Shown here piece by piece: positions 1 to 64,000 of a stretch of DNA of 64,000 nt. The first letter of the stretch is position 1, and the number at the start of each line of letters is the position of its first letter. Source of the DNA: Ruegeria sp. SCSIO 43209 (GTDB lineage: Bacteria; Pseudomonadota; Alphaproteobacteria; Rhodobacterales; Rhodobacteraceae); assembly GCF_019904295.1 (NCBI RefSeq), contig NZ_CP065361.1, positions 1-64,000 on the forward strand. The letters run 5' to 3'. The position numbers were made by a program, and so were the translations under genes. The notes under the pieces are model-generated. The model saw only the letters and a program-made list of their open reading frames with translations, was not told the DNA's origin and ran no database searches.

Positions 1-562
1 CTTCGGCGATCGGAACCGGATCGTCGTAGCGAACGGCATCATAGAGGGTTCCGCCCTCCATAAGGTCGAGTTCTGGCTGGATTCCATGAAGAGCCGAAAG
101 AGATGCTTGGGGGTCGAGATCGATCGCAAGAACCCTGTACCCCTTTAGCGCCAAGCGCTGAGCGAGGTGAGCAGACGTCGTCGTTTTGCCGGAGCCGCCC
201 TTGAAGTTCACCACTGATATGACTTGAAGCTCGTCACCGTCGCGACGCCCAGGCACGTAAGTTCCAGACTTTTTTGCATTTCCTTCAAGCGTCTGCCGGA
301 TTTCCCAGATATCGTCGAGCGTATAGCGGCGATGACTTCCCGCCGTCGTCTCGACGTCAACGATCTTTCCTTCTCGATGAAGCTTCCGAAGATAGGTATG
401 GTCGACGCCAAGGAGCTCAGCAGCTTCGCCGCTGGTCAAAGTGCGCATCACCTTCTTTGCATCTGGTGGGAAGTGCGCAGCGCGCTGAGCATGCAGGTTC
501 GACGCGAGAAGTTCCGCGTAGTGCCCGATGGCGATATCAAGATCCTGTTCTGCTTCGCTCAT
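1..562 (-). CDS. repA: RepA/ParA-family plasmid partition ATPase, 3' end beyond window
   Basis: Partial gene read leftward from an ATG at 562 (MSEAEQDLDI...) and running off the left edge. About 187 residues are visible. The N-terminal half carries a MerR-like DNA-binding segment (LTSGEAAELLGVDHTYLRKL). It is followed by the deviant Walker A motif of ParA proteins (VVNFKGGSGKTTTSAHLAQR) and the LAIDLDPQASLSALHG motif. This arrangement is that of RepA in alphaproteobacterial repABC replicons, where RepA segregates the plasmid with RepB and represses the operon; repB and repC would lie left of the window. The 192 bases upstream hold no gene and should contain the repABC promoter. The visible frame is uninterrupted. 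Confidence 0.9.
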   Translation of the reverse strand, partial: MSEAEQDLDIAIGHYAELLASNLHAQRAAHFPPDAKKVMRTLTSGEAAELLGVDHTYLRKLHREGKIVDVETTAGSHRRYTLDDIWEIRQTLEGNAKKSGTYVPGRRDGDELQVISVVNFKGGSGKTTTSAHLAQRLALKGYRVLAIDLDPQASLSALHGIQPELDLMEGGTLYDAVRYDDPVPIAE

Positions 563-754
563 GTCTGCCCCGATCCGTGGGCGCGTTTTTTATGTGACCG
601 CGCGTTATTTTTCGAGACTATTGCCCGACCAGCCAGATTCGTGCAAGCACTTTCTAGATATTGCGTCGTGCACCAAGTCCACCACAAGGGTAGCGTTCCA
701 TTACTCCGAGGCTGTGGTCGTGCGGGATCTCCTGCGCGGTGCGTGAACCGGGGC

Positions 755-1666
755 CTAAGCCCCGATCCTCTTGATGCGGATGCCGAGTTTGCGGGCCTTG
801 TCGACGATATTCTCGGTGATGCCCGAACCGGGCGTGGCGATCAGACCCTGGGGCATGGTCTCGAGCATCTTGTCGTTGCGCTTGAAGGGGGCAGCCTTGC
901 CATGGCTCTTCCAGTCGGGTTTGAACGCCACCTGCGTGACACCACGGGTATCTGCCCAGCGGGCAGCGATCATCTCGGCACCTTTTGGTGTGCCGCCGTG
1001 TAAAAGAATCATGTCTGGGTATTTCGCATGGGTGGCATCGAGGACGGACCAGATCAGGTCGTAGGCGTGATAGTCCCCGCCCGAGAAGGCGATCCGCGTG
1101 CCTTCGGGGCAGTGAACCTCGGTCTCCTTGCGCCGCTTGGCCGAGAGATAGGCCCGGCTGTCCACCACGGCGGAGGTGAGACCGCGATGCGAGACCTTGG
1201 ATCCGGTGCGGGGCAGCCAGGGTGAACCGGTGGCGGCCGAGAAGTGGTCCACGGCCAGATCGCGCATCTGCTCGAAAGCGTCGCGATGGTCCCAGAGCTT
1301 CAGCCCGATCATCTGGAGGCGCTCGAGTTCGACCGAGGCGACCTCGGAGCCGTCCTGGATGGCCAGACTTTCCCGGACCTCGAATTCGTTGTCATCGAGG
1401 AGCTTCTGGATATGGGTGAGCCGGCGATGGAAGATCGAGGTCAGGGACCAGAGCATCTCTTCGAGATTGTCTTCCAACTGGCTTCCGGTGAGGAGGCCGA
1501 TGGTGGTGTCAAAGAGCGTCGCCATGGCGAGTTCGACCTCGTCGGGCTGGGGCAGGGGGCGATGATCGGTCTCGCCGGGCCCGGGCGTTGCGACGTGAAG
1601 TGCGAGGTGGTCGAGGATGGCGGAGGTCACGCCGGTTTCCTCTTGGATGTCTGTCTGATGGGGCAT
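755..1666 (-). CDS. DUF2493 (SLOG-like) domain protein
   Basis: A 303-residue protein starting at MPHQTDIQEE, preceded by an AGAGGAA ribosome site; a longer reading frame upstream has no family support. The C-terminal third (IAFSGGDYHAYDLIWSVL, then ILLHGGTPKGAEMIAARWA and VAFKPDWKSHGKAAPFKRND) is the DUF2493/YspA-type nucleotide-binding fold related to the SLOG superfamily. The N-terminal part is helical with no recognised domain. Such genes are common next to Toprim and ParB-like genes on Rhodobacteraceae plasmids. The function is unknown; SLOG folds usually bind nucleotides or modified bases. Confidence 0.8.
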   Translation of the reverse strand: MPHQTDIQEETGVTSAILDHLALHVATPGPGETDHRPLPQPDEVELAMATLFDTTIGLLTGSQLEDNLEEMLWSLTSIFHRRLTHIQKLLDDNEFEVRESLAIQDGSEVASVELERLQMIGLKLWDHRDAFEQMRDLAVDHFSAATGSPWLPRTGSKVSHRGLTSAVVDSRAYLSAKRRKETEVHCPEGTRIAFSGGDYHAYDLIWSVLDATHAKYPDMILLHGGTPKGAEMIAARWADTRGVTQVAFKPDWKSHGKAAPFKRNDKMLETMPQGLIATPGSGITENIVDKARKLGIRIKRIGA

Positions 1667-1977
1667 TGTCTGGTTCCTCTGTTTGATCTGACCCGATTTG
1701 GATGGGGCGATAACAGGACCGGCGGCGACCGGGCCGCATCCGTCAGGATCGGAGCGCAGCGGAGAATGTGACCCGGACCGGAAAATTGTTCCCGCGAGGA
1801 ATGGCCCGCCACGGTCATGTGGTGGGGCAGGGAATTTTCCGGGTAGCGGGCGCATTGCTGCCCGGGCGAGGAGCACTCTGCTCCGACCCGCCGGTCCATC
1901 GCTCCCCTTGTCCAAACGGGATCAGATAGAACCGGCGAAACCTTTGCCCGGTCAGGCATCCCCGGGGAGGTTGGCGG
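1667..1977. other. Non-coding gap with a large imperfect inverted repeat
   Basis: No gene is supported here. The arm CCGGAAAATT at 1778-1787 is repeated inverted and exactly as AATTTTCCGG at 1833-1842. The roughly 45 bases between contain a second, weaker GC-rich stem (GCCCGCCAC against GTGGTGGGGC). The structure lies in the leader of the DUF2493 gene and downstream of the Toprim gene, so it could act as a terminator, an attenuator or a protein site. Confidence 0.5.
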
Positions 1978-3024
1978 TCACCCGTCCTCGATCTCCAGAC
2001 CTTGTGCTTTCATGGCCTTTAGCAGAGAACGGCGCAGCGCATCTTTGCCAAATGCCCGCAGATCGTCGTTGAAATCGCCCATGTTTGGTACGAGATCACC
2101 ACAGGTAATTCCAAGCGATTCCAGTTGGTTAAGCAATCTTATTGATGCGTCGCGTCCAGCTTCGTCATTGTCCCGCGCGATCCAGATACGCTTGATCCTC
2201 GGCGGCGGGATGAAGAGGCCGAGATGGGTGGCAGTGAGACAGGAGGCGAGATCGAACTCGGGGAGAGCCGTGCCGACCGAGAGGGTGTTCTCGAGACCTT
2301 CACCGACGATGAGATCAGAGCGCGCCTGGCCGGACCAGAAGCGGATGGCATGGCCATGGAGCTGCCCGAGGATCCGTTTCGGGCTCTCGATCTCGGCCAA
2401 GCCGTCGGTGGACGGATTGAGATACAGCCTCGCGCATCCAGTGATCTGGCCCCGATTGTCGGTGATCTTCGCCAGCAAGGCAGGGGCCCTTAGCGGCGGA
2501 TCGGCGTCGTCCTCGCCCTGACGCAGGAAGACCCGCGGGTGATAGCGCAGAGCCGGGCCAAGCCGTGTAATCCCACGACCTTGCAGATAGGTGCAGCCCA
2601 TTGTGCCAAGCACCGGCTTGCCGGCGGAAAAGAGTTTGCGCGCCCGCGCGATGCGTTTGCTGGAGGCTGCATCCGGGCGCTCAGCCCTTTGGGTGTCTCG
2701 AGGTACGGCAGGGCAGGGGGCTTCGCCGAGGAAGGATCGAGCCTCCCTCAGGGTCTCCTTGAGCGTGACAGACCCAAGCCGTTCATGCAGCAGGTCGATC
2801 AGGTCGCCATATTCACCCGTCGCGAAATCTTGCCAGGACCCGGCTTTACGACCAACCTGCGCCTGCAGACGGATGGCGAGGCTCTGGCCCTTTGCACCGG
2901 ACGTGTCGCCGACCTGCCAATAATTACCCAGCTTGCGCCCCTCGGGGAAATACTGGCGGCAGAAACTCTCGGCATGGTCTGCCAGATCGGCCGAGAGGTC
3001 CGCGATACTGTGGCGCGCGCTCAT
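1978..3024 (-). CDS. Toprim domain protein (plasmid primase-like)
   Basis: A 348-residue protein starting at MSARHSIADL. Its ATG overlaps the stop of the upstream helicase gene in an ATGA, so the two are translationally coupled. The N-terminal part resembles the zinc-binding/primase-like region of plasmid Toprim proteins, followed by a fold beginning YHPRVFLRQG. The Toprim core shows the conserved Glu (LIVGEGLENTLSVG) and the acidic pair in RIWIARDNDEAGRDAS. The family includes primases and nicking enzymes of phages and plasmids. A role in plasmid DNA metabolism together with the adjacent methyltransferase/helicase is inferred from the neighbourhood. Confidence 0.8.
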   Translation of the reverse strand: MSARHSIADLSADLADHAESFCRQYFPEGRKLGNYWQVGDTSGAKGQSLAIRLQAQVGRKAGSWQDFATGEYGDLIDLLHERLGSVTLKETLREARSFLGEAPCPAVPRDTQRAERPDAASSKRIARARKLFSAGKPVLGTMGCTYLQGRGITRLGPALRYHPRVFLRQGEDDADPPLRAPALLAKITDNRGQITGCARLYLNPSTDGLAEIESPKRILGQLHGHAIRFWSGQARSDLIVGEGLENTLSVGTALPEFDLASCLTATHLGLFIPPPRIKRIWIARDNDEAGRDASIRLLNQLESLGITCGDLVPNMGDFNDDLRAFGKDALRRSLLKAMKAQGLEIEDG

Positions 3025-6000
3025 GCGGCGGCCTCCGATGTGCCGGCGCCAACTGGATGCTCGGCAAGGACCCGTGTCAGCACCTCGATGCCGTCGACCG
3101 GAATGAACACCCGCGTCTTCCACTGGATCACTTCCGTGAAACAGCCCATTGCCTTCAGTCCGGGCAGGGCCGCGCCTGAAGCACCTATCAGCTCAAGCCT
3201 CGGCTGCCCCATGACCAGCGACCGGCGCAGCTGATAGCCGCCGAGGAGGTTCAGCGTCGTCCTGGCTTCCATCACGGCGGCGAGCACTTCCCGCGGCGTC
3301 ATCTCGATCTGGCAATCGAGACCAAGGCGTGCAAAGACATTGAGAAGCTGCTCCTGGCTGACCAGTCGACCGATGGCGCGCTCCCCATCCTCGGTCTGAA
3401 GGCGGTAGATGCGCATGTTGTCAGCGGGAAGCCGATCCCAGATCGGCAGGAGAAGCCCGCAGATGAGCGTAATCTTTGAGGTGGTGAACTCCGGCACTGC
3501 CTCGACCTCGGCCTGCCAGAGCTGTTCGAATATCGCATCATCGATCTCTTCCCAGTGCGACTTCGAGAACTCGGTCAGCGCGAGGATTTCTGTGGCCATC
3601 GGACGCAGAAGCTTCACCCGCAGGATCGGCACGCCGTCCTCGTCCATGAAGGCCGGCGCATTCACCATCAGCGCCGCGCGTTTGGAGGAGGTGTTCCAGC
3701 ACAGCGTCGCGCCGTCCGTATTTGCGCAGATCGATTTGATCCGGGGCAGGGTGAGCGGATCGTTGCGATCGGTACGCTCCACGGTCAGCGCAGTTGCCGT
3801 TGCGCCCGTAGCCCCGTGCTCGAAGATGACCTTGCGGTCGACGATTTCGAATTTCTCGGCCTTGAGCGTTTCGAGGCCGACATCGAGCGTGCCTGCCTGG
3901 CGCGCATCTTCGATGATGGCCGAGAGGAACCCGCCGAAGGCCTCGAAGATCGCGTCCTGCATGTCGATGCGGAGCGCGAGGCAACGATTCAGGAACTGCT
4001 GGATCGGCGGCAGGGTCTCTTTCATCGTGCCATCCGCTTCATCGAGCGTCAGCCCAGTCATCTCCTGGAATTTCGCATAGGAGCAGGCCTCGATCTTACC
4101 CGCACGCAGCTTGTAGAAGAACTGGCGCAGCGCAGCGCGTGCGTAGGGGCTCTCAAGGTTGTCCTCGGCACGGAACATGTTCTGACCGCCGGTCTCGCGC
4201 TGTCCCTTGGTGATGGCACCCAGCGTGTCGAGGCGGCGGGCGATGGTGGAGAGAAAGCGCTTCTCGCCCTTCACGTCTGTGGCGACGGGGCGAAAGAGTG
4301 GCGGCTGCGCCTGGTTCGTGCGGTTGGTCCTCCCGAGACCCTGAATCGCATTGTCGGCCTTCCACCCGGGCTCCAGGAGGTAATGCACCCGAAGGCGCTG
4401 GTTCTTGGCCCCGAGATCGGCGTGGTAGCTGCGCCCGGTGCCACCCGCATCGGAGAAGATCAGGATGCGTTTTGCATCGTCCATGAAGGCCTGGGTTTCG
4501 CCGAGGTTGGAGGAGGCGGGGCGGTTCTCGACCTTGAGCCGCCCCTCACGCGTCTTGACGATGCGCCGCTTGCGCCCCGTGACCTCAGCCACTGCATCGC
4601 CTCCGAAATGCCAGAGGATCTGGTCGAGCGCGCCCTGCACCGGGGCGAGGGCCCCAAGATGCTCGACAAGATCATCCCGCCGCCGCTCCGCCTCGCGGCA
4701 GATGATCGGGTTGCCATCGCAATCGAGGGCGGGGCGCGAGCGCAGATCGCCATTCTCGCGGTGTAAGGCTCAAAAAGCTGCGTCGGGAAGCTGTGCATCA
4801 GGTAGTCCATGATGTTCTCCCTCGGCGTGAAATCGACCTGCAGATCGTCCCAGTCCGAGGAAGGGATCTCTTCAAGGCGGCGTTCCATCACCGCTTCGCT
4901 GGTCGAGACCACCTGAATCACGGCCGAGTGCCCTGCTGCAAGGTCCGCCTCGATGGCGCGGATCAGCGAGGGACATTTCATGGCGGTGATGAGATGGTTG
5001 AAGAAGCGCTGCTTGTTGCTCTCGAAGGCCGAACGCGCGGCGGATTTCGCTTGGGCGTTCAGCGTGCCGGTCTCAGAAGAAATACCCGAGGCCTGAAGCG
5101 CTGCCTCAAGGTTGTTGTGGATGATCTGGTAGGCATCGGCGTAGCTGTCGTATATGGCGACTTGAGCGGGGCTCAGCTCATGGACCAGCATCTCGTATTC
5201 GACCCCGGCATAGGAGAGGGACCGCGCCAGATAGAGCCCAAGCGCCTTCAGGTCGCGCGAGATCATCTCCATGGCCGCAATGCCCCCGGCCTCCATCGCG
5301 GCGACGAACTCGGCCCGCGTCACGAAGGGGAAATCGCCGGTGCCCCAGAGACCGAGGCGCGAAGCATAGGCAAGATTGCCGACGACTGTGGCACCGGTCG
5401 CCGAGACATAGAGAACCCGTGCATCGGGCGCGGCGTTCTGCAGCGCGAGGCCAGCGAGGCCCTGCTGGGACGCCTTCTTGTCGCCGCGGTCGGACTTTTC
5501 TCCGGCAGCATTCGCCATGGCATGGCTTTCATCAAAAGCAATGACCCCGTCGAACCCATCGCTGAGCCAGGACGTGACCTGATCGAGGCGGGAGGCTTTG
5601 CCCTCACGTTCAGCCGAGCGCAGCGTGGCGTAGGTGACGAAGAGGATGCCCTCGGGCAGGCGGATGTCGCTGCCCTGGCGGAACTTCGAGAGCGGCACGA
5701 TATCGCTTTCGCGTCCCCCGAGCGCTATCCAGTCGCGACGCGCATCTTCGATGAGCTTGTCGCTCTTCGAGACCCAGACCGCCCGTCGGCGCCCTTTGAG
5801 CCAATTATCGAGGATGATACCGGCAACCTGTCGCCCTTTACCGCATCCCGTGCCATCACCCAGAAACCAGCCCTTGCGCAGGCGAAACGCGCCTTCGTCG
5901 CCCTCGGCCGCCGCCATCAACTGGCCTTCGATCTCGCCGCGCTTGAACCAGCCCTTGAGATGCGTCTCATGCGCGTTGCCCGCATAGATGACACTTTCCA

Positions 6001-7417
6001 GCTGCGGCGCAGAAAGAAGGCCGTCCTGAACGAGGTTCTTCGGCAGGATGGGACGATAGGTCGGCACGGGCGGCGGCACCGAGGCCATGGCGGTGGATTG
6101 CACCAGCGCGGTCGGATGTTCCGCCGCGCCATCGATCCTGATCGCCTGAAGGTCATAGGCCTCGTAGACCGTGTCCTGCAGCGTGCCGTCGGGTTGGCTC
6201 CAAGCCTTCGGCAGGTAGTCGATCGGGGCCGTCGTGATATCGTCAAACGGGTGCCTTGCGCGTTCTTCGGCGAGGGCACGGGTTTCCTTGCGCGCGGCAT
6301 TGCGCAGGGCCTGCAGGTTGGTGCGGGTCGAAGCGGTCGGAGCCGACAGGGCCGTACTGGTGGGGCAGGGCGAGGGGCTGTGGCGCTGCGGGCAGTGGGT
6401 GAGCACTGCGTTGAGAAGGTCGGCGGTGGTCGCGCAGATCGGATGGTAGACGGCCTCGCTTTCGACCGATGCGATCTCATCAGCGCCAGTCGCACGCTTG
6501 TCGATCACCGTCAGCCGTGTGTCGATCGTGGTGCCATGCCGCGCAAAGACCTTGCCGTCGATAGCGGCGGAAAATACCACATCGGCGCTTTGTGCGATCC
6601 GCTGAAACGTCGACTGAAAGGATTTCGTCGAGGGGCGGAAGCTCTCGCCGGTGATGACGACAAGCCGCCCACCCGGCGCGAGACGCGCTAGGGCGGACAG
6701 GACATGTTGGCTGGTGGCCTGCCGGAACCGGCCGTCGACATGGTTGGCCGCAGAAAACGGTGGGTTCATCACGATGACCGAGGGCGTGATCGACCGATCC
6801 AGCCGGTCATCGATCGAGGCGGCATCGTGATCCGAGACGACTGCACCGGGGAACAGATGTCCCAGCAGGGCGCGGCGGGTCTCGGCAAGCTCATTCAGCG
6901 CCAGGCGAGCGCCTGCAATCTTTGCGAAAATCGCCAGCAGGCCGGTACCGGCCGAAGGCTCGAGCACCAGGTCGTCGTCCCGAAAGCCCGCCGCCTGCGC
7001 AACGATGGCCGCGAGGGGCAGAGGGGTCGAGAATTGTTGCAGGCGGACACTGTCTTCAGAGCGCCGCGTGTGGGAGGGGGCCAGACCGGCGAGACGCTCG
7101 ATCATGGTGAGAAATGCCCGCGGCGCGGATACCTGGCGCTGCATCAGCGCACCGTAGCGCGAAAGCATCAGGATCTGGGCGACCTCTGCGGCTTCGTAAG
7201 CATCCTTCCAGATCCAGGAGCCGCTGGTGTCGCTGGCACCGAAGGCTTGCTCCATCGCAGTGCGAAGGGCGGCGGCGTCGATGGACCTGCCCGCCTCGAA
7301 CAGGGGGACGAGGGCTTTCGCAACCTGCATCAGGTGTTGGGCGAAGCCCGGAGCCTCTGGCAGGGCAGGGGCGTCGGGCTCGGTTGCAAGTTGGACGGAA
7401 TGGGGGTGAGCGTTCAT
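3021..7417 (-). pseudogene. SAM methyltransferase / strawberry-notch helicase fusion, one frameshift
   Basis: A giant protein of about 1465 residues if the frame is restored, starting at MNAHPHSVQL. The N-terminal methyltransferase has VLEPSAGTGLLA and the catalytic VIVMNPPFSA. The strawberry-notch helicase part has a P-loop (GDGTGCGKGRQVA) and a DESH box (IAFDESHAMAN). The C-terminal helicase/SNO domain has the arginine-rich QGLGRTNRTNQ. The frame breaks at 4758-4759: EPYT should continue as DENGDLR, but one base is missing, so the upstream frame reads through unrelated sequence to about 4460. The downstream frame is open to 3021. The architecture resembles phage P1 DarB-type methyltransferase-helicases that protect incoming DNA from restriction; that role is an inference. 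The gene is either inactivated or hit by a sequence error. Confidence 0.75.
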
Positions 7418-7543
7418 CGGCAATCTCCGGGGTTTAGGGTTGGCCCCAAGCCCCGCGCGCACTCTCTCACCCGGGAGGGGTCACCCCTCCTGCCCTGCCT
7501 CTCGCTCTTTCATGGCAAAGCCCCGGTGCGAATTCGCCCGTTA

Positions 7544-7843
7544 TCAGGACGACCGCAGATGCCTCGGCACGTCCATGGACTGATGCAAGACTCGGATCAC
7601 GAAGATCCTGTCCGGGTCCACCTCGTAGAACACGAGGTGCCGGCCCGTGATCAGTTTACGCGCACCCTGCAAGAGATCGGAACAGTCAGACCCCATTTGC
7701 GGGTTGGCGATGAGACCCTTCAGGGCGCGATCGATATCATCGAGATAGCGGTCCGCCTGCGCCTCGCCCCACTGTCGGTCTGTCTCGACCCAGATATCGA
7801 CGAGGTCGGATTTTGCCGCCTGAGAGTGATGAATGTCACGCAT
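7544..7843 (-). CDS. parE: RelE/ParE family toxin
   Basis: A 99-residue protein starting at MRDIHHSQAAKSD. Features typical of ParE are LVDIWVETDRQWG, RYLDDIDRALKGLIANPQMG, the basic strand ARKLITGRHLVFYEV, and the end IRVLHQSMDVPRHL. ParE toxins poison DNA gyrase and act as plasmid addiction modules. The start lies eight bases inside the 3' end of the antitoxin gene, so the pair is co-translated. Length and motif order match the family, and no defect is seen. Confidence 0.9.
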   Translation of the reverse strand: MRDIHHSQAAKSDLVDIWVETDRQWGEAQADRYLDDIDRALKGLIANPQMGSDCSDLLQGARKLITGRHLVFYEVDPDRIFVIRVLHQSMDVPRHLRSS

Positions 7844-8087
7844 CAGAAGCGCCAGAGCGGCTCCGCGCGTCGCGCTTGATCTCATCCATGTCAAGCGGAC
7901 CGGCGTCACCGGATTGTTTGCCCTCCATCAGCGCAACGCGAAGCCGCGCCCGCTGACCTTCCTGCTCCTCCATCAGGCGCAGAGAGGCGCGGATCAACTC
8001 GCTGGTTGACCCGTAACGCCCCTCTTTAAGCATCAGGGCGATGAATTCGTCCCAATGGGGGCCAAGTGTGACGCTTGTGCTTGCCAT
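7836..8087 (-). CDS. parD: ParD-type antitoxin
   Basis: An 83-residue ribbon-helix-helix protein (MASTSVTLGPHWDEFIA, then YGSTSELIRASLRLMEEQE). It starts at an ATG behind a strong GGAGGTG ribosome site. The N-terminal RHH would bind its own promoter, and the acidic C-terminal tail (GPLDMDEIKRD) would neutralise the ParE toxin encoded immediately downstream with an 8-base overlap. Antitoxin-first order and overlap are standard for parDE. The likely autoregulatory operator lies in the AT-rich stretch around 8100-8130. Confidence 0.9.
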   Translation of the reverse strand: MASTSVTLGPHWDEFIALMLKEGRYGSTSELIRASLRLMEEQEGQRARLRVALMEGKQSGDAGPLDMDEIKRDARSRSGASDA

Positions 8088-8208
8088 GCTCACCTCCGTA
8101 ATACGCATGAATAAGATATATGAGTATTGCGGGCGTTTCAACTCGGGGGTGGGCTTGCGCCCTGTTCCGCAGCGGCGGGTCTTTGTACCTCTCGCAAAAT
8201 CAGAGGAT

Positions 8209-8781
8209 CTACAACCGCCCGCGCCTCGGACAGCAGTCCAGATCATAGTGCTCGAAGAACCCCCAACAGGCGTCGATCTCTTCACCGTCACGCTCGACGA
8301 CATAGCCATAAACCCGTCCGCCGAGGTAGGCATCGAAGGTGACGATCTCAGCGCGCAGAATGTCCTTGGCCTTTTCGCGCATCGCCTTGGTGACGCGCTT
8401 CGCGCCGAACTCCTTTCGAACCGTTTCGAGCGTTACGTATACAAAGCCAACTTGGCCGGAATCCCACGGACAATGGAACTCGATGGTGTTCATCGCGAGG
8501 CCGGAATGGTCGTAGAGGTACACGGGCAAGATGATTGCCTTGCGCTCGGCGCGCTCGCGGAGGCGATCCAGTGAAAGATCGCTCTGATCCGAGACGCCCG
8601 CAAGATCGCGCAGGAACGCCTCGGGGCAGTCGAACCGGTGGCTGTCCCCCAGCCGGTATCGGCGGTGCCAACAGATCAGCGCTCCGAGGTTGGACCACTC
8701 CCTTGGGTTCTCAGAATCGGGGTCGTGATAGATCTTGATGACGTGGCCTTGGTAGGCCTCCTCGTAGACAGGGTCTTGCAT
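8209..8781 (-). CDS. Conserved plasmid protein of unknown function (190 aa)
   Basis: A 190-residue soluble acidic protein (MQDPVYEEAYQGHVIKIYHD...). I do not recognise a domain with a known function. Sequences such as ICWHRRYRLGDSH, ILPVYLYDHSGLAMNT and YGYVVERDGEEIDACWGF suggest a compact beta-rich fold shared by hypothetical proteins of alphaproteobacterial plasmids. It is the most downstream of five small minus-strand genes that follow parB. A good ribosome site (AAGGAT) precedes the ATG. No signal peptide or membrane segment is visible. Confidence 0.7.
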   Translation of the reverse strand: MQDPVYEEAYQGHVIKIYHDPDSENPREWSNLGALICWHRRYRLGDSHRFDCPEAFLRDLAGVSDQSDLSLDRLRERAERKAIILPVYLYDHSGLAMNTIEFHCPWDSGQVGFVYVTLETVRKEFGAKRVTKAMREKAKDILRAEIVTFDAYLGGRVYGYVVERDGEEIDACWGFFEHYDLDCCPRRGRL

Positions 8782-8810
8782 GTCGATATCCTTTCTTGAA
8801 ACGCAATCGA

Positions 8811-8842
8811 CCCGCCAAGCCGGTTGTGGCGCAGGCGGGTCG
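8811..8842. repeat. GC-rich inverted repeat between small plasmid genes
   Basis: GACCCGCC and GGCGGGTC form an exact 8-bp stem around about 16 bases, between the 190-aa gene and the DUF6915 gene. Comparable GC stems occur at the other gene boundaries of this block (about 10185-10213 and 10686-10708). They may act as terminators, processing sites or mRNA stabilisers. Confidence 0.45.
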
Positions 8843-8886
8843 AAGTGGATGGGATCCGGTGGTTGGTGAGTTTTCTGGCCGGCGGA

Positions 8887-9363
8887 TCAGGCAGCGGCGC
8901 GGTTTTGGCGATGCTGGATGTGCTCGACAGAGACCTTCAGCAGCCAGTCCTCAAAACCGAGAATGGTCTGGTGATTGGAGACCGCCTCGATCCAGACCGC
9001 ACGCGGATCGCCAACAATCTGCGTAGGATCGTTGTCGATCCGGCCATTGGCCATCCACGGTTCCGGCTGAATGCGGACAAGCCAGTCCGCCAGCGACGGG
9101 ATCCGTCCCTGGCAGTCCTCGCGCACATGCTGCTCACCGATCCAGCGGATCGGGACGACCCGGCCCGCGCTGTTGGTCAGGCTGCGGCCGAAGTGACGTT
9201 CGGCATCATAGATCCCGACTGTATGATGTTTTTGGGCTCTGTGAACAAAGAGACCTAGGTGCTCTTTGGATGAGTCAAACCAGTCATGCACGAACTGATA
9301 GTCATCTGGAACACCGCCGAATTTTCGGGCGGAGCTTTCGGCGTGGTGGAGGGGATGTGCCAT
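8887..9363 (-). CDS. DUF6915 family protein
   Basis: A 158-residue protein starting at MAHPLHHAESSARKFGGVP. The run VPIRWIGEQHVREDCQGRIP and the histidine-rich start (HPLHHAES, HRAQKHHTVGIYDAERHFG) are the hallmarks by which I recognise DUF6915. The function is unknown. The start codon lies one base after the stop of the upstream DUF6878 gene, so the two are probably coupled. The last 30 or so residues (WLLKVSVEHIQHRQNRAAA) are helical and may be variable in the family. Confidence 0.75.
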   Translation of the reverse strand: MAHPLHHAESSARKFGGVPDDYQFVHDWFDSSKEHLGLFVHRAQKHHTVGIYDAERHFGRSLTNSAGRVVPIRWIGEQHVREDCQGRIPSLADWLVRIQPEPWMANGRIDNDPTQIVGDPRAVWIEAVSNHQTILGFEDWLLKVSVEHIQHRQNRAAA

Positions 9364-9364
9364 G

Positions 9365-9748
9365 TCAGAGCCCCTCGTGTTCGGTGGTGTTGGTTTCGAT
9401 ATAGCGGTTCGAGTGGCTAACATCGATCTTGTCCGTCTCGAGCGCCCAGGTCAGCTCGCCATAACCGCCCTCGTTGTTCTCGAATCCGGGGCTCAGCGCA
9501 TAGGCGAAATCCCAACCAAAATCTTCAACCCGGCGTCGCAACTCTTCTGTCAGCGTGATCGTGTCGGGTGTCACGACGACATCCTCGACATTGCCGGAAT
9601 CGCCGTAGCCTTCATATTGCACCTCGATGCTGGTCACGCCGAAGGCACGCAGCTCGGAGAGAAGGGCAGCGCGAGTCTCGCCCCGCTCTTCGGATGCGCG
9701 TCTCTGGGATTCGAGCATCTGTGCGTAGAAATCAGTCGCTTGTGTCAT
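9365..9748 (-). CDS. DUF6878 family protein
   Basis: A 127-residue acidic protein. The pattern GVTSIEVQYEGYGDSGNVED followed by GFENNEGGYGELTWALETD and SHSNRYIET is that of DUF6878, a small protein found on proteobacterial plasmids beside ParB, DUF3768 and DUF736 genes. Its biochemical role is unknown. It is tightly linked to the downstream DUF6915 gene. No membrane or secretion signal is seen. Confidence 0.75.
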   Translation of the reverse strand: MTQATDFYAQMLESQRRASEERGETRAALLSELRAFGVTSIEVQYEGYGDSGNVEDVVVTPDTITLTEELRRRVEDFGWDFAYALSPGFENNEGGYGELTWALETDKIDVSHSNRYIETNTTEHEGL

Positions 9749-9826
9749 GTCTTTTTGTCCTTTGGAATTGGGAGAGGGGAGGGCGACCGTTACGCGAGGC
9801 CGCCCCGGAGTTTCCTTTGGGGGGCT

Positions 9827-10123
9827 TCAGGCCGCAGCGTCGCCGCGGTTTTCAGCCGTCCGGTCAACCAGGTTGAAATACAGATTCTCGGTCGCGCGCT
9901 TGAACCCCGGCGGTTTGCGCGGGGCGAGGCAGCGCACCGAAGCGCTGCAGCTCTCACCGTGTTCCATCGCGAACTGCGTCACCTTGTCGATCAGGTCGAC
10001 CATGCCCGCAGCCTGGATGCGTTTTTCGGGGTAGCTTGCCATCATCTGGAACTGGGTGACAACGAAGGCGCCGTCACGATGCGCGGGATAGAGGGTGATC
10101 TGGTAATCGAGTGTCTTGGCCAT
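9827..10123 (-). CDS. Hypothetical plasmid protein (98 aa)
   Basis: A 98-residue protein (MAKTLDYQITLYPAHRDGAFVVTQ) with a short beta-rich N-terminal half and a basic C-terminal segment (CLAPRKPPGFKRATENLYF). No domain is recognised. It lies between the DUF3768 and DUF6878 genes, in the same orientation and with similar spacing, so it is probably one member of the same co-inherited block. Base and codon use match its neighbours. Confidence 0.65.
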   Translation of the reverse strand: MAKTLDYQITLYPAHRDGAFVVTQFQMMASYPEKRIQAAGMVDLIDKVTQFAMEHGESCSASVRCLAPRKPPGFKRATENLYFNLVDRTAENRGDAAA

Positions 10124-10239
10124 CTCTGGTCTCCTGCAGCAGGCCGGACGCGATCATCGCGCCCCTTGAAACCCGCCAGCCCGAAAGGACCGCCCTTTAT
10201 GCAAGGACGGCCCGGGGCGGCGATTGGGGGTGGAGGGCG

Positions 10240-10620
10240 TCAGTATTCCGACGGGAGAAGCAAGGTCAGCACGCGACGCGTCTGTTTCGGGTCGGAAGGC
10301 TCAGGCGAGCCGTACTGATAATCGACGTCGTACAAGTCGATCTTGAACCAAACCTTCGTGCCATTGAATTCGATGACCCCCATCTCGTGCAATCCCTGCG
10401 GGTCACTGTCGGCATTGAAGGCGTCGAACGCGGCAACGCGGCGTGTGAGTTCCAGTTGTGCGTCGGGTCCAAGCGCGGCGACGCCACATGTCATCACAAA
10501 CTGTCCCTGCGGGGCATCGGCAACGGAAGGATTGCCGAGGATGGAATTGCGAAACGCGTCATTCTGCGCGGCGATGCGTGCGGCTTCCTGAACAGGATCG
10601 AGGTCGAGTCTGGTGGTCAT
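10240..10620 (-). CDS. DUF3768 family protein
   Basis: A 126-residue protein starting at MTTRLDLDPVQEAARIAAQ. DUF3768 is recognised from VMTCGVAALGPDAQL, VAAFDAFNADSDPQGLHEMG, the following VWFKIDLYDVDYQYGSPEP and the terminal RRVLTLLLPSEY. The family is widespread on alphaproteobacterial plasmids and has no assigned function. It is the first small gene after parB. A perfect GC hairpin (10686-10708) separates the two, so expression may be partly uncoupled. Confidence 0.85.
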   Translation of the reverse strand: MTTRLDLDPVQEAARIAAQNDAFRNSILGNPSVADAPQGQFVMTCGVAALGPDAQLELTRRVAAFDAFNADSDPQGLHEMGVIEFNGTKVWFKIDLYDVDYQYGSPEPSDPKQTRRVLTLLLPSEY

Positions 10621-10685
10621 AGGATGTCTCCGGGACGGGCCAGCCGATCCGATATCGGCTGTCGGCAACCCGTCAGCCGGAAAGA

Positions 10686-10708
10686 GCCGCCCTCGATGTG
10701 AGGGCGGC
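10686..10708. terminator. Perfect 9-bp hairpin downstream of parB
   Basis: GCCGCCCTC, a 5-base loop (GATGT) and GAGGGCGGC. It lies 39 bases beyond the parB-like stop on the minus strand and just before the DUF3768 leader. No T tract follows on the minus strand, so it may be an attenuator or processing hairpin rather than a strong intrinsic terminator. Confidence 0.5.
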
Positions 10709-10746
10709 CCAAAGCTCATGTCGTGATCAGGTCGGTGTTCGCTTCG

Positions 10747-11634
10747 TCAGGCCGCATCTCCGCTAAGGAAGGCGGGCAAGGACGATGGTTCATTGCTCTC
10801 CGCCTCGGCCAGAGCGTCTGCGGCAGGCACGTCGCCTTCCTCCGCCTCGGGCGCATCGCCAATCATTTTGGCGTCGGCCTCCGCCGCACCGGCAAACACC
10901 ATCCCGTCTGGCAGCCAGCGCGTTGTCTTTGCTGCCGTCGCCGCGTCGAAACCTTCCGTCTCGCCGGCCGTTTCCGCGAAAGCGCGCTCCATCGCGGCTG
11001 CGAGATCGCCCTTGCGTTCGCGATTGCGATCCTCGGCGTAATCATCGCCGATGAGCTTGCGCGCCGTGGCCACCGCATGCCCCTTGTTGACGCGACCCCA
11101 GTAGTTCTGGGCACTCGGGCGCCAGCAGGCCGCCACATCGACGTCGAGCCGCGCACCAATCTCCTCAATGATGTGGGAGGGGCGATTGTCAGAGGAGAGC
11201 TGCGGCTTGACCGCGAGACCCGTCGCCCAGGCGAAAAGCGCCTGCTTGTCCGCAATGGGCAGGGCCGACATCGCCCGGAAGTCATCGGGTTTCTCCAGCT
11301 TCATCCAGTCGGTGGCGAGGTCCTGCTCCAACGCCTCAAGCATCTTCTGAGCGACGGTGTCCGCATGCAGCACCTCGCGGTTTTGCGCCTGGAAGGGCCG
11401 GATGGAGATATCGAGCGCCTCGTTGTTGTAGGACCGCCCCAAAGCCTGCTCGCAGAGCGCGTAGAGCATCGCATCGAAAGCCACCTCGAAATCCGCCGCC
11501 AGATGCGCCCGCAGGATGTGCTGACGCGTGGCGCGCAGATCGTCGGCCAGGCTCGCCGAAATCCCGTCCGCCTTGCGCAACGTCGCGGCCGGGTCGGAGC
11601 TCGGCACCGGCGTGGAGGAGGTCGGCGGCGTCAC
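10747..11634 (-). CDS. C-terminal half of a split ParB-like protein
   Basis: A 295-residue frame beginning at a GTG that overlaps the stop of the upstream ParB-like gene (GTGA). Related plasmid ParB proteins are single chains of roughly 650-700 residues, and this segment matches their C-terminal portion: a helical domain (DDLRATRQHILRAHLAADFE, then DKQALFAWATGLAVKP and YWGRVNKGHAVATARKLIGD) ending in a short acidic tail. One base added or lost in the C-rich stretch just upstream would rejoin the halves. It may be a translationally coupled second chain or the result of a frameshift. Confidence 0.7.
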   Translation of the reverse strand: MTPPTSSTPVPSSDPAATLRKADGISASLADDLRATRQHILRAHLAADFEVAFDAMLYALCEQALGRSYNNEALDISIRPFQAQNREVLHADTVAQKMLEALEQDLATDWMKLEKPDDFRAMSALPIADKQALFAWATGLAVKPQLSSDNRPSHIIEEIGARLDVDVAACWRPSAQNYWGRVNKGHAVATARKLIGDDYAEDRNRERKGDLAAAMERAFAETAGETEGFDAATAAKTTRWLPDGMVFAGAAEADAKMIGDAPEAEEGDVPAADALAEAESNEPSSLPAFLSGDAA

Positions 11635-12917
11635 CTGTGGCGGGCAGGGGAGGGAGCGCCATCCGGATCTGCGGTGGTATCGTCCGGTTCGGGCGCAACA
11701 GGAATGTCCTCGGGCCGCACCAGGCCTTTCTCGACGCGCAACACCCCGTCATGGCCGATGGTCAGGACTACACCGGCGATAGCGCGATCTGCCTCGGCAT
11801 AGGGTTGCCGTTCGCGCTGCATGGCTTCAATTTCGCGCAAACGCGGCTCGATGGCGTAGTATTCTTCGGTCTCCGCGTCGGTCCAGTCCTCCCCGTCGTT
11901 CTGCGCCGCCAATTCTTCCTCACGCGCGATGAGACGTTCCTCCTCGGCCAGCATGTCCGCATCCGGTTCGATGTCCTGCGGATAGACCCGCCCGAAACTG
12001 CGAAACGCGCCATAATCCACCGAAAGATGCACTTCGACCCATTTCCATATCCCTTCGAAGGGTTTGGCCGCAGCCTGCAGTTTCTCAATGGCGAGACGCT
12101 CCAAGAGGTCGGGGTTTTCCATATGAGCGGTTGCCCGGTCGTCGAAGAGATCCCGCAGCAGAACCCCGCCCGCCGCCTCATACGCCTCGATGCCGACAAA
12201 TCGACCAATTGCCGAGTTCGCCGAATGTGCGGCCCCGGTCAGCTGACGTTTGATGCTCTGCGGATGGATGTGATAGCCGCCCTTCACGGCGTTCCAGACC
12301 GCGAGCTGGCGGTCATGGTCGTCGGTCAGCGTGAAAGCCATCACGCATTCGAGGGTCAGATCACCGGCACGAAACTGCTCGATGATTTCGGGTGCGACAC
12401 GGGCGAGTTTGAGGCGACGGCGCACCAGGTCGACGGAGACGCCGAATTTGAGCGCAATCTCGTCTTCGCTGCGACCCTCGCCGATCATCTTGTCGAAGGC
12501 CTCGAACTGGTCTGCCGGATGCATCGCCGCGCGCTGGAGGTTTTCTGTGGCCGAGGTAAGGATGGCGTTGCGCTCGTCCTCGACAAGGCAGGGCACTGGA
12601 TGATCAGCGGGGATCACACCGTCCTCGGCGAGTTGTTTCAGCGCCTTGAGGCGACGACCGCCTGCGTCGACGGCAAAACGTGTCTCGGAAAGTGCGTGAA
12701 CCACCAGGTTCTGCTTGATTCCCGTCTCGCGGATGCTCGCAAGAATCTCGGCATCGTCGCTGGCGCTTGCGGCCACCTTGCGGACGTTGAGTGGGCTCGG
12801 CTCCAGCTTGTCGAGCGGGATCATCCGGATGTCGGCACCGCCGTCAGGCGCGGCCGATCCAACGGCTTCGGTCTTTTTTGAGGTGGTGGGATTCGGGCGG
12901 GTCGTGGTCTTGGCCAT
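11631..12917 (-). CDS. parB: ParB/RepB/Spo0J-family protein, N-terminal part
   Basis: A 428-residue protein starting at MAKTTTRPNPTTSKK. It has the ParB N-terminal domain (MIPLDKLEPSPLNVRKV, VDAGGRRLKALKQL, ENLQRAAMHPADQFEAF) and a central helix-turn-helix (RSEDEIALKFGVSVDLVRRR). The C-terminal part ends VLTIGHDGVLRVEKGLVRPED, at the point where homologues continue into the domain encoded next. ParB-fold proteins of this plasmid class bind DNA and some act as nucleases. A canonical partition role with RepA is uncertain because repABC carries its own RepB. The IS3 element lies only about 100 bases upstream of the ATG and probably replaces the native promoter. Confidence 0.85.
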   Translation of the reverse strand: MAKTTTRPNPTTSKKTEAVGSAAPDGGADIRMIPLDKLEPSPLNVRKVAASASDDAEILASIRETGIKQNLVVHALSETRFAVDAGGRRLKALKQLAEDGVIPADHPVPCLVEDERNAILTSATENLQRAAMHPADQFEAFDKMIGEGRSEDEIALKFGVSVDLVRRRLKLARVAPEIIEQFRAGDLTLECVMAFTLTDDHDRQLAVWNAVKGGYHIHPQSIKRQLTGAAHSANSAIGRFVGIEAYEAAGGVLLRDLFDDRATAHMENPDLLERLAIEKLQAAAKPFEGIWKWVEVHLSVDYGAFRSFGRVYPQDIEPDADMLAEEERLIAREEELAAQNDGEDWTDAETEEYYAIEPRLREIEAMQRERQPYAEADRAIAGVVLTIGHDGVLRVEKGLVRPEDIPVAPEPDDTTADPDGAPSPARHR

Positions 12918-13082
12918 GGTCAGGGTCCTTGTCTCGCCGGACCCGGATGAGCCTCTCTCTATCCTTTCAAGCCCGGCACCCGGGCTTCCCTTTCTCTGGC
13001 TTTCACTGTGCGTTGACGTGTGAAGTGGTCCCATCTTTTCGGACAGGTTTGCAGCGTTTCTAAGGTGTATCGGGTTTAGGTT

Positions 13083-13937
13083 TCATGCTGCGTGTCGCTC
13101 TTCCAAGCCTGCCCAATATGCGTCGTCCGGCGTCTGCCGATCAAGCGCGGAATGGGGTCGGCTGGTGTTATAGAATGCCATCCAGCCCTTGATGACACGA
13201 CGGGCCCGGAAGCCTTCATTGATTTCTTCGAGATAGATGGCCTCCTGCTTCAGGGATCGCCAGAGGCGTTCGATGAAGATGTTGTCGAGGTAACGCCCGC
13301 GCCCGTCCATCGAGATGCGCACGCCCGCCTCGGTCAGCGTCGTGATCCAGGCCGATCCGGTGAACTGCGATCCCTGATCTGTGTTCATGATCTCAGGCGG
13401 GCCGTACCTGGCGATGGCCTCGCTCAGTGCTTCGACGCAGAAGTCGGCGTGCATCGTGTTCGACAACCGCCAGCTCAGCACCTTGCGCGTCGCCCAGTCC
13501 ATGATTGCCACCAGATAGAGGAAGCCATTTCTGACTGGCACAAAGGTGATATCGGCGCACCAGACCTGGTTCGGTCGGTCAATCACCATCTTCCTCAGCA
13601 GATACGGGAAGACCGGGTGCTGAGGATGCGGCTGGCTGGTTCGTGGGCGCTTGTAGACCGCTTCAAGACCCATCTTCGCCATCAATCGCCTGACGCGATG
13701 GCGGCCAACAACAATGCCTTCCCGGCGCAGATAGGCCGCGATCTGGCGCGACCCGAAGAATGGGTATTTGGTGAACACCCGGTCGATCTCTTTCATCATC
13801 GACAGCGTGTCGGCGTCGATCCCGGCGGGCGTGTAGTAGAACGCCGACCGGCTCAGGCTCACCAGCTTGCACTGCTGGCTGATGCTCAGCTTGGGGTGAT
13901 CCCGGTTGATCATCGCGCGTTTCTTTCCAGGGCTCAT
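13083..13937 (-). CDS. IS3-family transposase OrfB (integrase core)
   Basis: A 284-residue protein from ATG 13937, overlapping the orfA stop in an ATGA. It has the N-terminal HTH_21 region (SRSAFYYTPAG, FFGSRQIAAYLRREGI) and the rve core with DDE residues: D in VWCADITFVPVRNG, D in EIMNTDQGSQFTG, and E in IFIERLWRSLKQE. The end (FYNTSRPHSALDRQTPDDAYW) is typical. The orfB frame is open upstream through the slippery T run at 13956-13961, so a -1 frameshift would produce the OrfAB transposase. It looks intact. Confidence 0.92.
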   Translation of the reverse strand: MSPGKKRAMINRDHPKLSISQQCKLVSLSRSAFYYTPAGIDADTLSMMKEIDRVFTKYPFFGSRQIAAYLRREGIVVGRHRVRRLMAKMGLEAVYKRPRTSQPHPQHPVFPYLLRKMVIDRPNQVWCADITFVPVRNGFLYLVAIMDWATRKVLSWRLSNTMHADFCVEALSEAIARYGPPEIMNTDQGSQFTGSAWITTLTEAGVRISMDGRGRYLDNIFIERLWRSLKQEAIYLEEINEGFRARRVIKGWMAFYNTSRPHSALDRQTPDDAYWAGLEERHAA

Positions 13938-14209
13938 CGCTTCAGCCCTTCCGACAAAAAATCGTTCTCGACCGCCAGCCTCCCGATCTTGGCGTGAAGT
14001 TCCTTTACTTCCGCCTCGGTCGGGCCGCTCTGCTTGCCACCCGAGAACACATCGGCCATGCCCTCGATGGCCTGCCGCTTCCATGTGCTGACCTGATTTG
14101 GGTGCAACTGATGCTTCGCCGCGATCTCCTGCACGGTCTTGTCGCCACGCAGCGCTTCCAACGCCACCTTGGCCTTAAACTGATCTGTAAAGTTCCGGCG
14201 CTTTGCCAT
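13934..14209 (-). CDS. IS3-family transposase OrfA (helix-turn-helix)
   Basis: A 91-residue HTH_Tnp_1 protein (MAKRRNFTDQFKAKVALEAL, then EIAAKHQLHPNQVSTWKRQA) ending in a leucine-zipper-like helix (VKELHAKIGRLAVENDFLSE). It binds the element ends and dimerises. The TTTTTTG run near its 3' end lies in the correct frame for a -1 slip into orfB (gat ttt ttg to a frame reading ttt ttt gtc). Confidence 0.9.
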   Translation of the reverse strand: MAKRRNFTDQFKAKVALEALRGDKTVQEIAAKHQLHPNQVSTWKRQAIEGMADVFSGGKQSGPTEAEVKELHAKIGRLAVENDFLSEGLKR

Positions 14210-14413
14210 GTTCGTATCCCTTCAAAGGTTCGGGAAACACCTTAGCTGACTGTCCGGTTTCCTGGGACCACTTCATACCTCATCCGCTGACCTTCGTCTC
14301 TGGCCGCGGCTTTTCAAAATGCCATTCTTGAAGGCCAGATAGAAATTTGCACTCGGTCACACGCAAACGGGGCGAAAAACCTCTTTGATTACAGGCGGCA
14401 ACCTCAAAGGTTG

Positions 14414-14872
14414 CTAGCTCACTGTTTGATTTTCCGAACCCACTTCCGCGAGCAAAATCTGCCGAATTGAGCTTTCAATTTTGACTTTTCCAAATGTTGA
14501 AGCATCTCGGAAAACTGACTTCGTTTCGCATTCGAAGCAAATCAAGTCATGCTGACGGCCGACAACTTTTAGACCAACTGAACTTTCCCCGACATGGACC
14601 ACATAGACCTCGCATGCTAGGTTCGCGCCTGCTTTCACCGGCGCATGGAATTGTAGGTCCATAGAGACAAAAGGCATGGCCGTGTTTCTTTCCGTGAGTA
14701 GAAAAAGCCAGCCCCGGCCTGAAAGCAAATCGTCCCAGAAAGTCTCGATCGCTTCCAGCGCGAAATTCGTGATCCGGCCAGTAAAGGCGATTCCCAGCTG
14801 GTCACAGTCGCCAAAGAAAATCCTGCGTTCGAAGGCAAATCGTGGTTTAAATTCTGTTTCTGGTACATTCAT
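14414..14872 (-). CDS. Acyl-CoA thioesterase (4HBT/hotdog family)
   Basis: A 152-residue hotdog-fold protein. FERRIFFGDCDQLGIAFTGR carries the aspartate and substrate loop of the YbgC/4-hydroxybenzoyl-CoA thioesterase type. It is followed by the central helix (NFALEAIETFWDDLLSG) and beta strands (MPFVSMDLQFHAPVKAGANL). It would release free acids from acyl-CoA, possibly buffering CoA esters of the surrounding dicarboxylate pathway. It is the last gene of the minus-strand catabolic set, 73 bases after the AraC gene. Confidence 0.75.
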   Translation of the reverse strand: MNVPETEFKPRFAFERRIFFGDCDQLGIAFTGRITNFALEAIETFWDDLLSGRGWLFLLTERNTAMPFVSMDLQFHAPVKAGANLACEVYVVHVGESSVGLKVVGRQHDLICFECETKSVFRDASTFGKVKIESSIRQILLAEVGSENQTVS

Positions 14873-14945
14873 TGCAGCGTTACGGGCTCAACATTTCTTT
14901 GTCTCTGGTGCGTGACAGCGATAGGAAGGAATAGTTTTCCGGTAA

Positions 14946-15827
14946 TTATGCCATGCGCCGGAATTCGGCGGGGGTCGCGCCTGTCATTTTTCGAAAAGTT
15001 CGACTAAAATGACTCTGATCTGCAAAACCGCAGTCAAGCGCGACCACTTTCAGGGGGGCATTACCCTTTCTCAGCATCTCCTGGGCCTTCGATATTCGCT
15101 TGCGCAAAACATATGCATACGGTGCCAACCCAAACTCCGCCTTGAACTGACGCGAAAAGTGAAACTGGCTGAAACCGATAGATGCGGCCATGTCTTCCAG
15201 ACTGAGGTTTTCACCTAAGCAGCTTTCAACGAGATCGATGATTCTCTGCCTTTGAGCAGGGCTGAAGTTCGAGTTTGCGTCGCTGGTCAAAGAGACCTTG
15301 GCGTACTGACGCAGAAGGTGAACGGCGATCTGGATGCGCAGGGCGTCGATGATCAATCTCTGGCCGATTCCACCGTTCTTTAGCTCATTCTCTAGCAATT
15401 GGATGCAGTTCAGGATACAGGGGTCCTTCGCAGACAGACAATCATTGATCTCAATGGACTTCGGGTCACGATCAAAGACCGAAAGGGCCGTGTTTTCGAG
15501 TTCACTGTGACTGAGATAGACGTGTCTAACCGTGATAGGCTCGGACCAACTCCAAGTGGATTCCTCTGCACGCGTGAGCAAGGAAATCCTACCTTTCTCT
15601 ACGCGCGCGCTTTGCCATGGGCCGCCACTCGTGCGGCGCATAGTGGTTGGCGCGCCATCATATGCAACAATCATATAGTCGCGCATGGGGGGAATTGCCG
15701 CGTCTTGTCGCTCATAACGATAGCCCTTCAGGGTAATGCCGTTCCAGTTGCACCCGGAACTGTCCAACGTAGTCGTGCCGGGAATCCATTCGGGTATCCG
15801 GTCCGGTGATATGAGCAGTCTTTCCAT
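14946..15827 (-). CDS. AraC/XylS-family transcriptional regulator
   Basis: A 293-residue protein starting at MERLLISPDRIPEW behind the strong ribosome site AGGGAGG. The N-terminal two-thirds is an effector/dimerisation domain. The C-terminal 100 residues hold two helix-turn-helices (LSLEDMAASIGFSQFHFSRQ and LKVVALDCGFADQSHFSRTF) and the family end GATPAEFRRM. In Acinetobacter, the cyclohexanone genes are controlled by ChnR, also an AraC/XylS protein, so this is the leading candidate for the pathway activator. It sits downstream of the CoA-transferase gene by 52 bases. Confidence 0.85.
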   Translation of the reverse strand: MERLLISPDRIPEWIPGTTTLDSSGCNWNGITLKGYRYERQDAAIPPMRDYMIVAYDGAPTTMRRTSGGPWQSARVEKGRISLLTRAEESTWSWSEPITVRHVYLSHSELENTALSVFDRDPKSIEINDCLSAKDPCILNCIQLLENELKNGGIGQRLIIDALRIQIAVHLLRQYAKVSLTSDANSNFSPAQRQRIIDLVESCLGENLSLEDMAASIGFSQFHFSRQFKAEFGLAPYAYVLRKRISKAQEMLRKGNAPLKVVALDCGFADQSHFSRTFRKMTGATPAEFRRMA

Positions 15828-15879
15828 CTTGGCCTCCCTGAACTTTTTCACGATCGTCCGCTTGAGCTGAAATTTCGGC

Positions 15880-17085
15880 TTAGGTCGTCTCGCGCATCCG
15901 CGGTTCTTCTCGAACGATATTCGCTTGAGTCAATCTATCGATTTCAGCTTCTGTCAGTCCAGCCTCGCTAAGCAACTCCCTACTATGCTGCCCGAAGCGA
16001 GGCGGTGCCGCGCGAACCGCTCCGGGGGTACGCGACAAGCGTGCTGGCACGCCGGTGCCGCGGTAGGTGCCAACTGATACCACCATGCCGCGATGTCGGG
16101 TGTGTGGATGCTCCAACGCTTCATTCACATTCCGAACGACTCCGGCGGGAATCCCAGCTTTCAAAAGCACCGGCTCAAGTTTGAAGGCGTCATGTTGCAC
16201 CAGGCACTCTGACAAGACCTCTGTCATCTCTGACCGATGCGCAAGACGCGCGGCATTGTCGGCAAATCGTGGATCGCAGGGCACCTCAGGTAGGCCAAGC
16301 ACGTCACAGAGTTTTGCGAACTGACCATTGTTACCGATAGCCAGATAGAGTTTGCCATTACTTGTTTCGAACATGTCGTATGGTACGATATTTGGATGCC
16401 CATTGCCGGTCGCCATTGGTATCTGTCCGGACATGAGGGAATTAGCCGCTTGGGGATGCATCATGCTGATCGCGCAATCATATAGCGGCACTTCGATGGC
16501 TTGGCCCAATCCGGACCGGCCCCGTTCCAAAAGTGCGGCGAGAATAGCGTTACAGGCGATCAGACCGGTGCCGATGTCCACGATGGGCGTACCCATGCGT
16601 GTCGGGCCTTCGGAGGGATTGCCGTTGATGCTCATGAGGCCCGTCATAGCTTGTACCACGGCGTCATAGCCGGGAAAACCGCCAAGTGGGCCATCGGAAC
16701 CAAATCCAGTCACATGGCAGAGTACCAGTCTAGGAAAACGTGCCCTGAGAACATCAGCATAACCAAGCCCCCATTTTTCAAGAGTACCAGACTTAAAATT
16801 GTGAACTAAAACATCCGCATCCTGAAGAAACCGCAAAATCAGGTCGCGCCCTTCCGGTTGCTGCAGATCGATAGCGATGGACCGCTTGTTGCGGTTGGCG
16901 CCAGAGAAATAAGCGCTGAGTTCATCATTGAAAGGCGGGCCCCAACTGCGGGTCTCGTCGCCCAGAGGCGGCTCCACCTTGATGACCTCAGCGCCATGAT
17001 CCGCAAGCATTTGGGTGCAGTAAGGCCCGCCCAGCACGCGGCTGAGGTCGACCACCTTGATCCCGTCCAATGAGCCAGCCATCAA
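15880..17085 (-). CDS. CaiB/BaiF family III CoA-transferase
   Basis: A 401-residue protein. The N-terminal signature is GIKVVDLSRVLGGPYCTQMLADHGAEVIKVE; the conserved GANRNKRSIAIDL and VLVHNFKSGTLEKWGL follow. The catalytic aspartate of family III enzymes is in MGTPIVDIGTGL. In the inferred pathway it would move CoA from succinyl-CoA to a dicarboxylic acid such as adipate; human SUGCT shows that family III enzymes can use dicarboxylates. Its ATG overlaps the stop of the alcohol dehydrogenase gene (ATGA). The exact acid is not visible from sequence. Confidence 0.88.
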   Translation of the reverse strand: MMAGSLDGIKVVDLSRVLGGPYCTQMLADHGAEVIKVEPPLGDETRSWGPPFNDELSAYFSGANRNKRSIAIDLQQPEGRDLILRFLQDADVLVHNFKSGTLEKWGLGYADVLRARFPRLVLCHVTGFGSDGPLGGFPGYDAVVQAMTGLMSINGNPSEGPTRMGTPIVDIGTGLIACNAILAALLERGRSGLGQAIEVPLYDCAISMMHPQAANSLMSGQIPMATGNGHPNIVPYDMFETSNGKLYLAIGNNGQFAKLCDVLGLPEVPCDPRFADNAARLAHRSEMTEVLSECLVQHDAFKLEPVLLKAGIPAGVVRNVNEALEHPHTRHRGMVVSVGTYRGTGVPARLSRTPGAVRAAPPRFGQHSRELLSEAGLTEAEIDRLTQANIVREEPRMRETT

Positions 17086-18236
17086 AGCGCCTCCTGATAG
17101 AGGCGCGACACATCTTCGGCTGTCATGTCGCGCGGGTTGGTCTCCAGCAATCGCGTGATACCGGTCACGACCTCATTAGCCATTCCGGGAATGGCTGCCT
17201 CGGTCACTCCGACACCAGAAAGTCGAGACTCAAGTCCGCTTTCGACTAGCATCCGTTCCATCTCGTCGATCAGGCCATGGGCCGCAGCCGCATCAGAGTT
17301 GAAAGGCCGCGAGGGCAGTAGTAACCGCGATAGACGAGCATATTCAGCTTCTGCAACGGGCATGTTGAACCTCATCACTGGTCCTGCGACCAGAGCGTTT
17401 GCGTGCCCGTGAGGAACCTTGAAACCTGTTCCAAGTGGGTATGACAAGGCATGAATCGCCCCCACGCTGGCATTAATGAAGGCCATCCCAGCCAGTGTCG
17501 CCCCCAACAGCATGGCCTCTCGCGCTGACAGGTCCGAAGGCGTTTCCATGACGATTGGTAAGTTCTGACCGAGAAGCACCAGCGCTTTGTCCGCCATTCC
17601 ATCGGAAATGGGATTCTTTCTGGTGCGACTGGTTACTGCCTCAATGGCGTGAACCATTGCGTCTAACGCCGTGGCCGCTGTGATGTGACGAGGCATTCCC
17701 AATGTTAGCTTTGCATCTAGCAAGGCAACGTCAGGCAGAAGCTGCGGTGCATATACCGCTTTTTTTTCGTGGCTTTCCGAAGTCAGCACGGACACCCATG
17801 TTACCTCTGATCCGGTCCCTGCCGTGGTTGGCACCTGGATCAGTGGCAAGCGTTTATCGGTGACCTGATTAATCCCGATCATGTCCGTAATCGGTTGATC
17901 GTTGGCTACCGCCGCTGCGATGACCTTGGCAGTGTCCAGTGAACTGCCGCCGCCAAGTCCGATGATTCCGTCAGCACCAAAGGCCCGCGCGACCTCTACC
18001 GCGGCCTCGACGACAGCGATCGGGGGGTCCGCTTCGACTTTATGAAAAATCTCAACCTCGATGCCAGCAGCCCTAAGTGAGGCGGCTGCCTCGTCCGCAA
18101 AACCACAGGCCAATATGCCCGGGTCCGTCACGACCAGCGCACGGGTGCAAGACAAATCTTGCATCAGGCTGCCGATCCGGCCAAGCCCACCGCTCTCGCA
18201 GACGATCCTCGGGGTGGAAAGGAAATTGAAGTCCAT
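17082..18236 (-). CDS. Iron-containing alcohol dehydrogenase
   Basis: A 384-residue Fe-ADH. NAD-binding motifs are IIGLGGGSSLDTAKVIAA and QVPTTAGTGSEVT. Metal ligands are in ATALDAMVHAIEA, GAIHALSYPLGTG and VPHGHANALV. It would oxidise an omega-hydroxy acid such as 6-hydroxyhexanoate to the semialdehyde. This step is done by a zinc enzyme (ChnD) in Acinetobacter, so an iron-type enzyme here is a non-orthologous replacement by inference. It lies 18 bases after the acyl-CoA dehydrogenase gene and overlaps the CoA-transferase gene. Confidence 0.9.
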   Translation of the reverse strand: MDFNFLSTPRIVCESGGLGRIGSLMQDLSCTRALVVTDPGILACGFADEAAASLRAAGIEVEIFHKVEADPPIAVVEAAVEVARAFGADGIIGLGGGSSLDTAKVIAAAVANDQPITDMIGINQVTDKRLPLIQVPTTAGTGSEVTWVSVLTSESHEKKAVYAPQLLPDVALLDAKLTLGMPRHITAATALDAMVHAIEAVTSRTRKNPISDGMADKALVLLGQNLPIVMETPSDLSAREAMLLGATLAGMAFINASVGAIHALSYPLGTGFKVPHGHANALVAGPVMRFNMPVAEAEYARLSRLLLPSRPFNSDAAAAHGLIDEMERMLVESGLESRLSGVGVTEAAIPGMANEVVTGITRLLETNPRDMTAEDVSRLYQEAL

Positions 18237-18254
18237 AGTTTGTCTTCGCTCCTG

Positions 18255-19415
18255 TTAAGCTGCTGCAGTGCGGATCATATTCCGCGCGATCAGTATTTGC
18301 TGAATCTGGGTTGTCCCCTCGTAGATGCGGAAGAGACGCACATCGCGATAGAAGCGCTCGACCGCATATTCGGCCATGTATCCTGCACCGCCGTGGATTT
18401 GCACTGCGCGATCGGCCACTCGACCTACCATCTCACTGGCAAACATCTTGCAGCAGGCAGCATCAGTCGACACGTTCTGACCAGCGTCCTTGCGGCGTGC
18501 TGTTTCTTCGATCATGCAACGCGCTGCGAAGGCCTCGGCGCGACTGTCAGCCAGCATGGCTTGGATCAGTTGCTTTTCAGCGATGGGTTCACCGAATTGT
18601 TTGCGTTCCATCGCATAGGATAGGCTGTCACGGATCAGCCGTTCGGCGGCGCCCACACAGACGGCAGAAATATGCAGTCGGCCCCGGTCAAGGACTTTCA
18701 TTGCTGTCTTAAAGCCCTTGTTCAGACGGTCCGGCCCGCCGATAATGTTCGCGGCAGGCACGCGGACATTGTCAAGGATGACGTCGCATGTGTGCGAGCC
18801 CTTCTGCCCCATCTTCCTGTCAGGCTGGCCAAGCGTTATGCCTGGCGTCCCTGCCTCGACGAGAAAGGCGCTTACGCCGGCAGAACCTTCCGCCTCTGGA
18901 TTGGTCCGGGCAAAAACCGTGAATAGATCGGCACGCGGTGCATTGGTAATGTAGCGTTTCGTGCCGTTCAGAAGGAAATCGTTACCGTCACGCCGCGCCG
19001 TAGTGCGCAGACTGCCAGCATCCGACCCAGCATCTGGCTCGGTTAGGGCGAAGGATGCGATCATATCTCCGGACGCGAGAGCTGGTAGATACTGCGCCTT
19101 CTGCTCGTCGGTTCCATCGATGATGATTCCCTGAGAGCCGATCCCGTTGTTGGTGCCAACTAGCGACCGGAACGCAGGCGAAGCCTGGCCAAGAACGAAA
19201 GCGGCTTGCACTTCCTCTATCATCGACAAGCCGAGCCCGCCGAAATCTTCCGGGATCGACATGCCGAAAAGGCCCATCATGCGGATTTCATCGACCAGCA
19301 TCGGCGGAATCACATCCTCGTCGGCGACGCGATCCTCGTAAGGGATTAGTCGCTCTTTCACGAAGCGGTCGAGCGCGTCGAGAAACTGGGAAAGGGTATC
19401 TTTATCAAGGGCCAT
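18255..19415 (-). CDS. Acyl-CoA dehydrogenase
   Basis: A 386-residue flavoprotein of the usual family length. FALTEPDAGSDAGSLRTTA is the FAD/substrate signature, QIHGGAGYMAEYAVERFYRD the FAD/ETF region, and the catalytic Glu is in YEGTTQIQ. It would make a 2,3-enoyl-CoA from adipyl-CoA (or another linear acyl-CoA) and pass electrons to EtfAB, whose genes are in the same island. It starts 15 bases after the IclR gene and 18 bases before the alcohol dehydrogenase gene, so the minus-strand genes likely form one operon. Confidence 0.92.
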   Translation of the reverse strand: MALDKDTLSQFLDALDRFVKERLIPYEDRVADEDVIPPMLVDEIRMMGLFGMSIPEDFGGLGLSMIEEVQAAFVLGQASPAFRSLVGTNNGIGSQGIIIDGTDEQKAQYLPALASGDMIASFALTEPDAGSDAGSLRTTARRDGNDFLLNGTKRYITNAPRADLFTVFARTNPEAEGSAGVSAFLVEAGTPGITLGQPDRKMGQKGSHTCDVILDNVRVPAANIIGGPDRLNKGFKTAMKVLDRGRLHISAVCVGAAERLIRDSLSYAMERKQFGEPIAEKQLIQAMLADSRAEAFAARCMIEETARRKDAGQNVSTDAACCKMFASEMVGRVADRAVQIHGGAGYMAEYAVERFYRDVRLFRIYEGTTQIQQILIARNMIRTAAA

Positions 19416-19430
19416 GATGCTCTCTATTGT

Positions 19431-20225
19431 TCAGGGTGCGTGCGCCGCAACGCGGCGGACAAGATCGACAAGGCGGTGCGCGACGTCGCTTTCGATCCAG
19501 TCGCGCGTAAGGGTTTGCGAAGGGCCACCGCAGTTGAAGGCAATAATGGGTGAGCCGTCCTTCGGCACGAAGGGCACCGCTACAGCGTTCACATCACGTT
19601 TCCACTCCGTGAAGGACGTGCAGTAACCGTGCTGTTGGTAGTCTGCGATAGCTGCTTCGATTCCGGGCTGCACATTCGGCCAGTTGTCGCCTTCATGTTC
19701 CTCCACAAGGGCCAGAATTCTGGCCCGCTCATCCGGGTCGTGCGCCGCTATGCAGGCGCGACCAACCGCGGTCGTGGCCAGTTTAATATGGGCACCAACC
19801 TCGATCGCCAGCGTGACGGCATTAGTGCCCTTGCACCGCTCCAGATAGACCATCGATAGCCGGTCACGACTGGCCATGGCCACCGGCATGCCTGTGTAAT
19901 CAGCCAGCTCCTGCATAAAGGGCTTCGCCAGTTGCCGCAGCGGAATCCCTGCAAGGCAGGAGAAACCCAACGAAAGCACTGGAGGGGCCAGTCGATAACG
20001 TGCTGTATCCGGGTCGTAGCTGAGGTATTCCAGCTTGTTCAGTGTATAGGCCAGCCGGGAGACCGTCGATCTGCTCAGGCCAGTGCGCTCGGCCAACTCA
20101 CCGTTCCCCAGAGCCTCCCCTTCCCGCCGAAAGGCCCGCAACAGCTCCAAGCCGCGCGCCAACGCCGTGACAAAATCGCGATCCTGTTTCTCGGCATCCT
20201 TGGTGCGGTCTTTCCTTGGTCTCAC
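19431..20225 (-). CDS. IclR-family transcriptional regulator
   Basis: A 264-residue protein starting at a GTG with a strong GGAGGG ribosome site. It has an N-terminal winged helix (LLRAFRREGEALGNGELAER, TGLSRSTVSRLAYTLNKLEY) and an effector domain (LGFSCLAGIPLRQLAKPFMQ, AVGRACIAAHDPDERARILA). Members such as PcaR/PcaU control beta-ketoadipate and adipate catabolism. It is divergent from the aldehyde dehydrogenase gene, and an imperfect palindrome at 20307-20325 lies between them, so it probably controls both arms. Confidence 0.9.
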   Translation of the reverse strand: MRPRKDRTKDAEKQDRDFVTALARGLELLRAFRREGEALGNGELAERTGLSRSTVSRLAYTLNKLEYLSYDPDTARYRLAPPVLSLGFSCLAGIPLRQLAKPFMQELADYTGMPVAMASRDRLSMVYLERCKGTNAVTLAIEVGAHIKLATTAVGRACIAAHDPDERARILALVEEHEGDNWPNVQPGIEAAIADYQQHGYCTSFTEWKRDVNAVAVPFVPKDGSPIIAFNCGGPSQTLTRDWIESDVAHRLVDLVRRVAAHAP

Positions 20226-20306
20226 GATATCCCTCCTCGGAAAGAATTATGCGTCTTGAAACACACCTAAACGATCGATAACGTCCGAGTCAATACTGCG
20301 GTAAAC

Positions 20307-20325
20307 TTTCCCGCTATGCGGAAAA
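20307..20325. promoter_or_regulatory. Candidate IclR-type operator
   Basis: TTTCCCGC, 3 bases, then GCGGAAAA: an 8+3+8 palindrome with 7 of 8 positions matching, in the divergent region between the iclR-type and aldehyde dehydrogenase genes. Size and GC-centred/AT-edged form suit IclR-family boxes. Assignment to this regulator rests on position. Confidence 0.5.
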
Positions 20326-20396
20326 TTAAGGTCGTCCACCTAGTCCCATTCGTGCCGGATCCTGCGGATGACACAACTAAGCGAGGGCATAATGCC

Positions 20397-21851
20397 ATGA
20401 AAGAAATGAATTATCCGACCATCCAGCACCTCATCGGACGAGACTGGATCGCTTCTCCCACGCCAGAGGATCGTGCAGTCATAAACCCTGCAAACGGGCA
20501 AACTATCGGACAGATTCCGCAGGCTAGCGCCGCAGATCTAGACCATGCGGTTCACTCGGCCGAATCAGCTTTTCGCCGATGGAAAAACAGCTCTCCCATG
20601 GAACGAAGTGCGATTTTGCGGCGGTTTGCCGACCTGCTGCGCCAAAATGACAGACTGATCGCTGGCTGGATCACTCTCGATGAAGGCAAGCCGCTGGCTG
20701 AGGCTTTGGCTGAGGTCCGCGCCTCGGCTGACCACGTTGACTGGCACGCCGAGGAATGTCGGCGCATTTATGGGCGCATCATTCCATCACGCAGCCCGCG
20801 GGTACAGCAGCTTGTCGTGCGCGAACCGATAGGCGTCTGCCTTGCCATCACGCCTTGGAATTTTCCGCTGAGCCAAGCGGTACGCAAGGTCGCGGCGGCG
20901 CTTGCGTCAGGTTGCACGATGATCTTAAAAGCCCCGGCAGAGGCTCCGGCGGGTTGCATGGCAATTGCTCGCTATCTGCTGGATGCAGGATTGCCCGAAG
21001 GCTGTCTGAACCTTGTCTGGGGTAATGCGGCCTTCATTTCGGAAACTCTAATTGCGCGCCCCGAGGTGCGCAAAATCACCTTCACCGGTTCGGTCGAGGT
21101 GGGCAAGCATCTGGCAGAATTGGCTGGCCGCCATATGAAGCGGGCGACGATGGAGCTCGGCGGTCACGCGCCCGTATTGGTGTTCGACGACACCGATGCC
21201 ACGGCCGCGGCGCGCGCCTTGGCGGTCAACAAGCTGCGCAATGCAGGCCAGGTGTGCATCGCCCCAACCCGGTTTTACGTACAACAAGGCATCTACGATC
21301 GATTTCTGTCCGAACTAGTTTCAGCATTTGAGAGCGTAAAGGTGGGCGCTGGTTTAGCCGAAGGCACGCAGATGGGACCATTGTGTCATCGCGGACGCGT
21401 GAATGCGATGGAAAAGCTCGTCGAGGATGCCCGCGAAAACGGCGCACGGGTGTTGACGGGAGGCAAAAGGCTTGGAAATCATGGTAACTTCTATGCCCCG
21501 ACAATCGTCGATACGCCCAACGACGACATTGACTTGATGCGCGAAGAACCCTTCGGCCCGATTGCTGTCGTCTCGTCTTTTCGTGACATAGAGGACGGAC
21601 TGTCGCGGGCCAACGGGCTACCCTTCGGGCTGGCGTCCTATGTCTTTACCAATTCGTTAGAGCGTGCAGATAAAGCAGCTGCGGGTTTGCAGGCAGGTAT
21701 GGTAAGCATCAACCAGTTCGGCCTCGCTCTGCCCGAGACTCCGTTTGGAGGCGTGAGAGACAGCGGCTATGGGACTGAAGGCGGGACGGAAACCTTCGAA
21801 GGCTATCTCATTACCAAATTTATCTCGCGCAATCGCGCGCCAGTGCTGTGA
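20397..21851 (+). CDS. NAD(P)-dependent aldehyde dehydrogenase (succinate-semialdehyde type)
   Basis: A 484-residue ALDH from ATG 20397 (MKEMNYPTIQ), preceded by GAGGG; an upstream in-frame ATG at 20316 lies in the promoter region and is less likely. Catalytic Glu is in TMELGGHAPVLVFDD and Cys in NAGQVCIAPTRFYV; NAD-binding FTGSVEVGKHL precedes them. The length and sequence are of the GabD/6-oxohexanoate dehydrogenase (ChnE) group. It would oxidise 6-oxohexanoate to adipate in the inferred route. Its stop lies 8 bases before the downstream start. Confidence 0.9.
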   Translation: MKEMNYPTIQHLIGRDWIASPTPEDRAVINPANGQTIGQIPQASAADLDHAVHSAESAFRRWKNSSPMERSAILRRFADLLRQNDRLIAGWITLDEGKPLAEALAEVRASADHVDWHAEECRRIYGRIIPSRSPRVQQLVVREPIGVCLAITPWNFPLSQAVRKVAAALASGCTMILKAPAEAPAGCMAIARYLLDAGLPEGCLNLVWGNAAFISETLIARPEVRKITFTGSVEVGKHLAELAGRHMKRATMELGGHAPVLVFDDTDATAAARALAVNKLRNAGQVCIAPTRFYVQQGIYDRFLSELVSAFESVKVGAGLAEGTQMGPLCHRGRVNAMEKLVEDARENGARVLTGGKRLGNHGNFYAPTIVDTPNDDIDLMREEPFGPIAVVSSFRDIEDGLSRANGLPFGLASYVFTNSLERADKAAAGLQAGMVSINQFGLALPETPFGGVRDSGYGTEGGTETFEGYLITKFISRNRAPVL

Positions 21852-21859
21852 GGATGCCC

Positions 21860-23941
21860 ATGCCTGTTGAATTAAGCTTCTCAAATGACGCAGCAATTCT
21901 GACCATAGACAATTCGCCGCTTAACCTAATCAACGCGGAGGTTCGGGCTGGAATACAACACTGTATCTTCAAAGTCCTCGAAACTGGGGCTACCAGGCTG
22001 ATTATCACCGGCACAGGAACGACCTTCGTCGCGGGCGCGGATGCGAAGGAATTCGGTAAGTTGCCTGTTGATCCACAACTAAATGATGTGCTGATGCAAC
22101 TTGCACACCTCCCGATTCCTACTATCGCAGCAATCAACGGGGCTGCGCTTGGTGGGGGACTAGAGATTGCTCTGGCTTGCTGCTATCGCATCGCCTCAAC
22201 TTCTGCCAAACTGGGCTTGCCAGAGGTAAACTTGGGGATCGTGCCTGGCGCAGGGGGAACCCAAAGACTGCCGCGACTTATCGGTATTGAAGCTGCGCTT
22301 GACATGATTGTCACCGGGAAGGCTGTTTCCGCCGAGCAGGCACTGAAAATGGGACTGATCCAGCTGCTAGCCGATGACCCGCTTGGCGCGGCCATAGCTC
22401 TCGATGACGATGTACTTGAGGCGGCACAGGCACCCGACAATCTTCCTTCACCAAAGCCAAACCACGTCGCAGCGGAAGTCGCCCGAGCGCATGTAGCGCG
22501 GCGTATGCCTGGCCAGAATGCCCCGCAGGTTGCGGTGAACCTAGTCGCGACCAGTGCGACGACGCCGCTGCACGACGCACTAGCCAGCGAGCGCTCTGCG
22601 TTTTTGGACCTTCGTACCTCGGATCAGGCGCGGGCCCTTAGGCACGTTTTCTTCACCGAGCGTACCGCAACCAACAAGGGGCGCGCCTACCCCCGACCTT
22701 CCCGAGATGCTGAAACCGCCATCGTGGTCGGTGGTGGCAATATGGGCGCAGCTATTGCGTACACGCTGGCGACCGCAGGGATCTCGGTGACTGTCGTCGA
22801 ACGTAGTGCCTCGTCCGCCGAGTGGGCCAGTAAAAACCTGCAAAAGCTGATTGATCAGGGTATCAGTCGCGGTATTCTGTCCGTCGATGCGGCAAAGACG
22901 GTTGAAGACCGGCTGGTTACGGTCTCAGGCTATGACGCTCTGCCACCAACCGATCTAGCAATCGAGGCGGCCTTCGAGGATTTTGCGGTTAAGACCGCGA
23001 TCCTGACCGAACTCGAAGGCGCACTGCCACCCGAGACCATCATTGCCACAAACACATCCTATCTCGATGTAAATCGGCTCTCTGATGGGTTGAAACACCC
23101 GGCACGCTTTGTAGGGATGCATTTCTTCAGTCCTGCGCATATTATGAAACTTCTGGAAGTCGTCAGGAGCGACCGAACGTCAGACGGAACATTAGGTGCA
23201 GCACTTGTGCTGGCGCACAGGCTTGGTAAAATCCCGGTACTGTCTGGTGTTTGCGATGGCTTCATCGGAAACCGAATTTTGTCGAGCTACCGTCGCGCCG
23301 CTAATCGCCTTCTGGTGGAGGGGGCTAATGTCGACGAGATCGACGCGGCTATGCGCGGATTCGGTATGGCGATGGGTCCATATGCTGCACAGGACATGTC
23401 GGGGCTGGACATCGCCTACGCGAATATCCGTCGCAAGGCAGTTGCCGAAGGGAACTGCTGTGGTCACGTGCCCTTGGTCGAGCGGCTGGTCGAAAAGCAC
23501 AAACGCCTAGGACGCAAATCGGGCGCCGGATGGTACGACTATGGGCCAGACGGCAAACCCTCACATTCGGAGCTGGTCGCTAGCGAAATACTCCGTGTCT
23601 CAGAAGAAATGAACTTCACTCGCCGCGAGTTCTCAGCTGACGAAATCGTAGAAAGGCTCTTGCTCACAATGGTGGCGGAAGCCTGCGATATCCTTGACGA
23701 AGGCGTAGCAGAAAAACCGCAAGACATCGACCTAGTAATGATTCACGGCTACGGATTTCCCCGCTGGCGGGGAGGCCTGATGCACCACGCCAAAAATATC
23801 GGCAAGGATCGGTTGACCGCGCTCTTCAGCGCGCATGTCAAAGAGGATCCTTGCGGCTGGAGGGTGCCTCGTTATTTAGAAAGAGTTTTCGCGACCGGGG
23901 AGGAACATGTCAGCATGTTTCCCACGATCACCGGCAGATAA
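21860..23941 (+). CDS. Bifunctional enoyl-CoA hydratase / 3-hydroxyacyl-CoA dehydrogenase
   Basis: A 693-residue FadB/FadJ-like protein. The start at ATG 21860 fits the ribosome site GAGG at 21850; 21854 is a possible alternative. The N-terminal crotonase domain has the two catalytic glutamates in LGGGLEIALA and GLPEVNLGIVPGAGGTQ. The dehydrogenase part has the Rossmann motif VVGGGNMGAAIAYTLATAG and catalytic His in HFFSPAHIMKLLEVV. It would hydrate 2,3-didehydroadipyl-CoA and oxidise the product to 3-oxoadipyl-CoA. It follows the ALDH gene in the same operon and is intact. Confidence 0.92.
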   Translation: MPVELSFSNDAAILTIDNSPLNLINAEVRAGIQHCIFKVLETGATRLIITGTGTTFVAGADAKEFGKLPVDPQLNDVLMQLAHLPIPTIAAINGAALGGGLEIALACCYRIASTSAKLGLPEVNLGIVPGAGGTQRLPRLIGIEAALDMIVTGKAVSAEQALKMGLIQLLADDPLGAAIALDDDVLEAAQAPDNLPSPKPNHVAAEVARAHVARRMPGQNAPQVAVNLVATSATTPLHDALASERSAFLDLRTSDQARALRHVFFTERTATNKGRAYPRPSRDAETAIVVGGGNMGAAIAYTLATAGISVTVVERSASSAEWASKNLQKLIDQGISRGILSVDAAKTVEDRLVTVSGYDALPPTDLAIEAAFEDFAVKTAILTELEGALPPETIIATNTSYLDVNRLSDGLKHPARFVGMHFFSPAHIMKLLEVVRSDRTSDGTLGAALVLAHRLGKIPVLSGVCDGFIGNRILSSYRRAANRLLVEGANVDEIDAAMRGFGMAMGPYAAQDMSGLDIAYANIRRKAVAEGNCCGHVPLVERLVEKHKRLGRKSGAGWYDYGPDGKPSHSELVASEILRVSEEMNFTRREFSADEIVERLLLTMVAEACDILDEGVAEKPQDIDLVMIHGYGFPRWRGGLMHHAKNIGKDRLTALFSAHVKEDPCGWRVPRYLERVFATGEEHVSMFPTITGR

Positions 23942-23962
23942 GTTGTCTTTCTGTGGTAGAGG

Positions 23963-25009
23963 GAGTCTGTTTTGCAAATGGGGTGATGGCCGTGGTTGCC
24001 CTTTCCCCGGATAAACTTATCCCACAGCTTCCGTAACGGGTATGCCGAGTGCAGTGTATCCGTTCAGGACGGCGATGCGGACTGGGAGTGCCGCGACCTG
24101 ACGGTCAAAGTCCCGCGCTATAAGGCGATGCCCCAGCGACATGACACAGTTCATTTTCGTCTCGACACTGCTTCGGCGGTGGTATCCGCTCCATCGTCGC
24201 CAGAGCGCGCGAGCCAGGCACTTCGCCGCGCGCAGGGCCTCGTTTCGCGCCACGGCTCCGGCGGTGATGGTCTTCCATGGCTTTGCGTTCTTGCGTGGCG
24301 GGATAACGGCGTGGGCACCACGGTCAGCAATTGCGTCGTGGCATTTCCGTGTGTCGTAGGCACCGTCAGCCATGACACTGCCGATCTACTGGTCCGCCGG
24401 GATCTGGTTGAGGAGGTCGGGTAAAACCCATGCATCGCCGATGTGGCTCCCTGTGACCTCGTCACTGCGCGAACCTCCAGTGTTTCCTCGTCAACCCCGA
24501 GATGGATCTCGGTCCAGACGCGCCGTTTGGGTCCACCATGCTTGCGGGCGTGCCACTCGCCTTCGCCCGCGACTTTGATACGCGTGCTGACAGCAGGTGC
24601 AGCGGCCCCTTGGAGCCGCGATTCGAGATGTTCACGGCCAGGGTCTTCTGACGCCGGGACAGGGTGCTGAAGTCGGGCACAGTCCGGACGAGACCAACCA
24701 GCTGCAGCAGGCTCTAGACGAACCCAGTCGTCTACCGGAGCGCCATGCCGAATAACACCTTCATGGAAAGGCAGGTCTGGCTGGAGGCATCGCTGTAGGT
24801 CTGCTGCCGGCCACGACTGCCTATCGGCGCGGCCTCCCAGCTCATTTCGGGGTCGAACCAGATTGCCAGAGCGCCCCGGCGCTTGAGCGCTTCATTGTAG
24901 GCTCGCAAGTTCCTGGTGTTGTAGGTCGGGGGTGCAGTCTGCTCATGCACCCCGGCTACCAAGCCGGGTTCATAAGATGGATCCCGCACGGAATTTGTTC
25001 AACAGAGCC
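23963..25009 (-). mobile_element. Degenerate IS5-family insertion sequence
   Basis: An element of about 1.05 kb. The right end reads GAATTTGTTCAACAGAGCC (24991-25009), and the left end GGAGTCTGTTTTGCAAAT (from about 23962) is its imperfect inverse. It carries only a broken transposase. It separates the aldehyde dehydrogenase-fadB operon from the hydrolase-monooxygenase genes. Ends are approximate. Confidence 0.65.
24017..24989 (-). pseudogene. IS5-family transposase, frameshifted remnant
   Basis: Three separate frames can be strung together as one IS5-type transposase. The N-terminal segment (YNTRNLRAYNEALKRRGALA, IWFDPEMSWEAAPIGSRGRQ) is at 24732-24989. The middle (VPDFSTLSRRQKTLAVNI-like) is near 24600-24690. 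The C-terminal part (VTADGAYDTRKCHDAIADRG-like, VIPPRKNAKPWK) is at 24017-24373. At least two frame changes and substitutions in the conserved end show it is inactive. Unlike the transfer genes, this copy carries substitutions as well as indels and looks genuinely old. Confidence 0.8.
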
Positions 25010-25202
25010 TAGTAGCAGGCATATCTGCCTCACGACAGGCTGAGCAAGATCATACAATTTCCAAAGCAGGTATGTTCAATACACGGTGCATTCTTCGCCC
25101 TTACTCTGAGATCATTGGCGTACGCCTCAGACCGTTTGACGCCTCCGAGATTGGCGACGTCAGGTGGTGGCTTTGCCAAATGTTACTCTTGGGAGGATAA
25201 AT

Positions 25203-26105
25203 ATGGAAATCAGTAGAGAAGCGGATACGCTGCGGGCGCTTTATCAGAATTGGACCGATCAGATGGTCGAGAACCCAGACCTGACGATCGCGAACTTGCG
25301 CAGCATGTTCGATGAATGGGGGCAGCCTGCTCTAGAGCCGGAAAACGTTAGCTACAAAAGCGATCATATCGGAGGAGTCGAGGCTATCTGGGCACTGCCT
25401 GTCGGGGCCGATACCTCGCGTGTAATTGTTTACACTCATGGTGGCGGCTTTGCCGTCGGCTCAGCCGATAGTCATCGGAAAATGGCAGGGCACCTCGCTA
25501 AGGTGCTTGGGGTTACGTCGGTGATCCTGCACTATCGACGCGCACCCGAGCACCCATTTCCGGCGCAGATCGAAGATGCGGTAGCCGCGTACACAGCATT
25601 GCTGGATAAGGGCTTCAAGGCAAGAAATATTCTGACCGCTGGCGACAGTGCTGGCGGCAATCTTGCCATCGCCAGCGTGCTGAAATTTCGCGAACTTGGG
25701 CTGCCACTGCCCGGAGCGGTCATCGCATATTCGCCCTGGCTAGACATGGCGATGCGCGGGGAAACACTGGAAACCAACGCGGAAACCGATGCGCTAGTCG
25801 GGAAACCGATTCTCGAAGCGATGGCGGGAATGTTCCTCGGTGAAGGCACTGATCAGCTAAATCCGTTGGCCAACCCTCTGGAGAACGATTTCACCGGTTA
25901 CCCGCCGCTTTATATCAATGCCGGAGGGGCTGAGACGCTTAGGAGCGATGCCGAGCGGTTGCACGAAAAGGCCAAGGCACAGGGCGTAAATGTGACCCTG
26001 TCTATCGTCGAAGGCATGCAGCATGTCTTTCCCGCGCTTTCGGGACGCGCGCCCGAGGCGAACGAGGAACTTGGTCGCATCGCCGCATGGTATCAGGCCC
26101 TCTGA
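25203..26105 (+). CDS. Alpha/beta hydrolase (HSL type), probable lactone hydrolase
   Basis: A 300-residue hydrolase starting at MEISREADTLRALY after a GGGAGG ribosome site. The oxyanion motif is YTHGGGFAVGSADSHR and the nucleophile is in AGDSAGGNLAIA; an Asp in TLRSDAERLHEKA and His in GMQHVFPAL complete the triad. Family and size match ChnC-type caprolactone hydrolases, which open the lactone made by the Baeyer-Villiger enzyme. The monooxygenase gene follows 125 bases downstream, supporting this role; a general esterase cannot be excluded. Confidence 0.85.
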   Translation: MEISREADTLRALYQNWTDQMVENPDLTIANLRSMFDEWGQPALEPENVSYKSDHIGGVEAIWALPVGADTSRVIVYTHGGGFAVGSADSHRKMAGHLAKVLGVTSVILHYRRAPEHPFPAQIEDAVAAYTALLDKGFKARNILTAGDSAGGNLAIASVLKFRELGLPLPGAVIAYSPWLDMAMRGETLETNAETDALVGKPILEAMAGMFLGEGTDQLNPLANPLENDFTGYPPLYINAGGAETLRSDAERLHEKAKAQGVNVTLSIVEGMQHVFPALSGRAPEANEELGRIAAWYQAL

Positions 26106-26113
26106 CACCTGTA

Positions 26114-26151
26114 CTCGCACTGCATTGCGGTGCGGTGCGGTGCGGTGCGAG
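26114..26151. repeat. Pentanucleotide tandem repeat inside a hairpin
   Basis: Four copies of TGCGG (26126-26145) plus TGCGA lie in the leader of the monooxygenase gene. The outer arms CTCGCAC (26114-26120) and GTGCGAG (26145-26151) are exact inverted repeats. Change in copy number would alter the loop without touching coding sequence. Confidence 0.65.
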
Positions 26152-26230
26152 AGAAACCCCTACGACACATTCATCTGCCATCTCACCCGCAAACTGCGGG
26201 GCGGAGCAGTCTTACTCTGGGAGGAGTGAC

Positions 26231-27868
26231 ATGAACATTCAGACTGAGATTACTAAAACATCCGGAGCGGATTACGACGCAGTCGTCATTGGCGCGGGCT
26301 TCGGCGGGCTTTACGCCGTCCACAAACTTCGCAACGAGCAGGGACTGAACGTCCGGGGCTATGACAGCGCCAGTGACGTTGGCGGCACCTGGTGGTGGAA
26401 CCGATATCCCGGTGCGCTGTCGGACACGGAAAGCTATGTCTACCGCTATTCTTTTGACAAAGAGTTGCTTCAAAAAGGCCGCTGGAAAACGCGGTATCTG
26501 ACCCAGCCCGAGATCCTCGAATACATGAACGAGGTGGCGGATCATCTCGATCTCCGACGCAGCTACAAGTTCGACACCAAGGTGGACGGCGCGCACTATA
26601 ATGAAAAAACCGGTCTCTGGAACGTGATCACTGATAGTGGTGAGACAGTTACCGCCAAATACCTTGTCACTGGCCTCGGTCTCTTGTCCGCAACGAATGT
26701 TCCAAAATTCAAGGGCATCGATGATTTCAAAGGCCGTATCTTACACACAGGTGCCTGGCCCGACGGCGTGGACTTGAGCAACAAACGCGTGGGCATTATT
26801 GGCACTGGCTCGACCGGTGTGCAGGTTATTACAGCAACGGCACCAGTTGCAAAACACCTGACTGTTTTTCAGCGCTCTGCACAATATGTCGTGCCGATTG
26901 GGAACACCCCGCAAGACGATGCTACCATCGCAGAGCAAAAGGCAAACTACGATAGTATCTGGAATCAAGTGAAGAATTCTGTTGTGGCCTTCGGCTTCGA
27001 AGAAAGCGTCAAGCCCGCCGAAACCGCCTCCCCCGAAGAACGGGAGCGGGTCTTCGAAGCCGCCTGGCAGCGCGGCGGTGGTTTCTATTTCATGTTTGGC
27101 ACCTTTTGCGATATTGCGACCAGCCAAGTGGCCAATGATGCGGCCGCTGACTTCATCAAGGGCAAAATCAAGAAAATCGTGAAGGACCCCAAGGTCGCAG
27201 AGAAACTGACGCCGAAGGACCTTTACGCCAAGCGCCCGCTTTGCGGAAACAACTATTACGAGGTCTACAACCGAGACAACGTGACCCTCGCCGACGTTAA
27301 GGCCGATCCGATCGCAGAGTTCACTCCGAACGGCATACGTCTCGAAAGCGGCGAGGAGCATGAGCTTGACATCGTAATCTTTGCCACTGGCTTCGATGCG
27401 GTCGACGGCAATTACGTCAAAATGGACCTCCGCGGACGCGGAGGCGTGACCATGCGCGACACTTGGAAGGAAGGCCCGCTCGGTTACCTCGGCATGATGG
27501 AGGTCGACTTCCCGAACTTCTTCATGATCCTTGGCCCTAATGGCCCCTTCACCAACCTGCCCCCCAGCATTGAGACGCAAGTCGAATGGATCGCTGACAC
27601 GATTTGCACGGTGGAAGAAGAGGGGGTTCGAAATGTGGAGCCAACCGTGGAAGCGCGCGATGCTTGGGTTCGCACCTGTCGTGAAATCGCCGACATGACA
27701 CTCTTCCCCAAAGCTGAAAGCTGGATCTTCGGCGCAAATATCCCCGGAAAGAAGAATGCAGTAATGTTCTACATGGCCGGGATTGGCAATTACCGAAATG
27801 CCATTAATGCAGTGAAGGAGGAAGGTTATACATCCCTGATCCGCAACCGCACTGCCGAGAAGGTGTAA
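26231..27868 (+). CDS. chnB: Cyclohexanone monooxygenase-type Baeyer-Villiger monooxygenase
   Basis: A 545-residue type I BVMO starting at MNIQTEITKT after GGGAGGAGTGAC. FAD motif VVIGAGFGGLYAVHKLR, the BVMO fingerprint FKGRILHTGAWP (FxGxxxHxxxWP), and NADPH motif VGIIGTGSTGVQVI are all present. Long stretches resemble Acinetobacter cyclohexanone monooxygenase as I recall it: TVFQRSAQYVVPIGN, FATGFDAVDGNYVKMDL, ILGPNGPFTNLPPSIETQVE and SWIFGANIPGKKN; length is also the same. It inserts oxygen into a cyclic ketone, using NADPH and O2, to give a lactone such as epsilon-caprolactone. Ring-size preference cannot be read from sequence. Confidence 0.9.
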   Translation: MNIQTEITKTSGADYDAVVIGAGFGGLYAVHKLRNEQGLNVRGYDSASDVGGTWWWNRYPGALSDTESYVYRYSFDKELLQKGRWKTRYLTQPEILEYMNEVADHLDLRRSYKFDTKVDGAHYNEKTGLWNVITDSGETVTAKYLVTGLGLLSATNVPKFKGIDDFKGRILHTGAWPDGVDLSNKRVGIIGTGSTGVQVITATAPVAKHLTVFQRSAQYVVPIGNTPQDDATIAEQKANYDSIWNQVKNSVVAFGFEESVKPAETASPEERERVFEAAWQRGGGFYFMFGTFCDIATSQVANDAAADFIKGKIKKIVKDPKVAEKLTPKDLYAKRPLCGNNYYEVYNRDNVTLADVKADPIAEFTPNGIRLESGEEHELDIVIFATGFDAVDGNYVKMDLRGRGGVTMRDTWKEGPLGYLGMMEVDFPNFFMILGPNGPFTNLPPSIETQVEWIADTICTVEEEGVRNVEPTVEARDAWVRTCREIADMTLFPKAESWIFGANIPGKKNAVMFYMAGIGNYRNAINAVKEEGYTSLIRNRTAEKV

Positions 27869-27940
27869 AGAATTCCGCCGGGCATCAAGAATCCCCGGCG
27901 GAACCAATTAAATTTGTTCATGAAAACTAGGGAGAGAGAT

Positions 27941-28696
27941 TTGGGAAGGGTATTCGGAAAAGTCGCACTGGTAACAGGTGGAGCGATGGGCATGGGAAAA
28001 GCCCATTGTGAAACGCTGGCACGTGAAGGTGCGCATGTATTTGTAACCGACCGTGACACGGAAGCGGCTGAAAGCGTAGTGAAAGGTATCATTGAAGCCG
28101 GAGGGAAGGCGGAATTCATTCAACATGACGTGACGCTTGAAGAAGATTGGAAGAATGTCATCTCTACGGTGCAATCAAGTGCTGGTCGGCTTGATGTGCT
28201 AGTGAACAACGCTGGCATTCTCATTCTTAAGCCGCTCCACGAAACCTCGCCTGACGAATTTGACATGACGTTCAACGTCAATGTACGCGGTATTTATCTC
28301 GGCATCCGAGCCGCGGTTCCATTGATGAAAGAGGCCGAAAAGGCATCTATTATCAATATTTCTTCAATCTATGGGATTGTTGGAGCCGCTTCGGCGGGAG
28401 CCTACATTGGATCCAAAGGCGCCGTACGGATGTTGACGAAATCCTGCGCAGTCGACCTGGCTGAAAGTGGCATACGCGTGAATTCGATCCATCCCGGTGT
28501 CATCGATACTCCCATGACAAAAGATCTGCTACACGCCGACGAAGTTACCCGGCAGGCAATTCTGGGGGCGACGCTGCTCAAGCGACCAAGCAAACCTGAA
28601 GAGGTTTCGAATGCGGTCCTGTTCCTCGCATCGGATGAGTCATCGTTCGTTCACGGAGCAGAGATTGTAGTAGATGGCGGTTATACTGCGAATTGA
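27941..28696 (+). CDS. Short-chain dehydrogenase, probable cyclic alcohol dehydrogenase
   Basis: A 251-residue SDR. The TTG at 27941 is chosen because GGGAGAG lies five bases upstream and the protein then begins (M)GRVFGKVALVTGG, as in cyclopentanol dehydrogenase CpnA of Comamonas (recalled). An in-frame ATG at 27920 lacks a ribosome site. Motifs: TGGAMGMGKAH, NNAG, and Ser-Tyr-Lys in INISSIYG and AYIGSKGA; end EIVVDGGYTAN. It would oxidise cyclohexanol or cyclopentanol to the ketone used by the monooxygenase just upstream. Start uncertain, family firm. Confidence 0.88.
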   Translation: MGRVFGKVALVTGGAMGMGKAHCETLAREGAHVFVTDRDTEAAESVVKGIIEAGGKAEFIQHDVTLEEDWKNVISTVQSSAGRLDVLVNNAGILILKPLHETSPDEFDMTFNVNVRGIYLGIRAAVPLMKEAEKASIINISSIYGIVGAASAGAYIGSKGAVRMLTKSCAVDLAESGIRVNSIHPGVIDTPMTKDLLHADEVTRQAILGATLLKRPSKPEEVSNAVLFLASDESSFVHGAEIVVDGGYTAN

Positions 28697-28712
28697 CAGG
28701 GACCCATCCCGA

Positions 28713-28739
28713 GTAACGGCTCGGAATCCGGGCCGTTAC
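28713..28739. terminator. Hairpin between SDR and etfB genes
   Basis: GTAACGGCTCGG, loop AAT, CCGGGCCGTTAC: a 12-bp stem with one mismatch, 16 bases after the SDR stop. No T tract follows. It may be a weak terminator or attenuator separating the ring-cleavage genes from etfBA. Confidence 0.5.
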
Positions 28740-28772
28740 CACCATTGCAAATTTTGAAAACGATAAAAGCCA

Positions 28773-29531
28773 ATGAAAATAATTGCTCCTATAAAACGCC
28801 TAATTGACCACAACGTGAAGGTTCGCGTTAAGGCGGACGGGAGCGGAGTTGATCTCGCGAATGTGAAGATGTCGATGAACCCGTTCGACGAGATTGCGGT
28901 CGAAGAGGCGATCCGGCTGAAGGAAGCGGGCAAGGCGGACGAGGTTGTCGTCGTCTCGATCGGCGTGAAGCAGGCGCAGGAAACGCTGCGCACGGCGCTG
29001 GCGATGGGCGCGGACCGGGCGATCCTGGTTGTGGCCGCCGATGACGTGCACCAGGACATCGAGCCGCTGGCGGTGGCCAAGATCCTGAAGGCCGTGATCG
29101 ACGCCGAGGCGCCGGGCCTGGTGATCGCGGGCAAGCAGGCGATCGACAATGACATGAACGCCACCGGCCAGATGCTGGCGGCGCTGCTGGGCTGGGGCCA
29201 GGCGACCTATGCCTCCGAGGTCGGGATCGAAGGCGATCATGCCGTCGTGACCCGCGAAGTGGATGGCGGGTTGCAGACGATCAAGGTCAAGCTGCCGGCG
29301 ATCGTCACCGCCGATTTGCGCCTGAACGAGCCGCGCTATGCCTCGCTGCCCAACATCATGAAGGCCAAGAAGAAGCCGCTGGATGAGAAGACCGCCGCCG
29401 ATTACGGCGTCGATGTCACCCCGCGCCTGGAGATTGTGAAAACCGCCGAGCCCGCCGCACGGTCGGCAGGCGAGATGGTCGGCTCGGTCGACGAGCTGGT
29501 GTCGAAACTGAAAGAAAAGGGGATCGTGTAA
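28773..29531 (+). CDS. etfB: Electron transfer flavoprotein beta subunit
   Basis: A 252-residue EtfB ([58 protein letters not shown], and the closing [16 protein letters not shown]). With EtfA it carries electrons from acyl-CoA dehydrogenases to ETF-quinone oxidoreductase. Base composition changes sharply inside the gene: the first 15 or so codons are AT-rich like the upstream genes, while the rest is strongly GC-rich with GC third positions. That suggests recombination with a chromosomal copy. It overlaps etfA by one base (TAATG). Confidence 0.95.
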
Positions 29532-30457
29532 TGGCTGTTCTTCTCCTTGCAGAAATCGCCGGTGGCGCGCTGGCGCTGGACGCCACCGCCAAGGCGGTGA
29601 CCGCTGCCAAATCGCTGGGCGATGTGACCGTTCTGGTTGCGGGCCCTGCTGCTGCGGGTCAGGCCGCGTCGCAGATCGACGGCGTGGCGAAGGTTGTGGT
29701 CGCGGATGACGCGGCCTACGCCAACGGCCTGGCCGAGCCGGTCGCCGATCTGGTGGTCAGCCTGGCAGGCAATTATGAACATATCGTTGCTCCCTCCACG
29801 GCAAGCGCGAAAAACATCCTGCCGCGCGTTGCGGCGCTGCTGGATGTGATGGTTCTGTCGGACGTGACGGCCATCCTGGACGGGTCCACGTTCGAGCGCC
29901 CGATCTACGCGGGCAACGCGATGCAGACGGTAAAGTCCAACGATTCCAAGAAGTTACTGACCGTCCGCACCACCGCCTTCGACGCGGCTGGCCAGGGTGG
30001 CTCGGCCGCCGTCGAGGCCATCGCAGCAGCCGGCAACGCGGGCCTGAGCGCCTGGGTCGAGGACAAGGTCGCGGCGTCGGATCGTCCGGAACTGACCTCG
30101 GCCAAGGTCGTGGTCTCGGGCGGGCGCGGCGTCGGTTCCGAGGAAAATTTCGCGATTATTGAAGCACTTGCGGACAAACTGGGTGCTGCCGTCGGCGCCT
30201 CGCGCGCGGCTGTGGACTCTGGGTTCGCACCGAACGACTGGCAGGTCGGCCAGACCGGCAAGGTCGTGGCGCCCGAGCTGTATATCGCGGTCGGGATTTC
30301 CGGGGCAATTCAACACCTTGCGGGGATGAAGGACAGTAAGGTCATCGTCGCCATCAACAAGGACGAAGAGGCCCCCATCTTCCAAATCGCCGATTACGGC
30401 CTCGTCGCAGACCTCTTCGACGCAGTCCCGGACCTGACAAAGGCACTCAAAGAATGA
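29531..30457 (+). CDS. etfA: Electron transfer flavoprotein alpha subunit
   Basis: A 308-residue EtfA. Domain I begins [20 protein letters not shown]; the FAD domain shows [54 protein letters not shown] and [20 protein letters not shown]. Together with EtfB it accepts electrons from the island's acyl-CoA dehydrogenase. It is GC-rich for most of its length, unlike the thiolase gene that follows with an ATGA overlap. Intact and of normal length. Confidence 0.96.
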
Positions 30458-31653
30458 CAAACGTCTATATCTGCGATTACATCCGCACACCAATCGGTCG
30501 CTATGGCGGCGCGCTTTCTTCTGTGCGAGCCGACGATCTTGGCGCAATCCCACTCAGGGCCTTGGCCAGCCGAAACCCGGGGCTAGATCTAGCGACCATT
30601 GACGAAGTGATTTTTGGCTGCGCCAACCAAGCGGGAGAGGACAACCGTAATGTTGCTCGCATGTCGCTTCTACTAGCTGGATTTCCGGATTGTGTACCGG
30701 GGACAACAATGAATCGGTTGTGCGGGTCGGGCATGGATGCGATAATCACGGCCGCCCGCGCTATCAAATCAGGAGAGGCCGATCTCATTGTCGCAGGTGG
30801 TGTGGAAAGCATGTCGCGTGCTCCGTTTGTGATGCCAAAAGCTACAACAGTATTCTCGCGCGAGAATAGTGTGGAAGACACCACCATCGGCTGGCGCTTC
30901 GTCAATAGACTGATGAAGAGCCAATACGGCGTCGACAGTATGCCTGAAACGGCCGAAAACGTGGCTGAAGTCTTCGGCATCAACCGCGCCGACCAAGATG
31001 CTTTCGCCCTACATTCCCAGCAAAAGGCGAGCGTTGCTATGGCGAACGGTCGTTTGGCCCGTGAAATTGTCCCGGTAGAGATTCCTCAGCGAAAGGGGGA
31101 GCCAAAGATCGTCGTACAGGATGAACACCCTCGCGCGAGTACGACTTTGGAAGCGCTCGCCCAACTGAAAACTTTCGTAAAAGCGGATGGCACGGTAACC
31201 GCAGGGAATTCTTCAGGCGTGAACGATGGTGCCGCAGCATTGATCCTTGCCACCAGCGACGTCGCAAAAAAATTTGGCCTCACGCCGGTCGCAAGGGTCT
31301 TGGGCGGCGCAACCGCCGGCGTTGCACCGCGCATCATGGGTTTCGGGCCGGCACCGGCGTCGAAAAAGCTGATGGCGCGACTTGGACTGAAACAAGAAGA
31401 CTTCTCGGTGATCGAACTTAACGAAGCCTTTGCTTCGCAGGGTCTGGCCACACTACGGCACCTGGGGATCGCGGATGATGATGCCCGCGTGAACCCAAAC
31501 GGCGGCGCTATTGCTCTCGGCCATCCGCTTGGCATGTCGGGTGCCCGCATCACCGGCTCAGCGATGCTGGACCTCAAACCTGGAGAAAAGTCGTTGTCGA
31601 CCATGTGTATTGGCGTGGGACAGGGAATTGCAATCGCACTCGAAGCTGTCTGA
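30454..31653 (+). CDS. Beta-ketoadipyl-CoA thiolase-like acetyl-CoA acyltransferase
   Basis: A 399-residue thiolase. The nucleophilic Cys is in MNRLCGSGMDA, the active His in NGGAIALGHPLGMSGAR, and the second Cys in STMCIGVGQG. The stretches YICDYIRTPIGRYGGALSSV, IFGCANQAGEDNRNVARMS and TTIGWRFVNRLMKSQYGVDS are those of PcaF/PaaJ-type 3-oxoadipyl-CoA thiolases. It would cleave 3-oxoadipyl-CoA to succinyl-CoA and acetyl-CoA, the last step of the inferred pathway. This assignment is the main argument for a six-carbon ring as substrate. Confidence 0.9.
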   Translation: MTNVYICDYIRTPIGRYGGALSSVRADDLGAIPLRALASRNPGLDLATIDEVIFGCANQAGEDNRNVARMSLLLAGFPDCVPGTTMNRLCGSGMDAIITAARAIKSGEADLIVAGGVESMSRAPFVMPKATTVFSRENSVEDTTIGWRFVNRLMKSQYGVDSMPETAENVAEVFGINRADQDAFALHSQQKASVAMANGRLAREIVPVEIPQRKGEPKIVVQDEHPRASTTLEALAQLKTFVKADGTVTAGNSSGVNDGAAALILATSDVAKKFGLTPVARVLGGATAGVAPRIMGFGPAPASKKLMARLGLKQEDFSVIELNEAFASQGLATLRHLGIADDDARVNPNGGAIALGHPLGMSGARITGSAMLDLKPGEKSLSTMCIGVGQGIAIALEAV

Positions 31654-31764
31654 GGTGCCGTGACAGCCTAAAAATTACCATAATCATGATTACGCGATTA
31701 TTGGTCGACCCCAAATTTTCCGTGTAGAATTCGCCCTCTACCACCTCCCTGTGGGCGATACCCT

Positions 31765-31795
31765 GGCGGTACCGGAACCTCTCTCCGGTGCCGCC
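31765..31795. terminator. Probable terminator after the thiolase gene
   Basis: GGCGGTACCGGA and TCCGGTGCCGCC pair over 12 bp with one G-T, around a 7-base loop, followed by CTTTCCT. It lies 111 bases after the thiolase stop. The stem is strong but the T tract is poor. Confidence 0.5.
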
Positions 31796-31932
31796 CTTTC
31801 CTGAAAGAACGATTGAACGGCCCATAATGTTTGCGAGACGGATCATCACGTGACCTGCGTTTCGGCAGGCATTCCATTCCGGCGATCTCGCGCCATCCCA
31901 AGATTTCTTCTCTGCACTTCCGAATGTAACAT

Positions 31933-31949
31933 ATATCGCGTGGCGATAT
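31933..31949. promoter_or_regulatory. Candidate Xre operator
   Basis: ATATCGC, GTG, GCGATAT: an exact 7+3+7 inverted repeat 27 bases upstream of the Xre-type regulator start. Position and size suggest autoregulation. Confidence 0.5.
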
Positions 31950-31976
31950 TTCGCGCATCGTGTCCGTTTCAACGGC

Positions 31977-32186
31977 ATGAACTTGCGGGACCGTGTAGCA
32001 CTAAACATCCAGGAATTGAGACGCGCCCGCAGCCTCAGCCAGGAGGAGCTTGCTCATCGGGCCGATGTGAGTCGCGGCCATATGGGCAAGCTCGAGAACG
32101 CCAAGTTCGCGGCCTCCCTCGACCTTCTCGAACGTATCGCCAAAGCACTGAACGTAGATCCAGCAGAGCTCTTCACAAAACGCTAG
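31977..32186 (+). CDS. Xre-family transcriptional regulator (69 aa)
   Basis: A single-domain Cro/C1 helix-turn-helix protein: IQELRRARSLSQEELAHRAD, VSRGHMGKLENAKFAASLDL, LERIAKALNVDPAELF. Proteins of this size often control restriction or conjugation genes on plasmids. It sits at the head of the transfer region, so control of the virB genes is a reasonable inference. An exact inverted repeat just upstream is a likely binding site. Confidence 0.88.
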   Translation: MNLRDRVALNIQELRRARSLSQEELAHRADVSRGHMGKLENAKFAASLDLLERIAKALNVDPAELFTKR

Positions 32187-32262
32187 CCAGTTTTTGCCAG
32201 CCCCTGATGCGTCCTGGAGCGGAACGTCTCAAGAGGTAGTCAAATGGAGTGCAGAGAGTTCG

Positions 32263-32463
32263 ATGGGTAAGAAGAAGACAGGCTGGCCCTTCCAGAACGG
32301 GTTTCTGAACGACGGTGCGCAGGAGATTCACCTGTTCACCGATTACCGTTGGAATGATGGCTCGGTGAGCCGCCGCTGGCATGTCGATCCAGAACGCTTT
32401 GATGCTTGTCTGGTCGAGCTTCGCCCAGTTTCCCTGAAGGCATCAGACCGTTCGGATCAGTAG
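32263..32463 (+). CDS. Small hypothetical protein (66 aa)
   Basis: Starts at MGKKKTGWPFQNGFLNDGAQ; an in-frame start at 32194 is possible but has no better ribosome site. The rest (IHLFTDYRWNDGSVSRRWHV, DPERFDACLVEL) shows no recognised domain. It lies 76 bases after the Xre gene in the same direction and its 3' end overlaps the convergent secreted-protein gene by 7 bases. It may be a transfer-region accessory gene. Confidence 0.55.
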   Translation: MGKKKTGWPFQNGFLNDGAQEIHLFTDYRWNDGSVSRRWHVDPERFDACLVELRPVSLKASDRSDQ

Positions 32464-33035
32464 GAGAACCACTCCGAGTGGCCCATGTTGCCCTCGTAGT
32501 CGCCGTATTCAACCATGATACTGCGCAAATAGAAGTACGAGGAACCTCCGCCGGTCGGATAGGCGATCTCCTGACCGCCTTCCGATACGAATGCCTCGGG
32601 CCAGGGCGTGTGGGATCGGTAGACCCGCTGGATGTACCGGCAGGTGCGGTTCTCTCGGTCGCAGGAACGGAGAGACCAGTCCCAATACTGTTCACCTCCC
32701 CTTTCTCTATAGGCTTGACCGGTGAACCAGATCACATGGGTGCGGTTCAGCCATTCGTATTCGGGCAGAGTGGTGTCGAGCTCGCCCTCCCCGCCGGGCC
32801 CGCCCAGCTCGACCGGCACATGTGCGAAGGTGCAGACCCCGAAGGGCGGCAGGCTCGGCCAGGGCGTGATGCGGCGGATCATAGTGCGATAGGCCCGTGC
32901 ACAGACTGCGCTCGGGGGGAAGCCGCCAGCCATGCAGAGCATGATGGCGCAGTCGATGTCATAGGCCTGCGCCTTCCCCGGGGCTCCGAACACCGCCATC
33001 ACCCCCATCGCCGCTGCCATCGCCTGTCGCTTCAT
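32457..33035 (-). CDS. Exported protein linked to the type IV secretion genes
   Basis: A 192-residue protein starting at MKRQAMAAAMGVMAVFGAPG. The basic start and hydrophobic stretch end in AQA, a signal peptidase I site. The mature part is cysteine-containing (YDIDCAIMLCMAGGFPPSAV, CDRENRTCRYIQRVYRS), which suggests disulfides in the periplasm. I recall similar genes beside virB operons on Rhodobacteraceae plasmids, but no function is known. It is divergent from the virB operon across a 132-base AT-rich control region. Confidence 0.75.
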   Translation of the reverse strand: MKRQAMAAAMGVMAVFGAPGKAQAYDIDCAIMLCMAGGFPPSAVCARAYRTMIRRITPWPSLPPFGVCTFAHVPVELGGPGGEGELDTTLPEYEWLNRTHVIWFTGQAYRERGGEQYWDWSLRSCDRENRTCRYIQRVYRSHTPWPEAFVSEGGQEIAYPTGGGSSYFYLRSIMVEYGDYEGNMGHSEWFSY

Positions 33036-33067
33036 GTCGCTCTCCCGCAAAAGTTGCGCAGACTATC

Positions 33068-33095
33068 GCGCAATATGTATTTTTCTGCAATATGT
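33068..33095. promoter_or_regulatory. AT-rich repeat motif in the virB divergent promoter
   Basis: Two direct copies of GCAATATGT (33070-33078 and 33087-33095), 17 bases apart, lie between the exported-protein gene and the virB operon. The 9-base block GCGCAATAT at 33068 recurs exactly at 54901 upstream of the relaxase operon. It could be a shared operator for both transfer transcripts. Confidence 0.45.
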
Positions 33096-33167
33096 CGTAT
33101 TGACTCCATATGACTTTATGGCCTTAGTGTCGTGCAGTAGAAGGGCTCTCGTGGGGAGAGTCCGAAC

Positions 33168-33482
33168 ATGCCGATAGCGCGCAACCAGATCCTGATCACC
33201 ATCGATGGTGTCAAAGACCTGTCCGAACAGGGCATCGCGTTCCGCTGCCGGTATGAACTCGTGGGGTTCACGGACGATGGCAAGCCGCGCTACCAGTGCA
33301 TCTACCTGCGCGAGGGTGAGCCGGAAGCCATTCTGGTCTCGACCCGGATCACCCCGCACGGGCCTGAGCCGCGGTATTTCAACATATGGCCAGGGCTCTT
33401 CAAACATCATCTCGAGTTCGGTGACGGGCGCGATCTGCGCTTTGGTCCTGACTACAGCATCACCCTCGAGGAGCGCGGCTGA
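33168..33482 (+). CDS. Hypothetical protein at the head of the virB operon (104 aa)
   Basis: A 104-residue soluble protein ([20 protein letters not shown], then [20 protein letters not shown]) with a GGGAGAG ribosome site. It is beta-rich with an acidic C-terminus and has no recognised domain. The gene overlaps the predicted virB1 start by about 60 bases, implying co-translation. A longer opposite-strand frame covers the same stretch but has no start site or family support. Confidence 0.65.
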
Positions 33483-34119
33483 CGTTATCGCCTTCGGCCG
33501 CGACGGCACAGCCCGGACTTCGGGCTGGACCTTTCACGGTGAGCGCCCTGCCTGGGCTGGTTTGGAACATAGCGCTGAAGCCGAGGTCGTTCTGGCCTCG
33601 TTGGACGCCACGCCGCCTTCCAGTCGCGACGACACCCTCTCCCTGATCCGCACGACTGCCGTCCGCCACCAGGGGAACCGTGCCCTGCGGCAGGTCAGCC
33701 TTGATGCGGACGACTGGCAAATTCTGTTCCGCGCCCTGGTCGAGGCTGAAAGCAGCTACAACCCGACCGCCGTCAGCCCGAAGGATGCCTATGGTCTTGG
33801 CCAGCTGATGCCAGACACGGCCCGCGGCCTCGGAGTCGATCCGCGCGATCCCTCCCAGAACCTCGATGGCGCGGCGCGCTATCTGCTCGCGCAGCTCGCC
33901 ACGTTCAAGGACATCGACCTGGCGCTCGCAGCCTATAATGCCGGGCCGCACCGCGTGATCGAGTATTCAGGCGTCCCGCCTTTCACCGAGACCCGCGACT
34001 ATATCGCGCGCATCCATCGGATCCGGTCCCGGCTGGCAGGTAAGCCTGTTTCCGCTCCGGACATCCGCGTCGCAGACGGTGTTCCAGCCCGCGCGCCCGT
34101 CCTCATCGATCTTCAGTAA
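33421..34119 (+). CDS. virB1: VirB1-like lytic transglycosylase
   Basis: A 232-residue protein. The GTG at 33421 is chosen because it gives a short signal peptide ([19 protein letters not shown]) before [10 protein letters not shown], matching the usual form of these enzymes; no ATG gives this. The SLT domain has the catalytic Glu in [21 protein letters not shown], then [18 protein letters not shown] and [20 protein letters not shown]. It opens peptidoglycan for assembly of the type IV secretion channel. It overlaps the preceding gene. The start is weakly supported, the domain strongly. Confidence 0.85.
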
Positions 34120-34135
34120 AACAAGGAAACTTCGC

Positions 34136-34416
34136 ATGCTCCGACATCGCCTCAGCGCGCCTCTGCCTGTCGCCACAACCTTGGCGGCTTTCGCAACGCC
34201 AGCCCTCGCGCGAAGACTTGTCACCGATCCAGACCATGCTGGAAACCGTTGAGGCTGCCCTGACCGGTCCGATCGGATCGCGGTCGCCACGCTCGCGGTC
34301 ATCGGCCACCGGTTTCATGTGCATGATGGGGCGGCTCAACTGGGGCTGGTTTGCCTCGGTCATCATCGGGATCGTGCTGATCTCCGGCCGGCACCATCGT
34401 TGACGGCTTCTCCTGA
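34136..34416 (+). pseudogene. virB2: VirB2-like pilin, several frameshifts
   Basis: An ATG with an AAGGAA site begins MLRHRLSAPLPVATTLAAFA, a signal peptide ending at ALA. The pilin then continues in another frame as SPIQTMLETVEAALTGPIG, shifts within the next 40 bases (a frame reading IAVATLAVIA), returns for TGFMCMMGRLNWGWFASVII, and shifts again before the end (VDGFS, stop at 34414-34416). At least four single-base indels in 281 bases would have to be corrected to give a normal 93-residue pilin. Hydrophobic segments and position before virB3 identify it. Broken gene or local sequence error. Confidence 0.7.
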
Positions 34417-34546
34417 GAAGAGGCCCGATTGATGACTTCCCTGCAATCTCGCATCCTACGGTCGCCTCGAACGCGTTGTGCTTCGCAAACGCTGCCTCGA
34501 GCCGACCTGCGGATTCATTTTCATCGTTAAGCAGGGAAGCATCGAA

Positions 34547-34825
34547 GTGGCAGAACGATCCCCCCTTTTTCTGGGCCTCGCCCGACCGCCCAAGTATCTG
34601 GGCCTCCCTGTCGGATACCTCGTGGTGCTGGCGACCGGGGTCGTTCTGCCGTTCATCTGGACCAAGTCCATGGTCTTCTTCCTGATCGGCCTCGTCGCCT
34701 ATCCGATCCTCTGGTTCGTCGCCGACCGCGAGCCGCATTTCTTCGAGGTCCTGCGCGTTTCCTACGGCTCGGTGCGCCCGACGAAGAACCGCGCCCTGCA
34801 TGGAGGCGACAGCTTTGGCGCTTGA
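34547..34825 (+). CDS. virB3: VirB3-like inner membrane protein
   Basis: A 92-residue protein from a GTG with an AGGGAAG site (ERSPLFLGLARPPKYLGLPV, then two hydrophobic segments GYLVVLATGVVLPFIW and MVFFLIGLVAYPILWFVA). The end PHFFEVLRVSYG is typical of VirB3. It works with VirB4 at the inner membrane base of the channel. Its 3' end overlaps virB4 by 26 bases. Confidence 0.88.
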   Translation: MAERSPLFLGLARPPKYLGLPVGYLVVLATGVVLPFIWTKSMVFFLIGLVAYPILWFVADREPHFFEVLRVSYGSVRPTKNRALHGGDSFGA

Positions 34826-37193
34826 TGCGGGCACACTTTCCACTCACGGAACCGCTCTGCTTCAGGCTGGCGGCGGGGAGTTCGCGCGGGAGAGCTATCT
34901 CGCTGATCACCTGCCGTATTTCGCGCTTGCCGATGACGATGTGATGGTGCTGCGCGAGGGCGATCTGATGGCGACCCTGCGCCTTGATGGTCTGAACCCG
35001 ATGACCAGCGAAGACGCACGGCTCGATGCGCTCAAGCGCGCGGTTGCCGCCATCGTCGCCCAGACCGGCAATGCCTTCGGCTTTTACATCCACCGCATCT
35101 CCGTGCCACAGGATCTGGGGATGCGCCCCATCGAGGGCGACAGCTTCGCCGCCGCGATAGATGCCCGCTGGCAGGCCCATGTGAAAGACCTGCGCCCGGC
35201 CAAGCGCCAACTCTATCTCAGCGTGATCCGGCGCCCCGATATCTCCGCGCGCATTCCATTCCTTCGGACGCTGGCCCGCAAAGCCTGGGTCAAGGACCGC
35301 GCGACGCGCCTGCAGGAGCTGAACGAGGTCATGGGCTTTTTCGAGGTGGCTCTGTCTTCGGCCAACCCTGTGCGCCTGACCCGCACGGGTGGTGAATGGC
35401 TGGGCTATCTAAACACGCTGAACGCGGGCAGCTTCTCCCCCATAGCCTTCGGACAAAGCGCTCTGCCTCTTTCACATATTTTGAGCAATTGCCGCGCGAC
35501 CTTCGACGGCGACGTCGTCACCCTGACCGACGCCGTGACTGGGCGGGTCAAATACGGCGCGCTCTTTTCGATGAAGACCTACCCGGCATTGACCGATGTG
35601 ACGCTGCTCGACGCGCTCGACCTGCCGCTCGACATCGTGCTCACGAACTCCTTCAGCCCGATCCCGAACAACATCATGGCCGAACGCATCCAGCGCATCA
35701 TCCGCCAGATGCAGGCCTCCGACGATGCGGCCGTCTCCCTGCGCGAACAATTGGGCCAGGCTGCCGACGACCAGGAGGCAGGACGCATCGCCTTCGGGGA
35801 CCATCACCTCTCCATCGCGGTCTACGCGCCGGACCGCGACACGCTCGAACGGGCCGCCGCCCAGATCAAACGCGTGGGTCAGGAGATCATGTCCGTCATC
35901 GTGCGCGAGAACATGGCGCTGAAAGCCACCTACTTCGCACAATCCCCCGGCAATTTCGGCTACCGCGCTCGCAAGACGCCGATTTCCTCCATCAATTTCG
36001 CCGACTTCGCAGCTCTGCATGGTAGCGTCGAAGGACGCGGTCCTGATCAGTCGCCCTGGGGTCAGACCATTTCGGTCCTGCCCACGGTCGGCACCTCTGG
36101 TTATCGCTTCAATTTCCACGAGGCGGGAGCCCCAGGCAAGGAACCGACCGTTGGCCATACGCTGGTTCTGGGGCGCACCGGGACCGGCAAGACGCTCACC
36201 ACTGCCTTTCTCGCAGCGCAGGCGCAGCGGGTCGGCGCACGGCTTTTCTTCTTCGACAAGGATCGCGGCCTGGAGATGGCCGTGCGCGCCCTCGGCGGGC
36301 GCTATAACGAAATCCGGGCTGGCGTGCCGACAGGTCTGAACCCGCTCGCCACCGAAACCGACGAGCGCGGCCGCGCCTGGCTCTCGGACTGGCTTGCGAC
36401 ACTTCTCACACGGAATGGCACGCTCTCGGGCGAGCAATCCCGCCATATCCAAAGCGCGGTCGGCCAGAACGCCGATGCGGGGGCGGCGCTGCAGCGTTTC
36501 GCCAGTTTCGAGACCCTGTTCCAGTCACTCGATGATGATGGCGAGCTGCAATCCCGCGTTGCCGAATGGGCCCCCGGCGGGCGCTATGGCTGGGTGTTCG
36601 ACGAGCCCGAGCGCGGCGCGGGCCTCAAGCTCACGGGCGACATCGTCGGGTTTGATATGACCGAGATCCTCGACATGACGACCGAGCGCATGGCGGTACT
36701 CTCCTACATCTTCCGCCAGATCGAACGCGTGGTCGAAGACCGCCGTCCCACCATCATCGTGCTCGACGAAGCGTGGAAGCTCTTGGACGATCCGTATTTC
36801 GGGGCGCGGCTGGAAAACTGGCTGGTGACGCTTCGCAAGATGAACTGCGTCGTCATCATGATGACGCAGTATCCGAGCCAGTTGCGCGACAGCCGCGTCG
36901 GCAAAACCATCGTCGAGACGGTGCCGACGCAGATCCTCTTCCCGAACGATCGCGCCACCGTCTCCGATTACGATTTTCTCCGCGTCAACGCCAAGGAGGC
37001 TGCCCTTCTCGTGCAGCCGACCATCGGCCAGCGCATCGCGCTTATCCGCTCGGCGGGCGACAGCGTCTTCGTCGATGCCGATCTCTCCGCACTTGGCGAC
37101 CTCCTTCCCATCCTTGGCGGCGGCGCCACTGGCGAGGCCCGCGTGCCTGCCGATTGGCGCGCCAATCCCGATTTCTGGAGACATGTGATATGA
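34800..37193 (+). CDS. virB4: VirB4-like ATPase
   Basis: A 797-residue CagE/TrbE/VirB4 ATPase. The N-terminal domain starts AGGGEFARESYLADHLPYFA. The C-terminal motor has Walker A (TLVLGRTGTGKTLTTAFLA), Walker B (PTIIVLDEAWKLLDDPYFG) and the following MTQYPSQLRDS. It energises pilus and channel assembly. Length is normal and, unlike several neighbours, the 2.4-kb frame is uninterrupted. It overlaps virB3 upstream and a small lipoprotein gene downstream (ATATGA). Confidence 0.96.
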   Translation: MEATALALDAGTLSTHGTALLQAGGGEFARESYLADHLPYFALADDDVMVLREGDLMATLRLDGLNPMTSEDARLDALKRAVAAIVAQTGNAFGFYIHRISVPQDLGMRPIEGDSFAAAIDARWQAHVKDLRPAKRQLYLSVIRRPDISARIPFLRTLARKAWVKDRATRLQELNEVMGFFEVALSSANPVRLTRTGGEWLGYLNTLNAGSFSPIAFGQSALPLSHILSNCRATFDGDVVTLTDAVTGRVKYGALFSMKTYPALTDVTLLDALDLPLDIVLTNSFSPIPNNIMAERIQRIIRQMQASDDAAVSLREQLGQAADDQEAGRIAFGDHHLSIAVYAPDRDTLERAAAQIKRVGQEIMSVIVRENMALKATYFAQSPGNFGYRARKTPISSINFADFAALHGSVEGRGPDQSPWGQTISVLPTVGTSGYRFNFHEAGAPGKEPTVGHTLVLGRTGTGKTLTTAFLAAQAQRVGARLFFFDKDRGLEMAVRALGGRYNEIRAGVPTGLNPLATETDERGRAWLSDWLATLLTRNGTLSGEQSRHIQSAVGQNADAGAALQRFASFETLFQSLDDDGELQSRVAEWAPGGRYGWVFDEPERGAGLKLTGDIVGFDMTEILDMTTERMAVLSYIFRQIERVVEDRRPTIIVLDEAWKLLDDPYFGARLENWLVTLRKMNCVVIMMTQYPSQLRDSRVGKTIVETVPTQILFPNDRATVSDYDFLRVNAKEAALLVQPTIGQRIALIRSAGDSVFVDADLSALGDLLPILGGGATGEARVPADWRANPDFWRHVI

Positions 37194-37399
37194 GTTCGAA
37201 ACCCCTCCTCGCGCTTTGCGCCGCCGCGAGCCTTCTTTCCGCTTGCGAGAAATACACCGAGAAAACCTCGCCCTGTTTCGGACGCAATGGCGAGCCGCAA
37301 GTGACGCGGTCCGCCCTGTCCTTCTCGACCATGGGCGCACCGGTGCAGGAGACGGCCAAGCCTGACTGCACCTTCGAGCCCCTGCCCCGTTCGGAATGA
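37190..37399 (+). CDS. Small lipoprotein in the virB operon (69 aa)
   Basis: Begins MSSKPLLALCAAASLLSACE, a lipoprotein signal with lipobox LLSAC. The mature part is short (YTEKTSPCFGRNGEPQVTRS) with further cysteines. Position after virB4 and size suggest a VirB7-like role in stabilising VirB9 at the outer membrane, though sequence similarity to VirB7 is not evident. It overlaps virB4 and the next gene by four bases each, so it is surely co-translated. Confidence 0.8.
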   Translation: MSSKPLLALCAAASLLSACEKYTEKTSPCFGRNGEPQVTRSALSFSTMGAPVQETAKPDCTFEPLPRSE

Positions 37400-38508
37400 G
37401 CCGCGCCGCGATCATATCCGCCGGGCTCTGCCTCGGCCTCAGCGCCCTGCCTGCGCATGCCCAGGGCGTGCCGACACAGGACAATTCCGCGATCGGTCGC
37501 GCCATCGCCCGGGTGAGGGCATTGGCCGAGGATCTAAGCGTCCAGCAGGACAAGGATCGGACCGAGTCCACGCTGGCGGATGTGCAGGCCGACCAGCTGC
37601 GCGTCCTCGAGGAAATGACCGCTGCCATTACCGGGCCTGGCTTCGACATCCGTGCGCTCGAGGGCAATGCGGATTTCGGGGTGGCGGCGGTCTATCCCAA
37701 TACCGATCCAAGCCCGATGAACAGCCGCCTCTTCGGCGAGGGCCGCGAGACGGTCGAGATGATGATCGTCGAGGTCGCCGGCGAGTTCGCAGGCGCGCCC
37801 GGTGTGGCCCGCGCCGGTCTCTCGGCCACCCAGTGGCGCTGCCTCTTCCAGGCTCTGATTAAACAGGAGAGTCGCTTCAACGTCGCCGCTGAAAGCCCGG
37901 TCGGGGCTTATGGCCTGACCCAGCTCATGCCTGGCACCGCCTCCGATCTCGGCGTCGACCGCTATGACGTGAAAGACAACCTCCGCGGCGGCGCGCGCTA
38001 TATCACCACCCAGCTCAACCGCTTCGGCAACATACCCCATGCGCTCGCGGCCTATAACGCGGGGCCGGGTCGGGTCATCGAATACGGGGGCGTGCCGCCC
38101 TTTGCCGAGACCCAAGGCTATGTGCGCAACATCTCGAAATTCTACAACGAATACCTCGCTGTGGTGGGCGGTGCCGACGCGCTTGGCACGCTCTCGCCCT
38201 CGGATTTTGCGCTCGCCGAATATGCCAGCATCTCCGAGGCGGGCGTCTATTACGCCGCCGACAGTTCGGCAACGACCGAGCAAGTGATCAACCGCCTCCG
38301 CGCGATCATCCTGCAGATCGATGCGCAACCCAATGCCAAGGCGGCCTGGGAACTCAACACCTACGCCAAGGCCGAGATTGGCCGCATCCTCAACCTTCGC
38401 GTCCGGCTGATGGCCGCCAACCAGCAGCGCGAGGCGGTCTATGCGCAGCACCTCGTCGCAGACCGGTTGGCGGAGCGCGACTTCATGCAGATGGGAGTTC
38501 CCGAATGA
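37396..38508 (+). CDS. VirB5-like N-terminus fused to a lytic transglycosylase
   Basis: A 370-residue exported protein (signal ending PAHAQ, mature start GVPTQDNSAIGRAIARVRAL). The N-terminal coiled segment AEDLSVQQDKDR resembles the start of the next gene product (AEDLNVQMQQLA). The central SLT domain has the Glu in ALIKQESRFNVAAESPVGAYG, then TQLMPGTASDLGVDRYDV and [21 protein letters not shown] 120-residue helical tail follows. It is the second transglycosylase in the operon. It may anchor peptidoglycan cleavage to the VirB5 position at the pilus. Confidence 0.85.
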   Translation: MSRAAIISAGLCLGLSALPAHAQGVPTQDNSAIGRAIARVRALAEDLSVQQDKDRTESTLADVQADQLRVLEEMTAAITGPGFDIRALEGNADFGVAAVYPNTDPSPMNSRLFGEGRETVEMMIVEVAGEFAGAPGVARAGLSATQWRCLFQALIKQESRFNVAAESPVGAYGLTQLMPGTASDLGVDRYDVKDNLRGGARYITTQLNRFGNIPHALAAYNAGPGRVIEYGGVPPFAETQGYVRNISKFYNEYLAVVGGADALGTLSPSDFALAEYASISEAGVYYAADSSATTEQVINRLRAIILQIDAQPNAKAAWELNTYAKAEIGRILNLRVRLMAANQQREAVYAQHLVADRLAERDFMQMGVPE

Positions 38509-39272
38509 GACAGCTTCTCCTGACCGTGGCCGCGGTCGCCACACTCGGGTTTACCTCGCCCGCAACGGCCCAGGGCGTCCCAACCTTTGATGGCTCGCAG
38601 CTTGGTCAACTCGTGGCGCAGCTCGAACACATGGCCGAGGACCTGAATGTCCAGATGCAGCAGCTCGCCACAATGCGGCTGGAACTGGAAACCCAGCTCT
38701 CGCAGCTCACGAACCTCGAGGCGCAACTGACCTCGCTCATTGAAGGCAGCGGGCTCGGAGAACTCTTCGCCACGGTCGAAGAATTCCGAGCGCTGCGCGG
38801 CAAGCTGGTGGCGCCCCTCAATACCGCACAATCGCTGGCAAGCGGCGATTTTCTCAGCGGCTTCAATCCGGGTGCAGAACTCTCGGCCTCGGTCGAACGG
38901 GTGCTTTCGGGCAGCGGGTTTACTTCGGAACGCCTGAGCACGCTTTCTGGCTCGGATGAGCCCGCCGATAACCGCATCGCCGCTTCCGCCGGGGCCAGCG
39001 CCATGCTCTCCGTCGCGGCACAGGAAAGCCACGAAGAAGCGGGCCAAAGCCTTGAGCGGCTCGAGACCATGGTCGGGCTCATCGACGATCAGGACGGGCT
39101 GAAGGCTGCCGTCGATCTCAACACCCGCGTCACCGCCGAGCTTGGCATCATCCTGACCCAGATTTGGCGGCTGGAAGCGGCGCAAGGCGTGAGTGCCGGC
39201 CAGCTTGGCGTTGTCGATGCCGCGACCCTCGCGGATGAGCGCAAGTTCCGCTCGATGGCGGTGGATCCATGA
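38505..39272 (+). CDS. virB5: VirB5-like type IV secretion protein
   Basis: A 255-residue exported protein (MRQLLLTVAAVATLGFTSPA, cleavage after TAQ) dominated by long helices (VAQLEHMAEDLNVQMQQLAT, LETQLSQLTNLEAQLTSLIE) and a C-terminal helix (ELGIILTQIWRLEAAQGV). This is the minor pilin/adhesin tip component. Both ends overlap neighbours by four bases (ATGA). The mature N-terminus is similar to that of the preceding transglycosylase, suggesting duplication. Confidence 0.85.
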   Translation: MRQLLLTVAAVATLGFTSPATAQGVPTFDGSQLGQLVAQLEHMAEDLNVQMQQLATMRLELETQLSQLTNLEAQLTSLIEGSGLGELFATVEEFRALRGKLVAPLNTAQSLASGDFLSGFNPGAELSASVERVLSGSGFTSERLSTLSGSDEPADNRIAASAGASAMLSVAAQESHEEAGQSLERLETMVGLIDDQDGLKAAVDLNTRVTAELGIILTQIWRLEAAQGVSAGQLGVVDAATLADERKFRSMAVDP

Positions 39273-39706
39273 GGCAAACCATGACCCGCAGCTTGGCTCC
39301 AGGCCGGGCGCTCGGTCTCGCCGCCCTTGTCTTGAGCATCCTGCACAATGCTGCGTCGGCCCAGACCCCGAGCACGAACCCTTCCGGCGACACGCCCTTC
39401 AACTCGATGGCCATCGCGCGGGATCAAACGGATGAATGTCGTGTTCCGAAACCCCCTACCGATCTGGCCGAAACCGCCTATCTGCGCAATGGCTACCGCG
39501 CGATCTTGCGCATCCTGATTGCCGAAGAGGCGCTCGCTTCGGAAACCTGCACCTGCCTGCTGGATCAGTTCGCCTGGGATCAGGCGCTTGCCGCCCTGCC
39601 CCGGTTCCAGACCTCGGACAACCCGCGCCTGCCCTTCAACGTGCTCGAGCTCTACGCCAAGGCGGACGCGCTCGAGGCGCAAGTTGTGGAGGCCTGTGCG
39701 GAGTAA
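39269..39706 (+). CDS. Exported protein of unknown function in the virB operon (145 aa)
   Basis: Starts at an ATG overlapping the virB5 stop; an ATG at 39281 is an alternative. Signal peptide-like segment LGLAALVLSILHNAASAQ. The mature part has TAYLRNGYRAILRILIAEEA, LASETCTCLLDQFAWDQALA and a closing helix (VLELYAKADALEAQVVEACA). Three cysteines fit a periplasmic fold. I do not recognise the family; position between virB5 and virB6 suggests an accessory channel protein. Confidence 0.7.
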   Translation: MRQTMTRSLAPGRALGLAALVLSILHNAASAQTPSTNPSGDTPFNSMAIARDQTDECRVPKPPTDLAETAYLRNGYRAILRILIAEEALASETCTCLLDQFAWDQALAALPRFQTSDNPRLPFNVLELYAKADALEAQVVEACAE

Positions 39707-40720
39707 ATGGGGGTCATTCGCGACATCCTTGGCCAAGTCGACGCCGCGGTGAACACCGTGGCGCAGGACGGCTTTATCTCCTCGGCGGCCTCGGTCGGTA
39801 ATGTCATCTCGGCGGGCGCGACGCTCCTTGTCGTGCTCCTCGGGATCAACGCGGTCATGCAGCTCCGCCCCCTGCCCTTCGGAACCGGGTTTGCCTTCGG
39901 GATGAAAGTGGCCCTGGTCGGGATCTTCGCGCAGAGTTGGGATAATTTCAGCGTCATCTATGACATCGTCACGCGCGTGCCCGACTCCGTGGGCGCCTCG
40001 ATCCTGGCGCTTACCGGCTCGGGCGACGAGGCAGGGGTCTATGAGAGCCTCGACAATATGGTCGCCCGCATCACCGCCTATGGCGATACGATCGGCGACC
40101 GCGCGGGCTGGGTCTTCGGCGCGGTTCTGGGTGCCATCTTCTTCGTCCTCTCCGCCGTCTTCGCCGCCGTCACCGCAGGGATCATCGCCTTCGCCCGCAT
40201 CGTCTTCGCGCTGATGATCGTCATCGCCCCCTTCATGATCGTGACCTCGCTGTTCAAACCGACGCAGTCTCTCTTCGAGGCCTGGACCCGCGCCACCATC
40301 GGCTATGCGCTCATGCCGGTCGCCGCGGCAGGCGCTGCGGGCATCATCGTCGCCATCGCCGAGGCGATCGGGGACGCCTCTGCCGACCCAAACGATGTCG
40401 AGACCGTCAGCCTCATCCTGCCCTTCCTCGTGATCCTCATCCTCAGCGCCGGGATCATGGCCTCGGTCCCCTACATCGCCTCCAATCTCACCGGTGTCGT
40501 CGGCATTGCCTCCAATGCCGTGGGTCTCACCGGCCTCGCACGTCAGGGCTTCGTGAACACGCGCGAGTACGGCACGGGTGCTGCCTCGCGTCTCGTCACC
40601 GGAAAATCCCCACATGAGCTGAACCAGATAGCGAACGCGGGCGTCGTGAAGACCGGCGAGATGATCCGCCAAAGCCCCGGCGCGCTTCTCTCCGCCGCCA
40701 AGGCCTTCCGCAAACCCTGA
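39707..40720 (+). CDS. virB6: VirB6/TrbL-like polytopic membrane protein
   Basis: A 337-residue protein with several membrane segments: VISAGATLLVVLLGINAVMQ, GWVFGAVLGAIFFVLSAVFA, ITAGIIAFARIVFALMIVIAPFMI-like stretch near residues 150-175, and LILPFLVILILSAGIMASVP. The central region has the conserved WTRATIGYALMPVAAAGAAG. VirB6 forms the inner membrane pore. The start follows the preceding stop directly (TAAATG). Confidence 0.92.
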   Translation: MGVIRDILGQVDAAVNTVAQDGFISSAASVGNVISAGATLLVVLLGINAVMQLRPLPFGTGFAFGMKVALVGIFAQSWDNFSVIYDIVTRVPDSVGASILALTGSGDEAGVYESLDNMVARITAYGDTIGDRAGWVFGAVLGAIFFVLSAVFAAVTAGIIAFARIVFALMIVIAPFMIVTSLFKPTQSLFEAWTRATIGYALMPVAAAGAAGIIVAIAEAIGDASADPNDVETVSLILPFLVILILSAGIMASVPYIASNLTGVVGIASNAVGLTGLARQGFVNTREYGTGAASRLVTGKSPHELNQIANAGVVKTGEMIRQSPGALLSAAKAFRKP

Positions 40721-40737
40721 TGTGAAAGACGACGACT

Positions 40738-41418
40738 TTGAAGAAGCTTGTGACCAGTTCCTCCGCGCCTGACCGCGACGCCTTTGAAGCGGATTTCATC
40801 TACGGGCCAAGGCAGCGCGAGCGCTTTGCGTGGTTCGTCGCGGCGGCAGGCGTGCTGGTCGGCGTCGCCGGCATGGTTGCGGGCGCGAGCCTCTTTCCGC
40901 TCAAAACGACAGAGACCTTCGTGGTCGTCGTGGACAAGGAAACCGGCGAGATGGACCGGGTGGCCGCCGTCCAAGCGCTGACGCTCTCGGAAAGCGACGC
41001 CATCATCCAGGCCAATCTCGTCGCTTACGTCGATGATCGGGAAACCTACGACCTGACCGACGGCGAGCCGCGCATCAACTCGGTGCTCGACCGTTCCGAT
41101 GGCGATGCCGCCCGCACGCTGCGCGATCTATGGTCTTCCACCAACGAGGATTACCCGATCACCGTCTACGGGCGCGACGCCAAGATCGAGGTGGTCATCA
41201 AGTCGGTGAACCAAATCGAGCGCGGCGTGGCCCAGGTCCGCTTCACCCGCACGCTGCGTCGACCCCGCGACACCCGCACCGTGACCCGGTCCTACGTCGC
41301 CACCGTCGGCTACGACTTCCAACCCGAAACTCGCCAGCGCCTTCAGGATGTCTGGGCCAACCCCTTGGGCTTCGTGGTGACCTCCTACCGCGTCGACGCC
41401 GAGACCCTGGAGAACTGA
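40738..41418 (+). CDS. virB8: VirB8-like inner membrane protein
   Basis: A 226-residue protein: short cytoplasmic tail, one membrane helix (WFVAAAGVLVGVAGMVAGAS), then the periplasmic VirB8 fold (TFVVVVDKETGEMDRVAAVQ, ETYDLTDGEPRINSVLDRSD, VGYDFQPETRQRLQDVWANP, LGFVVTSYRVDAETL). No ATG is available: TTG at 40738 or GTG at 40750, the latter with a GAAGAAG site, are both possible. VirB8 nucleates channel assembly between VirB6, VirB9 and VirB10. Confidence 0.92.
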   Translation: MKKLVTSSSAPDRDAFEADFIYGPRQRERFAWFVAAAGVLVGVAGMVAGASLFPLKTTETFVVVVDKETGEMDRVAAVQALTLSESDAIIQANLVAYVDDRETYDLTDGEPRINSVLDRSDGDAARTLRDLWSSTNEDYPITVYGRDAKIEVVIKSVNQIERGVAQVRFTRTLRRPRDTRTVTRSYVATVGYDFQPETRQRLQDVWANPLGFVVTSYRVDAETLEN

Positions 41419-41423
41419 CCCTC

Positions 41424-42146
41424 ATGAAATCCCTGCCCGCGCTCCTCCTGGCGCTTGCCCTTCCTGTTGCTGCACTCGCCGAAGCCACGCCCCAAGGCGG
41501 CCCGCTCGATATCCGTATCCGCACTGCCGTCTACAACGAGAACCAGGTCTACCGGATCGAAACCGATCTCAGGCATTCGACGACCATTCATTTCGGAGCC
41601 GGGGAACGCTTCGAGGCCGTGATCGTCGGCGACACCGAAAGTTTCCAGGTCGATCCGATCCCCGAGCTCGGCAACGTGCTGACCATCAAGCCGCATGTGG
41701 CGCAGGCCTCGACCAACATGACGGTCATCACCAACCGCCGCACCTATTCCTTCCACCTGCGCGAGGGCTCGATCCCGAACCGCACCGGCATGTTCTTCGA
41801 GGTCCGCTTCCGCTACCCCGACGAGGAACGCCGCGCGGCGGGTGCCACCCAGCCCAAAGGCTTCGAGGCCCCGCGCAACTACAACTACCGCGTCTCCGGC
41901 GAGGGCGACTTCCGCCCCAGCCATATCTATGACGACGGGCGCTACACGTATTTCGTCTTCCCGGAAAACGGCCGCCAGCCCGCCCTCTTCAAGGCCGATG
42001 ACCAGGGCCGTGAGCGCACGGTCAACTGGACGCAAGCCGGCAACACGGTCCGCGTGCTCGGGGTGAACACCTACTGGACACTGCGCATCGGCGACGAGGC
42101 GATCTGCGCCTGGCGCGACGAGAGCGCCATCTACGTGAGCAACTGA
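41424..42146 (+). CDS. virB9: VirB9-like outer membrane complex protein
   Basis: A 240-residue exported protein (signal LPALLLALALPVAALAEA). N-terminal domain: DIRIRTAVYNENQVYRIETD and GDTESFQVDPIPELGNVLTI; C-terminal domain: NYNYRVSGEGDFRPSHIYDD, GRYTYFVFPENGRQPALF and VLGVNTYWTLRIGDEAICAW. This is the VirB9/CagX fold of the outer membrane core with VirB7 and VirB10. The start is five bases after the virB8 stop. Intact. Confidence 0.95.
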   Translation: MKSLPALLLALALPVAALAEATPQGGPLDIRIRTAVYNENQVYRIETDLRHSTTIHFGAGERFEAVIVGDTESFQVDPIPELGNVLTIKPHVAQASTNMTVITNRRTYSFHLREGSIPNRTGMFFEVRFRYPDEERRAAGATQPKGFEAPRNYNYRVSGEGDFRPSHIYDDGRYTYFVFPENGRQPALFKADDQGRERTVNWTQAGNTVRVLGVNTYWTLRIGDEAICAWRDESAIYVSN

Positions 42147-42148
42147 CC

Positions 42149-43573
42149 ATGGCCCGAACAAACCCCTCCCGACCTGCAAGACCGTCTCGATCAATTCAGC
42201 CAGCGCGGCAAATCTAAGCGACGCGGCAACAGCCTCGGGGTCGGCGCGCTTGCCGCCGCCCTTGCCCTCGGCGGGGCAGGTGTGGCGTATTTCCTGGCGA
42301 CCGGTCTGCAGGAAGGTGACAGCGCGCTTGAGACCTCCGATGTCGAGACCTTTCAGGACCGCCGCCCCGGCACGGGCGGGCGATTGGAGTTCCCGCCAGA
42401 TGAGACAGAGCAGCGGGTCAATGACGCGCTGATCGCGGTCGAGGAAGCGCTCGATGTGCCTGCGGCCCCTGCCCCGGAGCCAAGCGCCGAGGTGTTGGCC
42501 GAGATCGCCAAGCTCCGCGAGGCCCTCGCCACCAGCCAGGCCGCCCGCAACTCGGAAATCCAGTTCGCCGTTGCCGACCTGCGCGAAGCCTTCGACGAAC
42601 AGAAGGTGGCGCTTGAAGCGACGCTCGCCGCCAAGGAAACCGAGCTGGCCAACCTGCAGCGCCAGACCGAGACCCGTATCGAAGGGCTGCAAGCCATGCT
42701 TGATGCCGAACGGGCGCAGCGCGAGGGGCTTGAGGCCGAGCTCGACCGCGAAGGGCTGATCGCCGATCAGCGCCTTCTCGAAGAGCGCCGGCGTCAGGAA
42801 GAGGAACAGCGCCAGCGCGAGGCCGAACGGGTCGCCGAGGAGCTTCTGACCGCACAGATCAAATCGCCGGCCGTGGTCTATGCCGATGGTCCCCGTGGCG
42901 GCCAAAGTGGCGCGGCGGTGGCCGATCCTATTGCCGCAGGCACCGGGGGGTCGTCCTGTCAGGCAACGAGCAATTCCTGCAGAGTGCGCGACCGCTCGAG
43001 GTACAGGAAGCCGCCCATCTCACCCATCCCGAACGCACCCTGACCCAAGGCTCGGTCATTCAGGCCGCGCTCCAGACCGCTATCAACAGCGATCTACCTG
43101 GCTCCGTGGTCGCGATCGTCTCGGAACCGGTCCCGGCGTTTTCCGGGGACCGGATCCTGATCCCCCGAGGCTCCCGCCTTTTTGGCCAGTACCGGTCAGG
43201 CATCGACATGCATCAGAAGCGCATCCTGATCCTCTGGACCCGCGTCTTGACGCCGGACGGCACCTCGATGGAGATCGCCGCCGTGGGCGGCGATCAACTC
43301 GGCCGCTCGGGCCTGACCGGTCTCGTAGACACCAAATTCGCCGAGCGCTTCGGCGGGGCCGCGCTGATTTCCGTGATCGGGGCGGCACCGGCCGTCGCAG
43401 CCGAGAGCGCCAACAATGAAACCACCAGCGTCGTTCTGGGCGATGTCGGCAGCGATTTTCAGGATGCCGTCGGCTCGGTCATCGCCGACCAGGTGTCGAT
43501 CGCGCCGACGATCTATGTCGATCAGGGCGCCTCGGTCACCGTGCTCGTGGACCGGGATGTGGTGATATATTGA
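42149..43573 (+). pseudogene. virB10: VirB10-like protein, two frameshifts
   Basis: The ATG at 42149 is in another frame from the body. Removing one C at about 42154-42156 gives MAEQTPPDLQDRLDQFSQRG and joins it to the membrane helix (GVGALAAALALGGAGVAYFL). A long coiled coil (residues about 90-230, rich in Glu/Arg/Gln) follows. At the G run 42945-42950 the frame breaks again (six G; seven or four would restore it). The C-terminal beta-barrel is then encoded in the next frame (VVAIVSEPVPAFSGDRILIP, RGSRLFGQYRSGIDMHQKRI, SIAPTIYVDQGASVTVLVDR). About 474 residues if corrected. VirB10 spans both membranes. Confidence 0.8.
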
Positions 43574-44550
43574 CCCGGACTGACAGCCCAGCCTCTTACC
43601 TCGAGCGGTATCTCGACCCGTTCCGCGATCTTCTAAGGCGTGACGACGTGGTCGAGATCGCGATCAACCCGGACGGCAACGTCTGGCTCGAGGTCGCGGG
43701 TGACGCCACCATGCGCCACGAAGGCCAGACCGTGGACCGGACGACCGCGCTCAACATGGCCCAAACCATCGTCGGCGATGCCAAGGCCCGCGTCTCTGAA
43801 AAGAACCCGCTCGTCTCCGGCAAGGTGGAATATGCAGGCCGGCCCCTCCGGGTCCAGGTCGCCGTGCCGCCCGCCATCGATCGCGGCGCCTCGATCACCA
43901 TCCGCCTCTTTGCCTCGGGCAGCGTCCGGGATTACGCCCCCGCCTATCTCTTCGGCAAAGCCGTCTCGCTCGATGCCCTCCGCGCCGAGAAGATGAAAAA
44001 CATCGCCTCCCTCGCCGAAGAGAACCTCGAAGCTGCCCTACAGACCCTTGTCGAGGCACGGCTCAACGTCCTGATCAGCGGCGGCACCTCAACCGGCAAG
44101 ACCACGTTCGCTCGTCACCTCCTGACGCATGTCAGTGAGCACGAACGGCTGATCACCATTGAGGACGCCTTCGAACTCTTCCCCGGCCAGCCGAACACGG
44201 TCGCCCTCCTGGCCGACCGCGGTTCCGGCTCGCAACGCAGCGCCAACGCCCTCCTGCAGGCCTCCCTCCGCATGCGCCCTGACCGGATTATCGTCGGCGA
44301 GCTGCGCGGCGCAGAGGCCCTGACCTATCTCGAAGCCATCAACACCGGCCATGGCGGGTCGGTCTCAACCATCCACGCCGAAACCGCAGAACTCGCCATC
44401 GACCGGCTTGCAATCATGGTACTGCAGGCTGGCACACCGCTGACATTCGCAGAAGTGCGGGAATACATCCGCAAGTCCATCGATGTGATCGTCCAGCTCG
44501 GGCGGGCCGAGGGGAAGCGGGGGATCACGGAGTTCTATTTGCCAAATTGA
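43570..44550 (+). CDS. virB11: VirB11-like traffic ATPase
   Basis: A 326-residue hexameric ATPase. It starts at a TTG overlapping the virB10 stop (TTGA). Walker A is NVLISGGTSTGKTTFARHLL, the Asp box ERLITIEDAFELFPGQPN, Walker B RMRPDRIIVGELRGAEALTY, and the His box AINTGHGGSVSTIHAETAEL. It switches the system between pilus assembly and DNA transfer. It is the last virB gene; an IS110 element begins 37 bases further on. Confidence 0.96.
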   Translation: MTRTDSPASYLERYLDPFRDLLRRDDVVEIAINPDGNVWLEVAGDATMRHEGQTVDRTTALNMAQTIVGDAKARVSEKNPLVSGKVEYAGRPLRVQVAVPPAIDRGASITIRLFASGSVRDYAPAYLFGKAVSLDALRAEKMKNIASLAEENLEAALQTLVEARLNVLISGGTSTGKTTFARHLLTHVSEHERLITIEDAFELFPGQPNTVALLADRGSGSQRSANALLQASLRMRPDRIIVGELRGAEALTYLEAINTGHGGSVSTIHAETAELAIDRLAIMVLQAGTPLTFAEVREYIRKSIDVIVQLGRAEGKRGITEFYLPN

Positions 44551-44586
44551 AGGAAAGCTTCGACGGGGTCGGGCGGGGAGCATGCG

Positions 44587-45943
44587 TAATTGGGCTGACC
44601 CTGCACTTTGGTCGAGCTCCCGGTAGGATCACAGCACAGCTGTGAATGAGGGAGACAGATGATGGAATACTATGCTGGTTTGGATGTGTCGCTTCGGTCG
44701 TGTGCTTTGTGCATCGTCGATAGCAAAGGCAAGGTTTGCTTGGAACGAGAGCTGCCATGCGAAGTTGCGGACATTGGTGCGTGCCTTGAAGCTTTTGAGC
44801 ACCCCATCGAACGTGTCGGTTTTGAAGCGGGGGCGATGAGCCAACATCTGTTCTTTGGTTTGCAGTCGTCAGGCTTTGAGGTCGTGTGCATGGAGGCGCG
44901 GCAGGTAAGCGCTGCCTTGTCCGCAATGCGGAACAAAACTGACAAGACCGATGCAAAGGGCATTGCCCAAATTTTGCGTACTGGTTGGTTCAGTCCTGTT
45001 CACATGAAGAGCCGGGAGGCCCATGGGTTGCGTGCGCTTTTGAGCACCCGAAAGGCATTACTCAAGAAGACGATGGATCTGGCCAACGAGGTTCGTGGGC
45101 TGCTGAAAATCTTCGGCGTACGATTGCCGCGAACGGTGAAGCATGGGTCTTTCGATGGTTTGGTAAGACCGATGATCGAAATGGATGATATCCTTGCGCA
45201 CGCAATCATTCCATTGCTCGACGCGCGGGTTGTCTTGTTCCAACACCACCTTGAGCTGGATCGACGCGTGAAACGTGCAGCGTCTCAAGACAAGGTTTGC
45301 ATGCGGATGATGACCGTACCTGGTGTTGGACCCATTGCAGCACTAACATTCAAGGCCGCAGTTGACGATCCGAGCCGCTTCAAGCGTTCGCGCACAGTTG
45401 CTGCGCACTTTGGTTTGACGCCAAGACGCTTTCAATCTGGGGAGCATGACAATCCTGGCCGAATATCAAAGGCAGGCGATCGAGATGTTCGTGCGACTCT
45501 CTATGCCGCTGCCAACGCATTACTGATGCGAACCATGGCAGGGTCACAGATCAAATCATGGGGCATGCGATTGATGCGCACCAAAGGTCGCCGACGCGCA
45601 GTTGTTGCCGTCGCCCGCAAACTTGCCGTTCTGCTCCACCGTATGTGGATCGACGGCAGTGAATTCCATCAGGAACAAGTAGGAGGCACGGCATGACATA
45701 AAAGCCAACCACTCAACCTGATGGGATCGTCCAATCCGGACGAGGTCTGTGGATGAAGACGAAAATGTCTGCTGCGCAACTTGAAGCGCGCCGGGAAGCA
45801 GGGCTCTCCACAACCGATCCGACACATGCATGCAGCGGCGCCCTTCGAACGCCAAACCAGACTGCGAAGAGAAGCGTGACCCGGACAAACGATCCTTGAT
45901 CATTCAAAAGAAGGAAAATGAGCTTGACCCAGACACCCAATTA
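44587..45943 (+). mobile_element. IS110-family insertion sequence between virB11 and cargo genes
   Basis: An element of about 1.36 kb with short inverted ends TAATTGGG (44587-44594) and CCCAATTA (45936-45943). It contains one intact transposase and about 240 bases of non-coding DNA on the right, as is usual for this family. It lies directly after virB11, so it may have helped bring in the cargo that separates virB from virD4. Ends are inferred from the repeat only. Confidence 0.7.
44659..45696 (+). CDS. IS110-family transposase
   Basis: A 345-residue DEDD transposase. The N-terminal RuvC-like domain has YYAGLDVSLRSCALCIVD, ERVGFEAGAMSQHLFFGLQS and RNKTDKTDAKGIAQILRTGW. The C-terminal transposase_20 domain has MMTVPGVGPIAALTFKAAVD, HFGLTPRRFQSGEHDNPGRI and SKAGDRDVRATLYAAANALL. 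A ribosome site (GAGGGAGA) precedes the ATG. Intact. It is clearly different from the second IS110 element at 61 kb. Confidence 0.95.
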   Translation: MMEYYAGLDVSLRSCALCIVDSKGKVCLERELPCEVADIGACLEAFEHPIERVGFEAGAMSQHLFFGLQSSGFEVVCMEARQVSAALSAMRNKTDKTDAKGIAQILRTGWFSPVHMKSREAHGLRALLSTRKALLKKTMDLANEVRGLLKIFGVRLPRTVKHGSFDGLVRPMIEMDDILAHAIIPLLDARVVLFQHHLELDRRVKRAASQDKVCMRMMTVPGVGPIAALTFKAAVDDPSRFKRSRTVAAHFGLTPRRFQSGEHDNPGRISKAGDRDVRATLYAAANALLMRTMAGSQIKSWGMRLMRTKGRRRAVVAVARKLAVLLHRMWIDGSEFHQEQVGGTA

Positions 45944-46156
45944 GAGAAGCGGTCATTCGCTGCGGCTTGAACCAATGTCGGCATTGTAGAGCCTCACACG
46001 CCGGGGGGACAACGCGCTCGATCAGAACCTACGCCAGATCGCGACCGTGTCGGCGCGTCCCCACCAACACGTTCATTTCTTTACGACCAATGCCGGATGT
46101 CTACCTCGCCAATATCGTGTTACATTGACAATGGAATCACGAGGAGGAGCGGGGTT

Positions 46157-47179
46157 TTGCTGGAACATGCACTTGTTCTGGATTCGTTAGGGGCGCCGAT
46201 CAGGCACCGGCAGAAAACCCATTCAGCTGATTGGGACGAAGTGGAGGACTTCTGCCGGTCGGTCTATATGCGATATCGGGTGCGGCCTTTGGATCGCTTG
46301 TCCCTGCCGGATGCGACCATGATTTCGGCGAAGGCGGGCTGTGTGACCATGACCCGGTTTGCCTACGGCACCGGCATTCACCTTGACCGTTTCGATCCTG
46401 ATGCCGGAAACATCCTTGTTCTTAACACCCTGCGCGGGGCATTGGATCATCAAACCGATGGTGGCTCTATTGCAACCGCTGCCGGGGAAAGCTTTGTCGT
46501 AGATTGCTCCCGAGCCGAATATTGGCTTGAGGGTGATCCCGACCATATGCAGCTGAACCTCACGATCCCGCATCAGGCGATGGTTGATACGGCCGAGAGG
46601 TGGTTCGGTTTCGTGCCGGATGACCGCCTGTGGACGAGCCGTGTCAAGATCGGCGGCCCCAACTCAGCCTGGCCCGCGCTTCTCGATTATGCCACCCGTG
46701 CCTTAACGCGCGCGGGCGAAGTCTCATCCGACGCAGTCTTGGTGCGGCATATCGAAGAGATGCTTTGCGTCGAACTTCTGCGACAGTGGGCATCGGCCGC
46801 TGGGTTGAGCCTTGAGACCGGGGCCCGCTGTGCAGCCCCCGGTTACGTTCGCGCGGCCGAGGAGATCATGGAAGCCGAAGCGCGCGAAGCACCTTCAATC
46901 GGCGATGTGGCCAAGCGTGTCGGCGTTTCTGCAAGGACACTGTCCGGCGGATTTCAGAAGTTTCGAGGTATTTCGCCTCGGGCATTCCTCGTGGCGCGGC
47001 GGCTTGACGGCTTTCGCCGGGATCTTGAAACTTTGCCAGCCAATGTGACCGTCACCGTGATCGCCGCAGACTGGGGCTTTTCGAACTTCGGCGCTCTGGC
47101 CGGCCGGTATCGAGAAAGGTTCGGAGAAACGCCGTCGCAGACGCGTGGTCGGGTCGCACGACGCGTCCGCCCGCACTGA
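46157..47179 (+). CDS. AraC-family transcriptional regulator
   Basis: About 340 residues. The TTG at 46157 is preferred because GAGGAGGAG lies seven bases upstream; an in-frame ATG at 46097 (MSTSPISCYI) is the alternative. N-terminal sensor domain: SVYMRYRVRPLDRLSLPDAT, FAYGTGIHLDRFDPDAGNIL. C-terminal HTH: SIGDVAKRVGVSARTLSGGF, RGISPRAFLVARRLDGFRRD, VTVIAADWGFSNFGALAGRY. The serine hydrolase gene lies 97 bases downstream and is a likely target. Confidence 0.85.
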   Translation: MLEHALVLDSLGAPIRHRQKTHSADWDEVEDFCRSVYMRYRVRPLDRLSLPDATMISAKAGCVTMTRFAYGTGIHLDRFDPDAGNILVLNTLRGALDHQTDGGSIATAAGESFVVDCSRAEYWLEGDPDHMQLNLTIPHQAMVDTAERWFGFVPDDRLWTSRVKIGGPNSAWPALLDYATRALTRAGEVSSDAVLVRHIEEMLCVELLRQWASAAGLSLETGARCAAPGYVRAAEEIMEAEAREAPSIGDVAKRVGVSARTLSGGFQKFRGISPRAFLVARRLDGFRRDLETLPANVTVTVIAADWGFSNFGALAGRYRERFGETPSQTRGRVARRVRPH

Positions 47180-47275
47180 CTTCGTTTCCGAAATCGGACA
47201 GAACATACCGGTTGCGAACAGCGCGGCCGATCAGTGTTCCGCATTCTTCTCTTCACATCTTCAAGGGAGGAACCA

Positions 47276-48475
47276 ATGAAGGACATCAACCCAAACGATC
47301 TGAAAATCCGGTGTGACGCCGTTCTGAACGGACTGGGCACCGGTCCGTCGCGTGTGCCCGGGGTTGTCGCGATGGCAACGGACCGCAATGGCGATATCTA
47401 CGCCGGCGCGGCCGGAGAGCGGCGGCTGGACGGCGACGCAATGACGGAGGACACGGTCTTCGCCATCTTCTCGACCACCAAGGCAATCGCTGGCACCACA
47501 GCCCTGCAATGTGTCGAGGAGGGTTTGTTGGACCTCGATGCGCCTGCGAAAAACTACGCCCCGGCCATCGGTGAGTTGAAGGTGATCGACGGGTTCGACG
47601 CGGACGGCACCCCCAGACTGCGCGCCCCCAAAAGTGATGTCACGACCCGCCAACTGATGCTGCACACGGCCGGTTTTGGCTATGATTTCTTTAACGAGAC
47701 CTATAAGCGCCTCGCCGAAGAGCAGGGCCAGCCCTCTGTCGTCACCGGCAGCCGCGCCTGCATCGAAACCCCGCTGCTATTCGATCCGGGCACGAAGTGG
47801 GAATACGGCACGAACATCGACTGGGTCGGACAGGTCGTCGAAGGCATCCGCGGCAAACGCCTGGGCGAGGTTATGAAAGAGAGGATCTTCGACCAGCTCG
47901 GCATGCAGGATATCGCCTTTACCCGGACGCCCGACATGAAGGAGCGGACCGCGACCATCCACGCGCGGGGCGAGGATGGCGGGCTGACCCCGATGGACGA
48001 CTTCGCACTACCTGATGACCCTGAGGTCCACATGGGCGGCCACGGGCTCTACGCGACTGTGCCGGAATACATGAAGTTTATCCGCATGTGGTTGAACGAC
48101 GGTGCCGGTCCGAACGGGCGGGTCCTGAAACCCGAAACCGTCGAATGGGCCGTGCAGGGCGCACTTGTCCCACCGCAGAAAGTCACCATGCTGCCCGGCG
48201 TCATTCCCTCGCTTTCGAATGATGCAGAGTTCTTTCCGGGCATACCCAAGGACTGGTCCTACACCTTCATGGTCAACACCGAAGACGCGTCCACCGGGCG
48301 CCCGGCCGGCGCCATCGGCTGGGCCGGGCTGGCGAACAGCTACTATTGGATAGATCGAAAGAATGGGATCGGCGGCTACTGGGCAACGCAGATCCTGCCG
48401 TTCGCAGATGGGGTCTCCTTTCCAGGGTATATGGATTTCGAGAGCGCGGTCTACGCGGCCCTCTCGGGGCAATAA
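47276..48475 (+). CDS. Beta-lactamase-fold serine hydrolase (EstB-type esterase)
   Basis: A 399-residue protein from ATG 47276 behind GGGAGGA. The SxxK nucleophile is in [17 protein letters not shown], the Tyr motif in [14 protein letters not shown], and the third motif in [15 protein letters not shown]. Family VIII esterases of this type hydrolyse short-chain esters rather than beta-lactams. No signal peptide, so probably cytoplasmic. Substrate unknown. The upstream AraC gene may control it. A strong terminator follows. Confidence 0.85.
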
Positions 48476-48501
48476 CGGCATTTTCCTGCTATGCCAAAGG
48501 G

Positions 48502-48521
48502 CGGGGCGCATGCGCGCCCCG
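48502..48521 (+). terminator. Hairpin after the serine hydrolase gene
   Basis: CGGGGCGC, loop ATGC, GCGCCCCG: a perfect 8-bp GC stem 27 bases past the stop. The following sequence is not T-rich, so strength as an intrinsic terminator is uncertain. Confidence 0.55.
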
Positions 48522-48633
48522 TCGGACTTGCCGGTTTTCACGCCTTAGATAGGTTATGAGATAAAGAAGCCATTGGACGGGTTTGGACCGAACGTCCGCT
48601 AAGGGCCGACTTTACCTTTTTTCCTTTTCGAAG

Positions 48634-50050
48634 TCAGCCGTCTTCGACCTGCCGCCAGAACCCGGATTTACGCGGATGATCCGCCTTCAATCCGTCGCGG
48701 TAGGTCGCGTGATCTAGCATTTCGACGGGTCGGATGGCATCCGCGTCATTGGCAAGCAATGTCAGTATCGCAAGGTATTTCGCACCATGGCCGTAGGCTT
48801 TGGAGCGCGCCTTGCTTAGGATGTCGTCAAGCAGGGCGCGGTAGAGGATTGTGGCCGCGAGCGGGTGATCGTGTTCGAGCAGGGATGCGATTTTGGGAAG
48901 GATGTGCCAGTCGCCGCCTTTCCAGTGTTGGCGATTGGTGACAATCAGGTTGGCGGCCAGATCTAGGCGCGGCCAGTCAAGAAAGAATTGCAGCGCGCTT
49001 TCGGGATTGGCATGTTTGCGAGCGACCGCACAAGCGCGATCCTCGGTTTCCATATCCTTGAAATCAGGCAGACCTTTCAGATAGTCCCTCAGGATGTCCG
49101 CCGAAAGCCGGATTTCGAAACACCGCCACCTTAGCGCTTGTGCTGCCGGCCGGTCACCCAAAGCCTCAAGGATTCGCGCCTCCAATGCGACCCGCCGGGG
49201 TGACAGCTCGTCATCTTCGCCAAAGCTGCGCCGCCCCGGTTTGCGCACCCAGTCCAGCGCCTCCGCCGCGCGCCCGGCTCCAAGCAACGCTTCGGCAATC
49301 CCCAGCGTGTCCTGCATATGCGGCTTCTTTGCTGCCTCCAGTGCGACCAGCAGGTCCAGATCGCCGCGCTCCAAGGCAATGGTCTGTCGCATCTCTGCCC
49401 ATTGCCCTGTCATGGAATAAAGCCAACCGTCGGATTGCTGCGCCGCTTCCTCGGCCCTTCTCTCGGCGATGGCCGCGGTCAACTCCGCGTCCCAGCGGGT
49501 AAGTGTATCTTGCGGCAAATGCGGTGCCACGGCATTGGTCATATCGGTCAGGTAACCATGGGTGGTTTCGCCAAGCGCGGCCATGATCTTGTCCGGCAAC
49601 AGGTCAGCGTCATCCGCCGCCAGTTCCGGCGCGAGGACACCAATGTCATGGATCGCCCCATAGTAGACACCCTGCACCCGACCCGAGGAATCGTCGACCC
49701 GCTCGAAGACCTGCTTATGGGTCGCGACAAAGCGCAAAAGCCGGTCCATCGCCAGCGCCGCGGAAGCTGGCCCCAGTTCGGATGTGATCGTATCTGTCAG
49801 GCTGCGCAGATCGTCAGCAAACCCCCGCGCCTTGTCCCAATCAACGAAACTCTTCGCCCGTGCCGGCCCGGAAAGCCGCCTGTCGATCAGCTTGGCAATC
49901 GCCTCCGCCCCCCCCCCGCCCGGCCAGCGCCGCCTTGACCTGCCGCCGGAACCCGGCATTGCGCGCGGCCTCCGCCAGCACCAGCCGCGCGAGCGTGTTG
50001 GCGCCGAAGTCTTTCAGTGTGTCGATCGAAAGCGCGGGTTTGCGGGCCAT
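48634..50050 (-). pseudogene. DUF6880 family protein, frameshift in a 10-C run
   Basis: Begins MARKPALSIDTLKDFGANTL, ARLVLAEAARNAGFRRQVKA in one frame, and after the run of ten C (49908-49917) continues in another as EAIAKLIDRRLSGPARAKSF, VDWDKARGFADDLRSLTDTI and about 400 further helical residues (TPR-like). A nine-base run would fuse them into a protein of about 472 residues resembling DUF6880. The function is unknown. Long homopolymers of this sort can slip in vivo or be miscounted in sequencing, so phase variation is possible but unproven. Confidence 0.75.
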
Positions 50051-50120
50051 GGTGTGTCAGCCGAACAAAAGGACATAGTGCCGTAAATGCCGGTCTTAGA
50101 GGCCGCTGGCAAGGCGCAGT

Positions 50121-52038
50121 CTAGCCCAACAGCTCCTCAATAAAATCCTCCTGCCGGTCGAGCGCCGCCTCCCATTCCTTCGGCACAGCCGCTTCCCGCT
50201 CCAGCGTCTCGGGCTCTGGCTGCCCACGCCCAGCCTCCATCGCCATCACGCTCATCGCGCGCGCCTCGCGGCGCTGCGAGCGATCCCGGACTGGCGCGCG
50301 TTCGGCTGGTTTCGCCTGGTCGTCTGAGCCGGTCTCGCCACCACCATCGCTCCCCCATGGCCCCACACCCTGAACGCTCGGCGGATAGGGGAAGGGCTTG
50401 CCCTCCTGGCGGGCCAGCATCGCCTTGAAGATAGGATCGTCGTAATACTTGATCCGGCTCGCTTTGATCGGATGCTGCGGCGAGGCGAGGATGATCACCT
50501 CGTCGGGGTCCATCAGGCGCGCTTCGGTCTCGGAGAGGAGCGGCCGCTCTTCCAGGCGCGCCGAGGTCGAAGTCGCACCAAGGAAACCCTTGTTGCGTCC
50601 ATACATGCGGGTCACCGCCTCGCGGGTCGTGCTGCCGACGGCTGCGGAGACCTCCTTCACCGTGCGCTGGTCGCGCGGTGTGATGTAGAGCTTGAGCCCT
50701 GCCCCATTCTCGAGGCTCTCGCGGCCCTCCGGCCCGTAGATCCGGTCGAGCGAGGCCAGCGACTGCGCGATCATCGCGACGCGGCCGCCATAACTTGCCA
50801 GCGAATGGATCGCGCGTTCGAGATAGGGCATCGCGCCATCTGCTGGAATTCGTCGATCATCATCATGACCGGCCAAGGCTCATCCGGGCCAGGCTCGTTC
50901 AGGCGGATCGACGCGATGAGATCGGCGAACATCAGGCGCAGGAGCGGGGCGAGGGTCGCGATGTGATCCTCGGAGACGGCGATATAGAGCGACTGCGGGG
51001 TCTTCCGGAAGGTGGAGAAATCGAAGTCGCTCGCATCGGTGGCCGAGCGCACCGCCGGGTTGTCCCATTGTTTGAGACCGGCGGTCATCAGCGCCTGGAT
51101 GTTCGAGGTCAGCAGCCGCGACGAAGCTGAGGCCGCATTGGTCCAAAGCTCGCGCAGGATGTCTTCCTCGGCCTCGTCGGCATAGGTCTTGTACTGGGCG
51201 TTCTTGTATTCGCCCCCTGCAACGATCTTGTTCACCTCGCCAAGGTTCGGCGTGCCGCGCTGGATCGCCAGCAGGCAGGCCGCGACAAAGATCGACTTGC
51301 CGGCCTCGGAAAAGGTGTCGAGTGTCTTGTTGTCCTTGTCGAGGAAGAGATCGGCCAGGATCGAGACCTCGGTGAAGCACTGCGCGAAGCTCGGGGCCTT
51401 GGCGATCCGGCAAGCGGGTTGTAGCGGTGTGTGGCATTGGCCCAGTCGAAGGGGCTGAAACGATAGACTTCGTCACCGTTCAGCGCCCGGAGCCGGGCGG
51501 TCTTCTCGAAATTCTCGCCCTTCACGTCGAGCACCACGACCGAACCCGCGAAGCTCAGGAGGTTCGGGATCACGAAACCCACACCCTTACCGGCCCGGGT
51601 GGGTGCCACCATCATCACATGCGGGATCGTCGTCGAGGAGATGAACTCCGCCTTCGAGGTCGGCGCGCCAAGCTTGCCGCAGACGAAACCCTTGCCGGGC
51701 GCTTGCAGCATGTCGTTCTTCTTCAGCTCCGCCTTTGTCTGCCAATGGGCCGAGCCGTAATCGTCCCGCTCCCTCTTCCAGGTCCAGGCGAGCGCCAGCG
51801 CACCTAGGCCAATTGCACCGAAGCCGACAGCACCGAACCCCACCTTGAAGGCCTCTGGATGCGCCGCGCGGGCGCCTGCGCTCGCCTTCCAGAGCGCCAG
51901 CATGTCGAAGCTCTGGAACCCGGTTTTCAGGGCCAGGGTCAGGTAGAAGGCGGCGACGATGGTGCCGATGACGGCGCCGCAGATCACACCGAAGAGGAGC
52001 GCGGCCCAGAGGGGAAGTGTCTTGGTCATGGCGGTCAT
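50121..52038 (-). pseudogene. virD4: VirD4/TraG coupling protein, two frameshifts
   Basis: Starts MTAMTKTLPLWAALLFGVIC behind AGGGGAG. Two membrane helices are followed by DDYGSAHWQTKAELKKNDML, Walker A VMMVAPTRAGKGVGFVIPNL and VVVLDVKGENFEKTARLRAL. The frame breaks at about 51408-51411 (after RYNPLA) and resumes with SFAQCFTEVSILADLFLDKD and Walker B VMMMIDEFQQM. A second break is at 50835-50838, before YLERAIHSLASYGGRVAMIA to the end. Each break is one missing base. Corrected, it would be about 639 residues. VirD4 brings the relaxase-DNA complex to the channel. Confidence 0.85.
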
Positions 52039-52045
52039 CTCCCCT

Positions 52046-53978
52046 TCAGAATTCCATCTCGTCGTTGAGACCACGATCAAGTTCTCTGGCACGGCCAAGG
52101 TCGCGCCCCATTTCCTGCGCTTCCTGCTGGCCGCGCAGCCGCGCCACCTCGGTCGCCTTGTCCTGCTGCAACCCGGCGGCGCGATCGGTGAAGACCTGGT
52201 CGCCTGTTCCTCGAAGGTCATCTCGAGGAATTCCTGCGTGACGGTGATCTGGTCGAGCTTGCTCGGCAGCACCGCGTCCAGCACCTCGTAGTTGCCTCGC
52301 CGAAGTTCGGCCAAGCCCTCCTCACCCAATTCCTTGGAGAGCTCGGATTGCAGAGTCCGCTCGACGGTCTCTTCCTGTGCCTCGGTGAGCTTACCGTCCC
52401 GCAGCATGTCGGCAGCTCCTGCAGGTAGGGATTGGGCGTCCGGTCGTCCTCGTCGATGAGGGGCAGTGTCGCCTCCTCTTCGTCCGCGAGAGTCAGACCG
52501 ATCTCGACGCCCATCTCCTTCGCCGTTCCATCAGCGCATCCATCACCCGTCGACCTTTTCCAGCGCGGCGTCGAGCTGGTCGTCATTGGCCGTCTCCACG
52601 CTGAGCCCGTCCTTCGCCAGCACCGCGTTCATGTCCCGCTCGACCCAATTCTGCGCCATGCCGTAGTTGCGCGTGCCTCCCGCCGTGATGCGCGCCACCA
52701 GATCCTCGCTGTCCATGCCGGCCTCCTCGGCGCGCTCGAGCAAATCGCGCAGCCCCTCGTCATTGCCGGACTGCAGCGCGGCGATCAGCACCTCGCTGCC
52801 CGCGCCCGGCGGATAGGGTTCCTCGAGCTGCTTACCGAAGCGCGCCCGTAGCTCCGGGTCCGGCACCATTGAGAGAGGTCCGCGATAATCGGAGCGGCCT
52901 TGGCCTCGAACGCGGCGCGCTCGGCTGGGTCCAGTTCCTCGGCCTTGAGCCTGAGCGCCTCGATCGTCCGCTCGGAATAGTCGATCGCGTCACCGACGGT
53001 CTTGATGTCCTTCATGTCTATCTCTCCTTCGGTGAAGTTCCAGGGCGTGCCGGAGCCGAGACTGTTGGCCATGCCGCGCACGGCGCGGGCCATGTGGCGC
53101 TGGTCCATCCGGTCCAGCAGGTCGGCGAGGTTCTTGTAGTCCTTGGCGAAGCCTACCACCTGCGCCTGCGCGATGGCAGATTCCTGGGCCGTCATGACGA
53201 TCTCGCGCGGCAGGCGAGCCTCTTCCTTGGCGCGGTAAATCTCCTCAATCCCGGCGGGCTTCTCGAAGATGCCGCGCTCGAGCCGGGTCGTGGCGTCGAG
53301 TATCACGCCATAGACTTCCGCGATCTCGGCCTGCTTCTCGCGCATCAGCTGCGGCGACATCACGCCCTCAGCCCAGCAGGAGAACCAGGTGCCGTTTTCG
53401 ACCCGCGATTGTTCAGGATGATGTGGGCGTGCTTGTGTGCCCGGTCGTCATGGACCGCGAGGACATAGTCCCACTGGTCGCCGTATTCGCCGCTCTCGAA
53501 GAAATGCTCCGTCCAGTCCATCGCGATGTCGCGCACCTGGTCGACCGTCACGTCGGTCGGGAACGAGAGCAGCATGTGCGAGGTGAACCCGAGCTTGGTC
53601 GAGCCGCGCCAGGTCCCGGCCCAGTCCTCGATGATGTCTCTTTCTGCTCCTCAGAAAGCACCGCCGCATCGGTCAGCGCGTTGGTCAGCGTCGAATAGGT
53701 GTAGACCGCCTTGTCGTTGATATAGGAGAGCTGTGCCCCAAGCGAAGCACGCGTTTTGCAACCTCCGGCCCGGATCCGTTTGAACACCGCCGCGCGGCTT
53801 GCCCGTCGCCGCCTTCAGCGCGTTACGCGCTGACATGGATCCGACGCGCGTGAAAACTCCGCCCTTGCCGCCGCCCCGCCAGCCGCGCGTCGATCCGCGC
53901 CGCGGCCTGACCCCGGATGCGCTCATCCTCCCAGAGCCGCCCCATGACCGAGGTGTAGAGGGCGAGAGGGTCAGCCAT
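52046..53978 (-). pseudogene. MOBP-like relaxase, multiple single-base deletions
   Basis: The ATG at 53978 gives MADPLALYTSVMGRLWEDER. Pieces in alternating frames then follow: SARNALKAATGKP, RIRAGGCKTRASLGAQLSYI, SFPTDVTVDQVRDIAMDWTE, and the metal-binding three-histidine motif LAVHDDRAHKHAHIILNNRG. Further pieces are SPQLMREKQAEIAEVYGVIL, VPDPELRARFGKQLEEPYPP and MLRDGKLTEAQEETVERTLQ, ending LNDEMEF. I count about eight or nine breaks, nearly all explained by one missing base in a short run (for example GGG for GGGG at the NNRG position). The relaxase would nick oriT. As written it cannot be functional. Confidence 0.8.
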
Positions 53979-54693
53979 TTCGAGAGTTCCGGTTCTTCAG
54001 AAAATTATCGGATATCGCCGTTCGCGTTCGAGGCTTGCCGAGAGGCAGCGAAGGGCGATGCAATTCTGAACCGGAACTCTCACGCACCAGCCTCAGACCG
54101 CTCCCCTTCGCGCGCGGTCCGCCCTCTAGAACCGCGCTCTCCGTTCCCTGCCCTTCTTCCTTTTCCGGCCACTCCTGACGACGCAGCGCCTGCGCCGCAT
54201 CCTTCATCCGGCCCATCTCGCGGCTCATGGACTGCGCAAGATCGAGCAGTTCGATCAGCACCGCGCGGTCGGCCTCCGAGACCTCCAGCCGACCGCGATG
54301 CACCGCCTTGGCGAGCACCAGTCCGGCGTCGCTCACATCCTTCGCCTGACGCCACGCGGCGCAGAATTCCGCGACCAGATCACGGGGTACATCGAGGAAA
54401 CCGCACCGCCCGCGCAGCACCGCATTGAGCGCCTGCGACCGGTTGGCAAAACCCCGCGCGCGCCACTCCGCATCGAAGGCATCGAGCTCAGATCGGCTGG
54501 CCCGGAACGCCACCGTCTCGCTTGGATCGCGTACCGCGAGCCCCTCGCCTGCCTCCTCTTTTGCGAGCCGGTTCACGTGGCGCGGAGAGATGCCAAACAC
54601 CGCCGCAAGGTCCTTCGCGCTTTCGCCCGCCGCGAAACGCCGCGCCACTTCGATGCGCTCTTCAAGCTTCAGGTTTTTCGCTGGCCTCGGCAC
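53971..54693 (-). CDS. Relaxosome accessory / mobilization DNA-binding protein
   Basis: About 240 residues from GTG 54693 (VPRPAKNLKLEERIEVARRF); a longer frame to 54786 exists. N-terminal HTH: AAGESAKDLAAVFGISPRHV. A second segment ETVAFRASRSELDAFDAEWR, FANRSQALNAVLRGRCGFLD looks like the ribbon-helix-helix of mobilization proteins. The end overlaps the relaxase start by eight bases. It lies between relaxase and the candidate oriT, as expected for a protein that loads the relaxase at nic. It is intact, in contrast to the relaxase. Confidence 0.75.
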   Translation of the reverse strand: MPRPAKNLKLEERIEVARRFAAGESAKDLAAVFGISPRHVNRLAKEEAGEGLAVRDPSETVAFRASRSELDAFDAEWRARGFANRSQALNAVLRGRCGFLDVPRDLVAEFCAAWRQAKDVSDAGLVLAKAVHRGRLEVSEADRAVLIELLDLAQSMSREMGRMKDAAQALRRQEWPEKEEGQGTESAVLEGGPRAKGSGLRLVRESSGSELHRPSLPLGKPRTRTAISDNFLKNRNSRNG

Positions 54694-55218
54694 TAGGGCG
54701 TTCTCCCGCTTCCAGGAAAAGGATGCATGCACAGACGCGCGCGAGGCAGCGATTGCTCGCAATCGCGTTCGCGTGCGGCGGAGCATTCAGCTTTGCGGGA
54801 AACGCCCATGACAGACCCCTCGGACAAAATGTGCAAACATTGGCCATATCCTGCCAACGTCTTCCTTCTCTCCTTCGCTTATACTTCAATACATCACATT
54901 GCGCAATATTACGTTTTGCATGTTGTGTCTTTTTGCTGGCATTGGACGCCGTCAGGACCCCGCTGCGCAGCGCGACATGGAACGGGTCCCGCCCTCATCG
55001 ATGCATGACAACCAGGTCGAAAGAGCTTCCGAAACTTGTGTTTAAGACGCACGCGATGGCAGGCAAACCGAACGCTCGAGCCGGTCACGGATCGGCGCCA
55101 AGAACACGAAAATGGCCCGCGCGGGATGGCGCGGGTCGCACCCTCTGAGGGCGTCACGAAGCTTCTTAGAGACGGCGTCAGACCCCTGCGGATCCGAAGA
55201 CCCGCAGGGGTGTCTGGG
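54694..55218. other. Transfer-origin region without protein genes
   Basis: Holds the candidate nic site, an AT-rich stretch (54870-54945) with the palindrome ATTGCGCAAT, the GCGCAATAT motif shared with the virB promoter, and a GC palindrome (CGCTGCGCAGCG near 54961-54972) flanked by GGACCC/GGGTCC. A hairpin (55182-55211, 10-bp stem ACCCCTGCGG/CCGCAGGGGT) closes the region and may terminate the small minus-strand gene at its right. Confidence 0.6.
54828..54860 (+). other. Probable oriT nic region (RP4/VirD2-type)
   Basis: CATATCCTG at 54845-54853 followed by CC fits the MOBP nic consensus YATCCTG|Y, with the expected nick between 54853 and 54854. A small inverted repeat (AATGT-GCAA-ACATT, 54828-54841) lies just 5' of it, where RP4 also carries a protein-binding repeat. 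TTGGC/GCCAA flanks the nic core. The site is about 150 bases from the relaxosome accessory gene, and the relaxase downstream has MOBP-type histidines. Function is inferred from these matches. Confidence 0.7.
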
Positions 55219-55230
55219 TCAGTGACCCAG
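55214..55230. repeat. Exact palindrome CTGGGTCAGTGACCCAG
   Basis: An 8+1+8 perfect inverted repeat that includes the stop codon of the 58-residue gene. It could be an operator or part of a transcription end together with the adjacent 10-bp hairpin. Confidence 0.5.
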
Positions 55231-55395
55231 TCCCTGAGAGCGCAGGTCGTCGTAGCGGCTGCGGGCGATCAGCGCCTCGGTCTCGAGGCTGTCGAGGGTC
55301 TCGGGATGGGCGTCTTCGTCGAAGGCGGCGAGGTAGGCATCGAAGGCCATTTCGGCTTGCAGTTCGGCGAGGTCGATGGATTGTTCGAGTGTCAT
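55219..55395 (-). CDS. Small hypothetical protein (58 aa)
   Basis: An acidic helical protein (MTLEQSIDLAELQAEMAFDA, then YLAAFDEDAHPETLDSLETE) with a clear AAGGAT ribosome site. No domain is recognised. It reads toward the oriT region and ends in a palindrome and hairpin. Small acidic genes next to oriT are sometimes anti-restriction or regulatory, but nothing in the sequence proves that here. Confidence 0.6.
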   Translation of the reverse strand: MTLEQSIDLAELQAEMAFDAYLAAFDEDAHPETLDSLETEALIARSRYDDLRSQGLGH

Positions 55396-56028
55396 GATGT
55401 GATCCTTTCCGTTGATCGTCGTTGGACGGATCGTGGAAAAGACCGGGGGCATGAGAGCGGGCAGCACCCGGCACGGGGCGGAATGAAATGGAGCACGCCG
55501 GGGGCAGGTTTGTTGTGAGCGGTGCAACGCAGCGCTCAAGGCGCCAGCCGTCCAGAAACCTGCCCCCGGCGTTGCCGACCGCTCGACCCAGGGCTAGCGA
55601 TCTCCAAGGCCAACAGGTCGACGGAAAGGCGCGCGGCGGTGACACTGGCGTGAGACGTTGCCCCCAGACTCATGCCGGTGAATTTCGATTTTCTCGCCCG
55701 CGGCCAACGATGTGTTTGCCAAACCAGTGGCTTCGCCAAGACGACCCAGGCGCAGGTTACTGGAGGAAGAGATGGGGTGCGCTTGCCTTGCTCAGTGGGC
55801 TCCCAGCTCTCCCTGCGGACAGTTGGTTCCGACTCGGGTTCGCGCGATGCACGTTGTCACTGAACAGAACGATCAGAGCCGCGTTCGCGACCTATCCAGT
55901 CTGACTATCCGCCTCTGCGTGCGCGTCCAAAATATGCGGCATCCTTCGGACACCGGTATTTCGCTGGCCGAGGCCTAGTTCCCCGGAACGAGAAAAAGCC
56001 AGACCGCCGGAGCGGTCTGGCCGTTGGC
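55396..56028. other. Gap with no supported gene
   Basis: Short overlapping frames on both strands lack ribosome sites and family features. The left part (55440-55560) is GC-rich; the right part contains the terminator of the DUF736 gene. It may be the remains of deleted accessory genes. Confidence 0.4.
55993..56020 (-). terminator. Intrinsic terminator of the DUF736 gene
   Basis: On the minus strand CCAGACCGC, loop TCCG, GCGGTCTGG, then CTTTTT. A perfect 9-bp stem with a T tract, nine bases past the stop codon. This is the clearest rho-independent terminator in the window. Confidence 0.85.
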
Positions 56029-56367
56029 TTAGGCGGCGTCTTTGGGCCCCCAGGGGATGACGGCCTGCAGGGACAGATCGTCCTGGTTCGCGGCCTTGCC
56101 GAGGTTCGCGTTGAAGCCGTGGTCGCGGATGGTCAGCGTGTAGTAATCGGCACCGGTCTCCTTGTTCTGCTTCTTCCAGATGCCGCCACACTCGACCAGC
56201 TTGCCGCGCGGGGAACGGCCGAGGACGCGGTGCGTGGGGGCCATCGGGTTCGTGCTCGCGACGGGTTCGACCGTGATGTCGAGGTCGAAGGTCAGGGTCG
56301 AGATGGAGCCGACGCCCTTGGCGGTTTCGATGTCGGCGCTGGTGAATTTGATGCAGTTCGTGGTCAT
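56029..56367 (-). CDS. DUF736 family protein
   Basis: A 112-residue protein starting at MTTNCIKFTSADIETAKGVG with an AAGGAGAAG ribosome site. DUF736 is recognised from GSISTLTFDLDITVEPVAST, APTHRVLGRSPRGKLVECGG, IWKKQNKETGADYYTLTIRD and LGKAANQDDLSLQAVIPW. The family is near-universal on large alphaproteobacterial conjugative plasmids, usually beside ParB-like and transfer genes. Its function is unknown. It is followed by a perfect intrinsic terminator. Confidence 0.92.
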   Translation of the reverse strand: MTTNCIKFTSADIETAKGVGSISTLTFDLDITVEPVASTNPMAPTHRVLGRSPRGKLVECGGIWKKQNKETGADYYTLTIRDHGFNANLGKAANQDDLSLQAVIPWGPKDAA

Positions 56368-57299
56368 TGCTCTTCTCCTTGTTTGCGTTGCAATGATGGT
56401 CAACTTGCAGCTGGCCAAGGCCCGGCCACACCGAAGGCGGAGCGTAGCGGAGAGGGGCAGGCGCAGGTCTTTTTGATCCGCGCGGAATGGCCCACCCCTG
56501 TTCTTTGGTGGGTCAGGGGAAAAAGATCGGCGACAACCTTTGTGGACGGGACGACAGCTGCGACCAGCATGTCATGCAACTCAGACATCGGGAGAAGTGC
56601 TGTGGCCGCGAAGGAAACTGGGTGAACTGCAAACAGAGAGGCTGCGGGGGGCGGTGTCTTCTCTGTCTTCTTGCCCCGATCCGCACTCGGACGATTCAGA
56701 GCTTTGCCTGACCCTGCCTCACGTGCCGCGACGGCAGGTTTCCGTGGCAACGCGATGTGTGTTGTCTGGAAGGACCAGCAGGGAGACCGTCGAAGCATCG
56801 ATACCGTGCTCGGCTCACCCGGATTTCGAACGAACCCTCTACGCAGCCCAATCATTTGCGATGCTTTGCATCGCGCGGATCACCGGCCCTCTGGCAGCTG
56901 TGGCAAATGCAATCCGTTGGTCGTCGAACAGCGTTTGCCGCCAATGATGGCAGAACAGCATGTCCGGCAATGCGAGGAGTAACGCTGACCGAGGCGCGGT
57001 TGGCGAGACCATTGAGGCGACCCGCCCGCCCCAGCGACCGTAACCGAACGGCCGAGATGAAGCGTTGCCACGACCATGCGACGGCTGGTCGGGCTGGCTC
57101 TGGAAGAGACTGCACGGCCAGCGGTACGTCGCAGGGAGAGGCGGCGTTTCAGCTCGGGGAGGGCGGCTGTCTGCAGCCGGCCGAGTAGGGCGCGGTCCTG
57201 ACCAAAGGGCAGGAGGGGCCAATGTTCCCCTTGAATGCCTCAACTTAAAAATCAAAAGTCACTTCAACGGCAGGGCCATTGAGATAGGCGGAACACACT
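56368..57299. other. 932-base gap, no supported gene
   Basis: Several short frames exist on both strands, none with a recognisable family, consistent codon use or ribosome site. The region sits between conserved plasmid backbone and the defence-type genes, so it may hold eroded genes or a junction. Confidence 0.4.
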
Positions 57300-57881
57300 T
57301 TGATTGAGCTGAAAATCGAACTTGTTGGCATTAAGCCACCGATCTGGCGCCAGATCCTCGTACCTGATGACATCAGCTTGGACATCCTGCATTCCGTTGT
57401 CCAAGGCGCTATGCCTTGGCAAGACTATCATTTGCATGAGTTCGAGATTGGCGAAGACAGGTTCGAGGCCCGTGACGAAAGTGACGACAGCTGGGACCCA
57501 AACGATGGCCGGAAGGACGAAAAGAGGTTTACTCTTGGAGAGCTGGTCAAGAAAGGCAGCCAGTTCACATACACTTATGATTTCGGCGATGGGTGGAGAC
57601 ATCTCGTCACCGTTGAGAAGATTAGCAAACCAACCGGCAGACCAGATCAGGATTTTCCCGCCTGTGTTGCCGGAGCGCGCGCGTGCCCGCCAGAGGACTG
57701 TGGAGGGCCCTACTCTTACGAAGAGTTTCTCGACGCGCTGACCGACAAACACCACCCGGAACATCGTGATACAAAGCAATGGGCGGGCGCGTTCGAACCG
57801 GAAGTGTTCAGCGTGCAGCAAGCCAATGCTGCCGTCGGTGCGATGTTTGTATGGGCAAAAGAACGCCACAATCGAAAGTGA
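57300..57881 (+). CDS. Plasmid pRiA4b ORF-3-like family protein
   Basis: A 193-residue protein from a TTG at 57300; an in-frame TAG at 57285 leaves no earlier start. The fold is recognised from LKIELVGIKPPIWRQILVPD, LDILHSVVQGAMPWQDYHLH, FTYTYDFGDGWRHLVTVEKI and ACVAGARACPPEDCGGPYSY. Members are often found on plasmids and beside mobile or defence genes; biochemical role unknown. Compared with homologues the N-terminus lacks only a few residues. Confidence 0.88.
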   Translation: MIELKIELVGIKPPIWRQILVPDDISLDILHSVVQGAMPWQDYHLHEFEIGEDRFEARDESDDSWDPNDGRKDEKRFTLGELVKKGSQFTYTYDFGDGWRHLVTVEKISKPTGRPDQDFPACVAGARACPPEDCGGPYSYEEFLDALTDKHHPEHRDTKQWAGAFEPEVFSVQQANAAVGAMFVWAKERHNRK

Positions 57882-58127
57882 AACTTGGCTTTGGTTTGGC
57901 GCAGCGGCTTCGCCATGGGCACAAAGCTTCAACTTTTCGATCCGAATGGCCGAGCGTCTCCTCGGCCAATCTAGGGCACCCACGCCCTGCTTTGCTGGTG
58001 AGCTTCAGAGCTGACAGCCACCAGTCTCTTTGAGAATTTCAGAGTTTGTCGATCCTTGGCGGACTATCTCACAGGTTATCACAGAAACAAGTGGCGGCCT
58101 CTTTAAAAATATATCATTGTGTCGCCT

Positions 58128-58958
58128 ATGAGCGGACAAGAACACGAAAAACTAAAGAGCCTTCTTGAGGCTGTCCCGACGGGGTTCCTCGTGGACTCCG
58201 CCTGGCTTGAGCACCACGGGATAGGCCGACGTTCATCCTACGCCTATGTCCAACGCGGCTGGCTAGAACGCCTTGGACGCGGAGTCTTCCGCCGCCCGGC
58301 ACCAGGCAGCGCCACCACGAATACGCTCGATTGGAAGACCTGCCTGCTCTCGCTCCAGCACATCATGCACTACCCTGTCCATATCGGGGGCGCGACGGCA
58401 TTGGGCCTGCAAGGCTATGCGCACTATCTCTCCCTCGGCGACAAAAGCACGGTTTGGCTCTACGGCTCAAAAATCCCCAACTGGCTCGAAAAACTGCCGC
58501 TCAACGCCGAACTCCGCACACGCAGCGTATCGCTGTTCTCCGATCCAGAGTTGGGTGTCAACGACGCGCGAAATAATCTCAACGAGACAGCATCGTCCCT
58601 GCCATGGGACTGGAAACTGGTGATGTCCTCGCCGGAACGCGCGATCTTTGAGGCGCTGGACGAGTTGCCGGATCAGGAGAGCTTTCACAACCTCGACATG
58701 GTGTTCGAAAGCCTGACGACGTTGCGCCCAAGAACCCTCTCGGCACTGCTCAGAAGTTGCAAGAAGATCAAGGTCAAACGCCTGTTCTTCGTGTTCGCCG
58801 ACCGCCACGACCATGCCTGGCGCAAGCGACTCGATCCGGAAGAGTTCGACCTCGGCAGCGGGGATCGCGCATTGGTCAAAGGCGGCAAGATACATCCGCG
58901 CTACAGGATCATGGTGCCCGAAGAGTTTGTAAGAAAGGAACGTGGTCATGGCGCGTGA
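58128..58958 (+). CDS. abiEi: AbiEi-type antitoxin (type IV toxin-antitoxin)
   Basis: A 276-residue protein starting at ATG 58128. It has an N-terminal winged helix (LLEAVPTGFLVDSAWLEHHG, SSYAYVQRGWLERLGRGVFR) and the AbiEi domain (YPVHIGGATALGLQGYAHYL, RTRSVSLFSDPELGVNDARN, MSSPERAIFEALDELPDQES). AbiEi represses its operon and counteracts AbiEii, giving abortive infection against phages. Its stop overlaps the toxin start by 11 bases. Confidence 0.9.
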   Translation: MSGQEHEKLKSLLEAVPTGFLVDSAWLEHHGIGRRSSYAYVQRGWLERLGRGVFRRPAPGSATTNTLDWKTCLLSLQHIMHYPVHIGGATALGLQGYAHYLSLGDKSTVWLYGSKIPNWLEKLPLNAELRTRSVSLFSDPELGVNDARNNLNETASSLPWDWKLVMSSPERAIFEALDELPDQESFHNLDMVFESLTTLRPRTLSALLRSCKKIKVKRLFFVFADRHDHAWRKRLDPEEFDLGSGDRALVKGGKIHPRYRIMVPEEFVRKERGHGA

Positions 58959-59865
58959 AGACTATGCCGCCCAAGTGGCCCTGCTCGTGCGGGTACTTCC
59001 ATATGTCGCGAAGGAGGAGATATTTGCGCTCAAGGGCGGGACAGCCATCAACCTCTTCTATCGCGACCTTCCGCGGCTCTCAGTCGATATCGATCTGACC
59101 TATCTGCCTGTCAAGGACCGCGCCGAAAGCCTCGCTGAGATCAACGACGCGATGGACCGGATTGCCGCTGCCATCGAAGGCGGCATCACCGGCGCCAAAG
59201 CGCAGCGCATTGCCGGCGGTGGCGGCGGCGCCACGCGTGCGCTCGCACGCCTCGGCGCAGCCGAAATCAAAATCGAAACCTCCCCCGTTACCCGGGGCGT
59301 CGTGCATGATCCGGAACAACGTGAAGTCTCCGAAGCCGTCGAGCAGGAGTTCGGATATGCGACGATGAACATCGTCGCTTTCGAAGATTTGTTCGGCGGT
59401 AAGCTACATGCGGCCCTCGATCGCCAGCACCCGCGAGACCTCTACGACGTCAAGCTCCTCTACGAGAATGAAGGGTTTACCGACGCGTTGTTCCGTACTT
59501 TTCTGATCTACGTTGCGAGTTCACCCCGCCCGCCGCACGAACTTCTGAACCCAAACCTGATCGATCTGGATCAGCCCTATGCCCGGGAATTCGAGGGCAT
59601 GACGAAGGGAGCGGTCGACCTTGCGGAATTGGTCTCAACGCGCGACCGCCTGATCGGTGATATCCAATCCCGCTTGGATGAGAGCGCGAAGAGGTTTCTG
59701 AGAACCCTGCATGAAGGCGACCCCGACTTCGACGCGATCGACCGCCCTCAAGCGGCCGAGCTTCCGGCGGTCAGATGGAAGCTCATCAACGTGAACAAGC
59801 TGAAAGCAGAAAACCCGGAGAAGCACGCCGTCCAAGGGGAAGAGCTGGAGAAGCTCCTCGGCTGA
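58948..59865 (+). CDS. abiEii: AbiEii-type nucleotidyltransferase toxin
   Basis: A 305-residue protein starting at MAREDYAAQVALLVRVLPYV. The nucleotidyltransferase core has FALKGGTAINLFYRDLPRLS followed by VDIDLTYLPVKDR (the DxD). The family region around VAFEDLFGGKLHAALDRQHP, RDLYDVKLLYENEGFTDALF is present. AbiEii/AbiGii toxins transfer nucleotides, probably to tRNA. The start overlaps abiEi. A third, truncated gene begins 13 bases after the stop. Confidence 0.92.
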   Translation: MAREDYAAQVALLVRVLPYVAKEEIFALKGGTAINLFYRDLPRLSVDIDLTYLPVKDRAESLAEINDAMDRIAAAIEGGITGAKAQRIAGGGGGATRALARLGAAEIKIETSPVTRGVVHDPEQREVSEAVEQEFGYATMNIVAFEDLFGGKLHAALDRQHPRDLYDVKLLYENEGFTDALFRTFLIYVASSPRPPHELLNPNLIDLDQPYAREFEGMTKGAVDLAELVSTRDRLIGDIQSRLDESAKRFLRTLHEGDPDFDAIDRPQAAELPAVRWKLINVNKLKAENPEKHAVQGEELEKLLG

Positions 59866-59878
59866 AGATGGATCAGAG

Positions 59879-59947
59879 ATGACTGATTTCGAGAACGACC
59901 CCGACTACGAAGAATGCTTGGTCACGTTTTTTGATGTGCTCGGCTTT
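59879..59947 (+). pseudogene. Truncated third gene of the abiE operon
   Basis: An ATG 13 bases after abiEii begins MTDFENDPDYEECLVTFFDV, LGF, a start typical of hypothetical proteins with a conserved FxDxLGF motif. After residue 23 the sequence stops resembling anything, and from about 59947 the DNA belongs to a different gene on the other strand. The remaining frame to 60400 is not real coding sequence. It was probably cut by recombination. Confidence 0.6.
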
Positions 59948-60047
59948 CCAACAAGTCTGCGGGCCGCCCCAGTTTCGAGGCGGCCACTTCCAGAGCGTCA
60001 ATCTTGTCTTCGCGCGACAACGAAAAATAGGTTTGGTTTTCTGTCAT
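59922..60047 (-). pseudogene. Truncated AbiEii-like toxin gene
   Basis: An ATG overlapping the DUF6088 stop (ATGA) begins MTENQTYFSLSREDKIDALE, VAASKLGRPADLLE, the usual N-terminus of the nucleotidyltransferase partner of DUF6088 antitoxins (which goes on KDIWVVW). After residue 34, at about 59946, the sequence is unrelated and stops at 59922. The catalytic domain is missing, so the toxin is dead. Confidence 0.7.
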
Positions 60048-60640
60048 TGCGACGACGCAAGCGCGCTAAGTTCCTTGGCCATCCAGGTTGGCGCACCGGC
60101 ACGAAGGCTCAGAAGCTCGCGCTGCTCCTCTTCGTTCAATGTCGCCTTGATACGCCTCAAAGCCTGCGCAGCTTCGGTTTTGCCGAAATATGCAAGCGCC
60201 CGAAAAGCGTGGCCGGCACGACTGTTGGGTGCACGAAGCTGCCAGCTCGGCACATGTTTAAGCTCGACGCTTTGCGCTCCGAGTTTCAGATGACGGCTCG
60301 GCCCGGAAGTCCAATAGACTTGACGGGATGGATTCTGTGTCGAAATACCGAGCAGGTTCGCTGCCGACGCCCCGCTTTGCGACACACGCTCACCGGTTGA
60401 TTTCGCAATGTGCTCAACCACGGCCTGAACCGAGGGTGCCCGGCTGCCGAAGCGGGTTTTCACAGGCAAGGCAAACAATCCGCGTCTCACACGCAGAAGC
60501 TCCCCACGTCGAACCAAACGCGACAGCGCCTGGTCGACCGCGGCACGCTCTCCGAGGTGCAACAACTCCCGCGCCGACAGGGTCGCCCCCTCCGGCAGCG
60601 CTTCAGCATAGGCCTTGATCGCTTGAGATGTGGTTTGCAT
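60044..60640 (-). CDS. DUF6088 family antitoxin-like protein
   Basis: A 198-residue protein starting at MQTTSQAIKAYAEALPEGAT behind GAGGCGAG. Winged-helix N-terminus (LSARELLHLGERAAVDQALS, RLVRRGELLRVRRGLFALPV) and the AbiEi-like remainder (QAVVEHIAKSTGERVSQSGA, AANLLGISTQNPSRQVYWTS). DUF6088 proteins are the antitoxin half of AbiE-like pairs. Here the toxin half is reduced to 34 residues, so it is an orphan antitoxin that could still repress or cross-neutralise. Confidence 0.85.
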   Translation of the reverse strand: MQTTSQAIKAYAEALPEGATLSARELLHLGERAAVDQALSRLVRRGELLRVRRGLFALPVKTRFGSRAPSVQAVVEHIAKSTGERVSQSGASAANLLGISTQNPSRQVYWTSGPSRHLKLGAQSVELKHVPSWQLRAPNSRAGHAFRALAYFGKTEAAQALRRIKATLNEEEQRELLSLRAGAPTWMAKELSALASSQ

Positions 60641-60910
60641 GCTCGCCTCCATGTGTCAGATATATAGCTTAGTTTCTGACGGTTTTCAAGCTGAAGCTTC
60701 CGCGGCTCAGGCTAGACCTGGAACAGATCACACCATTAAGCCGCCACCCCCAAAGTATTCAGGAAAAAAAGAAGAGATCCATGACAATCGAAAATCATGG
60801 CCACTAGGTTCACAAGGCCTGGCTCACATTGGCCAAGCGACATAAGCGGCCCTTAACCGCGGTTCCCTATTTGATGCTATGCCGCAGCGCAGCCCGTCAA
60901 ACCTGATGGG
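60641..60910. other. Short spacer between DUF6088 gene and IS110 element
   Basis: No gene seen. It contains the divergent promoter of the DUF6088 gene (AT-rich stretch near 60655-60690) and a purine-rich stretch near 60765. The IS110 left end begins at about 60911. Confidence 0.4.
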
Positions 60911-62252
60911 GTGGATGGCTCCTGCTTCAACCGGCGTCGCAATGCGCCATAGTGCAGGTGTCAAAATCTGCTTATGAGAGGAGCCACCCCATGCAAGTTA
61001 CCACAATCGGCGTTGATCTCGCCAAGAACGTTTTTCAAGTTCACGGAATCTCCGCAACCGAGGAAGTTGTTTTCAACAAACCGTTGCGGCGGACGCAGTT
61101 TCTGCCGTTCTTTGCCAAGTTGGAGCCCTGCCTAATTGGCATGGAATCCTGCAGCAGTGCACACCATTGGGCGCGCGAACTCGCGGCATTGGGCCATGAT
61201 GTGCGATTGATCCCGCCGATGTACGTGAAGCCATACGTCAAACGCGGGAAGTCAGACGCCATTGATGCCGAGGCGATCTGCGAGGCTGTGACCCGTCCGA
61301 CCATGCGCTTTGTTGCGATCAAGACAGTCGAGCAGCAATCATTGCTGTCCCTACATCGGGCGCGTGATCTTCTGGTGCGCCAGAGAACGCAACTCATCAA
61401 CAATCTGCGTGGTCTGGTTGCCGAGTTTGGTATTTTTATCCCACGAGGGTTCGCCAGGGTAATTGGGTTTGCTGAAGACATAACTCTGGGTGAGGTTCTT
61501 GACCTACCTGACATTGCCAACGAAGTGATCCACAATCTGTGCGAGCAGCTCATGGCATTGCACAAGCGGATCCGCTGGTACGAAGAGCGCCTCAAGCAGG
61601 TGGCCAAAGAAGATGAACGCGTACGCCTATTGCGTACGATCCCTGGTGTTGGCGCTGTGACGGCCTCCGCGATCATTGCCAGCATCGGTGACGGGCACCA
61701 GTTCCGCAATGGTCGAGAGTTCGCAGCCTGGCTTGGTCTGACGCCCGCGAACAAATCCAGCGGCGGCAAGGAGAAGCTGGGACGGATCACCAAGATGGGC
61801 GACCAGTATCTGCGATCGTTGTTAGTTGTCGGCATGACATCATTGGTCCGACAAACTAGGTCACACCCCGAACGCGCCAGCAAGTGGCTGACATCACTAC
61901 TCGAACGCAAACCCGCCCGCGTTGCGACCGTCGCCATGGCCAACAAAACAGCCCGGATCGTCTGGGCGGTGCTCACCCGCAACGAACCTTACAGCCCACG
62001 CGCTGTAGTCTGAGACGAAAGGAACATCGAGTTAGCAAGACCCGCGAGATGATGGTGCATAAGTCAGCCGCCAAAACCAGGACACCCCGCCGAATGGCCC
62101 GGGCGTTACAGCCCGCTAACCTGTAAGGGACCTGGTTTGCGGAACCCATCAAGGCCAGCGGTCAAAACCGCGCAAACAGGCCGGACACATGACTGCTTCT
62201 GACAAACGCACAAATCAGATCAAAAATGTCTTGCTATGCAGGAGCCATCCAC
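60911..62252 (+). mobile_element. IS110-family (IS1111-like) insertion sequence
   Basis: An element of about 1.34 kb with inverted repeats TGGATGGCTCCTGC (60912-60925) and GCAGGAGCCATCCA (62238-62251), exact over 14 bases. One intact transposase. The right end lies just before the large nuclease-ATPase frame, so the element may have cut off that gene's original promoter. Confidence 0.8.
60991..62013 (+). CDS. IS110-family transposase
   Basis: A 340-residue DEDD transposase starting at MQVTTIGVDLAKNVFQVHGI after GAGAGGAG. RuvC-like part: CLIGMESCSSAHHWARELAA, KRGKSDAIDAEAICEAVTRP, NLRGLVAEFGIFIPRGFARV. C-terminal part: LRTIPGVGAVTASAIIASIG, REFAAWLGLTPANKSSGGKE, KLGRITKMGDQYLRSLLVVG. It is full length and unbroken. 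Confidence 0.96.
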   Translation: MQVTTIGVDLAKNVFQVHGISATEEVVFNKPLRRTQFLPFFAKLEPCLIGMESCSSAHHWARELAALGHDVRLIPPMYVKPYVKRGKSDAIDAEAICEAVTRPTMRFVAIKTVEQQSLLSLHRARDLLVRQRTQLINNLRGLVAEFGIFIPRGFARVIGFAEDITLGEVLDLPDIANEVIHNLCEQLMALHKRIRWYEERLKQVAKEDERVRLLRTIPGVGAVTASAIIASIGDGHQFRNGREFAAWLGLTPANKSSGGKEKLGRITKMGDQYLRSLLVVGMTSLVRQTRSHPERASKWLTSLLERKPARVATVAMANKTARIVWAVLTRNEPYSPRAVV

Positions 62253-62254
62253 AC

Positions 62255-64000
62255 ATGCCATTCGCTAATTTGGCAATGTTTATCTTGGTCTCAAGCTGGG
62301 AAAACTGTGCATACCAGAAAAAACCTGTATGCTTCAAGGTCGCAACTTCTGAATTATTGGCGGTATATTTGGCTACGAAAACGAAGAGAATACGCAGGCT
62401 CAGCACTTCTGAGGCGTCGCCTGGTTCGGCGAAAGCAGCGTCCAGAGCTGGTTCTAATGCAGGCCGGGGCTTTCGTTACCAAGATGCCGTTTCCGCTTGG
62501 TTGGCGGTAGAAATTTGGGCTGGACAACGAGCTCCAGCAATCGTGATTCCGGAAGGTGGTGACGATGTTGAGCTCCGTGGCGATTCAACGCGCTTTGTCC
62601 AAGTGAAGAGCCGACGTGAGCACCTTGGAGACTATACAGAAGGCGAAACAGTCGGGCACATAGAAGATCTGTGGAATCGGGCGCTTGGCTCTGCACCGCG
62701 GCCGCAGCAACTGGAACTCGTTGTTGAGCGGGAGGTGACGGGCCTGGGGCCCCTCGACGACCATCCCGCCGTCCGCTCAATCGAAGGTCCGATCAGCACC
62801 AGACTTTCGAAGTTCAACGGGGCATCTGATCTTCTCCCAAGAACATCGATCGTCGTGGCGACCTCGCCGCAGGAATGGGCGATCAAGCTGATCGTAGATC
62901 GGCTGAACTGCGCCCCGATCGCAGCCCAGATGTGCTTTGCCGATCTGCTCTTCCGCGTGGGCACCTTGGCAGACGCCAATGGCCGGTTGGCACCGGACAA
63001 CTATCGTGGCCTTTCGATCTCTGACACGGAAGCATCAATCCGCGATGTCCTGGCCGCGATCGACATTGACGCGATCGAACTCGCTCTCAGGGATGGCGTC
63101 TGCGAACCAGTCGATTTTCTCACGCCTCTCAACGATCCGAACTTCTATCTCGGGGTCGATGTAGAACCTGGTCACATCGCGGCAGGTTTGGTGGCCGAAC
63201 GCCCCCGAACCAGGTCGGCTTTGCTGGAAGGTATTGAACAACGCCGGGCAGCGTTGATCGTTGGACCATCTGGGGCCGGAAAATCCGCTTTGATGTGGGA
63301 AGCTGCCAACACGCTGCGCCATACGGTTCGGTGGCTCCGTATCCGTCGTTTGAGCGCGGCGGATATTCCATCTCTGCGCCAGTTGGTCCGAACGTTTCGC
63401 GCTTCAGAAGACAGTCCCCTGGGCTTTGTCATGGATGATGTCGGTCGAAATGGGCCGGAAAGCTGGGGCGCCTTGCTCAAAGAAGTGATGTCCGTGCCTG
63501 GCGTGGTCCTGCTCGGCTCGGTCCGGGAAGAAGATGTCACGCTGATTGCCGAGCGCGCACGTGCAGCCGAAGTACGCGCCGATACCGATGATGAACTCGC
63601 AGAACGACTCTGGGGAGAACTGCGCGAAGCTGGAAAGACGAACTGGGCGGGTTGGCGCGAGCCGTGGAAGACGAGCAACGGCCTTCTTCTCGAATATGTC
63701 CATGTCCTGACGCGCGGAAAGAGGATGCGCGAACTCCTCGCCGATCAAGTCGCGGCCAGAGTTTCAGATCCGAAGCGTTCCCTCGAACTTGATGTTTTGC
63801 GATCCGGCGCTTGGGCAGGCGCAGCGAATGCTGAAGTTGATGCATCGCGATTGGCGCGCTCGCTCTCAGTCAGTGAGGCCGATCTGTCGCGCGCGCTACA
63901 GCGCCTCATCGAGGAACATCTGGTCCGCTCGCCTGCTCCGGGCGCTGTCACCGGCCTACACAAGCTTCGATCCGAAGAATTGTTGCAGCTCACACATCAG
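62255..64000 (+). CDS. Large nuclease-STAND ATPase, probable defence protein, 3' end beyond window
   Basis: An open frame from just after the IS110 end to the window edge, at least 580 residues. ATG 62255 gives the longest protein but lacks a ribosome site; TTG 62369 is another candidate. The family-like sequence starts GSNAGRGFRYQDAVSAWLAV, followed by a probable PD-(D/E)xK nuclease core (DDVELRG, then FVQVKSRREHLGDY). A P-loop ATPase follows (RAALIVGPSGAGKSALMWEA, about residue 335; Walker B LGFVMDDVGRNGPES), then a winged-helix-like stretch (LSVSEADLSRALQRLIEEHL). Nuclease plus STAND ATPase is a common phage-sensing design; the role is inferred from this and the abiE neighbours. Confidence 0.75.
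   Translation, partial: MPFANLAMFILVSSWENCAYQKKPVCFKVATSELLAVYLATKTKRIRRLSTSEASPGSAKAASRAGSNAGRGFRYQDAVSAWLAVEIWAGQRAPAIVIPEGGDDVELRGDSTRFVQVKSRREHLGDYTEGETVGHIEDLWNRALGSAPRPQQLELVVEREVTGLGPLDDHPAVRSIEGPISTRLSKFNGASDLLPRTSIVVATSPQEWAIKLIVDRLNCAPIAAQMCFADLLFRVGTLADANGRLAPDNYRGLSISDTEASIRDVLAAIDIDAIELALRDGVCEPVDFLTPLNDPNFYLGVDVEPGHIAAGLVAERPRTRSALLEGIEQRRAALIVGPSGAGKSALMWEAANTLRHTVRWLRIRRLSAADIPSLRQLVRTFRASEDSPLGFVMDDVGRNGPESWGALLKEVMSVPGVVLLGSVREEDVTLIAERARAAEVRADTDDELAERLWGELREAGKTNWAGWREPWKTSNGLLLEYVHVLTRGKRMRELLADQVAARVSDPKRSLELDVLRSGAWAGAANAEVDASRLARSLSVSEADLSRALQRLIEEHLVRSPAPGAVTGLHKLRSEELLQLTHQ

Follow-up and report, generated by a model that had tools for sequence, protein, structure and literature searches.

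The window, i.e., the whole 64,000-nucleotide stretch of Ruegeria sp. SCSIO 43209 plasmid DNA analyzed here, contains between positions 14414 and 31653 an island of about 17 kb, in which an open reading frame check found 14 open frames that together supply all enzyme classes claimed by the first-pass annotation for a route from a cyclic alcohol to succinyl-CoA and acetyl-CoA. The G+C content of the island is 57.0% as compared to 62.4%, 64.3% and 60.7% for positions 1-13000, 33000-44600 and 46000-64000, respectively. The genes and candidate sites are listed below, with revised starts at 15827 (AraC), 20397 (ALDH), 21860 (FadB), 25203 (HSL), 26231 (BVMO, likely start) and 27941 (SDR) as annotated in pTHAF37_f, a near-identical plasmid (offset 558).

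13083-14084, minus strand: IS3-family transposase (rve, HTH_21) at the left island edge (Pfam; annotated IS3 in pTHAF37_f)
14414-14872, minus strand: 4HBT-fold acyl-CoA thioesterase, island-edge gene (Pfam)
14946-15827, minus strand: regulator of the AraC/XylS family, proposed to act at 25044-25082 as a ChnR analogue (Pfam)
15880-17082, minus strand: family III CoA-transferase, proposed adipate:succinyl-CoA CoA-transferase (Pfam)
17082-18236, minus strand: iron-containing alcohol dehydrogenase (Fe-ADH), proposed 6-hydroxyhexanoate dehydrogenase (Pfam; Zn-ADH exclusion)
18255-19415, minus strand: acyl-CoA dehydrogenase (ACAD) with YEGT motif, proposed adipyl-CoA dehydrogenase (Pfam, structure scores, motif)
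19431-20225, minus strand: IclR-family regulator (Pfam)
20298-20323, no strand assigned: three-box IclR-like candidate operator in the IclR/ALDH divergent gap (alignment of 11 loci)
20397-21851, plus strand: SSADH-like aldehyde dehydrogenase (ALDH), proposed 6-oxohexanoate dehydrogenase (Pfam, NCBIfam)
21860-23941, plus strand: FadB-like enoyl-CoA hydratase/3-hydroxyacyl-CoA dehydrogenase (Pfam, motifs)
24017-24373, minus strand: transposase fragment (DDE_Tnp_1) within an IS remnant between fadB and hydrolase (Pfam)
25044-25082, plus strand: AraC/XylS-like tandem candidate operator (conserved across loci)
25203-26105, plus strand: HSL-family alpha/beta hydrolase, proposed epsilon-caprolactone hydrolase (Pfam, motifs)
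26231-27868, plus strand: type I Baeyer-Villiger monooxygenase (BVMO) of the cyclohexanone monooxygenase (CHMO) class, 545 aa
27941-28696, plus strand: short-chain dehydrogenase (SDR), proposed cyclohexanol dehydrogenase (Pfam)
28773-29531, plus strand: ETF beta subunit (Pfam)
29531-30457, plus strand: ETF alpha subunit (Pfam; host comparison)
30454-31653, plus strand: PcaF-type 3-oxoadipyl-CoA thiolase (NCBIfam)

Each of the 14 genes gave at least one Pfam match over the curated cut-off: 4HBT, AraC HTH, CoA_transf_3, Fe-ADH, acyl-CoA dehydrogenase (N, M and C) and IclR in the minus-strand half, and Aldedh, ECH with 3HCDH, Abhydrolase_3, FMO-like, adh_short, ETF (two) and Thiolase N and C in the plus-strand half. 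Catalytic-type motifs were detected by pattern scan in the BVMO and in all eight other enzymes scanned; in the ALDH the Cys pattern was matched and the second pattern, E.GGK, was without match. A candidate for every step of cyclohexanol degradation is indeed present within 17 kb, as first annotated, with 14 of 14 frames open and the Pfam classes as named, and the chn-type set of SDR, BVMO, lactone hydrolase, hydroxyacid dehydrogenase candidate, ALDH and AraC regulator is complete at the level of enzyme classes. Gene content and class assignments are thereby demonstrated. The substrates of the individual enzymes are predicted from similarity and context, since the NCBIfam scores of Fe-ADH, CoA-transferase, ACAD, hydrolase, BVMO and EtfA were under the curated cut-off of every model listed, those of ALDH and the FadB-like enzyme were under it in the best 25 models listed for each, and the SDR passed only the broad subfamily model 'glucose 1-dehydrogenase' (251 bits, cut-off 215).

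Type I BVMOs are characterized by the fingerprint FxGxxxHxxxW[P/D] and two Rossmann GxGxxG motifs; the island enzyme displays FKGRILHTGAWP at position 166 (fingerprint), GAGFGG at 21 and GTGSTG at 191. Protein comparison with the CHMO of Xanthobacter flavus (Q8VLS4, name from UniRef) revealed identity at 423 of 546 aligned positions (77%), and in a tree of 42 chosen rows the window, Xanthobacter CHMO and Marinobacter enzymes share one starred clade of 21 rows. Among solved structures, CHMO chains obtained the top scores (742 to 726 bits), followed by putative flavin-binding monooxygenases (700 to 657), steroid monooxygenase (501), phenylacetone monooxygenase (at most 472) and OTEMO (412 bits). 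Among the BVMO classes of a reference set without cyclopentanone monooxygenase, the enzyme is thus nearest to CHMOs, in agreement with the type assigned at first. BVMOs are promiscuous enzymes, so that the enzyme class leaves the natural substrate unfixed. For the SDR, the best matches among solved structures were various SDRs, with one cyclohexanol dehydrogenase chain far down at 142 bits.

The assignment of the next step is based on gene co-occurrence, tabulated for BVMO matches of at least 50%. Among the 39 sequences with a BVMO identity of at least 74% (window included; related and overlapping sequences, not independent ones), Fe-ADH was found in 28, Zn-ADH in 7, neither in 4 and both in 0, and this mutual exclusion supports the proposed role of the Fe-ADH as 6-hydroxyhexanoate dehydrogenase. 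Several sister clusters carry a Zn-ADH, most of these with an ALDH, adjoining the same hydrolase-BVMO-SDR genes, and in a scan of 20 chosen flank genes the Marinobacter cluster showed a DcaP-family porin.

In the adipate half, the thiolase scored 671.5 bits with TIGR02430 (cut-off 597) and 703.4 bits with NF006551 (cut-off 605) and contains the Cys and GHP motifs; the fact that it passes the curated 3-oxoadipyl-CoA thiolase model sustains the earlier view that it favours six carbons. The best NCBIfam match of the CoA-transferase was succinate--glutarate CoA-transferase (361 bits, under the cut-off of 750). The ACAD reached 292 bits with another acyl-CoA dehydrogenase of solved structure as compared to at most 210 bits with chains named glutaryl-CoA dehydrogenase, and 237.5 bits with the NCBIfam glutaryl-CoA dehydrogenase model (cut-off 470); the identity of glutaryl-CoA dehydrogenase, belonging to a C5 route, was rejected on these scores, which lie below that of another ACAD and below the model cut-off. 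The island does possess its own ETF genes, but a special dedicated ETF is ruled out, as EtfA, the subunit compared, is a paralogue of the host chromosomal EtfA (75% identity). The thioesterase said to complete the pathway is there; as an edge gene without a match in the Roseibium version (L002), it is an uncertain member of the route.

The AraC/XylS-like site comprises two 15-bp half-sites with a 22-bp period, its 3' end lying 120 bases before the hydrolase start. The same AraC-type site occurs in the clusters of Actibacterium pNS6002 and Stakelama (L094 and L027); L010 (BVMO identity 97%) and L015 (96%) escaped the pattern search. The IclR-like site pattern had one match in the window and 0 in 100 shuffles. 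Its inverted pair with an external direct half-site is, in arrangement only, like a PcaU-type operator, whereas the box sequence departs from the consensus of PcaU, PobR and HmgR, for whose sites an extra direct half-site is described in passages of PMC8222616. Two observations count against the cyclohexanol reading proposed below: the IS remnant breaks into the plus strand, and a consensus scan for sigma-70-like promoters on the plus strand between 23800 and 25300, in itself uninformative, returned none. In the identity table for the conserved sites, L016 and L033 are unscored, but both carry the site by pattern. Conservation of the DNA sites is an observation; the operon limits, inducers and expression proposed below are predicted.

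The set is less unusual than it seemed at first, its gene order being shared by other alphaproteobacterial replicons: plasmids of Roseibium/Labrenzia, Rhodobacter amnigenus with related MAGs, and further roseobacters. This kept order is uninterrupted from CoA-transferase to PcaF in 10 of 83 loci (the locus survey kept 80 of 184 confirmed loci), and 12 plasmid records carry a BVMO at least 95% identical. Variation was observed as well: ETF and PcaF were both unmatched in L020, L029 matched EtfB but neither EtfA nor PcaF, and Shimia (L016) has another order. In the BVMO tree, full-set carriers do not form one clade, the roseobacter enzymes being separate from a group in which full and partial clusters occur together. 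When the family was sampled with 295 genomes, close to one for each genus, 19 of them had a match at E 1e-100 or better; the only close BVMO was that of the own genome and the identity in the other 18 was 36-45%, which indicates a patchy trait. Carriers include microplastic and algal isolates. The description of the plasmid as conjugative-type holds insofar as virB2-B6 and virB8-B11 homologues are present, but relaxase, VirD4 and VirB10 are each split over different reading frames when aligned with their pTHAF37_f counterparts (5, 3 and 2 main pieces, respectively), so that the assembly as it stands lacks the intact relaxase, coupling protein and T4SS of a self-transmissible plasmid. Assembly errors may be the source of these breaks, and the disruption of relaxase and coupling protein as assembled leaves conjugation unproven.

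With a probability of about 0.82, we propose that the island serves the catabolism of cyclohexanol and cyclohexanone and moves horizontally. The SDR would oxidize cyclohexanol to cyclohexanone, the CHMO-type BVMO would expand the ring to epsilon-caprolactone by oxygen insertion, the HSL-type hydrolase would release 6-hydroxyhexanoate, and Fe-ADH and ALDH would convert the latter to adipate. The family III CoA-transferase would subsequently form adipyl-CoA, probably with succinyl-CoA as CoA donor, ACAD (donating electrons to the island EtfBA) and the FadB-like enzyme would lead to 3-oxoadipyl-CoA, and PcaF would yield acetyl-CoA and succinyl-CoA, whereby the CoA donor would be regained. The AraC regulator probably activates hydrolase-BVMO-SDR and the later genes via the candidate site 25044-25082, and the IclR regulator probably governs both divergent operons via the candidate site 20298-20323; passages of PMC4738008 and PMC4225500 describe ChnR as activated by cyclohexanone. 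The plasmid location and the six-carbon ring gene set, leading from cyclohexanol to central metabolites, were recognized at first and are supported by the sequence analysis. We give even odds to the further proposal that this ring-to-TCA-cycle cassette, with its own ETF, AraC (ketone) and IclR (diacid or CoA ester) control and Fe-ADH as non-orthologous replacement of ChnD, is passed as a whole between marine plasmids, one transfer conferring cyclohexanol catabolism.

In Acinetobacter, the chn cluster (ChnA-E and ChnR) converts cyclohexanol to adipate, with ChnD being a Zn-ADH. The island resembles it, by the roles known for chn, in SDR, CHMO, hydrolase, alcohol and aldehyde dehydrogenase and AraC/XylS regulator, but has an Fe-ADH in place of the Zn-ADH (a comparison of gene roles, not sequence) and additionally encodes adipate beta-oxidation, an ETF and an IclR regulator. 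The dca cluster of Acinetobacter baylyi provides adipyl-CoA dehydrogenase, hydratase/dehydrogenase and 3-oxoadipyl-CoA thiolase functions and the porin DcaP. The same three functions are found in the island, which differs by its single-chain family III CoA-transferase, its fused FadB-like enzyme and the lack of a DcaP-type porin among its genes. Actibacterium pNS6002 and Stakelama have IclR, ACAD, hydrolase, BVMO and SDR arranged as in the island, but a Zn-ADH and a 48-49% ALDH replace the island Fe-ADH and ALDH, and neither FadB nor PcaF was matched. In Microbacteriaceae (L047, L048, L052 and L054), the BVMO is accompanied by ACAD- and CoA-transferase-like genes, a FadB-like gene (L047, L052 and L054), a PcaF-like gene (L048) and the hydrolase (L047, L048 and L052); in contrast to the island, identities are 29-57%, the order is another, Zn-ADH matches occur (L047, L048 and L052) and none of the loci seen has the whole set. 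These clusters are likely a separate assembly.

It is unlikely that the island serves another substrate, such as a different alicyclic ketone (a larger or substituted ring or a natural product), a lactam or linear caprolactone units of polyester origin, with cyclohexanol as an analogue. A cyclohexane hydroxylase was not recognized among the island genes, and a host P450 was rejected for this role, because two of the four open frames with P450 matches were examined and both score best with other P450s, not obviously of the cycloalkane-hydroxylase type. Furthermore, a beta-lactamase-fold hydrolase lies elsewhere in the window (47234-48475), the origin of some carriers from microplastic and algae would fit, and a Gulosibacter ChnC-type hydrolase broke down caprolactam in resting cells according to a passage of PMC9477822. 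On the other hand, where the contigs of close relatives are long enough, BVMO and SDR nearly always accompany the hydrolase (L032 has no SDR match), and they would be unneeded for polyester or lactam, and a PcaF-type thiolase would suit an unbranched C6 diacid.

The first-pass annotation did not mention the IS remnant between fadB and hydrolase, which, among L002, L003, L008 and L023, the window shares with L003. Together with the frame-disrupted relaxase, coupling protein and VirB10 and with the relative OXR-199, which lacks the BVMO half and has IS21 in that place, it would fit decaying baggage, i.e., an operon severed by IS insertion on a plasmid that lost transfer, compatible with a former cyclohexanol function. 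We regard this as very unlikely: all 14 frames are open, the 12 plasmid records have kept their BVMOs, and the remnant lies upstream of the tandem AraC/XylS-like site and stops before it. Operon inactivation by the remnant is countered by this conserved site, which still stands before the hydrolase. Most improbable is a C5 route via cyclopentanol or cyclopentanone, valerolactone, 5-hydroxyvalerate, glutarate and glutaryl-CoA, for which the same enzyme classes would do and to which the CoA-transferase's best model and the undecided SDR subclass could point, as the CHMO-like BVMO (compared without cyclopentanone monooxygenase), the ACAD unlike glutaryl-CoA dehydrogenase and the PcaF-type thiolase, superfluous there, disfavour cyclopentanol both as the alternative ring suggested earlier and as main substrate.

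Among the matches listed from open-licence PMC full texts no printed description of the island was found, nor by term search in PMC9025767 and PMC13386836. A Sulfitobacter pontiacus plasmid is described as carrying 'aromatic carbon catabolism' genes in a passage of PMC9044938, and cyclohexanol dehydrogenase and CHMO genes were already reported for a marine Oceanospirillales single-cell genome in a passage of PMC11409719. In pTHAF37_f, island genes are labelled 'glucose 1-dehydrogenase', 'FAD-dependent oxidoreductase', 'NAD(P)/FAD-dependent oxidoreductase' and 'succinate-semialdehyde dehydrogenase', and such generic annotations hide the pathway. The cyclohexanol reading corrects the annotations of the island genes and provides candidate promoter sites of marine bacterial origin for a cyclohexanone-inducible system; if true, it explains how plasmid transfer could bring alicyclic-compound degradation to marine bacteria.

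Contig C3, most of which is covered by the window, has 66,678 bases, in a host genome of 4.6 Mb and 6 contigs. The island consists of 14 open frames (14414-31653) between an IS3 transposase gene and type IV secretion (T4SS) genes, with two divergent gene runs leaving from one gap of about 170 bases (20226-20396). The enzyme and regulator classes assigned to these 14 genes in the first-pass annotation were recovered using Pfam and NCBIfam, and the island is a real, complete-looking gene set leading from cyclohexanol to central metabolism. Its G+C content is 57.0%, as compared to 62.4, 64.3 and 60.7% in three backbone stretches. No published description of the island was found among open-licence papers, to which the literature search was confined.

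Features of the island and the plasmid
13083-14084: IS3 transposase, island border
leftward run, in order: IclR, acyl-CoA dehydrogenase (ACAD), Fe-ADH, CoA-transferase, AraC, thioesterase
rightward run, in order: aldehyde dehydrogenase (ALDH), FadB-like, IS remnant, hydrolase, Baeyer-Villiger monooxygenase (BVMO), short-chain dehydrogenase (SDR), EtfB, EtfA, PcaF
from about 33.6-34.1 kb: first lytic-transglycosylase and virB matches of the T4SS genes, other island border
50124-53978 and 42156-43570: genes for the relaxase, the coupling protein and VirB10, each aligning to its pTHAF37_f protein in more than one reading frame

The BVMO (545 aa, start 26231) has intact BVMO fingerprints and is identical at 423 of 546 aligned positions to an enzyme named in UniRef as X. 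flavus cyclohexanone 1,2-monooxygenase; the names of the remaining matches of that search were all assigned automatically. In a comparison with solved structures, the top scores went to chains named cyclohexanone monooxygenase (742 to 726 bits), followed by those labelled 'putative flavin-binding monooxygenase' (700 to 657 bits), one 'putative monooxygenase' (563 bits), steroid monooxygenase (501 bits), phenylacetone monooxygenase (472 bits or less) and OTEMO (412 bits). A maximum-likelihood tree of 42 BVMOs placed the window enzyme inside one starred clade of 21 rows, which it shares with the Xanthobacter enzyme and with roseobacter, Roseibium, Bradyrhizobium, Sphingomonadaceae, Vineibacter and Marinobacter enzymes. 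The PcaF-like thiolase, on which the first-pass annotation had based its preference for six carbons, exceeds the TIGR02430 and NF006551 cut-offs, and the ACAD is closer to other acyl-CoA dehydrogenases than to glutaryl-CoA dehydrogenases. These comparisons point to a C6 rather than a C5 ring, within a reference set that included no cyclopentanone monooxygenase as a control.

Counting the window, 39 sequences had a BVMO matching at 74% or above. Of these, 28 showed the island-type Fe-ADH without a Zn-ADH match (many of them near-identical and hence not independent cases), seven a Zn-ADH match without Fe-ADH (L018, L024, L027, L028, L031, L033, L094), and none both. The four with neither were L083, which is just a short fragment of the window, L032, and L025 and L030, which lie on short contigs. 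This exclusion would be the expected pattern if the ChnD-type role had passed to the Fe-ADH. Beside the BVMO genes, Marinobacter (L033) carries a DcaP-family porin gene, and Stakelama and Actibacterium a Phenol_MetA_deg-family protein.

The stretch between the FadB-like and hydrolase genes (23941-25203) contains a transposase fragment on the reverse strand. Its Roseibium counterpart is a 192-base gap with no blastn match to the IS remnant; locus L003 has the same remnant (99.9%), and L008 a longer stretch matching parts of it. Since the match to the hydrolase-proximal DNA of L008 starts at about 24999, the remnant stops before the AraC-type site (25044-25082), and the hydrolase-to-PcaF unit should thus keep its own control despite it. 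This site was recognized when the DNA upstream of the hydrolase was aligned for 18 loci. Although the surrounding sequence shows little conservation between distant members, a block recurs, GCA[A/C/G]GA-N16-GCA-N6-T[T/C/G]CAATAC, made up of two half-sites of 15 bp each that repeat every 22 bp; the Marinobacter version is varied and one base shorter (period 21). A regular expression, derived from the same loci so that presence is partly by construction, and missing L010 and L015, matched 37 of 95 sequences (the window plus 94 loci), in which the site takes 17 distinct forms. In 13 diverged loci, of which four share one sequence, the site has 54-73% identity with that of the window, as compared to 27-38% in the next 60 bases. 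A relaxed pattern matched a single time over 200 mononucleotide shuffles of the window, and a stricter one once in the window, once in the whole host genome and never in 100 shuffles. XylS, of the same family as the island AraC regulator, is described as binding two direct repeats (PMC4225500). In the divergent IclR/ALDH gap, the candidate site (20298-20323), common to 11 loci, combines an inverted pair with a third direct half-site of GCGGAA type; such an additional direct half-site is known for PcaU, PobR and HmgR (PMC8222616). We infer that the island regulators may bind these candidate sites.

The BVMO was matched at E 1e-100 or better in 119 of 72,556 plasmid records, 19 of them at 80% identity or more: 12 roseobacter plasmids (95% or more), six of Roseibium/Labrenzia (82%) and one of Actibacterium (81.5%). 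Eleven records contained 80% or more of the 18-kb query at a single place, and among 295 sampled genomes of the family the host alone had a close BVMO. Of 83 loci, 10 preserve the whole order from CoA-transferase to PcaF without a break (L001-L005, L007, L021-L023, L026; in some, the locus ends within the CoA-transferase), and Fe-ADH to PcaF was seen in nine more whose left end lies beyond the fetched flank (L006, L008-L011, L013, L014, L017, L019). In Shimia (L016) PcaF precedes EtfBA; L020 has no ETF or PcaF match, and L029 matches EtfB but neither EtfA nor PcaF. L012 stops inside the island, and L015 shows a rearrangement. In pTHAF37_f, a near-identical Sulfitobacter plasmid, and in Yoonia pSMR4r-1, the island has the same neighbours, a ParB-like gene on one side and T4SS genes on the other. 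In Rhodobacter amnigenus (L023) genes with RepC and ParB domains lie close by, and in Roseibium the setting is a different one, with arsA and ABC-transporter genes. In the Sulfitobacter pontiacus OXR-199 plasmid (L086, NZ_CP139702.1) the adipate half is 100% identical, and an IS21 and T4SS genes occupy the expected place of the ring-opening half. As full-set carriers are not monophyletic in the BVMO tree, the history of the island includes losses, exchanges or both. Separately, a Pseudosulfitobacter pseudonitzschiae plasmid (NZ_CP022419.1, 85630-87210) encodes a CHMO-type enzyme of 68.9% identity, and Microbacteriaceae clusters (L047, L048, L052, L054), which probably came together independently, combine a BVMO with several beta-oxidation genes of adipate type, at identities of 29-57%.

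The description of the plasmid as conjugative-type was borne out only in part: C3 has a partial repA match at the contig end, homologues of virB2-B6 and B8-B11, and regions matching a relaxase and VirD4, but the alignment to pTHAF37_f proteins falls into main pieces in differing frames, five for the relaxase, three for VirD4 and two for VirB10, which would reflect either broken genes or indels in the assembly. Elsewhere in the window lie an AbiEi/AbiEii type IV toxin-antitoxin pair (58119-59865), a DUF6880 protein (48634-49959, 347 bits) and a beta-lactamase-fold serine hydrolase (47234-48475) adjoining an AraC-type regulator (46097-47179). Names in the matching AP027376 stretch include '1,4-butanediol diacrylate esterase', and the hydrolase is probably an esterase, not a resistance determinant.

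The host chromosome has counterparts of EtfA (75%), the thiolase (62%) and the FadB-like enzyme (41%); its acyl-CoA dehydrogenases reach 36% or less to the island ACAD, and no close counterpart of the ACAD or BVMO was found in the host genome. Every enzyme class of the island was already known; together they make up a mobile variant, apparently under regulation, in which an Fe-ADH has been swapped in.
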